From positions 806,001-870,000 of the forward strand of contig CP126195.1 in the NCBI GenBank assembly GCA_030272155.1: DNA of 64,000 nt. Reading direction: 5' to 3'. The DNA comes from Tetradesmus obliquus (Eukaryota > Chlorophyta > Chlorophyceae > Sphaeropleales > Scenedesmaceae). The notes below the pieces were generated by a model. It was not told where the DNA came from and made no database searches. It saw nothing but the letters and a program-made list of their open reading frames with translations. Made by a program: the position numbers and the translations under genes. Each line of letters opens with the position of its first letter. The first letter of the stretch is position 1. Below, piece after piece: positions 1 to 64,000 of the stretch.

Positions 1-84
1 CTTTACTGCATAGGATTGCGGGTGGTGTGCTGTGTGTTACTGCTGTTACCCATCACATGCTTGCTTTCACTACATGGTCTGCAG

Positions 85-1662
85 GGGAGAAGGCAGCATG
101 TTCCCAGCCACGCACACGGTGTTTGTGCAGGACAACCGCACACGCTCTGGCGACTCTGCTGCAGTGCCGCGTGTCATCAGCCAGCTGCCATTTGATGACA
201 CCGGGGACAGCTCATCATTTAATGATGACTACGGCTGCCTGGCGACGGTGTGCATGCAGCAGATTAAATACACTGTGTGCTTGTCTGTGGCATAGTGTTT
301 TTGAAGCAGCATGTGATGGCACACTGGCAGTTGCTGCAGTCCTACTGGCAAGCAGCGCCTGCAAGCCATTCGTGCAGGCTGTCAAGCAGCATCACTTGTA
401 TGAGTTAGCTTGGCTCATGCTTTGCCTGCCTTTTTTGGCTGTGTTGACTGCAGGACCAGTCCCCTGACGTTGTGTACAGCTTCAGGTCTTCTAGCGATGT
501 TGATGCCACCATCAGCACATGTGGCTCTGGCTTCGACACCAAGCTCATTGTGTCAGCCAACCCAGCTGATCCGAGCACGTATCTGTGCAACGATGACGAC
601 AGGACGTGTGCCAGCAACACTGCCTGCTCCAAGCTGGATGTGCTCTTCAAGGTGCGCTAGCAGCTGTGCTTGTGTCAGTTGCAGGCATCAATGCTTGGTG
701 TTTGGGCTGATCTCGAAAGTCCCGTGCTTGTCAAGCTGAGTATTTAGGCGTAGTGTTTTGATCGAAATGTACAGCAGGACCTGATCTCATACCCTCTGTG
801 TCTAGTTGGCACATGAGAAGCCCTGTGGCGGCATTGCCTTTTTTGTTTGCTGTCTCATCAGCTGCTGCATGCTTGCAAGTTTCACATGACGCAAGTTGTC
901 ATGCTGGCTGTTGGCTGCCTGCAGGCTGGAATCACCTACTACATTGTCATTGATGGTTATGCGGGCGCATCTGGCGAGTACAAGCTCAGCGTCACCTGCA
1001 GCAAATGCGCACAGCAGCAGGTGCCCAGCGTGTCTTCTGCCTGGCCTGATGCAGTGGCAGTGCCAATTGAACCGCCAGCTGTTACTGGCCCGGGTCTGTC
1101 AAATGCGGGCCTGGATATCATCAGCCGCCGTGCGCCCAGCACCAGCCGCAGTACAAGCGGTGGGGGCATTCTCACCACCGGCAATGCATGGTCTGGCAGC
1201 ACTGGCAGCACCAAGACTAACACTGGCACTTCCCCCAAGCCATCAACTGGTTCATCAAACCCTAGCCCAACTACGAGCAGCAGCAGCAGCAGTGTCACCA
1301 CTGCCCGCACTACCATCGGCAGTGCGGTCACCACCAGCACCACTGCGTCAGGAGTTCAGTCCACAGCAAGCACTACTGCAACAGCCAATGGGTCAAGCAC
1401 CCTGCTTCAGGCTCGCAGTGTTGGTGGACGTCTGCTGGTTCGCAGCAGCAGCAGCACTGGCTTCAAGCTTGCTGATGATGCTGCAGCGGACGGGACATCA
1501 CCGGCTGCAGCAGAGCCTGCTGAGGTCCTTTCTGTTGCAGGCGACGCCCGATCACTGAAAAGTGGCAGCATGGCTGCTGGCAAACCTGTGGCTGATGAGC
1601 ATGGCTCGTGCTCAGCAGATGGTACGCTTTGCAGCCACGCCCTGGGCAAGAAGCAAAAGTAA
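85..1662 (+). CDS. 3' part of a secreted or surface protein with a PPC-like domain
   Basis: Three exons fit: 85-247, 454-651 and 925-1662. The last two junctions are phase 0 and all follow CAG|...|GT. The 5' end lies outside the window. The joined protein has an Asp/Ser-rich stretch, then a beta-sandwich reading DVVYSF, CGSGFDTKL, CNDDD and ITYYIVIDGY with SGEYKLSVTC. This matches the pre-peptidase C-terminal (PPC) pattern common in secreted algal proteins. The C-terminal half of exon 3 is a Ser/Thr/Gly-rich low-complexity tail typical of wall or extracellular proteins and ends at TAA 1660-1662. No catalytic domain is visible in the part present, so the function is unknown; extracellular location is inferred. 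A TGTAA signal lies about 640 bp downstream. Confidence 0.72.
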
Positions 1663-2301
1663 TGCAGCAAGGCCATAAATCGATGATGTTATTAGAGGCA
1701 GGGAAGTTCCTGCAAAGCAGTAGCCTGGCCACAGCAAAGCGGCACAACGCGTGCAGCCACTGCTCATGGCCAAGGGGGCAGGTGCATTGCGGCAGAGCAG
1801 CCATAGACACTCTCAGCAATGATCTGCCCAGCGAACAAATGTTTCAAGGACCTGTGAATGCTTTGCATCGCCTGCTTGACACTGCAGCTGATGTATGGGT
1901 GAACTGCTGAAGTGACAAGTCACTGCTTGATTTTGGTGGGAATGCAGCATGGCTAAATGAATGACTGTGTGACGGTCGTACGTTCAAGGTATTGGCAGCG
2001 CAGTATGGCAAAAGCCACTGCACAGCGTTTTGTCTGTTCCAAAGGCAGCAGCATCTGTGAACATGAATGCGGCGTCCAACTGATGTGTGCTGGTTTTGTG
2101 TGCCTGTTCCACATAGAGAGCGTTGTTTGGCGGCGGCTTCATACCCTGCTGCTGCAATCATGTTTCTTGCAAGCTGATCCAGCGTGTCCTTGTGACAGTT
2201 GTGGCTTTGAATGAATATGGCCCAGCTGGTGCGTAAGTCAACGCATGGTACCTGGGTATGTGGATGGGTGCATAACAACTGGATGTTAGGTTTGTGTGGG
2301 C

Positions 2302-2306
2302 TGTAA
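2302..2306 (+). terminator. Candidate TGTAA polyadenylation signal of the PPC-like gene
   Basis: TGTAA is the usual poly(A) signal in chlorophycean algae. This is the first clear one after the stop at 1662, implying a 3' UTR of about 650 bases. The rest of 1663-2661 shows no coding exon and would hold this 3' UTR and the promoter of the next gene. Confidence 0.35.
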
Positions 2307-2661
2307 TGTATGACGCTGATAGGCGTGGCTATCTTGCACACGTAGCAGTGTGTATCCACTGTGTGTGATACAATTGTGGTATGAGTGTGGTACAGGGAAC
2401 AGCTGCTCTTCCTCCAACTGTGGGTTACACACCGTGTATCTTAAGAGGAGGCTTGCTTGATGGTTTTGTGTTTTCAATCTACGCTTGATTATGCGCAAAG
2501 CAGTGAAGGACTTCAGGTGTTGTTGCAAGCCTGCCTGGGCAGCGTTGTAACTGCAATAACATTGGCAACAGCATGTGTTTGTTTGTGAAAGAGCTGTGTT
2601 CACTGGCGAGCAAGGCTATGTTGCGGCAGATGGTTTGGTAATATGGTTTGTTTGGTGCACC

Positions 2662-3413
2662 ATGCAGCTCAACAGACCATGCAGCAGCAGGCCGCACCAT
2701 GCGTGTCCTGGTGCCAGACCGTACATTCGCTCACTACGTTGCCGCAGCATCCGTAATGATGAACGTACAGTAACAAAAGTTGAAAGCACAAAAGCAGCTC
2801 TGCAAGCAGCATTTGCTGCCAGTGTCGGACTCCAGCTGTTGCTGGCGAGCCCCGCCTCTGCTGGACTGCTCGCTCCCTACGGGTACGTATGGATTAAAGC
2901 ATCATATGATTTCTTTGTGGCACTGGAATGGGACGCGATCAGTGCAGTTTGGACTTTGATGACTCGAGTGCTGCTGCTGACACTGTGTCTGCAGGCCAGC
3001 GCCAGATGCTGCGTCTTCTGGAGTACTAGTTCTCGATCGTCAGCGTGTGGAGAAGCTTCTGACCAATGAGTTCAAAGAGCGGTGAGCACTCTTACTTCAA
3101 CACACTTGCAGCATGTCAGCCAGGACAGCTGCAGCAACACTGCTGGCAGGGTAGCAGCAGCCATGTCTCTTCGTATGGTATGCATGCATGCAGGCGCGGA
3201 ACTTGTCTTCAGACAAATCCGTAGGGTTGCAGCTTTGTGCTGGCCAATGTTGTGTGCTCATGTTGTGAAGCTTTCTCACTGCCATGCATCACCGTTGACC
3301 TGCTGTTTTGCAGGCTCCACCAGCTGCCAAATGAGCAGCTTGTGCAGCTGCTGGATGAGCTGCTGTCCTCCCAGGAAACCACAGCCCCACAGCTCTTTGC
3401 TGACGTCATGAGC

Positions 3414-3447
<34 letters not shown>

Positions 3448-4179
3448 CCTTGCCAGGGCCAGGGCAGCTGGGTGGTGCACTGACAAAGGGCCTGTCTCAG
3501 CTCTGGTCCCTTGGTCAAAGCAAGCTGCAGCAAGTGCCTGCAGCGCCGCTGCCAGCAGACAGCGCTGGCGATGCTACTGGGGCTGCTGCTGCTGCAGCTG
3601 ACAGTGCACCAGCAGCAGGTAGCAGTGAGGACGCCAGCAGCAGCAGCAGCAGGCTGCCAGGGCTGCTGCCGTGGAAATCATCTTGGGCTGAGGTTGTGTT
3701 TGACGGTGACAAGCAGCAGCAGCAGCAGCCACAGATAGCAGTTGTGGAGGAAGACAGCAGCCCTGCAGGCAACAGCAGCAGCAGTTTGCAGGAGGAGCGG
3801 TTGCGGCTGGGATTGTTTGGTGACAAAGAGCAGCAGCAGCAGCTGGCCCCAAAAAATGCAGGTTTGAGCAGCAGCGGCAGCGAGATGATGGCGTCTGAAG
3901 ACTCATCAACTTCATCAAGTGCTGCAGCACTGCCGAAGCCCTTGTCAGCATTGAAGGCTCCGGCTGCTGCATTCACAGCAGGTGACAGTGCGCCTGCCAG
4001 CAGTGCAACAACTGACAAGCTGACACAGCAGCAGCAGCAGCAGGACGAAGAGGAAGACGCAGATTTCGCTGATGCTGGAGAGGATGATGTCACAGGAGGC
4101 CTGCTGTTTGGCAACTTCGGCAGCAGCAGCAACGGCAGTGCTGGTGACGCCACTCCTGGCGCAGATGCAGCAGCTGCCG

Positions 4180-4211
<32 letters not shown>

Positions 4212-6224
4212 GGCGGTTTGTCTGGCAAGCTGCAGGGTTTGCTGCAGTGGCCTCCGAAGCTGGGCAGCAGCAGCAGCAGCAGCAGCAGCGCCCCACCTGG
4301 TGCTGCTGCAGGCAGTGGTCTGTTGCTCTCTGGGGCGGTTGACAGTGACACAACAGCAGCAGCAGCAGCAGCAGGTGGTAAGGGCAGTGGTGGTGTGGGT
4401 GGGGCTGTGTCTGGCCTGCTGCAGCCAGCTCAGGAGGCAGCACAGGCAGCACTTGGCTCGCTGGGGGATGGTGTGGCAGCGTGGAGGTGAGATATGGAAG
4501 ATCTGCAGCCGTTATAATTTTGGGTGTGGTGCTTGCATGAGCATGGGTGTATTGTATTGTATGTGTTGGTATGCAGCTGGAGATGGCGTGGCAGTTTGGA
4601 GGTGAGATGCAGGTGTTGCTGCTGTTGGCAGAGTGGTTGCTGCGTGCTGGAGTGTGTCAGAAGTGAAGATGGATGATGCTTGTGTGTTGGCGGTTCATGT
4701 CAACAGCCATGGAAGTTGCATGTGTTGACATTGCTCGTGCTGTTGTAAAGTCAAAAATCTGGTATCTGTTGTTCTTATGCATTGCAGGGACGAGCTCGGC
4801 GAGTCAGTTGCATCTGCAATTGAGGACCAGGGCCCCACAGTAGCAGCAGCTGTCGGCCTCACAGCAGCAGCAGGGGGAGCTGCTCTGCTGCTGGCCAATG
4901 TGCTGCAGCCGCTGCTTGATGGGCAGCTGGCCAGCAGCAGCAAGTTGAATGGGCTGCTGCAGCAGCTGTCACAGGCAGATGAGGCTGCTGAGTCAGCGGC
5001 GGCTGCACAGGAAGGCAGCACTGCTGCCGCTGCTGCTGCTGCTGCTGGTGATGGAGATGGAGATGGAGATGGTCGGACTACAGCTGTGGCGCCAGTTGCT
5101 GCTGCAGAGGGCGATGCAGCAGCAGCAGCAGCAGCAGCATCTGCTGCTGGTGTAGCAGCTGCTTCGCCGACAGCAGCCAAGGGTAGCAGCAGTAGAAGGA
5201 GGGTTCAACTGCTAGACAATGTTGACCTGGATGACGCCTCAGCAGCAGCAGCAGTGCCTTTAGTAGCAGGTGTGCCACGGGTTGCTGCACCTGCTGCCGA
5301 CGCATACATTGGCAGCAGCAGCGGTGCAGCGCCTGGCATCTTGTGGCAGCGGCAGGATGAGTCAGAGTCCATGCCGCTGCCTTCCCCAGCAGCAGCAGAT
5401 CCTGCCGCCGCCGCTGCTGCCGCAGCTGCTGCTGCTGCTGGCCCTGGCGGCGTCTTGTGGCAGAGAGAAGATGCTGCAGCACCCGCGGCAGCAGCAGCAG
5501 CAGTACGTCCTGTTGCTGCTGCTGCTGGAGGTGTGTTGTGGCAGCGGGATGACGTTGCAGCAGCTGTACCATTTGCAGGTGTTGATGCAGCAGGGGCAGC
5601 TACAGTATCACCAGCAGGCGGTGCTGTGCTGTGGCAGCGCCCTGACGAACAGCAGTTGATGCAGCAGCAAGCAGAGATGCCAGCATACCAGCAGCAACAG
5701 CAGCAGCAGCAGCAGCCGGACAAGCAGCAGTCCTGGTTCAGTAGGCTTTTGAGCAATGCGGAGGATGCTGCAGCAGCAGATGTCCAGCCTACTGCTGGAC
5801 AGGCACCCGCCGCTGCATGGTGGCAGCAGCCTTGGCAGCAGCAGCAGCAAGAAGGTGACTATGCAGGCTCGCCTTACCCACCACAGCCTGACCCTGTGTT
5901 GTACCAGCAGCAGCAGCAGCAGGCCCCCAGGGACCCGAAGGCTCTGTGGCCGATCATCATGGCCACTCAGTCAACGCTGTTCTCTTATGCATCATTAGCA
6001 AGCGTTGACTTCCAGGACCAGCCTGGCGCTGAGTCAGCATCCTCAGGCCTGACAGCTTCAGGACTGTCAGGACCCAGCCTGAGCCTGATCCCACCTGAGG
6101 GCCAGGCTGCAGATCCTTGGGGTACCACCCCAGCTGGGCTGGCTGCTAGTTTGGAGGATCTGGCGGCTCTGGGGCTGCTAAATGCAGAGGCACTGGCAGT
6201 GTTGCAGCCGGAGGTTGGTGTTAG

Positions 6225-6262
<38 letters not shown>

Positions 6263-6455
6263 GTGGGGTAGGTGGCGGTGGTGTGGTGGCAGGTGGTGGC
6301 AGGGGTTTGGTTTATAGTAAGGGAAGCCCCTGGGACGCTGAGGAGGGAGTGGCGGATGGTGCGGCAGCAGTAGCAGCAGCGGCACCAGGGCAAGAGGGTG
6401 CAGCAGGTCTGCCCCTGACTAATTGTGATGTGTTGGAGCTTGATGGATTCCAGCT

Positions 6456-6486
<31 letters not shown>

Positions 6487-6642
6487 CATGGGGTACTAGT
6501 AGGGCTAGGCGATGGTTTGCACACAGGCGGTGAGGCAGTGGCTGCAGGCGTAGCAAGCAGCAGCAGCAGCAGCGCCGGCGCTGAGCATGAGCGGCAAGCT
6601 GCAGCACATGGGGAGATCCCCATCATTGGGTTCTTTCAGTAA
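2662..6642 (+). CDS. Plastid-targeted low-complexity protein with four LWQR motifs
   Basis: Four exons: 2662-2882, 2995-3081, 3314-4486 and 4788-6642. Phases close; the protein is about 1,110 aa. The N-terminus is basic and Ser/Arg-rich, followed by a hydrophobic stretch ending in SPASA, which suggests a chloroplast transit peptide plus a thylakoid-transfer-like segment. A conserved-looking part follows (RVEKLLTNEFKERL, LPNEQLVQLLDELL). After long Ser/Gln/Ala tracts comes one helix (VAAAVGLTAAAGGAALLLA) that could span a membrane. The last exon has four evenly spread GxLWQRxD motifs (near 5335, 5449, 5530 and 5620) in Ala-rich linkers. I do not recognise the family. Intron 3 holds a copy of the exon 3 end. 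TGTAA follows the stop at 6651-6655. Confidence 0.72.
4570..4612 (+). repeat. Intronic copy of the exon 3 3' end
   Basis: The segment repeats the last ~25 bases of exon 3 with its GTGAGAT donor (original near 4461-4493), about 116 bp downstream and with several mismatches. It lies inside intron 3, and the copied donor is intact. Confidence 0.7.
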
Positions 6643-7360
6643 TGCTGCGCTGTAAGCTCGAGCAGCAGGCTGCGCTGTTTGCTTGCTTGAGCAGCAGTCC
6701 TGGCGTTGTCTGAACATACTCTTTTCATGTCCGACAGGCTGTACTATTCCTATTGGCATACACGGGTGTGATATAGACACCACAGCTCACAGTCACCGTC
6801 TGTAACTACACATGTGTAGTACACAGCCCTCTGCGCCAAGCGGGCAGTGCTGTGGCAGCATGCCACCGTATGTGCTGGCGCTAAGTAGCCCTACCCATCA
6901 AACATGGCCGTCAACCAAGTTGCTTCATCATGTTCATGTTACATCACGCCATCGGTCCTGCGAGACACTATAAAGGAAGGAGACAGGAGCACTGCTGCTG
7001 TGCTGAACCAACAGTTGCATGCAATGTCGCATGCATGTCGACGTGCATGCTCATACAGATACTCCGCAAGGAATCTATACACAGGCTGCATGTACACTCT
7101 GAAATGGCATGCCGTCATGCATAACATCATGTTCGTATGATACTATGGTATGCCACATTGATACCCCTGGCACTGGCACAGGGTTCAATCATCTGGCTCA
7201 ACTAGGGTTTGAGTTCTATGCTGAAGCTTCAGCACACAGAACGCACACAGTGCACGCTGTGGCGTCATCTCGCAAGCTGTGCTTTGCAGCACCCACATGC
7301 AAATACCCATGCAATGCAGACATTCAATCATCAACCTGCAATGTCAGTACCATATCACCT
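6643..7360. other. Intergenic region without a recognisable gene
   Basis: It contains the TGTAA signal of the upstream gene (6651-6655), a second TGTAA near 6801 and a stretch rich in GCATGC words around 7018-7115. No ORF with coding character was seen. Confidence 0.5.
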
Positions 7361-7556
7361 TGTACTGCCGCCATCCACTGTACTGCCAGCGGCACCTCCA
7401 CTTTCTGCCAGCGGCATCACCAATGTACTGCCAGCGGCACCTCCGCTGTACTGCCGCCAGCCACTGTACTGCCAGCGGCACCTCCACTGTATTGGCGGCA
7501 GCATCACCAATGTACTGCCAGCGGCACCACCAATGTACTGCCACCAGCTACTCACT
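7361..7556. repeat. Minisatellite, ~23 bp unit
   Basis: About nine imperfect copies of a ~23-base unit with the core TGTACTGCCAGCGGCACC. Related single units recur at about 7800 and 10715-10800, in each case next to a copy of the last exon of the EGF/DxDCGG gene, so repeat and gene tail appear to have been duplicated together. Confidence 0.8.
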
Positions 7557-7683
7557 ATACCTTGGGCACACACGTCACACCGTCCCGTGTCTGATAGCAG
7601 GCACTGTTCTGCCAGCAGCCAGATGTGGTAGTACCATGGTTCACTCCACCCACACATCGTAATGAGGAGCCAATAGGCAGCCA

Positions 7684-7797
7684 CTACACCTTGGGCACAC
7701 ACGTCACGCCGTCCCGCGTCTGGTAGCCAGCTGAGCAGTCACACTTGCCGCTCTGTAGGTTGCAGTGCCCACTGGAGCATCCATAGCGGCCTCTGCA
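7684..7797 (-). pseudogene. Detached copy of the last exon end of the EGF/DxDCGG gene
   Basis: Reads (minus) CRGRYGCSSGHC through GVTCVPKV and a stop. This is nearly identical to the C-terminus of the gene ending at 10814, 3.1 kb away. It starts abruptly in the minisatellite and has no upstream exons. A shorter copy of the same tail lies at about 7551-7596. It is a duplicated gene end rather than an independent gene. Confidence 0.85.
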
Positions 7798-8249
7798 GGC
7801 CAATGTACTGCCACTAACTAGAGGCAGGCAAGTTGAGTTAAGCCGTGCTGTGTTGTCAAGTGTGGGCGTGGCGCAGGTGTGCAGCAGGAGCAGCATGTGC
7901 TGCACATGTGGGCTGTGGTTTTCGCTGGCTATTGTGAAGGAAATATGTGACTGCACCACTGACAGCACATCACGTTGTGCAGGTTGTGCTGGCTGCTGCT
8001 GCGCAGTAGTTGTAGAGCACACAGTACATGCTGCAAGCGCATGATTGCATGGGATAGCCACGTCATATGGCCGTGTTGCTGTGATGTTGCTGCTGCTACT
8101 ACCTTCGCGCCTCAGGCAGGCAGCAGTGCCGCGCTGTACATCACGCTAGACGCAGCCTAACAGCAAAGGCACATGCAAATTCTGCGATTGAGCAGGTGCT
8201 GGCATATCCATGCTGTATCTACTGCTGCTGCTGGTGGTGCTGCTACTGC

Positions 8250-8352
8250 TTTTCGTTTGTTTGTGTTTGTTACACATGGGGGCCAGGCAATTCCAGCCTC
8301 TTGAACTGGCATATCATACCAGCCAGATAGGGTTTCAAGTCCAACTCCGTCC
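8250..8352 (-). mobile_element. Retroelement 3' end, copy 1
   Basis: A ~100 bp sequence that recurs at 8793-8900 with about 95% identity by eye. Read on the minus strand it ends in GTGTAACAAACACAAACAAAC, a TGTAA signal followed by a (CAAA)-type tail, as at the 3' end of a SINE or truncated LINE. No coding capacity. Confidence 0.5.
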
Positions 8353-8789
8353 CCCACCACCATCACGACGAACAGCAAGTCTGCAGCCTCACTGCCCGCC
8401 TAGCAAAATGACCACAATGCTGCAGCAGAACGGAGTGGTCGCCGCCAAGGGCTTTAAAGAAGAGAGAGAGGCTTGTTACAGGAGAAGGCAAGCTATCACC
8501 CGAGAGTGAGTCACTTGCCCTACTTTCAGCTCACATATCGTATGAACTCGATAGCAAGCCACAAGACGCCACCAAAGAAAACTCCAGAGGCGTCTCGCAG
8601 CCCCTATCTCCCCATAAACGAACATGTACATGCAGGGCAGCAAGTGCGAAATGCAGCACGAAAAGCAGCATGTGCTCCATGCACCAGGCAGAAAGCGCAC
8701 AGGGAAGGACAAGCATGGTCCAAACAGCAAGCGGGGTGCACAAAGGTGCTGCTCACCATAAATGTCCAGGGCTTTTCGGGCTCCAGGGC

Positions 8790-8945
8790 TTTTTTGTTTG
8801 TTTGTTTGTGTTTGTTACACATGGGGGCCAGGCAATTCCAGCCTCTTGAACTGGCGTATCATACCAGCCAGGTAGGGTTTCAATTCCAACTCCGTCCGCT
8901 TTTCATTTGCATTGCATTTGTTACACGGAGGCGGTCTCCCCAACC
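8790..8945 (-). mobile_element. Retroelement 3' end, copy 2, next to a second tailed end
   Basis: 8793-8900 is the second copy of the 8250-8352 repeat with a longer (CAAA)n tail. Directly beside it, 8905-8935 shows another minus-strand end with GTGTAACAAATGC and an A-rich tail. This suggests nested insertions at one preferred site. Confidence 0.45.
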
Positions 8946-9762
8946 CCGCAGGGGCTAGGTACTGCCAGTCAAGCCAACACTCCGCCAAGTAAGCCCTCGT
9001 ATCATAAGGACCAGTGGGTATTTGTCCAACCTCCAGTTCCCCACACCGCGGTAACACGCCACCGTAAACGCAAGCATGCATGCAATACAGGCAGGCTAGC
9101 ACATGGAATGCAGAAGCTGCCGGCATACAACGCTACGATCACCCGCATAAGCAAACTAAAAATAAATACAGGTGTGCTTATGCCGCCTGACGCAAAAACA
9201 GGGTGATCCTCCTGAGTCGACCCACAGTTAGCTGCTGGTCGACAGGCTTGCAGAAGCCCCTGCAACACTCACCTGCACAACATCTGGCAACACAACACAC
9301 ATGCAACACGAAGGTTGGCCAGGCCTAACTCAACAGACTCGACAACAACCAGTGACACTCGGGGCCAAAAGGCCTGGACTGCTGCAACCCGCACACAGAA
9401 CCCCCGTCCCATCACAGCGTGCAGTGCCAAGGGTCCCTTGACACTACAACAACACCGCCCCCTAGCAGACAACGACACCGGCCACTTTGAGGTCAATGTC
9501 CCACGACCACGGCTATTAACCTGTGGTGCCCACAGGAGTTGGCTGGATACGCCTGCAATCAAAGCTGACAAAAGTCAACTCCACAACGCCACCTGCCCAC
9601 CGCCTTCTACTGGTGCTGGCATGTAGAATGTGGGCCCCCAAAGCACCTACTGCTGCAACAGCGCAACCTCCAGCACTGACAGCAAGCAGGCACCCAGGAT
9701 TTTCTAAAGGCAATTCAGAACCAGCATCTGCCAGTTGGTAGCTAACACAACACTGCTTTTCG
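8946..9762. other. Intergenic region, nothing recognised
   Basis: Both strands have ORFs of up to about 100 codons, but none shows domain signatures, biased codon use or splice structure that I can support. Confidence 0.4.
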
Positions 9763-9824
9763 GGTTGGGTAGTTTAAAAAAAAGGTTGGGTAGTTTAAAA
9801 AAAGGTTGGGTAGTAAAAAAATAT
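9763..9824 (+). repeat. Three A-tailed copies of the tRNA-like 5' end
   Basis: GGTTGGGTAGTTT followed by 7-8 A occurs at 9763 and 9784, and a shorter form at 9804. The complete tRNA-like sequence follows at 9825. The spacing is 20-21 bases. The units match the acceptor 5' strand and the start of the D-stem. Confidence 0.85.
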
Positions 9825-9895
9825 GGTTGGGTAGTTTAGTAGTAGAACACCGGCATGGTATGCTGGAGACCCAGGTTCGAATCCTGGTCCAACCA
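9825..9895 (+). tRNA. tRNA-like sequence, formal anticodon GGT (Thr)
   Basis: Folds as a cloverleaf: 7-bp acceptor (9825-9831 with 9888-9894, one G-T), 4-bp D-stem, 5-bp anticodon stem (9850-9854 with 9862-9866), loop ATGGTAT with T33, 4-base variable loop, 5-bp T-stem with loop TTCGAAT, discriminator A. The B box GGTTCGAATCC is perfect. The D-loop lacks the G18-G19 pair, the formal anticodon GGT is unusual for a nuclear tRNA-Thr, and the D- and T-arms resemble tRNA-Gly. It is therefore more likely a SINE head than a working tRNA gene. Confidence 0.5.
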
Positions 9896-10115
9896 CCCGT
9901 GGCTGGGCCTAAAAAGCTTGCGACTATGGCTCGTGGCTGGGGATAAAAAGCAACTGGAATTGACGGACTTGCGCGGGTGGTTTCGATCGCTCAAACAACG
10001 AAGGAAAGACTGGGTACAATTTCTACTACCCCCCATGAGCGGATTAGCGGCTCGCTGGGCTAGTGCCTGGGGGCGGGTTCAGTCCCGAAAGTGTATTGTA
10101 TTGTTGTATTGCTTT
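9825..10115 (+). mobile_element. Candidate tRNA-derived SINE
   Basis: The tRNA-like head (9825-9895) is followed by about 200 bp of unrelated body and a tail of TGTATTGTATTGTTGTATTG simple repeats near 10092-10112. This is the layout of a tRNA-derived SINE. A second B-box-like element (GGGTTCAGTCCC) lies near 10076. The ends are approximate. Confidence 0.5.
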
Positions 10116-10813
10116 CACGCCTGCTGCCGATGCACCCTTTGATTTGAAGCGTGATACGCATAATCGAGAACAGATTACACATTCAACATTATAGAAGCCT
10201 CATAGTGAAACATCCCAGCTGTGCATTGTGCAGTACGAGCTTCTGACAGTCACTGCCTGTCTGAACATCGCCCTGTCGGCGTAGATAGACTTGAAATTCG
10301 ATTTAGTACATTTTATATTATGCCAGACAATTTGGGCAACTACAAGGCCGTTGACAGCAGGCCGCCTTTAGCATGACGGTTTTACATTGGATTCGGTGCC
10401 TTGCATGCATGCACGCCCTGATGCACAATCACAGGTGCTTCATGCATGCTTTATGTATCGAAATCACTTATAAATGCTCTCGATTGCCGTGCATGGGTCG
10501 AAATTCATCGCACAGGGATGCCGGCCCGTGTGGGCGTGCATGCATGCACGCCTTGCTGCAAGATCCGACAAGTGCCATGGCTTCATGCTGTTAACAACCT
10601 TTGATGTTACCGCTCCAAGGTTGCGGCAGTGCTCCGATTGATAGCGCATTTCTACCGGGCCGGGGCTATGGATAAGTCACCAAAGTCTCAACTTGCAACC
10701 ATATGCTATACTGCGAGCAGCCACTGTACTGCCAGCGCCACGCCACCGTCACTTTACTGCCAGAAGCCGCGCCGATTCACACAACTGCCACACCACTGCC
10801 GCCAGCCCCACTA
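10116..10813. other. Intergenic region with palindrome and minisatellite remnants
   Basis: Holds TTACA at 10382-10386 (TGTAA on the minus strand, possible poly(A) signal of the EGF/DxDCGG gene), GCATGC-rich words at about 10400-10410 and 10533-10552, and minisatellite remnants at about 10715-10800. No gene seen. Confidence 0.45.
10533..10552. repeat. Perfect 20-bp palindrome
   Basis: GGCGTGCATG followed by its exact reverse complement. A related GCATGCATGCACGCC word lies at about 10403. It could be a protein-binding site or a hairpin in a small element; no function can be assigned. Confidence 0.8.
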
Positions 10814-13051
10814 CTACACCTTGGGCACACACGTCACGCCGTCCCGTGTCTGGTAGCCGGGCGAGCAGTCACACTTGCCGCTCTGCAAGTTGCAGTGCCC
10901 ACTGGAGCATCCATAGCCACCCCTGCAGGCCTGCCCATAACCGCACAGCTTCTGGCAGTAAAACCCGCAGTCTGTATCACCTTCATACAGGTCCCTTACC
11001 TTGTTGCTGCACATCTCAGATTGGCTGACACACCTAGGGGAGCTTCCAGGGGTTAGGAAAATGAATGAATTTGCTGGGCAGCTGCAGCGCGGTGTGCTGT
11101 CTAGTGCTGAAAACACCTTGCAATCGCGGGCTTCGCAATCTGCAGCTGACTTGCAGGGCTCGCCGGAGGTGCATTTGCGTAGCCCGGGTGCTGCTCCGCA
11201 TGCCGCAATTGTTGCACCAACACGCAAACTGCTGCCAGTACCGCTGCTGCTGCTGCTGCTGCTGCTGGTTGTAGGCAAGATGTTGCCGGCCGGCACCCCG
11301 CTGTTGCTACTGCTGCTGTTGCTGCTGCTGCTGACGAGGTCAGATGCCTCTATGCATGTTTTGCCGGAAGGGTCTGGCACCTGCTGCTTTGCGTAGCAGT
11401 CAATCTCGCACAGCATGCCAGCAAAGCCGCCGCTGCAGCTGCAACGGAAGTCTGGAGCTGCGCCAGGCAACGGCTGCAGGGTTGAAGGTGCGCAAACGGA
11501 GCAGCAAAGTGTTGGCAGGCGTTTTCTATTATCATCCAAACCAGAAGCTTCGGGTGGCGAGGTGCTGGAGAGGTGCCGCAATGTGCCCTTTGCACATGGG
11601 TTGAAGCACAAGCGCCCTTGCATCCATGCAGCTGTAAGCAAGTTGCTTTTCTCCCGATGACACGTCATGACTGCCCATCACAATACCAAGTTTATTTGAT
11701 TTTATCGGCTGACAGCATCTGCAGCAGCTTCACATGTTCATCCCACAAATTGTGCACTGCAACACCAGCCGCAGCTCACCATGCATGCGCCCCTGTTGAT
11801 GCAGGGGTTGAGGATGCTGCAGGTGTTGGCCTTGTCTTGGCAGAGCGGGCCAGTAAAGGTGGTCGGACACGTGCAGCTGCAGGGGCAAGCAGACATACAA
11901 GCCATAGTTGCCAGACACATGTTAGCTTATAGGACTGGGCAAGGAGTGACCAGAAATTGCTTGCAGCTGGCACTCCATGGGCATATGACCTACAGACAAC
12001 AACCGAATCCAAGGTTTCTAACCAGACATCCAAAGTTGCCCTGCCGTCGCCTGCAGCACACCTGGCAGCATGCACGCTACAGCACACAAGCCTGGTTCAT
12101 CTGAACCGCCAACCACTCACGTGTAATCAGGCACACCGCCAGGCCTAGGCATGCAGCTGCCGCCATTCCTGCAAGGGTTGCCGTTAGCACAGGTCGTCCT
12201 GCTGCCAGTGACGGCACTGGCTGCCGCGCCGCCGCTTGCACTGGCAGTTACTGTCGTCACTGCTGCTGCTCCTGCACCACCTGCAGTTAGCGCAGCAGCA
12301 CCAGACCCTACTGCTGCTGCAGCTGCTGTTGTAGAGTTCGGCCCTCCATAGGTGCCATTCCCTGCTGTTGCTGTTGCTGCTGCTGCTGGTGGCGCCACGT
12401 CGCAGTTTGCGCCGCTGTAACCGCCGGCGCATTTGCACGTGTAGTCGGGTGTTTCAAAGTCGTCTGGCGGAAGCTGAACAGGCACACACTCGCCGCCATT
12501 CCTGCAGATCTCAGGACTCATATCACATGTGTTGAGCTCCTTTGTTTGGCAGAGCTTCCCAGCATAGCCTGGCGGGCAACTGCAAGTGTAGTCTGGCTCT
12601 TCACCAGGTGCTGCTATGCACTCGCCAGCGCCGCAGGGCGATTCTGTGTCGCATGTGCTGGGGCCATCCCTTGCAATGTTGCCTGCTAGTGGCTCTGAAG
12701 GCTCAGCAGTAGCAGTATCATTGGATGATGGTGTGCCAGTCAATCCTGCAATGTGGTCCTGCTCGCTGATCGCTGCATCGACTGCTGCATTGCTCGCCGC
12801 ATCAGCTGCTGCTGTATCAACCTCGCAGTTCTGGCCCTCAAAGCCGGCACTGCAGCTACAGGAGTAGCCTGGGCTCTGGCCTGGCTGCAGCTGGCAGCTG
12901 CCGCCGTTCCTGCAGGGGTTGCGGGGCTGGCAGGCGTTCTGCTGCTGCTGCTGCTGCTGCTGTTGATTGCCGCGCTCGGTGCAGGTCATGCCGGCCCAGC
13001 CTTTGGTGCAGTTGCAGGAGAAGTCGGGCATTTGGCCGGGCAGGGGACTGC

Positions 13052-13083
<32 letters not shown>

Positions 13084-16000
13084 AACACAAAAACATATCA
13101 GCGGACGGTTGTGAAGCTGGGGTGAGAGCGTTCACTGCGGACACCCTGGTTGAAGCCAGAGTGCCAGTTGTGGCAGGGTGCTGACTCAGCCAGTCAAGGC
13201 GTGCTGACTCAGCCACTCACATTTGTTACTGGAGACATGTACAGCATAAACACGCCACGCCCACTTACATGCAGGCGCCGCCGTTCCTGCAGACCGCGGA
13301 GGCAGCGAAACAAATGGACTTCGCCAACTCACACACTGCACTTACGCGCACAGATCAGGCTGCAAACACCTCTCAAACCACTTACATGCAGGCGCCGCCA
13401 TTCCTGCAAACTGATGACGCAGCGAAGCAAATTGACTTGGCCACCTCACACACTGCATTTTAGCGCACAGATCAGGCTGCGAACACGTCGCAAGCCACTC
13501 ACATGCAGGCGCCGCCGTTCCTGCAGACTGATGACGCTGCGAAGCGGGCAGACTTGACGCACCAAAACTGGGTTGCTTGATACAATATAACCACGCCGCG
13601 CCCACTTACATGCAAGTGCCGCCGTTCCTGCAAACTGATGCTGCTGCAAAACAAGTTGACTTTGCCACCTCACACATGGCTCCGCTGTAGCCCGCCTGGC
13701 AGTAGCAGCGGAAGTCCGGGCCACCCTTGCCTGCAGAAGCACATGCAGCACAGATGCAGAAATCAATTTAAGGCTTTCGAAACACAAGCAGCTGCATCGT
13801 GTGCTGTTGAGCCGGGCAGTAGCAGCGGAAGTCCGGCCCGCCCAGCAAATCACATAACATCAAGAAGGACGCCACAAGAGCTGCATTGTGTGCTGGTGTG
13901 CATAGCTGTCAGCTGTATGTGCAGGGCCGCCCTTGCCTGCAGCAGCACACGCGGTCCTGGTTCACACCCATGTGCAGCACAGAGATATAAGCGTTCGACA
14001 GTCAACCAAAGCAAGCCAGTGCAACGCCTTCGCACACGAAAGCTGGTATAAATTGAAGCTATGGCATGCTGGCCTTCGTAGAGCTGGCAGCTGCATGCGT
14101 AAGGCCTTGTGCGGCTGTGATGCACACTGTGCACTGGCTTGTTGCAGAAGCAGCGTGCATACCTGGGGTGTAATCAGGCATGGGTATACAAGCGCCGCCG
14201 TTTCTGCCTGCAGGTTTGAAGGAGCAGCACATGCCAACAGGTATCAGAGCAGCAGTTTTGAAGGTGCAGCTTACACAAGCACGCTGCATCAGGTGCAGAC
14301 ATATATGATGGTAGAGCAAAAAAACAACAGTGTTTGCGGACAGGATAAAAGATGTCATGCAACGATTTATCCACCGCAACACCCCACAACAGGAACACTC
14401 TACAGAAAAACACTGTGCAGTCTCAACTGCCAGGCAGCATCCAAGCACTAGCACACACTCACAGGGGTTTGAGACGTTGCAGGTGCTGAGCCGTGTCTCA
14501 CACAGCCCACCCACAACATTCAGTGGACAGCTGCAGTTGAAGTTGGCACTGGCATTCGCAACAGCAAAGTTCGGGAGGCATGTGCCACCGTTCCTGCAAG
14601 GGTTGGGTGCTGTGTCGCAGCGCGTGGTGCACTTCTTGCCATCTTTGCTGAGAGGGGCGCTGCTAGGGCACCCGCAGGTCTTGCTGCTGCTTGAGGTGCT
14701 GCTGGTGCTGCCGCTGGTTGTTGTGGTGGTGGTGCTGACGCAGACGCCGGTCTCACAGTCTGAGGGCACGTTGCAGAACTGCCCAAACTTGCACTTTGTG
14801 GAACAGCTGCCGCCACCTGCAAACACAGGGCAAGGGAACACGGTGTATGACTCATGTAGCTCAGCTCATGCATTAACCGTCAGGAAGTTGTCAGTATAAG
14901 TCAAACAGGATAAATAATAGGCCTGTTGAATAGCTGCGCAGCACCATCTGCTGTCCCCAACACACACCATGTAACCTGCGCAGAACTGTTGGCGCAGCGT
15001 GTGCAGCAGCATACTAGCAACTCACAGTCGACGTCGCTTTCTTCAGCATCCTTGGCACCGTTGAAGCAGAGCTGGTCTGCTGTCAGGCAGGCCGAGTTGT
15101 CGGGGCTGCAGCAGCAGAGGCGCAACAATGAATGTGTCAAGCCAACAGGTGTGATGCAATGCTGTGTTTGACACTACTAACAGCAAGAGGCACAACAAGC
15201 TGTCGATGTGTATGCATAGCACATGTGTGTGCTGACATACGGTACTGAAACTCATCATGTGGCAGCAAGAGTTGCGTTGGATCCCATTTCTGACACTGTT
15301 ATGCAGATGATGGCCACAACAACATCCTGATGTTACCGACTCTGTTACATACAAATTCAAACAGTCCCTCACCTGACAAACTGCCCCCTAGGGCACATGC
15401 AGATGCGTTGGTCGCTGTTGCACACACTGTTGACCGGCGCGCAGTCGCTGCTCTTCTTGCAAGCGTGCCCAAAGCTGCAGCCCTTGGCGCAGGTCAAACC
15501 ACAGTCAACATCAGTTTCCAGCCCTTGGTCAAACTTGCCGTTGAAGCAAGTGCCATTGCCTGTTGCTGCTGCTTCTGGTGTGAGGCAGAGGCCGCTAGGG
15601 GTGGCTTTTGAGCCAGCAGGGCAGCTGCACTTTTTGCTTTTGGTGTCACAGTTTGATGATGAGCAGTCGCTGGCCTGCTTGCAGGAAAAGCCGTTGGAGC
15701 ACTTCCAGCAGGTGCTGCCACCACTGCAGAAAACAGGAACAGATCACCAGCAACAGCGACAAGGCAGCAGGTGAAGAAAGACGGCAGTCAAGCCGCGAGC
15801 AACAGCATTGGAAGGGTGCAAGCGACACCACACACTTTCTAACGCTGCTCCTGTGGCACTACCTGCATGTGCCGGCCCGTAGCTGTCTCTTGCCTACATA
15901 CTGCGCACTGCGCAGCAGCTTCTGCAGCCCACACAGCTCGCCACAGGTCATCACAGCCCGCAAGAACACAATTTCCTATCAGGCTAGCAGATGCAGCAGC

Positions 16001-17863
16001 TGGCACATCACCTGCAGCTCTCACCAGTCAGTGTCAGTCTCATCGTTGTCCCTCACACCATTCCAGCACGGGTCATTCTTGCTGATAACGACCGGCCTGC
16101 AGCCCGTGTTGTTCTGCTGCGGGATGAACCCTGCAGGACACACACAGCGCTGGCTCTGCTGCTCACAACTACCACTCCTGCAGTCTGCTGCTGTCCTGCA
16201 AGCCTCCCCAAGGCCACATTCGACAGTTGACAGCGCACAGGGCGGCGCAGGGCTTCCTGCAAGCGGTGTCACGTCTTTGAAGGCACCTCCAAGTTCTGCT
16301 GTTGGTACTGCTATGCAGCGCTTCTGATCTGGCGCGAGGCGCTGACCTGGCGGGCAGGCGCATGTTAGGTTTGACCGGCTGCAGCTGTTGGACTGGCAGT
16401 CTGCGTCCTGCAAGCAGCGGGCAAAGAGCCGGCAGCGCTTGCCGGCAGCTACGCATGGGCCGCCGCAGTCGATGTCCGTCTGCGGCAACAGCAACGAATT
16501 TGTGCAGCAGGTGAATGGCAGTGATGGATTCAGTGAGACGCTTTGCTTTTGGAGGCATGGGTGGAAGCACACGCAATTTGACTTGGCGGCATGGCTCAGC
16601 AGCTGTTTGCAAAGACAGCTTGCTTACAAAAGGCTGCACTGCAGTTGACATGCCTGCATGCATCCATAGCACACCGGTGTCTGCTGCGTCTCTGGTCTCA
16701 GCAAGTAAATTTCTTGTGCTGGCCAGCACTTGTGCTTTCTGGTGCTATCTACATAATGTGACCATGTATGGCTGCAACAAACAATGTGATTCCTTATGTT
16801 CTGCACCTGGCTGAACCTCAGCACTGTCAACACACCATTGACCAGCTCACCTCCTTGCCATCCTTCCTGCTGTTATAACACGTTGACTGCTCCGAGTAAC
16901 AAGTCAACGTGCCAGGCGCCAGCGTCAAGCCCCCTGGGCAGCCGCACTTCCTGCTGTCTGCATCACACGTGCCAGTGATACAATCGCTGCCTACACGGCA
17001 GGACTGCCTCAGAGCGCAGCGCCTGCACATTCACAAAGCAGCAGGAGCACAGTAGTTCAGCAGGGCAGCTGCGAAGGAGTTCAGCTGGGAGCATGCCAGC
17101 ATATAAACAGCACGTATTCATGTGCTTTGGCAGGCATGGCCACTGCACTGAGTCTGTCTGCAGGATGGTGGTTTGCTGCTGTTCTGGACACTGCAATTTT
17201 CTGCAAATGCTTGACTGATGATCAAGGCAGCCGCAGCACACAGTTAACCTCCTGTGACTGCTGCTTTGTCAGCAATGCCAGTCTGGATTTCACTGGCAGC
17301 AGGTGCATCGGTGGCAGCTAGGGCACGCAGCTGCTGCTGCTGCTGCTGCAGCTGCTGCTGCATGTATCGCACCTGCTGCACTCCTCGCCGCCGCAGTCCA
17401 CATCTGTTTCGCTGCCATCTCTGCGCCTGTTGTTGCACTGTCCTGACACTGCGTCGTCAATGACCTCTCTCTGCACAGCAGCAGCAACATGGGACAGCTT
17501 GAGCTGCAGAGCATCCCCGGCAGTCAATGTTGGAGGCTACTTTAAGCATGGCACCAACAGGACGTTGCTGCTTGCCTTTACTTCAAGTGTAGTAAACCTG
17601 CCCTCAGCAGCTGGTGCAAGCTTCAGCTGCAGAAGGGCGGTTCGGATGTTGCTGACGCTGCCTGCCTTTTCTAGAAGCATCTGCAGGGCTGCCCCTCAAT
17701 GTATATCTAGCGATCATGCCACGCTTTCCTTATGCAGAAGCATGCAGCCAGCCATGTCCTAAAAGCAGCTGCTGTTGTTGCTCACCCGTGCTTCCCCTCC
17801 AGCAGCAAAAGCCAACAAAAGCAGCACCAGCAGCAGCACTGCAGGCTGCTGCTTTGTGGGCAT
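10814..17863 (-). CDS. Secreted EGF-like and DxDCGG cysteine-module protein
   Basis: Thirteen exons on the minus strand: 17863-17786; 17680 to 17582 or 17555; 17503-17373; 17022-16851; 16479-16025; 15723-15373; 15105-15026; 14816-14463; 14207-14163; 13730-13610; 13047-12121; 11876-11780; 11473-10814. Phases close, giving about 1,190-1,200 aa. Exon 1 encodes a signal peptide (MPTKQQPAVLLLVLLLLAFA). Then follow six modules of the type ExDxDCGGxC (exons 3, 4-5, 5-6, 6, 7-8 and 13) and a run of EGF-like domains with CRNGG and DFxCxCxxGxxGxxC signatures in exons 8-13, separated by Ser- or Ala-rich linkers. No C-terminal membrane segment, so an extracellular matrix or adhesion role is inferred. Exon 10 is flanked by several intronic partial copies. 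The exact donor of exon 2 is uncertain. Confidence 0.82.
13267..13609 (-). repeat. Three intronic copies of the exon 10 3' end
   Basis: On the minus strand the end of exon 10 (CEVAKS...CRNGG(A/T)CM plus GTAAGT or GTGAGT donor) is repeated three more times in intron 10. Periods are 107, 117 and 117 bp (donors near 13608, 13501, 13384 and 13267). Each copy starts after a CAG acceptor but in a phase that runs into TGA, so the copies are not simple cassette exons. Confidence 0.85.
13790..13945 (-). repeat. Intronic copies of the exon 10 5' end
   Basis: Two partial copies of the exon 10 start (GPDFRCYC part near 13800-13850; CAG|GCAAGGGCGGCCC near 13925-13945) lie upstream of the real exon, so exon 10 has ghost copies on both sides. 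Confidence 0.75.
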
Positions 17864-18985
17864 GGAGTGACCGCTGTTTCCGTGCTCCAGCACTAGCCCG
17901 TTACCACTACCATCTGGCTATCGCTGTGCATCGGCTTGACAGCGCTGTTGCTCCGGCTGCTGGGTTTCAAGCTGTGGAGAGCTGTGAGCTGCGCTGTCTT
18001 GCCGCCGCTCCGCACACTGTGTTGGTGCTGCAGCCTCCCTGACGCAGCGCGTCTCCTAGCGCTGCAACAAGTCAGGCTGCAGCCAGCAGCAGAAGCAGCA
18101 GCAGCAGCAGCAGCGATAGCAGCAGCAGGTTACAGCATTGCTTGGAGGGACGGTCAGGGTTGCAGCTGAAGTGCTAGATGCAGTGCTGGGAAGTGATTGC
18201 TGCGAAGGCTTGGTTGCCTGCTTGCATGTGCCTCAGGCCTGCCTCGAGTGACACTGCATCCAGGCTGGTGCTGCATGCACACAGATCGATAGCATCTCGT
18301 GCTGCATCGAAGTAGATTATGTATGTTGGTTTGCTATGGCTTAGATGCACTTGCGAGCTTTAACGCTGCTCCCGCGGCATGGCTTGAGAATAGCAAGAGT
18401 GAAGCAGTGCTGCTGTCACAAGTGTGCTGCTGCTCAAGCGTCATGGCCTAATTGACATCAATTCAACCCATTTAATAAATGCATCGAACAACGCTGCCAT
18501 ACCTGGCTTCCTTCACTGCCTGCTCCTGAGCTGAAGGTTGGTGATGACGGGCAAGCAGTCCGTGATAGCGGATATTTCGACGCTGATCGCAGTCAAACCC
18601 ACCATTTGATGATAGTTTGCAGGAGCTGATGGTGAAATCGGTGACTCCGTCCGGCTGAGTGCAGGCTGGGGCAGGTGGGTGCACAAGCAAGCCTTGAATG
18701 AAACGTGTATACAAGAGTGGCGTTTTAAACTATGTTCGAGTACAACACGGCCAAGACCCTCGGGCTGGGAGAATTGAGAAGTGGTATTCGAGAGGGTCAC
18801 TGGGTGAAAGTGTGTCCTGACCTAACTTGCTGCAGCCCCCACAACCTTGCCTGCCATACCACCTGTAAGTGATTTCGTATGCTATCTTTATGCGCTACAT
18901 CAAATACCAGGCCGTGAGTCAGTACATCAAGCAAGTTCAGGGCGAGCCTCCCAGCCAGGCCCAGCAGTGACAACACAAAATGCAG
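17864..18985. other. Spacer between two minus-strand genes, with one unassigned ORF
   Basis: Contains TTACA at 18130-18134 (minus TGTAA, possible end of the RNF25-type transcript). A minus-strand open segment at 18665-18503 has acceptor CAG and donor GTATGG (CTQPDGVTDFTISSCKL). It could be an exon or chance, and no partner exon fits. A minus-strand Leu-rich run at about 18075-18125 comes from CTG repeats and has no usable start. Confidence 0.35.
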
Positions 18986-21367
18986 TCAGCTGCTCGCCAC
19001 ACTGACACCTACCCGCTGCTGCGGGCCTCTCCCACTCCCTCTCCGTCCTCTGCTACTGCTGCTGCTGTTGCTGCTGCCTCTTCCCCTGCTGTTTGTGGGC
19101 ACCGCATGATGCTTGCTATCCGCATGGTTGTTTGGCGCTGCAAACCTGCCAGCATCCTGATCACCCCTGCCAGCATAACTGCCATGGCTATCAAGAGAAA
19201 CACTATGACCTTCCCTTCCACCCCTGCCCCTGCTGCTATGTCTGCCTCTGCCTCTGCTGCTGCTGCTGCTGCTGCTGCTGTGGCTGCTACCTGGATGTCG
19301 TACTGTGTCAGCTGGCCCCTGCTGGTGCACAGCGTTGTTATTCATTTCCCTGCTGCTGCCGCCTCTGCTGTTTCTGCTGCTGCCTCTGTTGCCGGCGCCA
19401 ATACTGCTGCTGCCACGGCTGTTGCCGCCGTCTGAAGCGTGCTTGCTGCTGCTGCCGCTGATGGTACTGCTGCTGTCAGCTGCTGCTGCTGCAGCTGCAG
19501 CTGCTGCAGCAGCAACAGCAGGTTGGTCTGTGATGGAATAGCTTGCATCCACAATGATCCCCTGCCGCTGCTGCTGTGCAGCAAACAGCGCTGCATGCCT
19601 TCTTTGTATCTCTTCAAAGGGCGCCAGCTCAGCTGCTGTCAGCCGGCTGACATTAATGCTGCTGCTGCTGCTGCCGCTTGTACCTGTTGCTGCTGCGCCC
19701 CCGCACGCCTGCCGCAGCTGCTGCTGCTGCTGCTGTGTCAGCTGCTGCACCATGTGCTGCAAGTCATGCTGTAAGGAGAAGCCCGCCCTGCAGCTGGGGC
19801 AGGTCAGCTGGAAGTGCTGCCCTTCTTTTGCAGGCAGCTGCTCCTGTTGTGCAGCAGTAGTTGCAAGCAGGTACAACGCACAAAGAGGAAGGTGTCATTC
19901 GGCTGCACATACCAGCTGTTGTGAGCTTGGCATGTGAGGTTTGTAGTATAGTTTGTTCACCTGCCAGTGCAATGCCTGGAAGTGTGGTGCACATTCTTGC
20001 ATCTGAGGAAAGCAACAAACTGCACGAATCGTCACTTGCTCCCACTGTTGCTGTGAGCTGACTGTGAGCCCTACAGCCCACCTGAGCAAGCGCTGCTGCT
20101 GCTGTCGCGCCGGTGCGCTGCTCCAGCTGCTGCTGCTGCTCGCTGAGGGCCTGCTGCTGCCAGCACCACCAGTCGCCAAAGCAGCTCCTGCACGGCAAGC
20201 AGCAGCGCACATCCAGCAGAGCAACCGCTGTCATGTTACAGGGACACTAGTGTCAGCGTGCACAGCACGCGGCAAGCAGCGTCAGCTGTGATCAACCTGC
20301 CTTCAAGCAGCTCCACAGGGCAACATCTTGAGTGTAGCCATCACACTAAATTCGACAGATGCAGAGCGTTCCCTCGGCAGACAAACCCTAATCGCTTCTA
20401 CTGCCCCCTGAGCAGAAGGCACTCCTCCTTGCTGTTGTTGTGCTGTGGAGCTCTCGACATGCTGCGGTGCTGTACATCATGATTTGCCCAGCGCTGAGTG
20501 CCAGAGTGTCGAGCTGTATTCCTTGATATTGAGGTCAGGTACTCACTGGTGGAAGGCATGAAAGCATGGCAGCCTCATGTAAGGCTGGTCACTGCTGCTG
20601 CTGCTGCCAGCTGGGCACAGCTCCTCCAGGCAGAAGATGCAGGGCCCTGCAGGGGAAGGGATGCCACACAGCACACACCACAGGGCACAGTGATCAAAAT
20701 TGCATGTTGAGCTGGGGTTGTTTTGAACAGTCAGAGGGCAAACAGCACACAACTCAAGGCAATTCAAAAACAGGTATGTGGACTGCTGCAGACAGGGGCT
20801 AGGAAGCAGGCCACCACGGCAGCACTTGCAGCGCTGCTTGATCAACGGCCATAAAGAAACACGGCAGGCAAGGCTTCCCACCTGAAACTGCAGGAGGCCA
20901 GCGGGTACGGCAATGCACATGTTGCGGGAGAGCGCAATAAGGGCGCATCACTGGGTGCAACACGCATATCACACAACTGCTGTTGCTGTACCCTGCAGCC
21001 CCGCCTGCGCACCTTCTGGCCAGTTGTGGTCGTTCAGCCAGTCCCTGCAGCTCTCAAACAGCTGCCCCAGCATCATCTCCCCTATCATGCTGCCTGCCTC
21101 CTGCTGCAGCAGCTGCTGCAGGCCTGCCAGCCTGCTGCTGCCGAGCCCCTTGGCTTCCTGCAAGCAGATGCCAGGTGCTGCTGCTTCTGGGTAGCTGCTG
21201 TGTAATGTTAGCTGCAGCTGGCACTGCACGTAGGCCTGCTCCTGCGCTGACGAGGGCTGCAGCAGCATGCTGACCACGCCTTGCGTTTCATCGAGGAAAA
21301 GATCGTCACCATATGTTGCTTGCAGGGCTTCTAGCTCCACAGCTGCCTCCTCACTCCATTCTGGCAT
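18986..21367 (-). CDS. RWD-RING E3 ubiquitin ligase, RNF25 type
   Basis: Four exons: 21367-21013, 20646-20547, 20187-20082, 19843-18986; 472 aa, all phases close. Residues 1-118 form an RWD domain (EEAAVELEALQATYGDDLF start; DWLNDHNWPEG end). The RING follows directly as CIFCLEELC, LPCFHAFHQSCFGDWW and, after a Gln/Ala insert, CPSCR, the spaced RING of RNF25 in which the last Cys pair is displaced. The second half is Gln-, Ser- and RG-rich (SSRGRGRHSSRGRGG) and likely disordered. Such proteins transfer ubiquitin with an E2 bound by the RING, and RWD domains bind partner proteins. The start is the first ATG in the RWD frame. The gene is divergent from the WD40 gene at 22099. Confidence 0.85.
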
Positions 21368-22098
21368 TGCTGCTGCTCAGGCTCCTGCTGCTGTGAGGCT
21401 GTCCTGCCAGGACGCCTTGCCCGGTGGTTGCTACAATAAAGACGCAAGAAGAAAAGCACGGCTTAAAAAAAGACCTGTGAACTGTGTAGTTGTCAAGAAT
21501 CAATCACACAGAGCATCGCATCACATGAACGGTGGGCTTGCTTGGGAACGGCACCGCAGACAGAGGATTTTCCGTAAAACCAGATAAAAAGAAATCAACG
21601 ACGCGCAATCAATACAACCGTTATCAATTGATGGTGGCAGCACTGCTGAGCAGCAGCAGAAGTTGAACATGAGGGTTCGATTGAAAGTGACAATGACTCG
21701 TGAACAGATGTATCCTTAGGTGTAGGATCGGGCATGTACTCCCAGTCTTTCTTGTTTTGGAGGTTCTTTCCACGGCTCTTCCCTCTCAAACACCTGCCTT
21801 CCTACTGCCATTTCACCACCTGCGTGCATGCTGTGTCAGCGCCATCAACATCCTTTACATTTGTGGCCTGCAAATGCACCTGGCAATAAAAAATTCGACT
21901 GGCAGAACACTTTTATGTCACAGTCATGCTCTGACTTCTTCTTGATGTGCTGTTGTATGCACACCTACTGCAGCTAGGTCTCTGGTGCAGCAGTGGACAG
22001 CCTGACAGCAGCATTCATCAGCGTGCATTATCCCCTGGAAATAGCAGCGCCGAATAATTTGTGTCCCCAATAACTAATTCAGCCACAAACAGGACAAT
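21368..22098. promoter_or_regulatory. Divergent promoter region
   Basis: 731 bp between the start codons of the RNF25-type ligase (minus) and the WD40 protein (plus), with no ORF of coding character. It must hold both promoters. No clear TATA box was recognised. Confidence 0.5.
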
Positions 22099-24943
22099 AT
22101 GGCAAGCGCAGCAGGAGCTGGTCAGCAGCACGTGTTACCAGCTGAGCGGCTGTCTGCCCGCTGGAATGCCATGTTCAGGGCCGAAAGCAACTTGTTATAT
22201 GACACACTGCTCTGGACCAGCAGCGACTGGCCGCTGCCAGCACTGCAGTGGCAGGCAGGCAGCTGGCAGCTGCCCGAGCACTTGCAGGAGATGCAGCAGC
22301 AGGCAGCAGCAGATGCAGAGGAAGATGCGCTTGCAGGATACGAGCTAGACGAAGCAGCAGCAGGCGGTGATGTTGATGACGCAGGAGATGCAGATATGCT
22401 CGATGCACAAGATGCACCAGACTCAGCAGCAGCAGCAGCAGGGCGGCGCAGTCGTGGCAGCAGACAGTTGACTGCAGGCGGCAAGCAGCTGCTGCCTATG
22501 CCGCTGGACTTCCAGTACTTACTGACTGGGGACCAGACAGGCGGCCAGGAGGCGGCACATTTGGTGCTGTGGCGGGTGCAGCTGCCTGGGCAGCTGCCGG
22601 CAGGGTTTGACCCAGCACTGCAGCAGCTGGCGATGACACGGGGAGAGATCGAGCCAGTGCTGGTGAGAGTGTGCTGCTGCTCGCACGGCCGCTGTATGCT
22701 GCAGCACACCTTCTCATGCATCAAGTGCTGTTGATTGTTACATCCACATTCTACGCATAAACTCCCTTTGCCCCTTGGTGTGCTTGACGATGTGTGTTGT
22801 GCTGCATGCTGTCTGCTATGCTGCAGTCCATCCCGCACGGCTTGGACATCAACCGCCTGCACAGCATGCCAAGCAAGCAGCAGCTTGTGGCCACCTGCTG
22901 CGACGAGCCACAGATCTACCTGTTTGACCTGCAGCAGCAGGCTGAGCTGCGACAGCAGCAGCAGCAGCAGCAGCAAAGCAGTTTACACAGCGGCAGCTCA
23001 GGTGGAGGTGCGGCGGCTGTCACTGATGACGGCGGCGGCAGTGACACCGAAGATGACAATGTAACATCGTCACAACGGTCTGGTGGTGCTGCGGGCGGCC
23101 AGCCGCCGCCAGCGGCAGTAGCAGCAGTGCTTGGGGGCAGGGCAGCTGGGGGCTATGCCCTGCAGTGGAACCCTGTGATGCCTGGCCTGCTGCTGGCAGG
23201 TGATGAGGCAGGTGGAGTGCAGCTGTATGATGTGCAGCGCGGCGGCAGCAGCAGCAGCAGCAGCGGCAGCGGAGAGCCGCAGATACAGCCACTGCAGGTG
23301 GGTGAGCTGGCAGCTGTGGCTAGTTATTTAGCTGTGCGTATGCACAGGTGTGGCGAAGTGGATGATTCAGCTGAATGCAGCTGCGTGCAACAGACAGTGA
23401 GGTGCAAGTTGCTTTGTTGCGTGGCACCATGTTGAGCTGGCTCTCGCTGGCACTGCTGCTGCTGCTGCTGCTGATTGTTGAACTGCTGCTCTGCAGAGCT
23501 GCCCCAACTTTGCCGGGTGCATCAACGACGTCTCCTGGCATGCTGCTGGCAGCACCTTTGCAGCCGCAACAGATGATGGCCAGCTGCTGCTGCAGGACAT
23601 ACGGCAACCAGCCGCCGGCAGCAACAGGCCGCCGCCTGCAGCAGCAGCAGCAGCAGCAGCAGGGTCCAGGCGGCAGCTGACAGCCGGAGGCACGAGATCA
23701 GCGGCAGTCCATGTCAGCCGGGACCGCGCCGGTCAAACAAACAACCCCCAGCCGCGGCTGCGGGACTGCCTGAGCGTTGACTTTGACCCGAGCCACCGGC
23801 TTGCAACCGGCGGCAGCGACGGCTACGTGTATGTGTTGGACATGCGTTATTTAACGCGGCCGCTTGAGAAGCTATCCCTGCATGCTGGCGATGTGCGGCA
23901 AGTGTCCTGGAGCAGCGGTGCCCCGGGGCTGTTGGCAAGCTCAGGGGAAGATGGTCATGTACTGCTGTGGGATGTGCATAAGATGAAGCACTCCCTGCGC
24001 AAGCAGCAGCAGCAGCAGCAGGGTGCGGCAGCAGCAGCAGCAGCAGGGAGAGGTGGCTTGGGGCTGCCGCAGCCACGCAAGACGCAGCTGAGTGAGGCGA
24101 ATGCGCAGCTGTCGCAGCCAGGGCTGCTGTTTGCGCACCAGGGGCACATTGCTGCTGTGGAGGGCCTTGCGTGGAACCCTGACAGGTGAGGCCGCCCTGT
24201 TTTGTACATGTCTGTATTGTATACTGGGTTTGCTGCATCAGGTGACAGATGTTGCACTGAAGCATGGAATCTACAGCATCTGTTTGCGCGCCCCTGCTGT
24301 GGGGGGCCTTGCTTGGAACCCTGACAGGTGAGGCGGCTTGCCTGTTCTGCTACTGTAGTCATGGGATGTACTGTGATGCTTGGCAGCTGAAGCTGCTGTG
24401 GTGGGCACACTGCTGGTGTGGAGGGCCTTGCCTGGACCCCTGACAGGTAAGCCGGCCCACCTTTTCCGCTGCTACATTCAAGACAATCGTCTGGTTCAAC
24501 TGGTTTGCTGAGTTGATTGGCAGATCTGTACTTGCTCTTGCTCTTAATCCAGGGCAAGCAGCGCTGCCACCACCCTGCTGCGTATTCGCTTGTGTCGCAG
24601 GCCGTGGATGCTGGCCAGCAGCTCGGTGCACCCAAACTTCCGCTTTCCAGCTCTGCTGTTTTGCTCAAACGCTGCAACCCTTTGCATTTTGTGCCGCAGG
24701 CCGTGGATGCTGGCCAGCAGCTCTGAAATAGCGTGGGTGGCTGACGCATCAGGCACAGAGCACCTTCATCTGCCACCGACTCCCTTGTCTGCTGCCTGTT
24801 CACACATGTGCCGCAGGCCGTGGATGCTGGCCAGCAGCTCGGGCTCAGCGTGGGCGGCTGACGCGTCAGGCAGCGAGGCGATGGTGCAGCCGGGCATGAT
24901 CATGGTGTGGGAGGTCAACAGGAGCACCGGCCTGCTGTGCTGA
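22099..24943 (+). CDS. RBBP4/MSI-type WD40 histone-binding protein
   Basis: Four exons: 22099-22662, 22827-23297, 23497-24185, 24817-24943; 616 aa with closing phases. The N-terminus (RWNAMFRAESNLLYDTLL, WPLPALQW) matches the histone-H4-binding helix region of RBBP4/MSI proteins. A segment resembling their HLVIA..V and IPHGLDINRLHSMP..LVAT follows. WD repeats are visible at YALQWNPVMPGLLLAGDE, INDVSWHAAGSTFAAATDD, LSVDFDPSHRLATGGSDG, VRQVSWSSGAPGLLASSGED and GHIAAVEGLAWNPDR. Gln/Ala/Ser runs interrupt the blades. The role in chromatin complexes is inferred from the family; it is more diverged than usual, so a relative such as an MSI4-like protein is possible. TGTAA lies at 25555-25559. Confidence 0.78.
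24186..24816 (+). repeat. Intron with triplicated donor and triplicated acceptor ends
   Basis: The exon 3 end (LAWNPDR plus GTGAGG/GTAAGC) occurs with exon ends at 24185, 24327 and 24446. The exon 4 start (CAG|GCCGTGGATGCTGGCC) occurs at 24601, 24700 and 24817. The acceptor copies are 99 and 117 bp apart, both multiples of three, and the frame is open through all three. Confidence 0.88.
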
Positions 24944-25768
24944 TGGTGCACCATCGCTTGGTTACGTTGCATTGTGTAGGAGTATGATACTCCAGTCAAC
25001 CAAGGAGTGGGAACCCCAAGCAGGAGCCAACGAAAGGATCATAGGGGGATAAGCTGCAGCTGGTGGCCCCTGGTGCCATGGCGGCTTAGTTGTGACCTGC
25101 AAACGGTGTAGTCAATCAATGCGTCGAACAACGGCCTGCAGTGGCTGGGGTTTGAAGCCTTTTGGCGGTGCATGCAGGCGTTGCATTCACCTACTGGCCA
25201 GCAGCGCACTTTGCTGCAGCAGTTCCAAGGTTTCTTTGCTGGCTGGCTCTTGTGGGTTTTGTGAGGTCGGTGTCCCACCAATCCCATAGTGAATATTCGG
25301 CTTTTTCTTTCCTCGATGGTTTTGAGACTTTGGTGCGTGCTGCATCCTGCGAACGTAATGCCAGCACTGACTGGCCTTGGGGCAGTGGCTTGCAGATGGA
25401 CGTTGGTCATGTCTGCAGCTGCGGCATGTGCCCCTCCAGTGACACAGCGTCACGTCGGACACACTTATGCTACTAAGATCAAACATGATGGTTACCGATG
25501 TGCTGAATGATGCGCTTGCGCGGACAGCAGGCTCCGCAACCAGGTCGCTAAGGGTGTAAGCATAGGTCGTCACAGGTCGCCCGTGTTACCACGTGCGATT
25601 TGCTGGGTGTGACTTACGGCGACCGAGTGACTACGCAGAACACGATCCACAATCGCAGGACACCAAAATGAACGTACCGATATGTTTGTTGATAGTCTCC
25701 AGCCTTGATCTGCAGCTCAGCCATGCTGCTGTTGCACCGGATTGAATGATGCTGCCGGAAACATCACC
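24944..25768. other. Intergenic region, nothing recognised
   Basis: Contains the 3' UTR of the WD40 gene (TGTAA 25555-25559) and the upstream region of the kinase gene. No supported ORF. Confidence 0.45.
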
Positions 25769-26814
25769 ATGTGGCCGTCGAATTTCTTAGCATTGACTTT
25801 TGTTTGTTTCTTGGCGGCTTTGGCTCCAGCATGCAGTCAGTATGTCGGCAGCACAGCTTATGTCTCGCCAAACGGTCCCGTGCGCTTTCGCCAAGCTTTC
25901 CAGAACAATACAATCACCAACATCGTGCTTACTGGAGACTACTCGATCGGTAAAGAGCTGGATGACACCAAGGCGATACCTATCACCAGGTAAGGGGTAT
26001 GCCCAGTGACAGCACTGCACTCTGTCTTGTGTGAGCAACTCCAAGCGTTGCTTCACGCTGCTGATTAAAAGTGACTGACCCTGTCACTTTGACGCGATCT
26101 GAGCAGCACTGTGGCAGCACTGGCACAGCAGCAGCAGCAACAACAGCGGTACCAGAAGCAACTCGCATCAGCAGCACCTGCCAAGGCACGTACACACGGC
26201 ATGCACAGCACGGGTTTCACAGCACGCAAGCTCAACATCAACACATGCCTGCAGGAACGTCACTTTGACCAGCAGCCCGGGCAGCAACTTCTTCTTGGAT
26301 CAGCAGTATGCGCGTGGCAAGTTTGGGCTATGCTCCAACTGTCTCCTCAGGGTGGTCAATGTCACCCTGGTCAGTGACAGGCGCGGCAAGGGCATCCTGA
26401 GCTTCTGGTGAGAGATACTGCTGCTGTTGCTGCTGCTGCTGCTGCTGCCGCCCAGTGCCGTTCTGATAAACGAAAAGCGTGCCCCGTAACTACAGCTTTT
26501 CACAGGACAGCTCTGCATTCTGCATGCACTCATGCAGAGTTATACAGCCTGCCTTGCTCACAACCCCACTCAACCGCCTGCCAGATCCCTTTCTCGCGTC
26601 CTCGCCTGCTCTGCTGTCCTGCATCTGCCCATTTTGTCATCCCAGGTCCCTCAATGACATGTACTTCGCCTCAGAGCCCGGTGCAAAAATAACATACCAG
26701 GACTCAGCAATGCTGCGCCACGGCTGCAGCACCAGCAAAGACACAAACCAGATTGTGCTTATAACAAAGCGCGCCGCTGCCTTTCCAGCAACACGCATAG
26801 TCCCAGGCACAGCT

Positions 26815-26861
<47 letters not shown>

Positions 26862-29800
26862 GGGGGACGCAAGCCCGGACGCCTGGCTGAAAGAGGATCA
26901 GAAGTTTGTGCTGACAAACGCCACGCTGCGGGTAGGGTGTTTAGGGGACGGCTGTACCAGTCACTTTATGCCAAGGCACACCTGCAAACCATACAGATGC
27001 TTCTTCATAGAGAAACATGAGTTAAGTTTGGCGCCTGCTTCAAAGATGGAACAAAGCAAACAAGTTATGTTTATGGGTAACATGGTGATGATGTTTGGCA
27101 CCCGCAGGGTGTGGTGTATCTGAACTCCATCCATGCCATCGACTACAGCATCGATGCGCCGCTGCTGGATGAGGAGGGAGTGACCACAGGAGGATATGCG
27201 ATGGTGAGCGGCAGTAGCAGCGGCAGCAGCAGCGGCAGCAGCAGCGGCAGTGGTGGCAGCAGCAGCGGCAGCAATAGCAGCGGCAGCAGCGGATGGTGAC
27301 AAGTGGGTTCACCAGCAGCAGCACCATCCACGGCCAAACTCTGCTGCAGTGGGCATTGACCATGCCGTGCCACGCTTTCTGGAAGTCAACCGTACGGCCC
27401 TGAGTTGTACCGCTGTCGTTTATCATGACTTGCAGCACCTGCTGAACTCAACGCGCATCTGCAAGAACACAGTCGCCACATCGTGCCAGCTCAGCCCTGA
27501 TGCCTCTTATCATTACCCTGCTGTCGTTTACAATGACTTGCAGCACCTGCTGAACTCGACGCGGATCTGCCAGAACACGGTTGCCACATCGTGCCAGCTC
27601 AGCCCTGATGCCTGCGTGAACGAGCTGGTGTATGCAGCGCTGCGCAGAGACGAGGCGGCAGCAGCAGCTGCAGCGGCGAGAAAGCAGCGCAACACTGCCG
27701 TGGCAATTGCCGTACCAATTGTAGCAGGTGAGCGCTGGTTGGAAAACACATTGCTCTGTGCAGCAGCAAAGAAAATTTGTGTGGAGTACAGTTTTACAGT
27801 CGCGGTTGCGCTTTGTGCCAATCTTTGCTAATTGATTGTCAGCATCATAAGCGCAACTGGATCGTGCACCAACTGACGCAGCTGTGCAACGCGGCTCTGC
27901 GTCGCCCGCAGTTGCACTCATCGCTGCTGCAATCGCCACTGCATGGGCGATCAACCGGCACCGCCGCAGAGCAGCAGCAACAGCAGCAGCAGCAAGTGCT
28001 GGCGGCAGCAGCAGCAAGTTTGGCAGCGGCTACTCTTCAAAGGATCTGGAGGCAGGCGTGCTTGAAGACGATACTGGCGGGGACAGCTTTGATGCTGATG
28101 GTGCTGTTGTACACAGGCCCTTCGGACTGCGCAAGTGAGTAGACCTTTTGCAGACCTGATTATTATGATGTTTGGCATGCTTGTGGGGACAGCTTTGATG
28201 CTGACGGTGCTGTTGTACACAGGCCCTTCGGACTGTGCAAGTGAGTAGACCTTTTGCAGACCTGATTATTATGATGTTTGGCATGCTTGTGGGGACAGCT
28301 TTGATGCTGATGGTGCTGTTGTACACAGGCCATTCGGACTGCGCAAGTGAGTGGCACTGACGTTAGTTGAGGAGCAACAAGAATCTTGTTGCTGTTGTGG
28401 CGCTGATTGCCCTGGCGGCACAAATGTTACGCTGATGTTGTGCACATGCATTTTGGCCTGCGCAAGCGAGTGGAATTGAAGTTATAGACAAAGCAATGTT
28501 GCTTTTGTTGATGCGTTTTGCGCTTTGGGTTTCCGCGTCTGTGCGCACACCATATCCAAAAACCTTGCTCGTTATGATATGTGTCAGCATGACCGTGGTG
28601 CATGATGATGCACAGCCCCGCAAAGGCCGCATAACTGAATAGCAATAACTGTGTCACCATTGTTTTTTACATGGTTGCTGCTGCTGCTGCCGCAGGGGCT
28701 GGTCGGTGGTCGGCAGCCAGGTCGCGCCGCACATTGCAGCAGCAGCAGTGGAGGACCCTCAGATCAAGTTTGGGGAGCTGCTGGGGGCCGGCAGCTTTGG
28801 GCGCGTGTACCATGGCAGCTGGGGCGGCAGGGCGGCGGCTGTGAAGGTCATCCAGCACACCACAGAGACAGAGGAGGTAATCATAATGATGAAACAACAC
28901 AATCAAAATAAGAAGATATTGTTTATAGCCCCATATTACAGCATCACTCTTGTGTATAACATCAGTTATGATGATAAGGTGAAGCAGCTTTGGGCGCGTG
29001 TACCATGGCAGCTGGGGCGGCGGGGTGGCGGCTGTGATGGTCATCCAGCACACCACAGAGACCGAGGAGGTGAGGCGGGCTTTTTAAACGTTGTGTTTTA
29101 AACCTTGAGGTTCAACTAGTCAGCTGGGGCGGCAGGGCGGCGGCTGTGAAGGTCATCCAGCACAGCACAAAGACCGAGGAGGTGAGGCGGGGCGGCACAG
29201 TTGCTCTTGGCAAACACACCGAGCAACGGAGTTGAGGAAGCAGGGAGTGCCACCTGCTCAAACATTACGAATTGCAGTGGTCGGATGTTGTTTTTTGTAT
29301 CATAAAATAACTGACAGCGCCGCTGCAGTGCGGACAGTACTCCGGATGCAGGTTTAAGAGAAAGAGAAATGGCGTACAGGTGTCTGTGTCAGCTGCTTAA
29401 CATCTTGTGCTGCTGCTGTTGCTGCTGCTGCTGCTATTGCTGCGGCTGCTTCTGCTGCTGCTGCTGCTGCTGCTGCAGGCTGTGCGGCGTGAGGTGGAGC
29501 TGATGCTGGCCTTCAACCACCCCAACATCGTGCGCGCATACGTGAGCGGACCATGGCCGCTGTCTACGGATATGTGTCTGCTTGCTGATGTGCATTGCAT
29601 TTATGCACATGCGTAGTTGGGAGTGTCGCCTTGTCATGCCTTTGCAGCTGATAGATAAAGTTGGGTACAAGGCAGGATTCGTGGTTTGCTGGTGTTGTCA
29701 TCAGATTGGACAAGACACCAGCAGCGCCTCACTTGGTTCCTTCCGCCCTGCCCGCGTGCTCGCTGCTGTGTCACTGCAGCACTACATTTCGTACGTGCGG

Positions 29801-30092
29801 GATGTGACAGCTAGCAGCTCCACCAGCAAGAACCTCACCAGTGCCACTTCCTGCCTTTGTTTGTACTTGCAGCACTACATTTCGTACGTGCGGGATGTGA
29901 CAGCTAGCAGCTCCACCAGCAAGAACCTCACCAGTGCCACTTCCTGCCTTTGTTTGTACTTGCAGCACTACATTTCGTACGTGCGGGATGTGACAGTTGG
30001 CAGCTTCTCCAGCAAGAACCTCACCAGCCCTAGCAGTGCCTGGGGCACCATGGAATCCACCATGGACTCAACTCAGAGCAGTGACGCCGGCT

Positions 30093-30129
<37 letters not shown>

Positions 30130-30506
30130 TGTTGGTGCTGCACGCAGTGCTGCTCCCAGGAAGGTTGAGACTTGGCTGGTTGAGGTGAGGCAAGATATGC
30201 AGTTGAGTTGAGTTTGGGTTGCAGTTGAGTTCAGTTGGGGTTGAGTTGAGATTGAGGCCTGGCTGGTTGAGGTGAGAGTGTGCAGGATGGTACCGGCAAT
30301 GATGTGGGCACTGAGGTGGGCGCTTGTAAGATGTAGGCTCTGCACTGCAAGAGGTTCAGCTGTTGTTGGAGGGTTATGCACTGATGAAGTATATAGTCTG
30401 CTCAGGCAATGTAGGTGCAGTTAGCTCCTCTTTGATGTATGCTGCAGTCAGCTGGTTCAGTGCCTTCCAGCTGCTGTACCTCACCGAACACGCAACTGCA
30501 CTCATG

Positions 30507-30569
<63 letters not shown>

Positions 30570-32712
30570 AGGAGTACTGCGACTGTGGGACTTTAGGTGC
30601 TGTGGCCAAGTCTCACTGGGCTGAAAGCAGCGAGGGTGACGAGCAGATGCTGCAGCGCCTGCTGCTGCTGCAGGACTGTGCGCGGGGCCTGCAGGTGTGT
30701 GCGCTGCAAGCTTGCTAAGCCTCAAGGCGGCTGGCTATAGGGGCGCCCAGCAACAGGCAGGGCGGTGCATAAGGACCGGTCAGTGTCATGCTTGCACCAC
30801 ACGTTTCAAAGTTGACGCTTTGTTCACTGCGCTGTCACTGCAGGCGCTGCACGACAGGCAGGTGGTGCACGGCGGCCTCAATGCGCAGAATGTGCTACAC
30901 AGCGAACGCACATAATATTCTTTCTGTTGGGGTTCCTGTATGCAGGCGCTGCATGACCGGCAGGTGGTGCATGGTGACCTCTACGCACAGAATGTGCTTG
31001 TGGCCAGCAACCCTATGGCCCGGATCGGCATGACAGCCAAGCTGGCAATCCTATTTGACATGTGGCTGACCTTCGTTTCCCTGCAGGCAGGCGCTGCATG
31101 ATAGCAGGTGGTGCACGGCGGCCTCAATGCGCAGATTGAGTTACACAGCTGATGCACAGGCTTTTATTTCTTTGGTTGTCCCTGTATGCAGGCGCTGCAT
31201 GACAGGCAGGTGGTGCACGGAAACCTCAATGCGCAGAATGTGCTGGTGGCCAGCAACCCTATGGCGCAGATCGGCATGACAGCCAAGCTGGCAGATCTGG
31301 GGCTGTCACGCTTGCTGGAACAGTGCACCACACACCACAGCACGAGCTCGCTCGGTACACTGTCGCACATGCCGCCAGGTGAGAACTGTATGTGTTATAT
31401 TGTTATTTCTTGGGAGGTGTGTGGAATGTGACGTGTTTGCGGAGTTTACTGTTGTTCTTTTGCTGATGTTCGAGTTTGAGACCAAGGTCGCGAGAGACAA
31501 TAGCGCAAGCTTTTGTTTAGGGGTGAGGTTTTAGGGTCCAAAATCAGTTCTCTGGCAGACCTGGGGCTGTCACGCTTGCTGGAACAGTGCACCACACACC
31601 ACAGCACGAGCTCGCTAGGAACACTGTCACACATGCCGCCAGGTACGTGTTATGTTGATGAGTCTGGTGGTGAAATGTAGCGCAACGTACTTGCAGGTGT
31701 GCTGTAGTGCTTGATGAGATGTGGATCTGCGGCCAAGATTGCACTGGGCCACAGCACAAGCTCAGATCGGCATGACAGCAAAGCTGGCAGACCTGGGGCT
31801 GTCACGCTTGCTGGCGCAGTGCACCACACACCACAGCACGAGCTCGCTAAGAACACTGTCACACATGCCGCCAGGTGACACACGTGTTACATTGTATTTT
31901 TTGCTTTTTAAAAATTTGTGGAATGTGACCTGTTCGCGGAGTGCGTCGTTATGCATTTGCTGATGTCTGGAGGTGCGGCCAAGGTTCTACAAGACCATAG
32001 CACAAGCTGTTGTTGGGGTGAGTTTTTAGAGTATAAGATTGTGAGGTTTTAGGGTGTAGTTCCCTGGCAGACCTGGGGCTGTCACGCTTGCTGGAACAGT
32101 GCACCACACACCACAGCACGAGCTCGCTCGGTACACTGTCGCACATGCCGCCAGGTGAGAACTGTATGTGTTACATTATGTTTTCTTGTGGCCAAATTCG
32201 CACGAGCCATTAACATATGCTCTACATTATGATATAGCCTCAAGTCAGTTAGGCATGTCCTGCGGTGATCAGCATCATTCTCCTAATCGCTCTGTTTCAT
32301 ATGTTGCTGCTGAACTGCTGTTGCTGAATTGCTGTTGCTGCTGCAGAGCTGCTCAAAGCGGGCCAAGTGTCTCCTGCCGTAGATGTGTACAGGTGAGCTA
32401 ACAGGGCCCAGCTGCACATATGTTATGAATGTGCATGTTAGCGAGCAACGATCAACATGCTGGATATGTGTGCAGGTGAGCAAGCAGGGCGATGGGCGGC
32501 TGTATGCATGGCCTTTATCAACCTGCACAGCTCAACTGAGCCCTGAAAGCATTTGTGTTACGGAAGTTGCCATGGCATCAAGCTCTGTTCAACTCTTTGC
32601 AGTAGCTGCGTGATCATGTGCTCATTCGAGCCCTGTGCAGCTGCAGGGTAGGTTCAGCCCAGCCCAAATGCTATCAGTAGCACAATCTTTAGCATTCTTT
32701 GCTGCTGAGACC

Positions 32713-32792
<80 letters not shown>

Positions 32793-34939
32793 GCCTGTGT
32801 CCCATGTGCAGCTTTGGCGTCATGATGTGGACGCTCTTCACCAACCAGGTTAGTGCATGTGACGTATTGGAACGCAGCGCGTGGCCTAAGCTCAGCACCC
32901 AGGCCAGCACAGCCCAGAGTCACAGCAGTCATCTGCATGGGTCATGTGACATTACATTAGACTCCTGTTGCATGTTGGCAACACAGTGGCACATGCAATA
33001 TATATATTCTGCCCTCTCCCACCGTTGGCCCGCAACACACTGCTGCTGGCTCTGCTGTCTTAGCGCCGGCAGTCAGCTTGTTACTAAAGCTGCTGCTTTT
33101 CTTTGTGGTGATTGTTATTGTGTTACGCAGCCGCCATTCAAGAAGCTGCACTACGGACAGTACTACGAGGCAATCTGCCTGCAGGTGGGTGCAACACATG
33201 CGGCAGCACAGGCCAGGCTGGCAGCACAGCACGACCTACGTGCATCATTGCTGCGTGTTGCTCAATTTGTTTGGTGGTTAACACGCCTGACAAATGCCTG
33301 CACTCACGCCCGCATGTGCACCAAAATGCTGAAGCTGATGGCTGTTTGTCTTGCCTTACCTGCTGCAGGGCTTGCGGCCGCTGATACCGGCCAACACGCC
33401 AGTCGATTACAAGCTGCTCATGGAGAAGTGAGCGGCAGCAGCACCAGCAGCAGCACCAGCAGCAGCAGCGGCAGCAGCAGCAGCAGTAGCACTCAGCATG
33501 CACAGCGCCGCCTGCTGTCACACAAAGACCCAGGGGCTGTCAGCATGCTAACAATATTACTTAGGCTCTGAGTTCAGCAGCACTTGCACACGTGCTAGGC
33601 GGTGTTGCCCGATCTGGCCGTCCACCTGCAGCAATGCGCAGCACATACAGCGCAGTGCCATACACACTGGGAGCGACACAGTTCAAACCTTTTCCAATCA
33701 GGCGCCAGGTATACAGTGGCATACATGCTTGGCAGGATCACAGTGTGCGTCTTACCGTGTCACTGCTGCCTGCTGTGTCACCGCAGGTGCTGGTCGAGTG
33801 ACCCAGCCGACCGCCCGCCAGTCAGCAGGGTGCTGCAAGCCATCCGCATCATTCCCTGCCAGTGTAACTCTTACCGTGTCACTGCTGCCTGCTGTGTCAC
33901 CGCAGGTTCTCGTCGAGTGACCCAGCAGTGAGCAGGATGCCAGCGTATCTCTTACTATGTCACTCAGGTGTCACAACCGTCACTTGTGTGTCACAACTGT
34001 GTCACCACTGTGTCACCGCAGGTGCTGGTCAAGTAACCCAGCTGACCGCCCGCGAGTGAGCAGGGTGCTGCAGGCCATCCGCATCATTCCCTGCCAGTGT
34101 AACTGTTACCGTGTCACTGCTGCCTGCTGTGTCACCGCAGGTTCTGGTCGAGTGACCCAGCAGTGAGCAGGATGCCAGCGTATCTCTTACTATGTCACTC
34201 AGGTGTCACAACCGTCAGTTGTCTGTCACAACTGTGTCACCCCTGTGTCACCGCAGGTGCTGGTCGAGTGACCCAGCCGACCGCCCGCGAGTGAGCAGGG
34301 TGCTGCAGGCCATTAGCATCATTCCCTGCCAGAGTAACTCTTACCGTGTCACTGCTGCCTGCTGTGTCACCGCAGGTTCTCGTCGAGTGACCCAGCAGTG
34401 AGCAGGATGCCAGCGTATCTCTTACTATGTCACTCAGGTGTCACAACCGTCACTTGTGTGTCACAACTGTGTCACCACTGTATCACCGCAGGTGCTGGTC
34501 GAGTGACCCAGCCGACCGCCCGCCAGTCAGCAGGGTGCTGCAAGCCATCCGCATCATGATTGATGCACGCACAGCAGCTTGCATGGAGCGGCAGCAGCAG
34601 CAGCAGCAGCAGGGGTTCGTGGGCTCTGGGGCAGCGCTTGCAAGCAGCCAAGCAGCAGCTACAGCAGCTGGTGCAGGAGCGGGAGCGACGGCAGCAGCCA
34701 TGGTCTTGCCAAATGGCACTGCCGGCAGGTGTGAAAGTTTAGATCAGGAAGCAGAAGGCGCGGCTCATGCGCTGAGCTCACACCAGCCAGCAGCAGCAGC
34801 AGCAGCAGCAGCAGAGGGCTCTGCAGAGCTTCCAACCTTGGACAGGTGCCAGTCAGCTGCAGCAGTGCTGGCAGCAGCAGATCTGATGAGGGCTTTCAGT
34901 GGAGTGCTGGACTTTCAAGTGCCTGCTGCGCAGCCCACT

Positions 34940-34971
<32 letters not shown>

Positions 34972-35494
34972 TTCCAATCCTGCTGCATCAGGTGTTCACC
35001 TGGCGGAGCAGCCTGCTGCTGCTGCTGAGGACAGTGACACTGACCAGGGCCCAGCAGCTGCTGCTGCTGCTGCTGATGCCGGCCAAGCTGCTGACACTGC
35101 TGCTGCTGCTGGGGCCAGTGCCGCTGCTGGCAGCAGATTGCTGTGCAAAGAGGACCGCATGGCTTCCAGCTTCGATAGAGGAGACAGTGACCCTGAGATA
35201 CACCCCACACCCACACTCAAAAGACCAACAGGAGCAGCAGCAGCAGCAAGTGCATTGCGGCTGCCGCCGCAGCCGCTGCAGCAGCAGCCTTTACCGGATG
35301 TTGCCTCGCCAACGCTGGCGTGTGCTGTGTCGCCTTTTGCACTGGCAGCCGACAGGCAGCCATCCAGTCAGTCGGAGGATGTGGAAGGCCCTCCTTCACG
35401 AGCCTCCAGTGTGCTGTCTCCTGGGTCTAGCAGTGCGGGCTGGAGTCACGCCAACTCGTCACATTACGGCAGCCACAGAAACTGGGTCGTCTGA
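25769..35494 (+). CDS. TKL-type receptor protein kinase
   Basis: Sixteen exons: 25769-25989, 26255-26407, 26646-26931, 27108-27203, 27544-27727, 27912-28134, 28696-28876, 29479-29541, 29966-30184, 30572-30694, 31192-31378, 32347-32392, 32812-32848, 33131-33184, 33369-33427, 34492-35494. Sum 3,135 nt, 1,044 aa. Signal peptide, an ectodomain of about 280 residues, one TM helix (about 303-325) followed by RHRRR, then a kinase domain about 405-735: GAGSFGRVY (418-426), Lys438, Glu453/455, HGNL (592-595), DLG (618-620), SHMPPE, VYSFGVMMW, DPADRP. The catalytic Asp of HxD is Asn594, which predicts a pseudokinase unless another exon copy is used. A Gln/Ala-rich tail follows. Introns hold seven clusters of exon-edge copies. 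Choice of exons 5, 9, 11 and 16 among copies is by phase and completeness. Confidence 0.8.
27436..27651 (+). repeat. 108-bp tandem copy at kinase exon 5
   Basis: Two units, starting CAG|CACCTGCTGAAC at 27436 and 27544, differ by a few bases. The period (108) is a multiple of three and the first copy is open into the second, so either acceptor keeps frame; the first would add one repeat of NSTRIC...CQLSPDA. Confidence 0.88.
28079..28470 (+). repeat. 106-bp tandem copies of the kinase exon 6 end
   Basis: The end of exon 6 with its GTGAGT donor and 70 bp of intron is repeated at 28187 and 28293, with a fragment near 28445. Period 106 bp; each copy carries its own CACAG acceptor and AAGTGAGT donor. 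Confidence 0.88.
28793..29182 (+). repeat. Copies of the glycine-loop/Lys exon end (exon 7)
   Basis: Exon 7 from AGCTTTGGGCGCG to GAGGAG|GT is repeated at about 28986-29070 and, shorter, at 29121-29181. Spacing is 193 and 112 bp. Confidence 0.85.
29780..30000 (+). repeat. 93-bp tandem copies of the exon 9 start
   Basis: Acceptor plus HYISYVRDVT coding start occur at 29780, 29873 and 29966, period exactly 93 bp (31 codons). The reading frame is open through all copies. A further copy of the exon 9 end with its donor lies at about 30257-30274. Confidence 0.88.
30844..31245 (+). repeat. Four copies of the catalytic-loop exon start
   Basis: CAG|GCGCTGCA(T/C)GA starts at 30844, 30946, about 31091 and 31192. 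The HxD position reads HGG, HGD, HGG (frame broken) and HGN in order. Only the last copy continues to the DLG motif and a donor. Confidence 0.88.
31290..32165 (+). repeat. Four copies of the DLG/activation-segment exon end
   Basis: The end of exon 11 (LGLSRLL...SLGTLSHMPP plus GT donor) is repeated near 31559, 31791 and 32071, 232-280 bp apart. Two of the copies have their own CTGGCAG acceptor. Intervening intron sequence is copied as well. Confidence 0.87.
33787..34560 (+). repeat. 235-bp tandem repeat of the last exon start
   Basis: Acceptor CCGCAG|GTGCTGGTCGAGTG occurs at 33787, 34022, 34257 and 34492, exactly 235 bp apart. Each of the first three units also has an inner copy (GTTCTCGTC or GTTCTGGTC start at 33906, 34141 and 34376), so the unit is a dimer of about 118 bp. 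The last copy leads into the long 3' exon. Confidence 0.92.
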
Positions 35495-38027
35495 GTTGGA
35501 TGGCCAGGGTCTGACCATCTCATATCATGTCATTGAGTGATGCCGTCTTCAAGTTGAGGTGGGAGCAGGTGTGGTCTACGGTGGCAGCACAGCCGACAGG
35601 TTGCAGCCGTGAATGCTTCTGTGGAAGGCCGCCGCTGCAAGTTGCGCGGTACAATCCCAGAGGGTGGCTACAGCGGGGCACTCTGTGTGGACACGTGCTG
35701 GCTATTAAGTTTTCTTTCTTAGCGCGTGAGGTTAGGCGAACCTGTTGCTTGCGGCTGGTCTGTCCTCCAGATAAACAGCCCAACATTGCGCGTTGCTCTT
35801 GGGTTGTTGGCACTGACGTTGCCAGGCGGCTTTACACACCTGATCTGGTTCTTCATTGCGTGTCTCCATCTGCTCATTGCTCTGCGCCGCAACTCTGGCG
35901 CTGGAGCTCTTGGGTTTGCAGCATGTACAGCTGCTCAAACTGGCGTGCGCTTACTTCAACTTGCCTGCCTGGTGTTTGTGACCTACTTCATCTTGATGCT
36001 CTTTGCTGCTGCATGCATGATTGAATGAGCTACGCGTGGTGTGTTTACACTTAACACCCGGGTAAGTTAGGGAAGGGGATGTGTTCATGTTGTTCTTTGC
36101 TGCTTGTTCTTGTGGTCGCATCACAAGGTGGTTTCTGTGTGCTTGCTGTGGCTGCATCCACGCAATGGCAGGAGCTGCACAAATCGCAGCCTTTTTACTT
36201 GTTGATGGGGCTGTTGCTGTCATGGCTTTTCGGGGCGGTGGGATGGATTGGGATGGTTGATTGTTGCAACCTTGCGTCAGCAAATACAACCTTTTCTTGT
36301 TGCAGACAGTCCATCAAGGCTCTACCATGTTACGGCTGGCCATTATCAGTTGTTGCATGCATGCACAACATGCTGCATGCATTTGCATTTGTGTGCAGCA
36401 ACGGACCCTTGCAAGAAGCACGGTGGTGACTTGTCATGGCAGGCTGCTGCAATCGACTCCGCTGCCACCTGTCACTACAGTTCTCTCAGCGGGTGCTAGT
36501 TGGTTCAGGAGTGAGATCACTACAGCCCTCACATGTGTGTGACCAACACGGCGCTTGTGCAAGTGACGTGTTGCATGCTGCGCTACAAGCAGCTGCCGGT
36601 TTGGTTTTGATGGTCGTTCAGGGAGAGCATGCATAGTGGAAAGGGTGGACACACGTGGGTGCGGGCACCATCATAGACGGTATGAGCCGTAACAGGGTGG
36701 ACAATGCATGGTGTGCGTCGCCAGCTGGTGAAGGGCCAAGAATATCATCCTTGCTGTGGGTCTTGGTTATGCCCTGTTTTGGGGTGGCGGTTTCATGATT
36801 GTCCACCACTTGTGCACAGCAGCCTGAGGGCCAACAGCGCTTCGGCCAATTGTGCTGAGTGGACGGTCCTAGCCCCAAGCACCGGCATAATCTCCTTGCT
36901 AAGCAGCAGCATGCGCTGAGTCTTTCTGGACTCCTCCGCAGGGTCGGCCCTCTACTCTGGGTGAACTCTGAACAGTTTTTCTGTCTTGCTGGGCTGCAGT
37001 GCTGCTGCTGCTGCTGCTCTCAGCTGTCATGCCTGGCTTGGTGGAACTGGGCAGACCGCACTGGCGGCAGATGGCCTTCTGGCTGTTTGTGTGGGGACTG
37101 TGCAACTGTGCGATGCAGCATGGTATGCTGCCAGAGCCAATGTAGCAGCTGATGCACCGGCAATGGTTACTGAGAGAGGAGAGTTACATGTGGGTCACGA
37201 CACGATGCTCCGCCAATGCTCATGTCAGTTCGTACATGTGCCACATGTGCCAGTGGAGCTCGAAGCCAGCATGTGGTTGGCCGTAGTGTGCAGCGCCTGT
37301 GTGTTGAATGCAGCGTGCATGGGCTGGACAGTAGGTGTGGCTCGCCTTTTGCCTGTTGTGAGGCCTGCAATGAACTTCAGTCTGATGTCTGCCCCGCATG
37401 TACAGTTCGGTATATTATCGAGCAGCACAGTACTGCGCTGTGGTTAGTCAAGACCGTCTGAAGGGTGCTGTGGCCAGTGTAACCTGTACATGCTTGATGA
37501 TGGTGACATGTTTACTTTATCCGATCTACAGTGCTCTTGGAGTGACCTTTGATGATGCAGATGATCACTGGTCTGGCATTGGCTTGGCTACACAGCTCAG
37601 CGCTGACTGCAACCTGGTTCCTCAAGTTACCCCGGGGCCCTGAAAGAAAGGGCCTTCCTGGACAGAAACTATAGCACGGCTGGTGAGAGCAGTACTACTG
37701 CTAAGTACACTACTAAGTATATCCAGTGAGCAAGCCGCTGCAACATGGGTTGAGCCCAGCACTTGCGTGCAGTTCGTGTGCCACGGGCTGCCAATGGCAC
37801 CATCTGACCATGCCACCTCAGATAACAGTTCGCCAGGAATTGCCCACAGGGTGCAGGGTTGGACTTCAGTGACAGGCCCAAGTATCCTGAAAACTGCAGT
37901 CATCACCTACGTTTGGTTGATTTATCGATAAGTCGAAGCTGTTTCCGCTCAGCGAGTTGCTAGGCTTTGATCCGGCATCAACAACAGCTGTTCCGGCAGA
38001 ACATACAGGCAGCGCCTGGGCCCTTCG
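35495..38027. other. Region with hydrophobic plus-strand ORFs, gene model unresolved
   Basis: 35770-36028 encodes about three hydrophobic helices (LRVALGLLALTLPGGFTHLI, LIWFFIACLHLLIAL, LACLVFVTYFILMLFAAA) after a CCAG acceptor. 36172-36256 encodes another (FYLLMGLLLSWLFGAVGW). 36986-37444 has LAADGLLAVCVGTVQLC and similar segments. These could be exons of one multi-pass membrane protein, but I could not join them in phase. TGTAA occurs near 37477. The 3' UTR of the kinase gene must also lie here. Confidence 0.3.
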
Positions 38028-39487
38028 ATGGCTAGGGACGGAGGCAGGGGTCGTGGTGGACGTGGCGGAGGAGGCAGGGGCGGCAGCAGGGGCGGAGGCA
38101 GGGGCCCTAGCAGAGGGGGAGGCAGGGGAGGAGGAGGTGGCGATGGTGGTGGCCAGGTGGTGAGTTTTCGCAGTTGCAATATTTCTTAAGCGTATGCGTT
38201 ACCGGTATGCCATCGACATAGCCTCGGCAGCGACCGCGTGCAGCCAGGTCATAGAAGCAGTAGCACCTGATCAACAACAGCAACTGCATGCCTGGCTCCT
38301 GTTTTTATCTAGTGTCGATGCTGCAGACTGCAGTACACGTTCTGAGTATTTCTGTGTTGGTGGTTTAGCTGTGCTGCAGCACGAAGCATGCTCTGGCAGG
38401 CTTCTGCAGAATACTGCAACAGCGGCAGCAGCAGCAGCACTGCACCGCAAATAGGAACGAACATGCCTGGGATTGCTTTTGTGCAACACTCCTGGCTGCT
38501 GTTATGGTCGTGTCCTGCAGGCAAGGCAAGGTGGTGGCGGCGGTGGCGCTTTCCGGCCGAGGGGTGGCGTGCAGAAAGCAGGCGGGCGTGACAACCGCCC
38601 CAGGGGAGGTGAGTCAGCAGCAGCAGCTGCTGCTGCGCGACAGCACTGCGCAGTGTTGCAGTTTACACAGCAAATGCCGCGCTGCAATTTGCACCCTTAT
38701 GCTTCAGCCTGCTGTGGCTGAGCTTGGGTACAAATAGCTGCTATGCTGTACATTCAGAGGCGAGTGCAGCACCCCTTGCCGCATGTGGGTATGGAAGCCC
38801 AACCTTACCAGCGCAAAAGCACTGCATCATGTGTGGGGCCAGCCGCACACATGTCCTTGCTTTCCTGCAAGCGTTCCCCCAGCAAGTTTTATCCGGGATC
38901 ACACGGATTTGCAGCGCACTGCAGCATGTGTTTCCATTGTCCTCCTGACTGTGTTTGCTGTCTTTCTGCCCCCGTGCGTGCACAGGTGGCGGCCGTGGCA
39001 GGGGCGATTGCACACACTCTCAGCGCACTACAGGTGCATGTAACTCTGCTGTGTACTTTCAAATGTTTTTCCGCTTGCGCACAGGTGGCGGCGGCGGCGG
39101 CGGCCGCGGCAGGGGCAGCGGGCGCGGCGGACCACGCGGCAGGGGCGGCCGGGGCAGGGGGCGCGGCGGCAGGGGCAGGGGAGACAAGCCAAAGACACAG
39201 GTGGGTGCTGTCGCACTTTCCGCGCACAGGCACAGCAGCAGCAGCAGTGGCAGCAGCGATCTGGTGCTTACAGCAGGGTCTGGGGACCCAGTACTTGGCA
39301 GCATTGTGCACCAGCAGCAGCTGCTTCAGCACTGCTGTGTCCTTGTTCCTTGGCCCGGGCTGTTTGCTACTGCATGTGTCCAGCACACGCTCAGCCGTGC
39401 TAGTTGCTGTGATGCCCACGTGCTCCCTGGTCCTGCCAGCCTCCAACGCACTCTTTTGTTTCAAACTGTGACGATGCTGTGCTTCAC

Positions 39488-39537
<50 letters not shown>

Positions 39538-39925
39538 CTGAGCTGGATGCCGAGATGGACGAGTACTGGCTAGGAAGTGACAAGGGCAAGGAGAAGCTGG
39601 ATGCAGGTGGGGTTGCAGGCCGTGGTTTTGGAGGTGTGGTGGCAGTGGCGCTGGGCAGCGGGTTTGTGTGTTGGGTAAGAGCCTGTGGTGCCGGGTGGCA
39701 GCGACAAGGGCAAGAGAAGCTGGACCAGGTTGGGGATCAGGTTTGGGGTGTGATTGCAATGGGTTATGTCTGGGCAGCTGTTCTGTCTGTGTTTCTCTTC
39801 TGGTGACACCTCTTGTGTGCAGATCTGAATGGCTACCAGCTGCTGTCTCCCGCAGCCCACTCGAAACAGTCCATTGCTGCACCTATGCTGCTCTGTTGTT
39901 GGACCATCTGTAAGTATTTCCAAAC

Positions 39926-39965
<40 letters not shown>

Positions 39966-40089
39966 TCCAGAGCTGGATGACTACTGGGCCAACAAGGGCA
40001 AGGAGGAGGAGGAGGAGGCAGCAGGCGGGGAGGAGGCGGGCGATGGCGAGGCAGATGCCGAGGGAGACGCCGAGGAGATCCAGGAGTGA
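38028..40089 (+). CDS. RGG-box protein with C-terminal FoP domain (CHTOP/ALY-like)
   Basis: Six exons: 38028-38156, 38521-38608, 38986-39033, 39085-39200, 39537-39606, 39971-40089; 189 aa, phases close. Residues up to about 127 are a continuous Gly/Arg-rich RGG region. The C-terminus carries two copies of the FoP duplication motif (ELDAEMDEYW, then KEKLDAELDDYW) and an acidic tail. FoP domains occur in CHTOP and ALY/REF factors of the TREX mRNA-export complex, and RGG boxes bind RNA. No RRM is seen before it, which fits CHTOP more than ALY, unless unrecognised 5' exons exist. Introns 4 and 5 end in (CTG)n. Intron 5 has a copy of exon 5. TGTAA at 40643-40647. Confidence 0.78.
39697..39740 (+). 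repeat. Intronic copy of FoP exon 5
   Basis: GACAAGGGCAAG(G)AGAAGCTGGA from exon 5 recurs about 122 bp downstream with one base deleted, in intron 5. Confidence 0.7.
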
Positions 40090-40642
40090 TGCAGCAGCGC
40101 GGATTGTGCATCATACAGCAGAAGGCTGCTTGCTACTTGGCAACTGTGCTGCTGCAGGCAGCAGCTGCAGGACGGGCAAGGCACAGGTGTCCTCCTCAAC
40201 GGCAGTGCAGTTGATGGTTTCGTTGCTTGCTTGAGCAGCTGCTGTTGGGGCGTAGCCCGCAGCTGCGGCAGATGTTGTGTTGCACAGCTGCTGTGTTCTC
40301 AGCAGTTGTCGGTGCGCAGGCAGCTGCCTATCTCACTGGCTGGTTTTCAGGTAGCAGAGCAAGGTCAGGATCCTGCAAACCAAAGTGGCGAGGGCTATTG
40401 CAGCTTGAGCTCAGGACAACAGATGGGTGATTTGTTTGGATGCATCTGCGCAGCATCGTGTTGTACCGAGTTCTGCTGGTGCTGTCTATTGAGCAGACTG
40501 CTTCATTGTTCTGCAAGTTTCGGCAGTGCTCTGCTCCGTGGCCCAGCAGCATGTGGTTGGTGATGGATTGATGTTCCAGCATCATCCTTCAGGGTTGAAT
40601 GTTCAGCACCGCTGTGCCACAGTGTGCGCAATGACTTGTTCT

Positions 40643-40647
40643 GTGTA
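40643..40647 (+). terminator. TGTAA polyadenylation signal of the FoP gene
   Basis: Clear TGTAA, about 555 bases after the stop at 40087-40089. Confidence 0.35.
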
Positions 40648-41806
40648 ATAGATATTCACAGCTAATAGTCAAGTCGTGCGCCTCTACAATGACCTTAATG
40701 CGTCGCTACAGCTGCTGCTGCTGAGAGGTTGTCGTCAGCGTGCAGTAGTACTGCAGTGCTTGCAGGACACGCTTGGGGGCGGGTGGCTGGGTGTGGGTGG
40801 GGTCTAGCTGGCCAGCTGCATGCAGTTGCCTTGCGTCCTGCGTGGTATGCAGCCCTTCAGACAGCTGCATGCACAGTTAGCGTCCGAGCAACACCTTATG
40901 GTGCGCACGCGTGCGTGCAGCATATGCGTGGCCCATGGCCCGGCCTGTCGGGTTTGCTGCTGCCTCAGCGGCTGCTTCAAACCCTAGCCAGTAGCAGCCG
41001 TCTGTGACTTGGTAGATGCTGTCACAGCACGGTACGGTGCATGTGCTGGCATGCGTGTAAGGTGGGCACAGCTGATGGTTGCCACAGCAGTGCTGACTCA
41101 GCAGACATCATGATGTTTGGAACATGCCCTGCTGATGCGCTTGTGGTAGCCAGAGAGTAGCAGGACAGCCCAGCTGGCTGGTCAACACCATGCCACCAAT
41201 AAAGCACAGCAGGCAAAGAAGGGCAGCAGAATGCTCCCGGCCTGCTCCCAGCCTGCTCTGCTTGGGATGACAGGAAAAGTCAGGCTGCTAGCAAAATACA
41301 TGCTGCATGATGATGTGGCATATAATCTTTCGCAATACAGCAGGGCATGCTGACTCCGTCCAAGCTACAGTAGGCAACTTTGGCCTTCACATGGCAAAGT
41401 GCTGCTGCAGCAACTGCTGCTTATGCGCACTGTTGATCGACGAGTTGTGACTTTAAAGCAATGCTTTTGACTGACACGAGCGAGCGATTTAGCACGCAGC
41501 AGCCGATGAGGTAGTGAAGCAATCGCAGCAGGTGCTTCATGTGAACTAGGAAGTTGATCTGGATGTAGTACGAGATGTGCAGTGCAGGTGATGGTGCCAC
41601 ATGCAAATACGCCTGACTTGAGAAGTGACGCCTGCTAGGAGCAGCAAGGAAGCAGTGAAGGAACGAGACAAGCTGGTAAGACTGTCGGAGTTCATCGATG
41701 GGGTTTCTCAAAACCCAGGTGAGTGGCCAGAGTCTTTGTCTTGCTGGTAGGAATTGCGAACAAGTTGTTTGATACTCATTTGGCGTGTTTCACTGCTTGA
41801 TCATAC
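40648..41806. other. Intergenic region, nothing recognised
   Basis: No ORF with coding character and no obvious repeat. It should include the MRL1 promoter. Confidence 0.45.
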
Positions 41807-41856
41807 GTGGCCGGCACTGCAACATTTATTTTCAGCTGCCTTTGGATTGTGTGCCA

Positions 41857-41877
41857 ATGGCCATGTTCAATCTATAA
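41857..41877 (+). promoter_or_regulatory. Possible short uORF before MRL1
   Basis: ATG...TAA encoding MAMFNL ends 13 bases before the ATG at 41891, in another frame. It would act only if the transcript starts upstream and the 41807 ATG is not used. Confidence 0.3.
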
Positions 41878-41890
41878 CACACAGTTCAAG

Positions 41891-44760
41891 ATGATTCTAG
41901 GGAAATTCAGGGCCCCGTCAGGGCAGCATGCAGGCCTGGACGCCCGTCGGAATGCAGCACACAGGTATGGCAGCCTGGCATGGCGCATTCGGGTCAGTCG
42001 TTCGTTACCGTATATAAATGTTTCACGGAGCACTTGCACCTTAGCAGTCGCTTTGCTGGCTGCGCCTGGGGCATGTGCTCGGTGGTGGGCACGGCATTGC
42101 TCGGATGCAGCCCAAATGCTGTATGTGAACAGCTTATTGGGCTTCAATCAAGCATGGTGTGATATCAGCATTCCGGTCTCGCTGCAACAGTTGCAGACTC
42201 CTGGACGAGTCAGCCTGCTGCTGCTTCCAGTGTGAGCTTGGCTGGAAGCAGACGTGAAGCTCCTAAGCGTTGACCTCATCACTCGTATGCTCATCATGCA
42301 CTCGCAGGCCTCGTACTAGCAGGCAGCATATTGCTAGGGTTGCGCAGGGCAACTCAGACACAGCAGCAGCCGCAGACATTCAAGACGCAGCTGCAGCTGC
42401 AGCACCGCTGGTGAATGGAGTCAGCCCCCTACAGGCAGTGCTTCCTAGTGACCCTAACGTTGGCATCAGTCATGCAGCTGTTGGTGCCAAAGCAGCAGCA
42501 ATTGCCAGCGGTGCGCGGCCTTATAACGGCAACCCCCCACCGGGTGTGAGCGACGTCGGCCACCTGCAGTTTTCAGCAGGTCGGGATGCCGGCAGCAGCA
42601 GCAGCAACGGCTCACATAGCAGCAGCAGCAGCAGCCGTGACAGCACAAGCAGCGGCAGATCAGGAACTAGTGCCACCCCTAGCAGCAGCAGCAGCAGCAG
42701 CAGTGAGCCCTCATGGCAGCCGCCCAAGTACAGGCAAGAGGGCATCCGCTTGCGCAGCAAGCGTGACATCCAGGCAGCGCAGCGCGGCAGGGGCCAGAAC
42801 CTCGTGGTCGAGGACCTGAAGCAGCTGCTGGCCAGCAACCGCAACAGCTTCAGGGGTGGGCCGGGTCCTGCAAAGGGCGGCTTGCAGGAAGATCATGACA
42901 CACACCTAGAGGGTGTCATTGAGCAGCTGCTGTGCCCCACACGCAACGTGTGGGAGCTGTCGCAGCAGGCGGCGCCCCCAGCAGCAGACAGCAGCGATGT
43001 ACTGCCGCAGGATGTCCTGCAAGGCATCGGCAGCCTCCCTGCAGACAAACTTGCGCAGCTGCAGGCAAATCTCGCGCGTGCAGGGCAGTTCACTGCCTCA
43101 CTGCTGCTGATTGAGGAGGCAGCTGCTGCAGGGCGCGCCGACGTGCTGGAGAAGGTCAGCCACAAGATCTTCCTGCAAGCGGCAGGCGCGGCGCGCAACA
43201 CGCGTGCGGTGCTGCGCTTCCTGCAGCTGCTGCCTGCTGAGTGTGCGGATGCGCGGACTTACAACATGGCCATCAAGGCCTGCAGCACTGCAAAAGATCT
43301 GCATGGCGCGCTGAAGGTTATGGACATGATGGCCATCTGGCAGGTGCCTTGTGACTTCATCCACTTCACCACGCTGATCACAGGTGGGCTGCGGCGCGCT
43401 GCTTGCAGGAAAGCAGCGGCTGGGCATGGCAGCTTGCAGGACAGCAGCGGTTGGGCCAGCATGAGACTGGCAGGATAGCAGTTTGAAGGGTTGGGTTGTA
43501 GAAGTTAAGGCACTTGCCTGGTGAGGATCATGTGAGGCCGAAGGTGGCAGTTATGGCGGTTTGGGGTGTAGGCGAGGGCGGAATACGGGTCTGCAGTTTC
43601 ACCAGCATGTGGTAAGGTGAATAGGATTCGAGATGGGTAATTGCAGCAGCAGCGGCGGCGGCAGCTGTGCATGCATCAGGTGGGGCTTGCAGGTAGCAAT
43701 GACAGCGTGGTTGCGTTGTGGCCCCCTGTACAGCCGTGTGTGTGTGTTGCTGCTGCAAGGATACTAAGGCTCACACTTGGCACTGTGCAGCAGTGGTTGC
43801 CTCTGCTGTTCAGCATCTGCTGGCAGGATTTGGACTTGACCTACCTCTAATAGTTTCTGCTTCCTGCCTTCGTATCGCAACAAACAATCTGCCATGTTGC
43901 TCCTGCAGTGTGTGCAGCAGCAGGCGACGTCTCGCAGGCGTTTGCAGTCTTCGCAAAGGCCAAGGCGGCACAGCAGCAGCTCGCAGCAGCAGCCGCAGCA
44001 GCAGGCAATGCCGCAGACGTGCCGAAGTTTGACAGCCACTTCTACGGAGCGCTCATTGCTGCATGCGCTCAGGGCATCAAGACACGCAGCAGCGACAGGA
44101 AGGATCAGCTTGTTATTTTGGACAGGGCATATCAGGTGCTGCAGGAGGCGATGGATGCAGGAGTGCACCTGGAGACGCCAGTGTGGAACGCGCTGCTGAT
44201 GTGTGCAGGTGGGTTTGCCGCTGGTAGTAATGGTGCTGCTTCACCATGCATCGTGTGTAGTGTTTCATGCAGTTGCTGTGTTTGCGTGTAAGTGCTCCGT
44301 AGAGGGGTGCACCGTAGAGGGGCGCATGGCTCATTTCAGCTCTTGTATTGGCTGTACAAGGAGTACGCGGTTTGCCTGCCGCGCATAGCAACTGCTGAAG
44401 CTGACGGTGCTGCTGCTGCGGCTGCTGCTGCCGCTGTCTTGTTACATTGTTTTCGCAGGCCGCTGCCGGCAGCTGCAGCGCTGCTTCGAGGTGCTCGACC
44501 TGATGACAGGTGAGGCGGCTGCAGGGAGATATTTATATTGATACAGGTTGATATGTAGCAGATGATGCATCGGTTGGCTGCGTGCAGTTGAGCAAGCAAG
44601 TGCAAGCGTGCTGAACAGTGTGCCCTGTTGTTGCACCCAGCTTGCAGCATGCTGCAGCTGCCTGATATGCTGCTCATGCGCAGCAGCCTTGTGCGCAACC
44701 CAGACATCGTAAAACATCAGCATCCTCATCGTCACTGGGCTTGTCTCTCATCCCTTGCAT

Positions 44761-44802
<42 letters not shown>

Positions 44803-47800
44803 GCCAGGCGCGGGTGTGCCGAGCGACCCCATCACCTTCACCTGCCTCATTGAGGCGGCGGTGCTGGCAGGCGAGACGGAGATGGCGCAGCGCGTGTTTG
44901 CGCGGGCCATGGCGGCTGGCGTGACCAGCAGCGTGCAGGTGTGCAGCAGCAGCAGCATCAGCAGCATTCATTGCGGAGCGTTTTGTGTGATCAGCAAGGT
45001 GAAGGTGTGTGCATTGCGTGTCATGACAGCGGGGTGCATTTGATGTGTTGGATGCATCCCACCTTGTGGCCAAGCACTGTCAGCACAACACGCTTACTCT
45101 GGACGTAGAGCAGTCTTTTCCGCTTGCTTCCTGCCAGCATTCCTGACAGTGTGCTGTGTGCCATGGTGTGCTGTCACTTGTGCTGCAGCTGTACACGGCC
45201 GCCATCAACGCGTGCATGGCCAACGACGGCACCAACTTTGAGGCCGCCTTTGAGATCTACGCAGCCATGCAGCGCAACGGAGTGGAGCCGGACGACCTGC
45301 TGTACGGCCACCTGATTGCGCTGGCTGGGCGCTGCAGGAAGCTGGAGGTGCGTCATTTTGTCATTTTGTGTTATATGTGTGTCACATTGAATGGTGTGGA
45401 GCCGGACGACCTGCTGTACGGCCACCTGATTGCGCTGGCGGGGCGCTGCAGGACGCTGGAAGTATGTATCGTTTTATCGCGTTGCTGTGTTTCCGTTGCA
45501 TTGTTACAGCTGTTTGTTTTTCATGCCCTGATGACGTGGCTGCTGCTGCTGCTGTAGCGAGCTGGCCTGATCAAGGACATGCGGCTGACCTCTTTGACTG
45601 AACTTGACGCTGCTGTTGCTGCTGCTGCTGCTGCCAGGTGGCGTTTGACCTGATTGAGGACATGCGGGCCAGCGGGCTCAAGCCATCCACGCCCACCTGC
45701 AGCGCACTCATGTACGCCTGCCTGCAGAACAACAACTTTGCTGCGGCGCGCAAGGTGAGCAATGAGCAGGGGCGAGCAGTGCGAGCTTGAGGGTGCGTCA
45801 GGCGCAGCAGTGTGTAATCAACACGTGAATGTAGAGAGCTGCGGCTGGTCAGCGAATGCAATAGGAGCCGCGTGTTGGGCGGTCCTCATGCTGTTGTGCA
45901 ATGGCCTCTGGTGGTATGGCCGCTAGTTCAGCATTGTTTTTCATCGTGTACCTTTTCACTGCGGCGTTTGCACGCAACGTTGCTGCACTGCTCCGCACGT
46001 CTCGGGCCGGTGTATGAGCGTACTCACATGTGTAGCTGCATTGCTGTTGCGCAGGTGTACGACACGCTGATCGCGCGCGGCGTGCCGCCCCACATCAGCC
46101 AGTACAACGCGCTCATGGAGCGGCCCGCACTAACATGCCGCTTTGTTGCTGTGCGTTCGTACCACACAGGTGTACGACACGCTGATTGCGCGCGGCGTGC
46201 CGCCTCACATCAGCCAGTACAACGCGCTCATGGAGCGACCCGTACTAACGTGCCGCTCTGTTGCTGTGCGTTTGTACCACACAGGTGTACGACACGCTGA
46301 TCGCGCGTGGCGTGCCGCCCCACATCAGCCAGTACAACGCGCCCCTTGAGCGACCCGTACTAACGTGCCGCTTTGTTGCTGTGCGTTTGTACCACACAGG
46401 TGTACGACACGCTGATTGCGCGCGGCGTGCCGCCTCACATCAGCCAGTACATACTACAGAATGCACTGACGTGCTGCATTGCTGCATTACTTCATTGCGC
46501 GCAGGTGTACGACACGCTGATTGCGCGCGGCGTGCCGCCGCACATCAGCCAATACAACGCGCTCATGGAGCAGTACGCGCTGCGCTACCAGCTGGGCAAC
46601 GTGGTCAGCCTGCTCACGGCAATGGTGGGCGGAGGCATCGCACCCAATGCCAACACTTTCAGGTGCGCAAGGAACAATCCGCAAAGGCATCTGAGGGGAT
46701 GGTTATGACACTGTTTCGATAACAATGATGCGAGCAGCGGCAGCAATGCGAGCAATGCCGCCTGTGCTTTGTTGTGAGGTGTAGGAACTGGTGGGTGGGT
46801 GGGGCGGGTGGGTGGGTGCCAGCAGTGCCAGCTGCTGCCAGTGTTCTTCTGATGCTGAGAGGGCATTTGATAGTGGCTGCTCACGGCAACGGTGGACGGC
46901 GGCATCGCACCCAACGCGAACACCTTCAGGTGCGGCGGACTCCACAGCTGCAATTCGTTTGACAATCGAAGAGTCAACTTGATTTTTGGTGCAAAGGGTG
47001 CGAGCAGCACCAGCTGCTGCCAGTGTTAGTACGTTGTACTTGGCTTTGAGGGCAGTGCTAGTGGCTGCTCACAACCAAATCTTCTGATCTCAAACCTGGT
47101 TGCTTCATCGTTGCTGCTTGCAGGATCCTGCTGCTGACCTGCCAGCGCACAGACCAGGCCGAGCTCGCATTCGAGCTCTACCAGGTCATGAAGGCTCACT
47201 GACACAGCCTTCTTCCGCTGTTGTAACTTTTTGGTGCCTTGCAGGTTCCTGCTGCTGACCTGCCAGTGTACTGATCAGGCCGAGCTACCATTGCTTCTGC
47301 AGCCATAAAACCAGATCCCCTGACCTTAACCCTACCTGGGTGCTTCATCTTTGCTGCTTGCAGGATCCTGCTGCTGACCTGCCAGCGCACAGACCAGGCC
47401 GAGCTCGCATTCGAGCTCTACCAGGTCATGAAGGCTCACTGACACAGCCTTCTTCCGCTGTTGTAACTTGTTGGTGCCTTGCAGGATCCTGCTGCTGGCA
47501 TTCGAGCTGTACCAGGTCATGAAGGCTCTCTCACTAAGCCTTATGCTTTTCCCTTCTGATACACTGCAGGATTCTGCTGCTGACCTGCCAGCGCACCGAC
47601 CAGGCAGAGCTGGCATTCGAGCTGTACCAGGTCATGAAGGCGCGCGGGCTACAGCCCCGCCTCAACAACGCACACTCCATCTGCTACACCCTGCTCAAGG
47701 CCTGCTACAACCGCATCCGCCGCGGCTGGCGGCCCAGCGGCTACCCGCCAAAAGCAGAGCCTGCAGGACCCTACAGCTCCTTGGGAGCCTCAGGCTTGAG

Positions 47801-50800
47801 GCCAGCAGAGGCACGGCAGCTGCTGCATGTGCTGGAGCCAGCGGTTGCAGCAGCTGCTGCAGCGGCGGGTGCGGCAGGGGCTGCTGCGGCGGGCGCGGGA
47901 AGTGCGGCAGGCGGGCGGCAGGCGCAGCAGGGGCAGCATGCGCGGCGCTACTCGTTTGTGGACAATGCGGAGAACATCAACTGGCCGCTGCTGGCGCTGA
48001 GCACATACAGGTGGGAGGAGCCTTAGGGCTTGGAACGCTGTGTGGCTGCTTTACGGCGGTTGTGGAGTATTTTTCATGCGTACAACGGGTGCACAGCATG
48101 CATGTCTGTGTCTCGCTCTCAGGCGCAGTTGCAAGCGTGGACAGCTGTCTGGCAGTGTTGTTGTCTCGCAGCAGGTGCAGTGCCATGAAAACGGCCGCAC
48201 CTCGCAGTTGTCGCCATCACACCGTTCGAACCTCTTGTAACATGTTACATGACAACTTTCAAACTTGCAGGGACTTCATCAGCTGGGGCTACAAGCCGCA
48301 CCTGGAGGTGCTGGACAAGCTGCTGGCCTGCCTGCGCCTGCAGCCGCCACGGCAGCAGCAGCAGCCCTCCGCAGACGTGCAGCGCTCGCAGCAACTCCAG
48401 GCGCAGCTGCAGCCGCTGCTGCCAGGTCAGGCGCAGGCCATGCTGCAGGAGCAGTGCGCTGTTGATGACGACCCCTGCAACCAGCAGCAGGCGATCCTGC
48501 GGGAGCTGGCAAACCCTGGCGAGCGGCGAGGTTTAGGCGGCGGCCTGGGCGGCGGTTTAGGGCTTGCAGGAGGGGCCGGCGGCTCAGGGGAGGCGGGCTT
48601 GCAGGAGCGGCCGTATGAGGTGCCTTTTGACAAGCGTGCAATGGATGCTGTGCTGGACGCGATCAACATGGGGCTGCTGCCCTCAATGAAGGTGAGGATG
48701 ATGCTGTGGTGTAAGATTTGGTTATGCTGCTTTGTGGCCAGTTTGATCATTTGCTGTGGACGCAATCACAACATGGGACTGCTGCCCTTGATCAAAGGTG
48801 AAATCAGGCTTTTAGCTTCGTGGTGGTTTCCTGCGAAATGCCTGCACAGCACCCTCGCCTCGGCTGCGCCTTCTATGTGACTGTCATGCAAGCACCTTAT
48901 CACGTTCTGATTACTGTTGCTGCTGCCTCTGCTGCAGCTCGATGTGCCGCTCACGATTGACATGCGCTGCCTCCCGCCCATGATTTCCCAACGCTGTTGC
49001 TGCTGCTGCTGCGTCTGCTGCTGCTGCTGCAGTTGGATGTGCCGCTCACTGTGGACATGCGCTGCTTCCCGCCCATGGTGGCGGAAGCCTACGTACATGT
49101 GCTCATGCAAACCCTTGAGGCCCGAGGCCAAGCAGCAGCAGGCGGCAGCGACAGCGCGAGGCAGCGCATCGTGGCTCAGCCGGTGCGGCTGGTGGTGCCT
49201 CCCTTTGACCACAACTACGTGATGTGGCCCAGCTACGTGGCCAAGCTGTTTGTGCACTACAATGAGCAGCTGCTTGAGCGACAGGTGAGGGGCTTGGTGA
49301 CATTTTTTGTGGCTTTGTTGTTGAGCTAGTCACCTTGACACCATGCATGTCTGCAACTTGTGCGGGAGTTGCTCGACAGTCGAGCTGCCCACTGCACAAG
49401 CTGCTACCTGCGCTACAGTCTGCCTGCGCCTGGTCCACGTCTGACAACACCGTTGCTGCTGGTGTTGGCTTTGCCGCTGCAATTGCGTACTGTCATTTTG
49501 CAGGCGCAGCTGCGAGCTGAGGCAAAGGCAGAAGCTGTGCTCTTGACGGCTGCAAGTGTGCCCATGCTGACACCGCTGCCCGCTGCGGTCTTTTGTGCAA
49601 CTGCTTACTATAATCTTGCAGGCGCAACTGCGCGCTGAGGCAGAGGCAGCTCGCTGGCGTGCAGCAGCACTGGCAGCGCGCCGCTTTAATGGAGACGATT
49701 CAGATGACGAAGACATGCCAGATGACCAGCTCAGCCTCAGCTTCGGAGCCGGGAGCGTTACTAACAACGTTGCTAACGGCGATCAGGGCGCGGGCAGCTC
49801 GGTGCGGCAGCAGCTGCAGCAGCAGCTGCAGCAGCGCGCGATGCAGCAGCAGCAGCAGCAGCGGCAGCGCTCAGGGTACCAGGCCGGCGGCAGCTGGGAG
49901 TCTCTGGACTCCTTGGATGAGGCTACAGCCGAACAATACAACAGCGCATCTGCGAGTGCAGCAGCAGGCCCCCCTGGCACTGCTACGCTTGCAGCTGGCA
50001 GGTACCTAGCAGGTGCCATTACTGGCCTCGCAGTAGCTGCTACGTTCCGGCGGCTGAAGGCATATGTGCGTGTGGATGCTGCGGCGGGTGCATTGAAGCT
50101 TGAGCCGCGGGAGATTAACAGGTGGCTTGGTGCAAAGCTGGGATATGAGGAGGAGCGGCGGCGGCTGGCTCGAGAGGCCGAGATGGCGGCGGCTGGCTAC
50201 AGCAGCACCACCAGCTACAGCAGCACAGCAGCATACTACCAGCAGCATGTGTACGTGCAGCCGCAGCAGGGCGCGCCATGGATGAAGCAGGGACGGCAGC
50301 AGCAGCAGCAGCAGCAGTTCTGGCAGCAGCAGCAGCAGCAGCAGGGCGCGGAGCAGCCGCAGCAGCAGGCTGCAGGTGCAGCAGAGGCTGCAGCTGCGCC
50401 TGCGGCACAGCAAGACCAGCAGCAGCACACCGGCAGTGATGCCGCGCCAGCCGCTGCTGCTGCTGCAGCAGGCAGGCCTCGCAGCGCCTCGTTTAAGGGC
50501 AAGCCAGGCTCGCGTTCAAACCCTGCTGAGCAACTTTTGGGGCTTTCGGGGCCGCCAGCTCACTTTGGCGTGCCAGGCAGGGGCAGACCGGCACTTGATC
50601 AGCAGGCTCGTAACATTAGGCTGGGGCTGGGCTCAACAGCAGCAGCAGCAGCAGGTGCGGCTGCAGGGCAGCAGCAGCAGGCGGCTGGCGACAGCAGCAG
50701 CAGCAGCGGCAGTACCAGCAGCAGTGGCAGGGTGCGGCGAACCAGGTCGAGTGCGCCACCCGCCGCTGCTGCTGCTGCTGCAGCAGCAGAGCAGGCTGCA

Positions 50801-50839
50801 GCTTGCGATGCAAGTGCTGCGGGGGTAAAGGAGCAGTAG
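41891..50839 (+). CDS. MRL1: MRL1-like chloroplast PPR protein (rbcL mRNA maturation)
   Basis: Twelve exons: 41891-41964, 42308-43383, 43909-44208, 44459-44509, 44808-44938, 45189-45347, 45638-45754, 46505-46662, 47570-48010, 48271-48691, 49033-49284, 49622-50839; 1,465 aa, phases close. A basic N-terminus (RRNAAHRPRTSRQHIARVAQ) suggests a plastid transit peptide. PPR repeats run from about residue 345 to 735. The C-terminal part matches MRL1 beyond the PPRs: INMGLLPSMKLDVPLTVDM, VAEAYVHVLMQTLEARG, FRRLKAYVRVD...INRWLGAKLG (about 1202) and QQARNIRLGLGS (about 1388). MRL1 stabilises rbcL mRNA in Chlamydomonas and Arabidopsis; the same role here is inferred. An in-frame upstream ATG exists at 41807. 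Exons 6 to 12 have copied edges in the introns. Confidence 0.85.
45348..45465 (+). repeat. 114-bp copy of the MRL1 exon 6 end
   Basis: GVEPDDLLYGHLIALAGRC plus a GT donor (GTATGT) is repeated 114 bp downstream. The frame is open through intron and copy, so use of the second donor (exon end 45461) would add 38 codons in frame. Confidence 0.85.
46055..46504 (+). repeat. Four copies of the MRL1 exon 8 start
   Basis: CACAG or GCGCAG|GTGTACGACACGCTGAT starts at 46055, 46170, 46285 and 46400 before the full exon at 46505; periods 115, 115, 115 and 105 bp. Each carries about 70 bp of coding sequence but not the rest of the exon. Confidence 0.92.
46878..46935 (+). repeat. Copy of the MRL1 exon 8 end
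   Basis: CTGCTCACGGCAA(C/T)GGTGG...AACACCTTCAG|GTGCG repeats 46609-46668 about 270 bp downstream, donor included. Confidence 0.8.
47124..47569 (+). repeat. Four copies of the MRL1 exon 9 start
   Basis: CAG|GATCCTGCTGCTG or close variants at 47124, 47245, 47364 and 47485 before the full exon at 47570. Period about 240 bp as a dimer of ~120 bp. Copies 1 and 3 include AFELYQVMKAH and a stop. Confidence 0.9.
48757..49619 (+). repeat. Copied edges of MRL1 exons 10, 11 and 12
   Basis: 48757-48805 repeats the exon 10 end (INMGLLPSMK). 48934-48999 repeats the exon 11 start (CAG|CTCGATGTGCCGCTCAC) 96-99 bp before the real exon. 49501-49540 repeats the exon 12 start (CAG|GCGCAGCTGCG) 118 bp before it. 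Confidence 0.85.
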
Positions 50840-52924
50840 CTGCTGCCTGATGCTTCGTTGGGCGTTCGGAGCAGCAGCAGCCTCCCAAAGCATTGCAGAT
50901 GAGTGGCTGCTGGGTTAGCTCAGCAGCAACTTGAGTCCATGCGGCATCTGTGGCAGGAGCTGCATGCATGGGCTGCTGCAGGATATTATATTCAGCAGCA
51001 GCTCTGGCTTGGCAAGCGGGGATGCAGTAGACAGTGGCAGCTCAGGCTTTTCTGCGGTGGAGCAACGTCTGGCTTTTTTTGCGCTTGTGCTGTGCATTTA
51101 TGCGCAGCAGCAGTTGCGTTGTGGTGGGGTAGTGTTGATCTGGGCGGTGTTTCAGAAGTGTCGCAGGATGCCGCAGAGTGTGCAGCAGTTGATTTCACAC
51201 ATACATGCTGCTCATGTGGATGCAAACGGCAACTCATTATGAAGGTTTTGTGCTGCGCGGTCATGGGGAAGTGTGAGAGGTGTCATGGCGACCTGTAGGT
51301 GATGTGTTGTTGTGCGCGCATGCCCTGCAGAAAGACAGTCACACCTTATCTTGCACTGCCATCCAGCATTACAGGCGATCTGCGCCTTGATACTGTGCTA
51401 GGCAGAGTCGAAGTGGAGTAGATCGGGGGGCTGCGTGGAGCTCCCAAAGCTTGCCCTGTTGATTGGGTCTACGGTATGCACGCAGCAGCAGCTTCCGGCT
51501 CGAGGTGTGTCATGCTGCAGTTGAGCCAGACATGTGGCGTTTGCCAACCCTGCTCCGGCACTGTCGCACAGCTCTGTTGTGCAGTTTTGGGCAGCCTGCA
51601 CTGTGCACTGTCAAACCTGCAGCTTAATCTGGCGTTTCTCCTGTGTCCAAGCTAATAGCAGCAGTTTCTGGGCGCAGCAATTGCTGATGCAGCTGGTTAG
51701 GGCTGGATGTGCAGGGCTTGCGCTGGCACCAGTGCTGATCACACTGGCAGTACTTGCTACATCAGCAGTGCTTGTTTCCAGGTGCATGGGCTATCCGCTG
51801 TTGCCTGCACCTGTTGATCTGGTACGGCGAAAGCCTATTGCAACGGCAGTTTTGTGCACAGGTATCTCTGAAGATACTACTTGGTAAAAACGCCGAGTCA
51901 CTTTGTTTGTTGCTTACAGGGGCAGCAGCAGCAGCAGCATATGTCCCTACTGCACAACCAGTGCTCTTCATAGGTTACTCTGGCAATTGCATTGTTGAAG
52001 TGGTGGTACGGTTTTTACTGCTCAGGCACTGGGTGGTATGCATGATGTGTGCTTGTGAGCTACATGGTCACTGTGCTGCCTGTGTGTGCGTACTGTTACG
52101 GTGCAGCTATGGATCAAGCACGGCACATATTGTCGCAACATTTGATTTGAAGGCTGAGGTGCAGGCTGATGTTTAGCTTACGCACCTTGCTTGCATGCAC
52201 CTTAATTGGTATTGCGCTGTGCAGTGCTTGGCGATTGCTGTGCAACTGATGTGCTCGGCATGCAGAGCTGCATCAACACCGAAAAGCAGAACGGCAGCCA
52301 CATGTTATACGCTTTTTGTGTTTCTGGCATCACAAGCAGCCAGCGCGGTGTGCATGTGATGGGCTATGTAACTGTCAGCAACATGCCCTGGATTGCTCCT
52401 GGCCAAACTAGGTTGGTTGCTTCAGGTATCTTATAGGCATATGCATGTATTGGCTAACACAACGCTGACCACCCATGACCACTGCAGCAACACTGTCTTG
52501 AATTGTGAAATGTGGTGCACACTGTGGCACTGCATGCATCATGCACTTCCAAACCCAGACAAAACCTACAACACGCACCACCACATTTGGGCAGTCTTCA
52601 GGTCCCCAGCAGCCATGCAATACAAGCCACGACCGTGACAGGCACTACAAGCATCACCCAAGCCACAACTACAGCCACGACTCAAGCCGTCACCACAGCC
52701 TTAACTAGAGCCATCACTACAGCCGTCATTATTACTGTCTTTACTGCCATCACTTTGGCCTTTTCTGAACTACAGTTCATCTCACACATGCCTGCAAGCT
52801 TTCTCACGGAATGAACACTGCAGTCGTCATCGCTATGCCTTGCTATACTCAACAGTCCTGCTCACATGCTTGCCCACCGCCGGGCAACATGTACAAACAC
52901 GGCATTGCTGGCACTCTTGATCTA
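50840..52924. other. Region with weak plus-strand ORFs, no firm gene
   Basis: 51640-51840 encodes a hydrophobic run (AGLALAPVLITLAVLATSAV). 52209-52422 is an open segment with acceptor and donor (VLGDCCATDVLGMQSCINTE). 52600-52760 is Thr-rich with a loose 12-bp periodicity. I could not join them into a gene. They may be remnants. Confidence 0.3.
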
Positions 52925-55900
52925 TCAGTTGCTTTGCCGGCCCATTGCAGGTGCACTACTGCGTAGCACGCGCATCCTGACGCGGTGCACGCTCACGCCC
53001 AAGTGCTGCAAGCGCCTGCACACTGTGCGGATGCTCTTGCTGAATGCAGCAGACAGCGCTGGCCAGTCGATGAGCCTCAGCAGCTGCCACAGCACACTGC
53101 ACACAAACACCAGGTTCACTGCCAGCAGGATTGCCCCCATAGCCAGCCCGTATGCTGCACCAGGTGTGACTGGACCGTACGGCAGGAACGACTGGCCAAC
53201 CATCGTGGTCAGCAGCAGGCACAGAGTGTTGTGCACCATTGCCTTGCCTGTTTGCTTATGCACGTACGGCTTGACCCCAAGACGCAGGTAGATTATCAGC
53301 ACAAGCACCGCTGCCATCAGCAGACATTGGTAGAATGGGCCAACGTTCACGCCAAATACGCTAATGGCAACCAACACAGCCGTCTCTGTCGTCTCCGCTG
53401 CCTCCCGCCAGCAGAACCCCGGACGATACGACTGGGTAAGGACACCCCAGCTGCGCCTAAAACCTGTGTCGTCCAGGTTGTTCCTGTTGGAAACTGTGAC
53501 ATAGACTATCACTGTTGGAAGGCCTAAGCACAGCAGCGCAACCAGTGGCACGCCCCCAAACACCAGAATCCTGTGCCAAAGAGTGCCAAAGCAGGCACTG
53601 TTGGTGTCATACACCCAGAATGAGCCAACCGCGTTAGCAGCATACGGCCATGCAGCAGGCTGGTCCAAAGGTATGCAAGCAAACAGCCCAAACAATGTGC
53701 GCAGCAGTGATGGCAGGAAGAAAAACAGCACAACCATGGCGCTGCTGCTGAGGCGGGTCAGCAGCTGGCGAGCTGCGCCAGGCTTTCCCCACTGAAGACA
53801 TGACTTGATATGCAGCAAAAACTCCAACAACAGCAGCACCAACAGCATAGCAGCTGGCATGCTGAGGTAGAACAAAACCTTTTGTGCAGCAAGGGGTACG
53901 ATGCTGCCGCCTGGCAGTATTCATTCTGCACTGAGCGTCTCAGGAGAGGAGCTGGACCACACCCATCCCAACACACGCAATGGGTGCGAAAACGAAGCTG
54001 GCCAGTCAATGCTGAGAGCAGCCACAATCAGCATGCGCTGCCCATACAGCACCAAGCAGCGAAGCAACTCCGCTGGCGGCTGCTGCTCTTTTTTCTGAGA
54101 AGCCGACGTTTCTGCAAGTGTGAAATTTAACAACAGCTTGATGCATCCCAGCAATAAGGTTGCAGAGACAGCATAAAGCGCAATGATGACAGCCTTCTTC
54201 ATGCAACCTCTGCAGTGAAAAGGTTTTGTGGAACCGTGACCGGCAGCACACCTGCCGCACACATTACCCGTGTATGCAGCAGCACACTGCAGGACATTGT
54301 AGCTACTGTTGGTGCTCCTGCAAATAGCATCCTCAGTGCATGCGCGCAGTGCTGCCCTGTCACCCTGGCATGCCTCTGCATTAGGACACCTGCAACCATG
54401 CACAATTGTGGTGGCAGCAGCGGCACCAAGTTGAGACATTTGGTGGCAACCAAGCCGCAAGGCGTAGGCGACACTGACGTGCAACACACCCGCATCAATA
54501 TCATTCAACGTCAAAGGCAACACACACACTGGGTGCTAAGCTTCTCTCTGCCAAGTTGCTGCTCGTTTTGGACATACAGAATACTATAAAGGCGCATCTT
54601 TGCTGGGCAGGTTAACAACTGGAAGACAATGTGTGCGCACACACCTGCCTAGCACACAGGAAAAAGCAGCACAGCATGTGCGGCTTACATGGCTACCACG
54701 CTGGCAGATACATATGCATATGCAATATGAAGCAAAGACTCGCATTTGGCTGACCTCGAGCCTCACCTGTGTGCATCTGCACTGATTCTACTGCGCTGTG
54801 CCACCAGCCGGGCAGCGGCACGATGGCAGCGCCACCAGGGCAATCAGCGCCTGCTGATGGGCAGGCCTGGCAACCCTGCTGTCCGGGGTCAAGGCTGTAG
54901 GAGCCTGGCAGGCACACCAAGCAGGTGTCTGGGGTAGGTGCAACCTCACCCCTGATGCAGGGGCGAACGCGAAGGCTGAGTACTGCTGGTGACACGCTGG
55001 GGAGTCAGCTACTTTGAAAGTGATGGTATAATGCCCTGGCGGCTGCTGCACACGAAGCAACATGTCAACCATCCCGAACTTATCTGAGGTGCTAACCCCC
55101 AGTGAGTACTTGCCAGCAAGGGCTGCAGTGACTGCCATGCCTTCGCATGGAAGACCATAATAACCAGACACATGTAGTCTAACGGGCAAGATACCCTCGC
55201 CGGCACCTGGCCTACTTACAAAGGCATCCAAGGACGATTCCCCCAGCAACGCAAGGCTGGTACTGTTAACGGAGACGTCAGCATCATAGCGTGCAGAGTT
55301 GTTGTAGGTAGCAACCAGCAAGAAATCCTTTCCAAATCCCCTGCCCAAGGCGAGTACGCCACCGCCATACCTTGATGCAACATTGTCGGCAATAACTGTG
55401 CTCTGATTATCCAGGCGTAAGATAAAATTGTCATCAATTACTGTGCCACCACCATTCTCTTAGGGTTTGTTGTTGTGAACAGTGCAGTTGCTGAGATTCA
55501 CCTCAGCAGTATCATACATGTTGAATCCCCCACCAAATTGTGCTATGTTTCCTTTCAAAATGACACCATTTGCATTTACCTGCAGACGGCAAGATACAAA
55601 GCAGCAACATTCGTCAGCAGTGCAACCAATACATCTGATGAGCTAAACAACCAGGCTTGTTGCCTGCCCGTTCTCTCACAACGCCAACCATGATCGCTTC
55701 AACATGGGCATGATGGAAGCAGGCATAGCAGAGCCTACACATTGTCGCGGCTGCTGGGAGAGCTGCAAAGGAAGCATAGAGAGGGGTAAAATAACGTAGC
55801 ATATTGCAGGCTGAGCTCTTGTATCAGCAATGGAAGTGGGCTTGACAGAATGCGTCAACTGACAGCCTTCATCACACACCTTCGCAGAGCCCCTCGCTGC

Positions 55901-56119
55901 CAAGCCTCCGCCTCCTCCCCCAGCGCTGTTGTTGACCAACAGCAGATGTGTCAAGTTGCCGATGCTGGTTTCATCAAAATAAAGGCCCCGCCCCGTTCTG
56001 ATGCGCTGTTGAACCTGATGTCACTGTCATGAACAACCACAGCTGCGTTGCCCCAAGCTGCCAGAGCTGCTCCAAGGCTTGAGTTGCTGTTGCTAAGGGT
56101 GCAGTTGCGAAGAAGCACC
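52925..56119 (-). pseudogene. Decayed beta-helix/GCC/multi-TM membrane protein gene
   Basis: Minus strand, 5' to 3': polymorphic-repeat-like segments (LLRNCTLSNSNSSLGAALAA from 56119; VILKGNIAQFGGGFN; VIADNVASRYGGGVLALG), a Cys-rich GCC2/GCC3-like part (CLVCLPGSYSLDPGQQGCQACP, 54693-54990), CPNAEACQGD, CGRCAAGH and about eight hydrophobic helices to 52925. The frame is broken: TAA at 55460-55462 inside a repeat, frameshifts near 55985 and 54985, and TGA at 53921-53923 between LSAE and ILPGG. All other parts read well in frame. The family occurs in green algae as large surface proteins; its function is unknown. The 3' two-thirds could still be transcribed. Confidence 0.65.
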
Positions 56120-59100
56120 TGTTATTGTCATCAACGTCAACAACGACATGGACAACAGCAGCAACAACCGCAAGAGCAGCAGCATCAGCAGCCGGCACCT
56201 ATGCCATGGCATGTGTAGCATAGGACCGGTCGCACCTCTGACATTTAATGGTTTTCATAAAAGCAGTTGCCCTGAACTCACATTCAAAGCCTCACATCAA
56301 CCAATTTTGCTAGTACTGACCCGATTTAGGATCTAGGTAGCCCTGGTAATGGTAGCCTACAGGAGTCAAAGATCTTTCAAGGTGACCTGTCGAATGGCTG
56401 GTTGGCTTTCAAATCGCGTAAGCATTCAACTTGATGATTTGCATAAGTAAAACAAATCATAGCACGTCCACCTCAAAGTTGAAGGCACGTTGTAGTTGGA
56501 CCAAAACAATGCAAAATGCATATTGATGCCACGGATGACCCTAACCAGAAACAATGAGGGACCAGCAACCCACCTGTGTGTTTTCCATGGCTCGCACCGC
56601 ACCACCCACTATGGCCAAGCCTGATCCACAAACCATCCTCAAGTCGTCCACAGCGCCTGACTGGTGCATCCACAGCATGCTGCTGTGGATGACTGTTCAG
56701 TGGCTGCTCACAGAACCTGTAAATGATGCCGTAGATGAGTTTTTATGTGCATGCTATGGTTATACAAGGACAGCACACCTGTGCAGCAGCAACAGTTGTG
56801 CTGCAGAAGCCCCCCAGATGTCAGGTGCAGGTGCAGGCCTGGCAGGACACATGCACGGTGAAGGCATACTATGCTAGTTTCCCATAATTATTTTTTGTTT
56901 AGCTGTGGTTGTTGTGCTATTGCAGTTCCCTTGCATCCCTGCAGGACTGGGCTGAAGCACTTGGTGTGCCGATGGCACATCTCGCTGCCAGCACAAAATG
57001 GATAGCCATTGAAATTGTACGTTCTAATCAAACGGTTTGATAGAAGGAGCGCGCCCGACAGCATTGGTCGCGCTCCTAACAACTGTTCAAACATCTGGGT
57101 TTGGTACTGACAGCCCAGCCTGGTGCGGAGCACCCCATGGCTGATGCAAGCTCACTGACAAATGGAATCGAAGCTGTGACTCCAATGGACATGCTTTCAA
57201 CTGCGCCTGATTAACGCCTGCGTATACAGCATCGTGAGCCAATGCAGCGTACCTGCCGGGCTGCTTTCACAAGCGATCGATGACGACATCTTCCAAATTT
57301 TACATCGAAGCGACTGCATTGAACACAACAGGCGCACTGCAAGTGACCAGCTCAGGATCCGCCAGATCATCAGTGCTGCTGCCAACAGCAACCATGGCTG
57401 TTGTGATTGATCCTGGGCCGATCACTGTCGTGCGCCTGCTTCATTCGTTACTTAATCCACATACTCAATGGTGCTAGCAGCTCTACTGCAGCGTCGACCA
57501 CACTAGTGCCAGTTGATGCAGCAGGAGTTGCACAGCAGCAGCAGCAGCAGCAGCAGCAGGCATGCACAACATACATGCACGCCAAGGGACACATGTGCAG
57601 GCGGTAAATCCTGGACGCTGGATCTGCTATTGCATCAAACATACAGCAGCAGACAGCAGGTGAGCAAGCTGTGCAAGCCACTAGGCCGGTGGTGACATCA
57701 GCAGCTGACCTGAGCACAGCAGCGGACTGCAGTCCATATGCACGCATGTGCATCTTGTCCTGCAGGCAGTCAGCGGTATTTTTGTGCAATTACGTCGTGC
57801 GGCCAACGCTTAGCCCGCAACAGCTTTCTCACGGTAGCGCAAATGAAGCAGTGCTGTGTAGCACACTGAACATGCATCATGTCACATGTATGTTGTTGCG
57901 CATGCATGGCTTGACAAATCGCATGTGTGAACAATTCAACACAGAACAGTTGGCTTGTGCAAAACACAAGCACATATCTGTTCACCGTGTCTTGCTCCTG
58001 GTGAGTATTGTGCTGCGCTGCGCGGCTGCCACGGCTACATTTCCTGAATTGGATGCCATGTAGTGAAGCTGCGCCATTAATCTCAAGCAACAAAAGCACA
58101 CTCAGCGGCTGCAACAGCTTGATACCAGGTGAGAAGATCTGCTCCCAGGTGCACAGCAGAAGCACACGTTCAGCGACAGCTACATGACCCCAGAGGCAGT
58201 TCACAGCAACGACAACAGCTGGCAGTGGCTGCAGTAGCATGTGATGGCACTATCGGCTGCAGCGGCTGCCCTGCATGCGCGCGGCACCACGGTAACACTA
58301 GCAGCAGAAGCAGCAGCAGTGCCTGTGATGCATGTTGATGGCTTGGGTCGCACCACCGGGTGCCTGCATGCGTCAATGCAGTAGCAGCTGCCGTTTGCAC
58401 AGCACTCACCACACGTGATGGTCTGCTGCAGGTTCGTCCAGTGCATCGAGCTGTATGCAGGCAAGCAGCCTGCAGCGCGACGGCTTACTCGCGCACAACA
58501 ATCTAACTGTCAACAACAGTCTGGAACTTGTTGACAGGTACGTGCAAGGTTGAGCATGCAGGGCGCCATCCAGGATTTTGCAGCGCAACACAGATCGGAT
58601 GCGCGCCTAGTGTCAGATCACCTCCGCAGCAGTAGCAGCGTCAGACTTGCGCCACATGTTGTGTGGGGTCTTGATATGCCAGTGCTTCTATGCTGAGAAG
58701 CAGCAGCAGCAGCAGCAGCAGCCGGCCACTCCTTCAAGAAGCAGTGCCGCACTTTGCATGTAAAATGACGAAGTTGTACGGTTCCTGCATGTGGTCTTGG
58801 CAGCAGCAGCGCTGCTGTAGCAGTTGCACGTACAACACAAATTCCTAAACCACTTTGCTGCCTTTGTTGTTGCTGCTGCTGCTGCTGCTACTGCGACTGC
58901 GACTGCGACTGACTTGCCCAGTGCGGTGCAAGCTGTTGTGCAGGTCACCAAGTTGCAAGCTATGTGTGCACGGTTCAACAGCAGATCAGGGCCTGACACA
59001 GCAAGACGGGTTGCTGCCACTGACTGAGCAGTATCAGACGGAACACAATGGTCCAGGTTGCATGTGGCACGTCACAGCATGGCGTTGCATTGCAGGGGAC

Positions 59101-59339
59101 ATAGCACATATTGCGACATTCTTGTGAGTGTTTGTGTACTTGTGGCCTAGTACCCAAGGTGCAGCAGGAGCAGCAGTGACTTGGCCTTGCAAGCTTTGTT
59201 ACCTGCTGCTGCTTCTGCTGCTGCACGCTGTGCTCGCGTACCCGGCGCCAGCGCGACGGGAAGTTATCGATTATTGTTATATATCAGTCTGTAACATGTT
59301 TAATCAGTGATTCGAGGCTGGTTTACGCTATCCACATCT
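56120..59339. other. Region without a resolved gene
   Basis: Contains scattered short open segments on both strands. One on plus at 58468-58541 reads NNLTVNNSLELVDR before a GTACGTG donor and resembles a beta-helix rung. It could hold further decayed exons of the same family. Nothing can be assembled. Confidence 0.3.
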
Positions 59340-59490
59340 TCATCCACAAGTGTGCGAAGTTCATCCACACGCCGTGTGGACCCAGACGGATGTGGATGGC
59401 TTGTGGATGGCCGTAGTCCGCTGTGGATGGCACTATGGATGACCTGATGTGGACGATTTGTGGATGAGTTGTGGATGGGCCTTGACCATA
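59340..59490. repeat. TGTGGATG/CATCCACA repeat cluster
   Basis: About ten TGTGGATG or GTGGATGG words, with their complements (CATCCACA) at the left end, so the cluster can form hairpins. Spacing is irregular (about 10-20 bases). Confidence 0.75.
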
Positions 59491-59702
59491 GTGACCGTTT
59501 TCAACTGCTGTGTTGCCGTCCAGCCGGCAAGCTTCAAGCGCTACCCTACTGCGCCATCCTGCCGACAATGCTCCTCCAAAAGAGGTTGCAATGTTGTTGG
59601 CAAACCTACAGTGAGCCAGGATAAGGCTGCCGTTGCCCACGGCCAGGACAGCGCCTCCAGATTCTGCACTGTTGCTGGAAAAACTGCTGTCGGTCACTGA
59701 TA
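59491..59702 (-). pseudogene. Isolated beta-helix repeat exon
   Basis: Minus-strand exon after a CAG: VSVTDSSFSSNSAESGGAVL, FANNIATSFGGALSAG, LDGNTAVENG. This is the polymorphic-repeat signature (GGAxx, FxxN). It is probably an upstream exon of the decayed gene at 52925-56119 or of a relative; no joined model. Confidence 0.5.
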
Positions 59703-59945
59703 CCTGCGCAACAGCCACAGCACAACATCTGGTACTCTGAGTTGTTGCAGTTTGACAGTTGTTGAGCAAGATCAGCAGTGGCCCAACCGTCCAAGTGACG
59801 GTGCTGCATTCATTGCAAAATGATAGGACACCGTTTTTCAAACCTGAAACATGATGTTTAGCCAGTGTGCAGTCGCTGCAAATGGCTTGGCCAACTGTGT
59901 TGATGTACTGGTCCAGTAGTGGCGCTTAGGCTAGCCAACGCTGCC

Positions 59946-59958
59946 GGGGGGGGGGGGG
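59946..59958. repeat. G13 homopolymer
   Basis: Thirteen consecutive G followed by TATGGGGGG. It could form a quadruplex or be an assembly error. Confidence 0.7.
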
Positions 59959-60583
59959 TATGGGGGGCTTCCCTCCAACCGCACACCTGGCATGAGCAGT
60001 GTCTCATTCTTATCCTCAGGCAATGCACTCAGCTAGTTGGTTTCCACACACTTGATAGGGTCCATGGGATTCCTCACAGCCCAGGATTGTGCAGCTACAG
60101 CTAAGGGTTTCGTTGGTAATGTGTTGGTATTGGTACTTTGGCGATAGCTGCGTCTATACTGGCCAGCATCGCAATCGGAAAGTTGTGACAGATTCTGTTT
60201 CACACGTTCGAACATCACGTGATTCTGCACATAGTACAATTTGAAGATACGTCAATGCATCAAATGTGATGCACATGTGAAGTGTCACCTTGCAACGCTT
60301 GCCTGGGCTTCCTCATGCGCAGTTTTACTTGTAAGACTTGTCAAGTGTGCCCAATTCATACTATACATATCCATCCAGCACAATGCATTGGTGTGCGCCA
60401 AGAAACGTGCATTCATAATCCACTTGTATTTAACTGTGCAAGCATGGAACTGCTTGCATTGCAAGCAGACACCGTGCCTTGCTCAGCGTAATCCGCATCA
60501 GTAGTGATTAGGTGAGTGAGTGAGTGACTACCCAGGCCGCTCTGCAGCTCCTGGGTAAGTTAAGGCTAAGAGGGTGTGTGTGG

Positions 60584-60602
60584 CCAGGGGCAGCGCCCCT
60601 GG
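60584..60602. other. 3' UTR hairpin of the retroelement
   Basis: CCAGGGGC / GCCCCTGG, 8-bp perfect stem with loop AGC. A second imperfect hairpin (CTTGCGCCC / GGGCACAAG) lies at about 60629-60648. LINE 3' stem-loops often serve as the recognition site of the reverse transcriptase. Confidence 0.65.
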
Positions 60603-60668
60603 GCTCCACACCCTCTACCTGTCCACTTGCGCCCTAGGGCACAAGCGGGGTGTATCGCTGTCGTGCGC

Positions 60669-63600
60669 TCATCTAAACCGTGGCTTTTTGCGGTGGTCTG
60701 GCTCGCCGGTGCCGTGCTTTCGTTTATTTGTGGGGTTCGGGTTTGGCTGTGCTGGTCTTGCGCCTGTACATTTCCTTGCTGCCGTCATGATCGCCTTACG
60801 TTGCCTCCATATCTTCTGCATGTTGGTCACCGCTGAGAAGTGCAGTTTCTTTGCCAGCGCTGCTAATCGTGGTCCTTCTACCCCTAGTTGGTGTTCCATT
60901 GTGTCTATTGTCTCCTTGTATATCACCCCAGTCACCCCTAGTAGAATCGGCGCAACTGTAATTCTGCAGTCTGGGTCGTGTGTAGCAAACAGCTCTTTCA
61001 GCGCGGCATGCTGGTCCTGTGCGCGTTGCCGCTGGGGTTCTGGGTCTGTGTCTTTGCAGTATTTGATCTCTGCAATGACGTAATTCATCTGACTGCTCAT
61101 GCCGTCCATCTTCTGCATCAGAATGTCAGGGATGCTGCCTGTGTAGGCTTGCAGTGCACTGCGCAGAGCTGGGGGCATGTTTGTGGGGAGGTCAGTGTCT
61201 CGCAGGTAGCGGTTACATGGCAGGCGTGCTGGGACTTCGCCGTCTGGCCACCGTCTTCGGATGCCCACGTCTGTCAGCAAAATAGCACTAGCGCCTGAGC
61301 TTTTGTATATTGCTTCCACAATCAGGGACCCTGCTGCATTGTGGCGGCTGGTGACAGTAGTAGATAGCCTAGGGCATCCGCTGATGGCATGGTGGCAGCT
61401 GTCTGTGTCGCCACATCTGAGGGGGCACTTGGGACTCTTTATCACACGGTAACGGTGCAACTGCTTGTGTGTCGGCGCTACGTCAAATCTACATCCGATG
61501 GCCAGCTTTTTGGTACGCAAGGAAACCTTTGAGCTTGTTACAAACATATGGCTGTATCTGTGTTCCATTTGGTCGCAGTGCCGCAGCCACTGCTCGGCGT
61601 AGTATGATTGTAAGTTGGACCTGCCAAACCATCTGTGCGTATGTGCTATGTCTCGCAGCGCATCCTCTAGGTTGGCCAGTGGTTCATACAGCGTGTGCTG
61701 AGATGACTTGCCATTTGTTTCCTTCTGCTGCTCAATGCGTCTATGTGGCCAATGAATGCTCGTTCGCCGGTTGCTGGGCCTGTCATATTCATTGAGTTGG
61801 GTGGGAGCCACTTCTCCATGTGCCACAGCCACTGCTGCCGCGTCTGCAGCTTCATTGCCTGCTATGCCTATGTGACTTTTGACCTTCCAGATATGAACTG
61901 TGCCAGGTGCCGCTCTTATTGCTTCGACTATCCCATTTAGCAGGTGGAGGTGACGGTGCTCTGAAATATCCTGGGGACGATCCACTGCTTTTCTAATGCC
62001 GAAGATCGACCCGAGGCTGTCAGTGGCGATGTGGACGGTGTTGTCTGGTTGTGTTATCAGGGGCGCTGCCTCTGTAAGTGCTACATGGATAGCTGCCAGT
62101 TCTGCCCTACTGATGGTGTTAACGTAGCTCAGGTCCGCATTGCCGTCCCTCTGTATGCAGTTGATGTACCATGTGCGTTCGTGCCTGTCCTGGGAGGCAG
62201 GCATGTGCACTGCTGCACCTATGCATGGTCCATTGCAATTTTTGTCCTGTATCACACTGCCGTCCGTGTACGTAAACGTATCCCACTTGTGTAGCAGCGC
62301 AGGAGGCGAGTCCAGCTGGCCCAGCCTGACCCAGTGTTGCTCTCTGAGCATTTGAGCTTCCTGAGCCCCAAGGGCCGTGCTAGTCATGCCAAGCAGTCGG
62401 GCTGGTTTTCTGGTATCCTGTGACTTTCGCTGAAAACGTTTGGACGCATTTGCTACCCATCGTGCTTCCGTTAGGATGGAGCCTGTTCTGCATCCCCCAA
62501 AGCCGGCAATCGCGTATTCTGCGTCGTCAAACTGAATGCGTAGGCTGTTCTTGTTGATCAATTTTCTTGGCAGTGCCAGTTCTATGTTCTCTCTGAATGT
62601 ACGTTGCCATTCCCGGTCCCACAGTGGCAGGTGCTGCTGAAAGCCTGCCTCGTTAGCTATGGCTATCGCCTGGAGCCGCCAATGCAGTTGTTTAGGGCTC
62701 AGCATTGGGGCGTTGCCTGGAGGCTGGAGGTCCACCATCCTGCTGGGGGCTGTGAACAACATCCTGCAGCAGTGGCGATGCAGGTGCACCAACCGCATGT
62801 GGGCTGCGTCGTCGTAGTCTGCGCAGTACGTGGGTACCAGGAGGATGGTGACTGTGGGAACGTCTGTGCTCAGGGCGGACCTGATGGCCCAGTCAGTTGC
62901 CTTGGCAGCGGCATGCTGGTCAAAGTTGGGGACCGCTATGCTGCTTCCTGTCCACGCACACTTGTAGGCGTCATAGTTGGCTCCAAACAGCTGATCTTCT
63001 GGATGTACCGACCAGTATTGTTTGGTTTCTGGGTGGACATTCAGTGGGCTCGCAAATCGTTCCTTATCGCAGCCGATCATATGTTGCAGTGTTGCATGCA
63101 GCGCAGGCGGCATGGCATATTGGTGTTTTGCTTCGATAAACTTATCTGTCGTGCCGGGTAGTGCGCCGCCTTCCTGGTAGCGCGTGCACAGCTGGTGCAG
63201 AGCCTCTGCCAGAGTGCCTGGCCTGTGCTGCGCTGCTACTTGACTGTAATGATGCTCTACGTGCAGGTATGCAACACTGAGTCTGTGCGCTAGCTCAGGT
63301 TGCATCATGTGGATGCAGCGGCCATCTCGCTGGTAGATGCAGGCAACGTTTCTTGTTGAAGCTGTTGTAGTGCTGGTGTCTGATCTGTCAGCGCATGGCA
63401 TCTGCCTGGTGAATACCGCGAATTTGCATGTGGGTTCCAGCGGTCGCGTGTCTGTGTGAGGGTTGATGGGGGTTGTGTGGATGATTAGTTTTCGGCGCAG
63501 TGCCTGACCAATGGTGACGTTGTACAGTTGCTCGTTCGGGGCTGATGTTATGTGGTGGAAACATATCTTTTTGGGGCGTGGTTGTAGTTGGTTCAGGGCG

Positions 63601-64000
63601 GCAGCGCGGTCCTCAACCTGGCGGCGTTCTTGGATTGTTGCTAATTCTGCTTTGGCTGCTGCTGTGCCGCATGTCTCCACCAAGCTGATGGGCTCCTCGG
63701 TAGGGAGAAACGTGACCTTGTACAACCTCAGCTCAGGGGGCAGCGTGGCCGCCGTGTAGTGTTCGTCAGCGCATTCCATACAGGTATACGGTTCTTCTGA
63801 TGATGCGCATTGCACGTCGTGTGGCAGGCATGTATTATGGTACATGCGCTGGCAAACTATGCATTGCTTGATTGTACTTCTGTCCGCGTCTGCTGTAATC
63901 GCTGCTGTGCAGAATTCGCATGGCCTGAAGGCATTAAGCTCGTCCATGTCCGCGTCATCGGCGGTTTGGGGCCCGATTCCTTGGGGCAGCCTGTAGCGGC
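60669..64000 (-). CDS. Retroelement polyprotein: PHD, PCIF1-like, RNase H, PD-(D/E)xK
   Basis: Open from the window edge; 1,092 residues from the first in-window ATG (63947), with 17 more codons open upstream, so the true start is probably outside. Numbered from that ATG: PHD finger C10-C13-C29-C32-H37-C40-C56-C59; a region at 297-405 (FASPLN, YWS, FGANYDAY, VTILLVPTY) resembling PCIF1-type adenine methyltransferases but with VPNF where NPPF is expected; RNase H with D562, E616, D643, D702; a zinc knuckle C841-C845-H852/853-C858; an endonuclese-like motif PD (940-941) and EIK (960-962) followed by YCKDTDPEPQ; a basic tail. The PCIF1 assignment is my inference from pattern. Confidence 0.7.
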   Translation of the reverse strand, partial: RYRLPQGIGPQTADDADMDELNAFRPCEFCTAAITADADRSTIKQCIVCQRMYHNTCLPHDVQCASSEEPYTCMECADEHYTAATLPPELRLYKVTFLPTEEPISLVETCGTAAAKAELATIQERRQVEDRAAALNQLQPRPKKICFHHITSAPNEQLYNVTIGQALRRKLIIHTTPINPHTDTRPLEPTCKFAVFTRQMPCADRSDTSTTTASTRNVACIYQRDGRCIHMMQPELAHRLSVAYLHVEHHYSQVAAQHRPGTLAEALHQLCTRYQEGGALPGTTDKFIEAKHQYAMPPALHATLQHMIGCDKERFASPLNVHPETKQYWSVHPEDQLFGANYDAYKCAWTGSSIAVPNFDQHAAAKATDWAIRSALSTDVPTVTILLVPTYCADYDDAAHMRLVHLHRHCCRMLFTAPSRMVDLQPPGNAPMLSPKQLHWRLQAIAIANEAGFQQHLPLWDREWQRTFRENIELALPRKLINKNSLRIQFDDAEYAIAGFGGCRTGSILTEARWVANASKRFQRKSQDTRKPARLLGMTSTALGAQEAQMLREQHWVRLGQLDSPPALLHKWDTFTYTDGSVIQDKNCNGPCIGAAVHMPASQDRHERTWYINCIQRDGNADLSYVNTISRAELAAIHVALTEAAPLITQPDNTVHIATDSLGSIFGIRKAVDRPQDISEHRHLHLLNGIVEAIRAAPGTVHIWKVKSHIGIAGNEAADAAAVAVAHGEVAPTQLNEYDRPSNRRTSIHWPHRRIEQQKETNGKSSQHTLYEPLANLEDALRDIAHTHRWFGRSNLQSYYAEQWLRHCDQMEHRYSHMFVTSSKVSLRTKKLAIGCRFDVAPTHKQLHRYRVIKSPKCPLRCGDTDSCHHAISGCPRLSTTVTSRHNAAGSLIVEAIYKSSGASAILLTDVGIRRRWPDGEVPARLPCNRYLRDTDLPTNMPPALRSALQAYTGSIPDILMQKMDGMSSQMNYVIAEIKYCKDTDPEPQRQRAQDQHAALKELFATHDPDCRITVAPILLGVTGVIYKETIDTMEHQLGVEGPRLAALAKKLHFSAVTNMQKIWRQRKAIMTAARKCTGARPAQPNPNPTNKRKHGTGEPDHRKKPRFR

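Follow-up and report, generated by a model that had tools for sequence, protein, structure and literature searches.

The 64-kb stretch of Tetradesmus obliquus DNA analysed here, called the window below (GCA_030272155.1, contig CP126195.1, 806,001-870,000, forward strand), carries clusters of short direct duplications in its EGF, WD40, kinase and MRL1 genes. Duplications were found with TRF and self-BLAST after short-period repeats had been masked, and the gene models behind our intron and exon calls are our own predictions; two gene-finder runs that invented micro-exons in CAG repeats were discarded. A stricter threshold left 57 matches in the window, grouped into 17 clusters and all of them direct. 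Steps between neighbouring copies are mostly 91-145 bp or about double that, with some outliers, and the copies differ from one another by substitutions, as an earlier note on this DNA had said. That note counted about 20 clusters in six genes; those in the EGF, WD40, kinase and MRL1 genes stand, and those in the LWQR and FoP genes proved weak or unsupported. The first cluster claimed is a 30-nt match at 4464/4579 (self-BLAST, E=0.02), and in the FoP gene self-BLAST gave no direct pair less than 2 kb apart between 34.6 and 45.3 kb, the own-intron copy test described below adding a single donor-side match (intron 38609-39084). The RNF25-type gene lacks a cluster, as claimed: self-BLAST gave no direct pair less than 2 kb apart between about 14.6 and 24.1 kb.

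The EGF gene, on the minus strand by its gene model, holds an array of 117-bp units at 13240-13843 (TRF, self-BLAST). The remaining features are on the plus strand. The WD40 cluster (24142-24872, self-BLAST) has steps of 99-142 and 214-261, and the predicted introns 24186-24392 and 24447-24816 each contain copies of their own exon edges. A pair with 92.6% identity and an offset of 108 lies at 27412-27613, and 2.66 copies of a 106-bp unit at 28071-28352, within a direct duplication listed as 28071-28484 (all TRF and self-BLAST). A kinase exon tail with its donor (28791-28876) is followed by copies at 28984-29071 and 29121-29191 (cluster 28791-29191, self-BLAST). Beyond it are 2.72 copies of a 93-bp unit (29775-30027, TRF), a complex cluster with steps of 101-102, 145, 247, 264, 496 and 776 (30839-32188, self-BLAST) and, at the start of a kinase exon, an array that steps by 119 and 235 (33741-34557, TRF and self-BLAST).

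In MRL1, the tail of exon 45189-45347 with its donor (45276-45349, in the open frame) recurs within the intron at 45390-45463 (93% match, offset 114, self-BLAST; full duplication 45276-45463), and this copy is skipped in the MRL1 open frame and in the annotated protein P0002. Three full 115-bp units and a partial fourth, bearing a 3' splice site and the start of the next exon, are found in the intron at 46052-46451 (TRF, self-BLAST; full duplication 46049-46571). Exon and spacer parts are about equally similar among units 1-3, the spacer comparison with the partial fourth unit fails, and P0001 reads one unit as coding. The exon at 46505-46662 (self-BLAST, open frame) has its start copied upstream in this array and its tail (46610-46662) copied downstream, with a donor, at 46877-46934 (offset 267, self-BLAST; full duplication 46610-46934). 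Copies of the 3' splice site and start of exon 47570-48010 (open frame) lie upstream of it at 47073-47497, in steps of 121 and 236 (TRF, self-BLAST; full duplication 47073-47656). Self-BLAST further gave a weak copy of exon tail 48654-48691 with its donor at 48757-48801 (offset 103, E=0.007; 48654-48801), a copy of the start of exon 49033 at 48941-48982 (offset 95; 48941-49077) and one of the 3' splice site and start of exon 49622 at 49478-49531 (offset 118; 49478-49649).

We use "decoy" for an exon-edge copy with a splice site that sits inside an intron. The eight MRL1 exons form one open frame when every decoy is skipped; a gene-finder model that retains some decoys as exons also stays open, and an open frame alone is therefore no proof that decoys are skipped. 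P0002 skips the MRL1 decoys, and the P0001 and P0002 annotations differ by one decoy. Across the aligned region, two MRL1 proteins from T. obliquus share 99% identity. Scoring 40 of 73 candidates revealed no further MRL1 copy in the assembly, the query matching elsewhere only through its CTG-repeat stretch.

Exon edges copied into introns

We scanned 314 kb in total, made up of the window and 25 further 10-kb samples. A donor-side exon edge was copied into its own intron in 29 of 244 introns, compared with 4 of 732 length-matched foreign introns and 3 of 244 own introns that had been reverse-complemented; the corresponding figures on the acceptor side were 30/244, 5/732 and 5/244. Altogether 47 of the 244 introns bear a copy of a flanking exon edge. 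For spaced pairs, 118 were tested and 111 counted (seven were dropped as no gene was predicted nearby), and a donor was present in both copies at the matching edge in 29 and an acceptor in 32, the means in 300 random placements being 0.9 and 4.7. The claim that the repeats take an exon edge together with its splice site thus holds beyond chance. Most pairs do not duplicate a whole exon with both splice sites, and the donor list (35 pairs) and acceptor list (51 pairs) have 10 pairs in common. The decoys retain good splice motifs: 15 of 25 donors (60%) and 18 of 26 acceptors (69%) score above 3, as against 4% and 8% of random intron places.

Introns with copies on one side or on both have median lengths of 425 and 436, respectively, compared with 255 for those without copies, longer introns also offering more room for copies. 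It is unlikely that the exon edge alone is copied, given that copy-bearing introns are some 170 nt longer in median. We also considered the possibility that the units act as introns, but exons starting with GT were not significantly in excess (9/30 at acceptor copies versus 39/214, p=0.14).

Differences between copies fall between a neutral and a coding pattern. In the 48 of 86 pair tests that could be used (ungapped, frame known; two pairs enter twice) there were 153 synonymous and 146 nonsynonymous differences, or 51% synonymous, where neutrality gives 28.6%, and 44.5% is the value if the exon is perfectly conserved and its copy neutral. Young pairs, drawn from the same set with one duplicate removed (the other stays in the older class), showed a ratio of 31:15, which is more synonymous than a neutral copy permits (p=0.0015).

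Step, orientation and placement

Short direct duplications were detected in 20 of the 25 further samples, five showing none, and in the 314 kb there were 270 direct matches less than 2 kb apart compared with three inverted matches at any distance. Distances between direct matches peak at 100-140 bp and none is below 77. The 59 intron copies tell the same story: 40 lie 70-160 nt from the real edge (median 109, sd 18), where uniform placement would put 28% (p=3e-10), 13 lie at 211-300 nt, near double, and one below 70. The near-constant period, with doublings and outliers, that the earlier note described is therefore upheld, and periods are not spread evenly. At offsets below 160, longer copies go with shorter spacers (rho -0.83 for 20 pairs of donor type and -0.57 for 38 of acceptor type), as though it were the step that stays constant; the cut at 160 contributes to this, and over offsets up to 400 the correlation is gone (-0.13, -0.03). 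A duplication process with a characteristic step is supported.

Serial tandem copying, as the earlier note put it, does not describe most cases. Only 31 of 161 pairs are contiguous, the other 130 being spaced rather than head-to-tail, and intron homology was undetected in most spaced pairs tested. Of the contiguous arrays, which reach up to about ten units, 25 of 31 have fractional copy numbers (0.2-0.8 unit over), so that the founder looks like exon-spacer-exon and not like two full units.

Junctions are favoured 1.6-fold (65 observed versus 40.6 expected when the same spans are thrown uniformly); introns gave 14 versus 15.4, exons 5 versus 16.5 and intergenic DNA 14 versus 24.9. Similar steps also occur within exons, within introns and in intergenic DNA. 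Of the proposal of one process acting on exon-intron junctions, the characteristic step survives, and the junction excess does not establish specificity. Purging in exons, together with longer detectability beside a conserved exon copy, could explain much of the junction excess. Where both copies lie inside one predicted exon, all 11 offsets are divisible by three, or 9 of 9 without two misread decoys (L002 3631 and window 46397), a result partly biased in that the finder favours open frames and several of the nine pairs come from the same repeats. On the whole, the phenomenon is largely real and spread beyond the window.

Where homology ends, and how the copies might arise

Spaced pairs ended within 12 intron nt in 46 of 78 cases (20.1 expected), and the number of intron nt included peaks sharply at about 2-8 in every identity class. 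An apparent hard limit of 15 intron nt was an effect of the search bounds; wider bounds brought out a tail and left the 2-8 peak in place. In 25 of 78 pairs the match took in more than 25 intron nt, and some of these may be chance motifs in repetitive exons. Intron homology reached p<0.05 in 23 of 85 pair tests (7/26 at 93% identity or more, 16/59 below). Flanking intron is nevertheless on average somewhat more alike than controls: acceptor pairs, for example, gave 0.49-0.55 versus 0.26-0.28 over intron nt 9-12, the medians were 0.33 and 0.38 versus 0.25 and 0.27, and 20 of 86 pair tests had more than 50% identity versus about 1.5 expected. Part of the spacers is therefore homologous, some perhaps weakly. 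Within young arrays, spacers are about as similar as exon parts, the exceptions being the last step of the array at L019 5798 and, in MRL1, the partial fourth unit. The eight older arrays compared, each with some two to three copies, have identities of 0.86-0.94 in their exon parts and 0.75-0.81 in their intron parts, roughly a two-fold difference. Many-copy array rows with an identity of 1.0, in which sequence was aligned onto itself, were left out.

The computations show that one step is preferred, that the copies are direct and spread across the genome samples, that decoys have splice motifs and one gene an open frame without them, and what form the arrays take. We favor a genome-wide process that makes direct duplications at a step of about 110 nt and on which splicing and reading frame act as filters, and give this best reading about an even chance of being correct. 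Recurrent mutation would produce short direct duplications across the genome, seldom below 80 nt and often doubled in step, and selection would filter them, exons keeping only steps divisible by three and introns nearly all. A copy that spans a junction would be tolerated in that the exon is still correctly joined through its real splice site, and the copied edge would be a mostly neutral, decaying decoy. Arrays may then grow from existing copies by unequal exchange between exon-edge copies, and the step itself may reflect repair or replication synthesis that restarts about 110 nt out of register. What this explanation alone leaves unaccounted for is that the spacer is usually without a clear match to either flank. 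Plain tandem duplication would copy intron and exon alike, and the rarity of intron homology therefore counts against it; with subsequent decay, it cannot account for everything, as young pairs show significant intron homology just as seldom as old ones. Rapid divergence of introns is no remedy, given the similarity of spacers to exon parts in young arrays and the merely two-fold difference in older ones. The synonymous excess of young pairs and the fractional copy numbers of arrays are further points against the duplication reading.

Alternatively, a broken end might invade the homologous gene of another allele or lineage, copy about 110 nt and be rejoined; with exons similar and introns not alignable, the copied edge would match and the adjoining intron would not. 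We consider such out-of-register repair from a diverged template rather unlikely. It fits with homology that tends to stop at the coding edge whatever the age of the pair, with pairs that end near a stop codon and not at a splice site (L010 4001/4207, L011 1039/1174), with splice signals of near-real quality in both copies, with the 31:15 ratio, and with a tandem gene pair (L017) whose members match at 84% identity over one stretch and then fail to align over about 200 nt. In addition, a related Scenedesmus is reported as likely diploid (PMC7955037). However, the alleles would need nearly identical exons and unrelated introns, whereas the older arrays show only the two-fold difference, two MRL1 proteins are nearly identical, and no second MRL1 copy appeared among the candidates scored. 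The 2-8 nt peak in every identity class and the many spacers without significant homology would alternatively suit an RNA-processing event or intermediate that supplies the template, the edge being copied up to the splice site. Similar steps away from splice sites and inside exons, the pairs with more than 25 intron nt (some maybe chance motifs) and the copies near stop codons make this improbable, and we know of no chemistry that yields splice-aware copying of exon edges. We are equally doubtful of a splice-aware or exon-anchored process that repeatedly puts exon edges, copied as far as the splice site, back into their own introns at a distance of about 110 nt and joins them to unrelated but functional-looking intron ends; if it existed, introns would lengthen in discrete quanta and come to hold ladder-like series of decoy splice sites.

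The splice scores of the decoys, the synonymous bias of young copies, the unit that P0001 codes through and the finder's open model with some decoys could all be taken as signs of functional alternative exon edges under selection. We find this quite improbable, as the overall 51% synonymous is well below that of conserved coding sequence, the other end of the copies usually lacks a splice site, and P0002 skips the decoys. An assembly artefact of merged haplotypes, which unmatched flanks resembling haplotype switches might suggest, is hardly credible: many copies differ by 5-25% in a largely neutral pattern, arrays reach about ten units, and a decoy is also present in P0001, whose accession series differs from that of the OEZ86 proteins and which probably comes from an independent assembly.

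Intron growth and known systems

Our results point to recurrent short duplication that lengthens introns and leaves decoy splice sites. Because 47 of 244 introns carry copies, mostly at the preferred distance, intron growth could be traced as discrete, datable events within one genome. It also becomes testable how splicing tolerates competing near-identical splice sites, what sets the 110-nt step and why the two MRL1 annotations disagree on one decoy. The mean intron is 462 bp in T. obliquus, compared with 270 in Chlamydomonas and 230-302 in three further members of the Sphaeropleales (PMC5966456), and exon-edge duplication may be one reason for the long T. obliquus introns. The titles and abstract openings of the green-algal intron literature listed described neither exon-edge copies nor a fixed duplication step.

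The arrays seem to expand by unit, as intronic minisatellites do, but here each locus has units of its own, anchored on the exon edge next to them. Introner elements cause recurrent growth of intron sequence across a genome, and that likeness is evident; however, no element shared between loci turned up at the window's clusters, none of the 18 inter-locus matches (E<=1e-8, 314 kb) falling inside the listed clusters. Known plant tandem duplications that arise from staggered nicks and end joining are about 100 nt, direct and head-to-tail. The direct step of about 100 nt is alike, whereas the T. obliquus founder looks like exon-spacer-exon with an unmatched spacer.

There is precedent for intron gain by tandem duplication, in Drosophila from exon sequence with a proto-splice site (PMC2891723) and in potato (PMC4974935). 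The likeness lies in short, local direct duplications at splice sites with a unit at least as long as a small intron. In the T. obliquus cases read we found no new intron position, and two head-to-tail copies of a whole unit, as expected for intron gain, are not the rule among the pairs (130/161 spaced) or arrays (25/31 fractional). As for gain from a duplicated unit with an internal AG|GT, where the new intron would run from the GT of one copy to the AG of the next, the MRL1 copies lie inside larger introns, but P0001 takes one unit as extra coding sequence. In T. obliquus, unlike in these precedents, it is existing introns that gain decoy exon edges, in several events per gene, with a preferred step and at many loci.

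Exon-edge duplications in the window and across the genome

The exon-edge duplications are real and widespread in this genome, and their description is firm within the limits of our home-made gene models and of the 314 kb covered by the window and the samples (0.3% of the genome). The source genome comprises 104.66 Mb in 17 contigs, with the window at C5:806001-870000. TRF, together with self-BLAST of the window after short-period repeats had been masked, gave pairs in direct orientation in four genes (EGF, WD40, kinase and MRL1); a stricter threshold left 17 clusters with 57 pairs. The earlier note had claimed clusters in these four genes and in two others, where the LWQR pair proved weak and the FoP gene was without BLAST support, and it correctly set apart the RNF25-type gene, in whose region self-BLAST found no direct pairs. 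Most window steps are 91-145 bp or about double. Such pairs also occur beyond the window: among 25 samples of 10 kb (20 at pre-fixed positions and 5 from a random list), duplication pairs were present in 20 and absent in 5. Across the 314 kb there were 270 direct matches less than 2 kb apart (not independent, many lying in arrays) and 3 inverted matches at any distance, and offsets peaked at 100-140, with a minimum of 77.

Other repeats were also seen. Very many CAG/CTG/GCA runs occur across the whole window, and the gene finder reads them as exonic poly-Q, poly-A and poly-S. Outside the clusters, 7683-7801 (in the region 7553-7801) matches 10813-10931 at 92%, stretches inside 8256-8897 match sample L003, on another contig, at 95-100%, and 60528-60730 matches sample L017 at 94%. 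The protein predicted at 60528-63779 (-) has RNase H and PCIF1_WW matches and, on our reading, would be retroelement-like. In sample L008 an array without a predicted gene (1-1035) has steps near 191 bp, unlike the step of about 110 nt elsewhere.

Gene models and the MRL1 gene

Gene models came from a self-written hidden-Markov gene finder that was trained on the same DNA and checked against one gene, MRL1; it recovers sharp splice motifs (AG/GTGAG and TGCAG/G). With all decoys skipped, the last eight MRL1 exons form a single frame of 965 codons including the stop, and the finder's own model, which retains some decoys as exons, is open as well. Exon-edge copies lie in five of the seven introns separating these exons (one copy, at 48757, is weak). 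The spliced protein is 100% identical to the annotated T. obliquus protein P0002 across the 600 residues searched, and P0002 skips the decoys. Its identity to P0001, from another T. obliquus annotation, is 96% by local alignment; P0001 also carries one of the decoys, as an additional repeat of 24 residues, an indication that this copy is not confined to the present assembly. For the conceptual kinase at 22099-35494 (+), the best 120 of 321 hits included no close T. obliquus protein, the top hits being near 50% identity; decoys may have broken the annotation, or the joined conceptual protein may be wrong.

Splice sites, spacers and the step

Splice sites were scored in 111 spaced pairs that lie within predicted genes or close to them: both copies had a donor at the matching edge in 29 and an acceptor in 32, against means of 0.9 and 4.7 over 300 random placements. 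A second scan, made without splice-motif selection, covered 244 introns of 80-1500 nt with each flanking exon at least 45 nt long. Own-intron copies were found for 29 donor and 30 acceptor edges (47 introns altogether), as against 4/732 and 5/732 in foreign introns of similar length and 3/244 and 5/244 in own introns reverse-complemented. For 20 of the 29 donor copies and 15 of the 30 acceptor copies, the match stopped precisely at the exon edge. Where it reached to within 8 nt of the edge, 15/25 decoy donors and 18/26 decoy acceptors scored above 3, compared with 4% and 8% of random intron positions. In motif-selected pairs, the pyrimidine tracts of both copies are nearer those of real acceptors than those of random intronic CAG (0.73 upstream and 0.69 downstream; 1.40 and -1.33, respectively).

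Of 161 pairs, 31 are contiguous and 130 are spaced, and intron sequence beside the copies was homologous at p<0.05 in just 23/85 pair tests (7/26 at 93% identity or more). Flanking intron sequence was on average somewhat more alike than in controls, so a minority is clearly homologous and some of the others may be weakly so. Both copies have a good splice site at one column in 78 spaced pairs; of these, 46 included no more than 12 intron nt, where 20.1 would be expected, with no effect of identity (p=0.17), and 25 included more than 25. A remainder of 0.2-0.8 unit, mostly 32-84 nt or about one exon-edge length, was left over in 25/31 contiguous arrays, and in the young arrays checked the inner spacers matched one another about as well as the exon parts did. 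The founder thus appears to consist of two exon edges separated by an unmatched spacer.

The steps are not evenly spread, a point that the earlier note had proposed to check. The distance from the real edge is 70-160 nt for 40 of 59 intron copies (median 109, sd 18), 161-210 nt for 2 and 211-300 nt for 13; 3 copies are farther away and 1 is closer than 70. Under uniform placement, 28% of copies would be expected at 70-160, 18% at 211-300 and 15% below 70. Below an offset of 160, longer copies go with shorter spacers (rho -0.83 and -0.57) and copy length is uncorrelated with offset; up to 400 the first relation is gone and copy length grows with offset (rho 0.31 and 0.41). Support for a constant step is therefore confined to the single-step class, and the cut at 160 itself contributes to the anticorrelation.

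Origin and fate of the copies

The earlier note envisaged a process acting on exon-intron junctions. With one pair taken from each of 103 clusters and the same spans thrown uniformly as expectation, junctions are indeed in excess (65 observed, 40.6 expected), but there are also cases within introns (14, 15.4 expected), exons (5, 16.5 expected) and intergenic DNA (14, 24.9 expected), and at gene edges (5, 5.6 expected). Pairs wholly within a single predicted exon had offsets divisible by three in 11/11 cases, or 9/9 once two decoys misread as exon (L002 3631 and window 46397) are removed, a result in which several pairs come from the same repeats and which the finder's preference for open frames favours. 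Location and frame agree better with a general process on which reading frame and splicing act as filters than with one directed at junctions. Pairs of similar spacing also occur at coding ends (L010:4001-4276, L011:1039-1243, L002:7866-8173, L017:7925-8152 and L024:1207-1446, all in genome samples); one copy sits where the predicted coding sequence ends, and its partner falls mostly or entirely outside the gene model. The matches in L010 and L011 extend to a stop codon.

The copies do differ by substitutions, as had been claimed: 299 differences were counted in 48 of 86 pair tests, 153 synonymous and 146 not. Given the observed transition excess, the expected synonymous share is 28.6% under neutrality and 44.5% for a neutral copy of a perfectly conserved exon. 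Older pairs (122:131) do not depart significantly from the latter (p=0.13), and pairs of at least 93% identity show an excess (31:15, p=0.0015). Decoys thus seem mostly to decay, and the young-pair excess hints that the differences arose under coding constraint, as would follow from a diverged template or from early use as an exon.

None of the papers listed by our literature searches describes exon-edge copying like this. We favor a general process that duplicates about 110 nt out of register, with selection acting as a filter. Copying from a diverged template is the main rival to out-of-register duplication, or else a refinement of it, and would give young pairs whose differences had accumulated under coding constraint.
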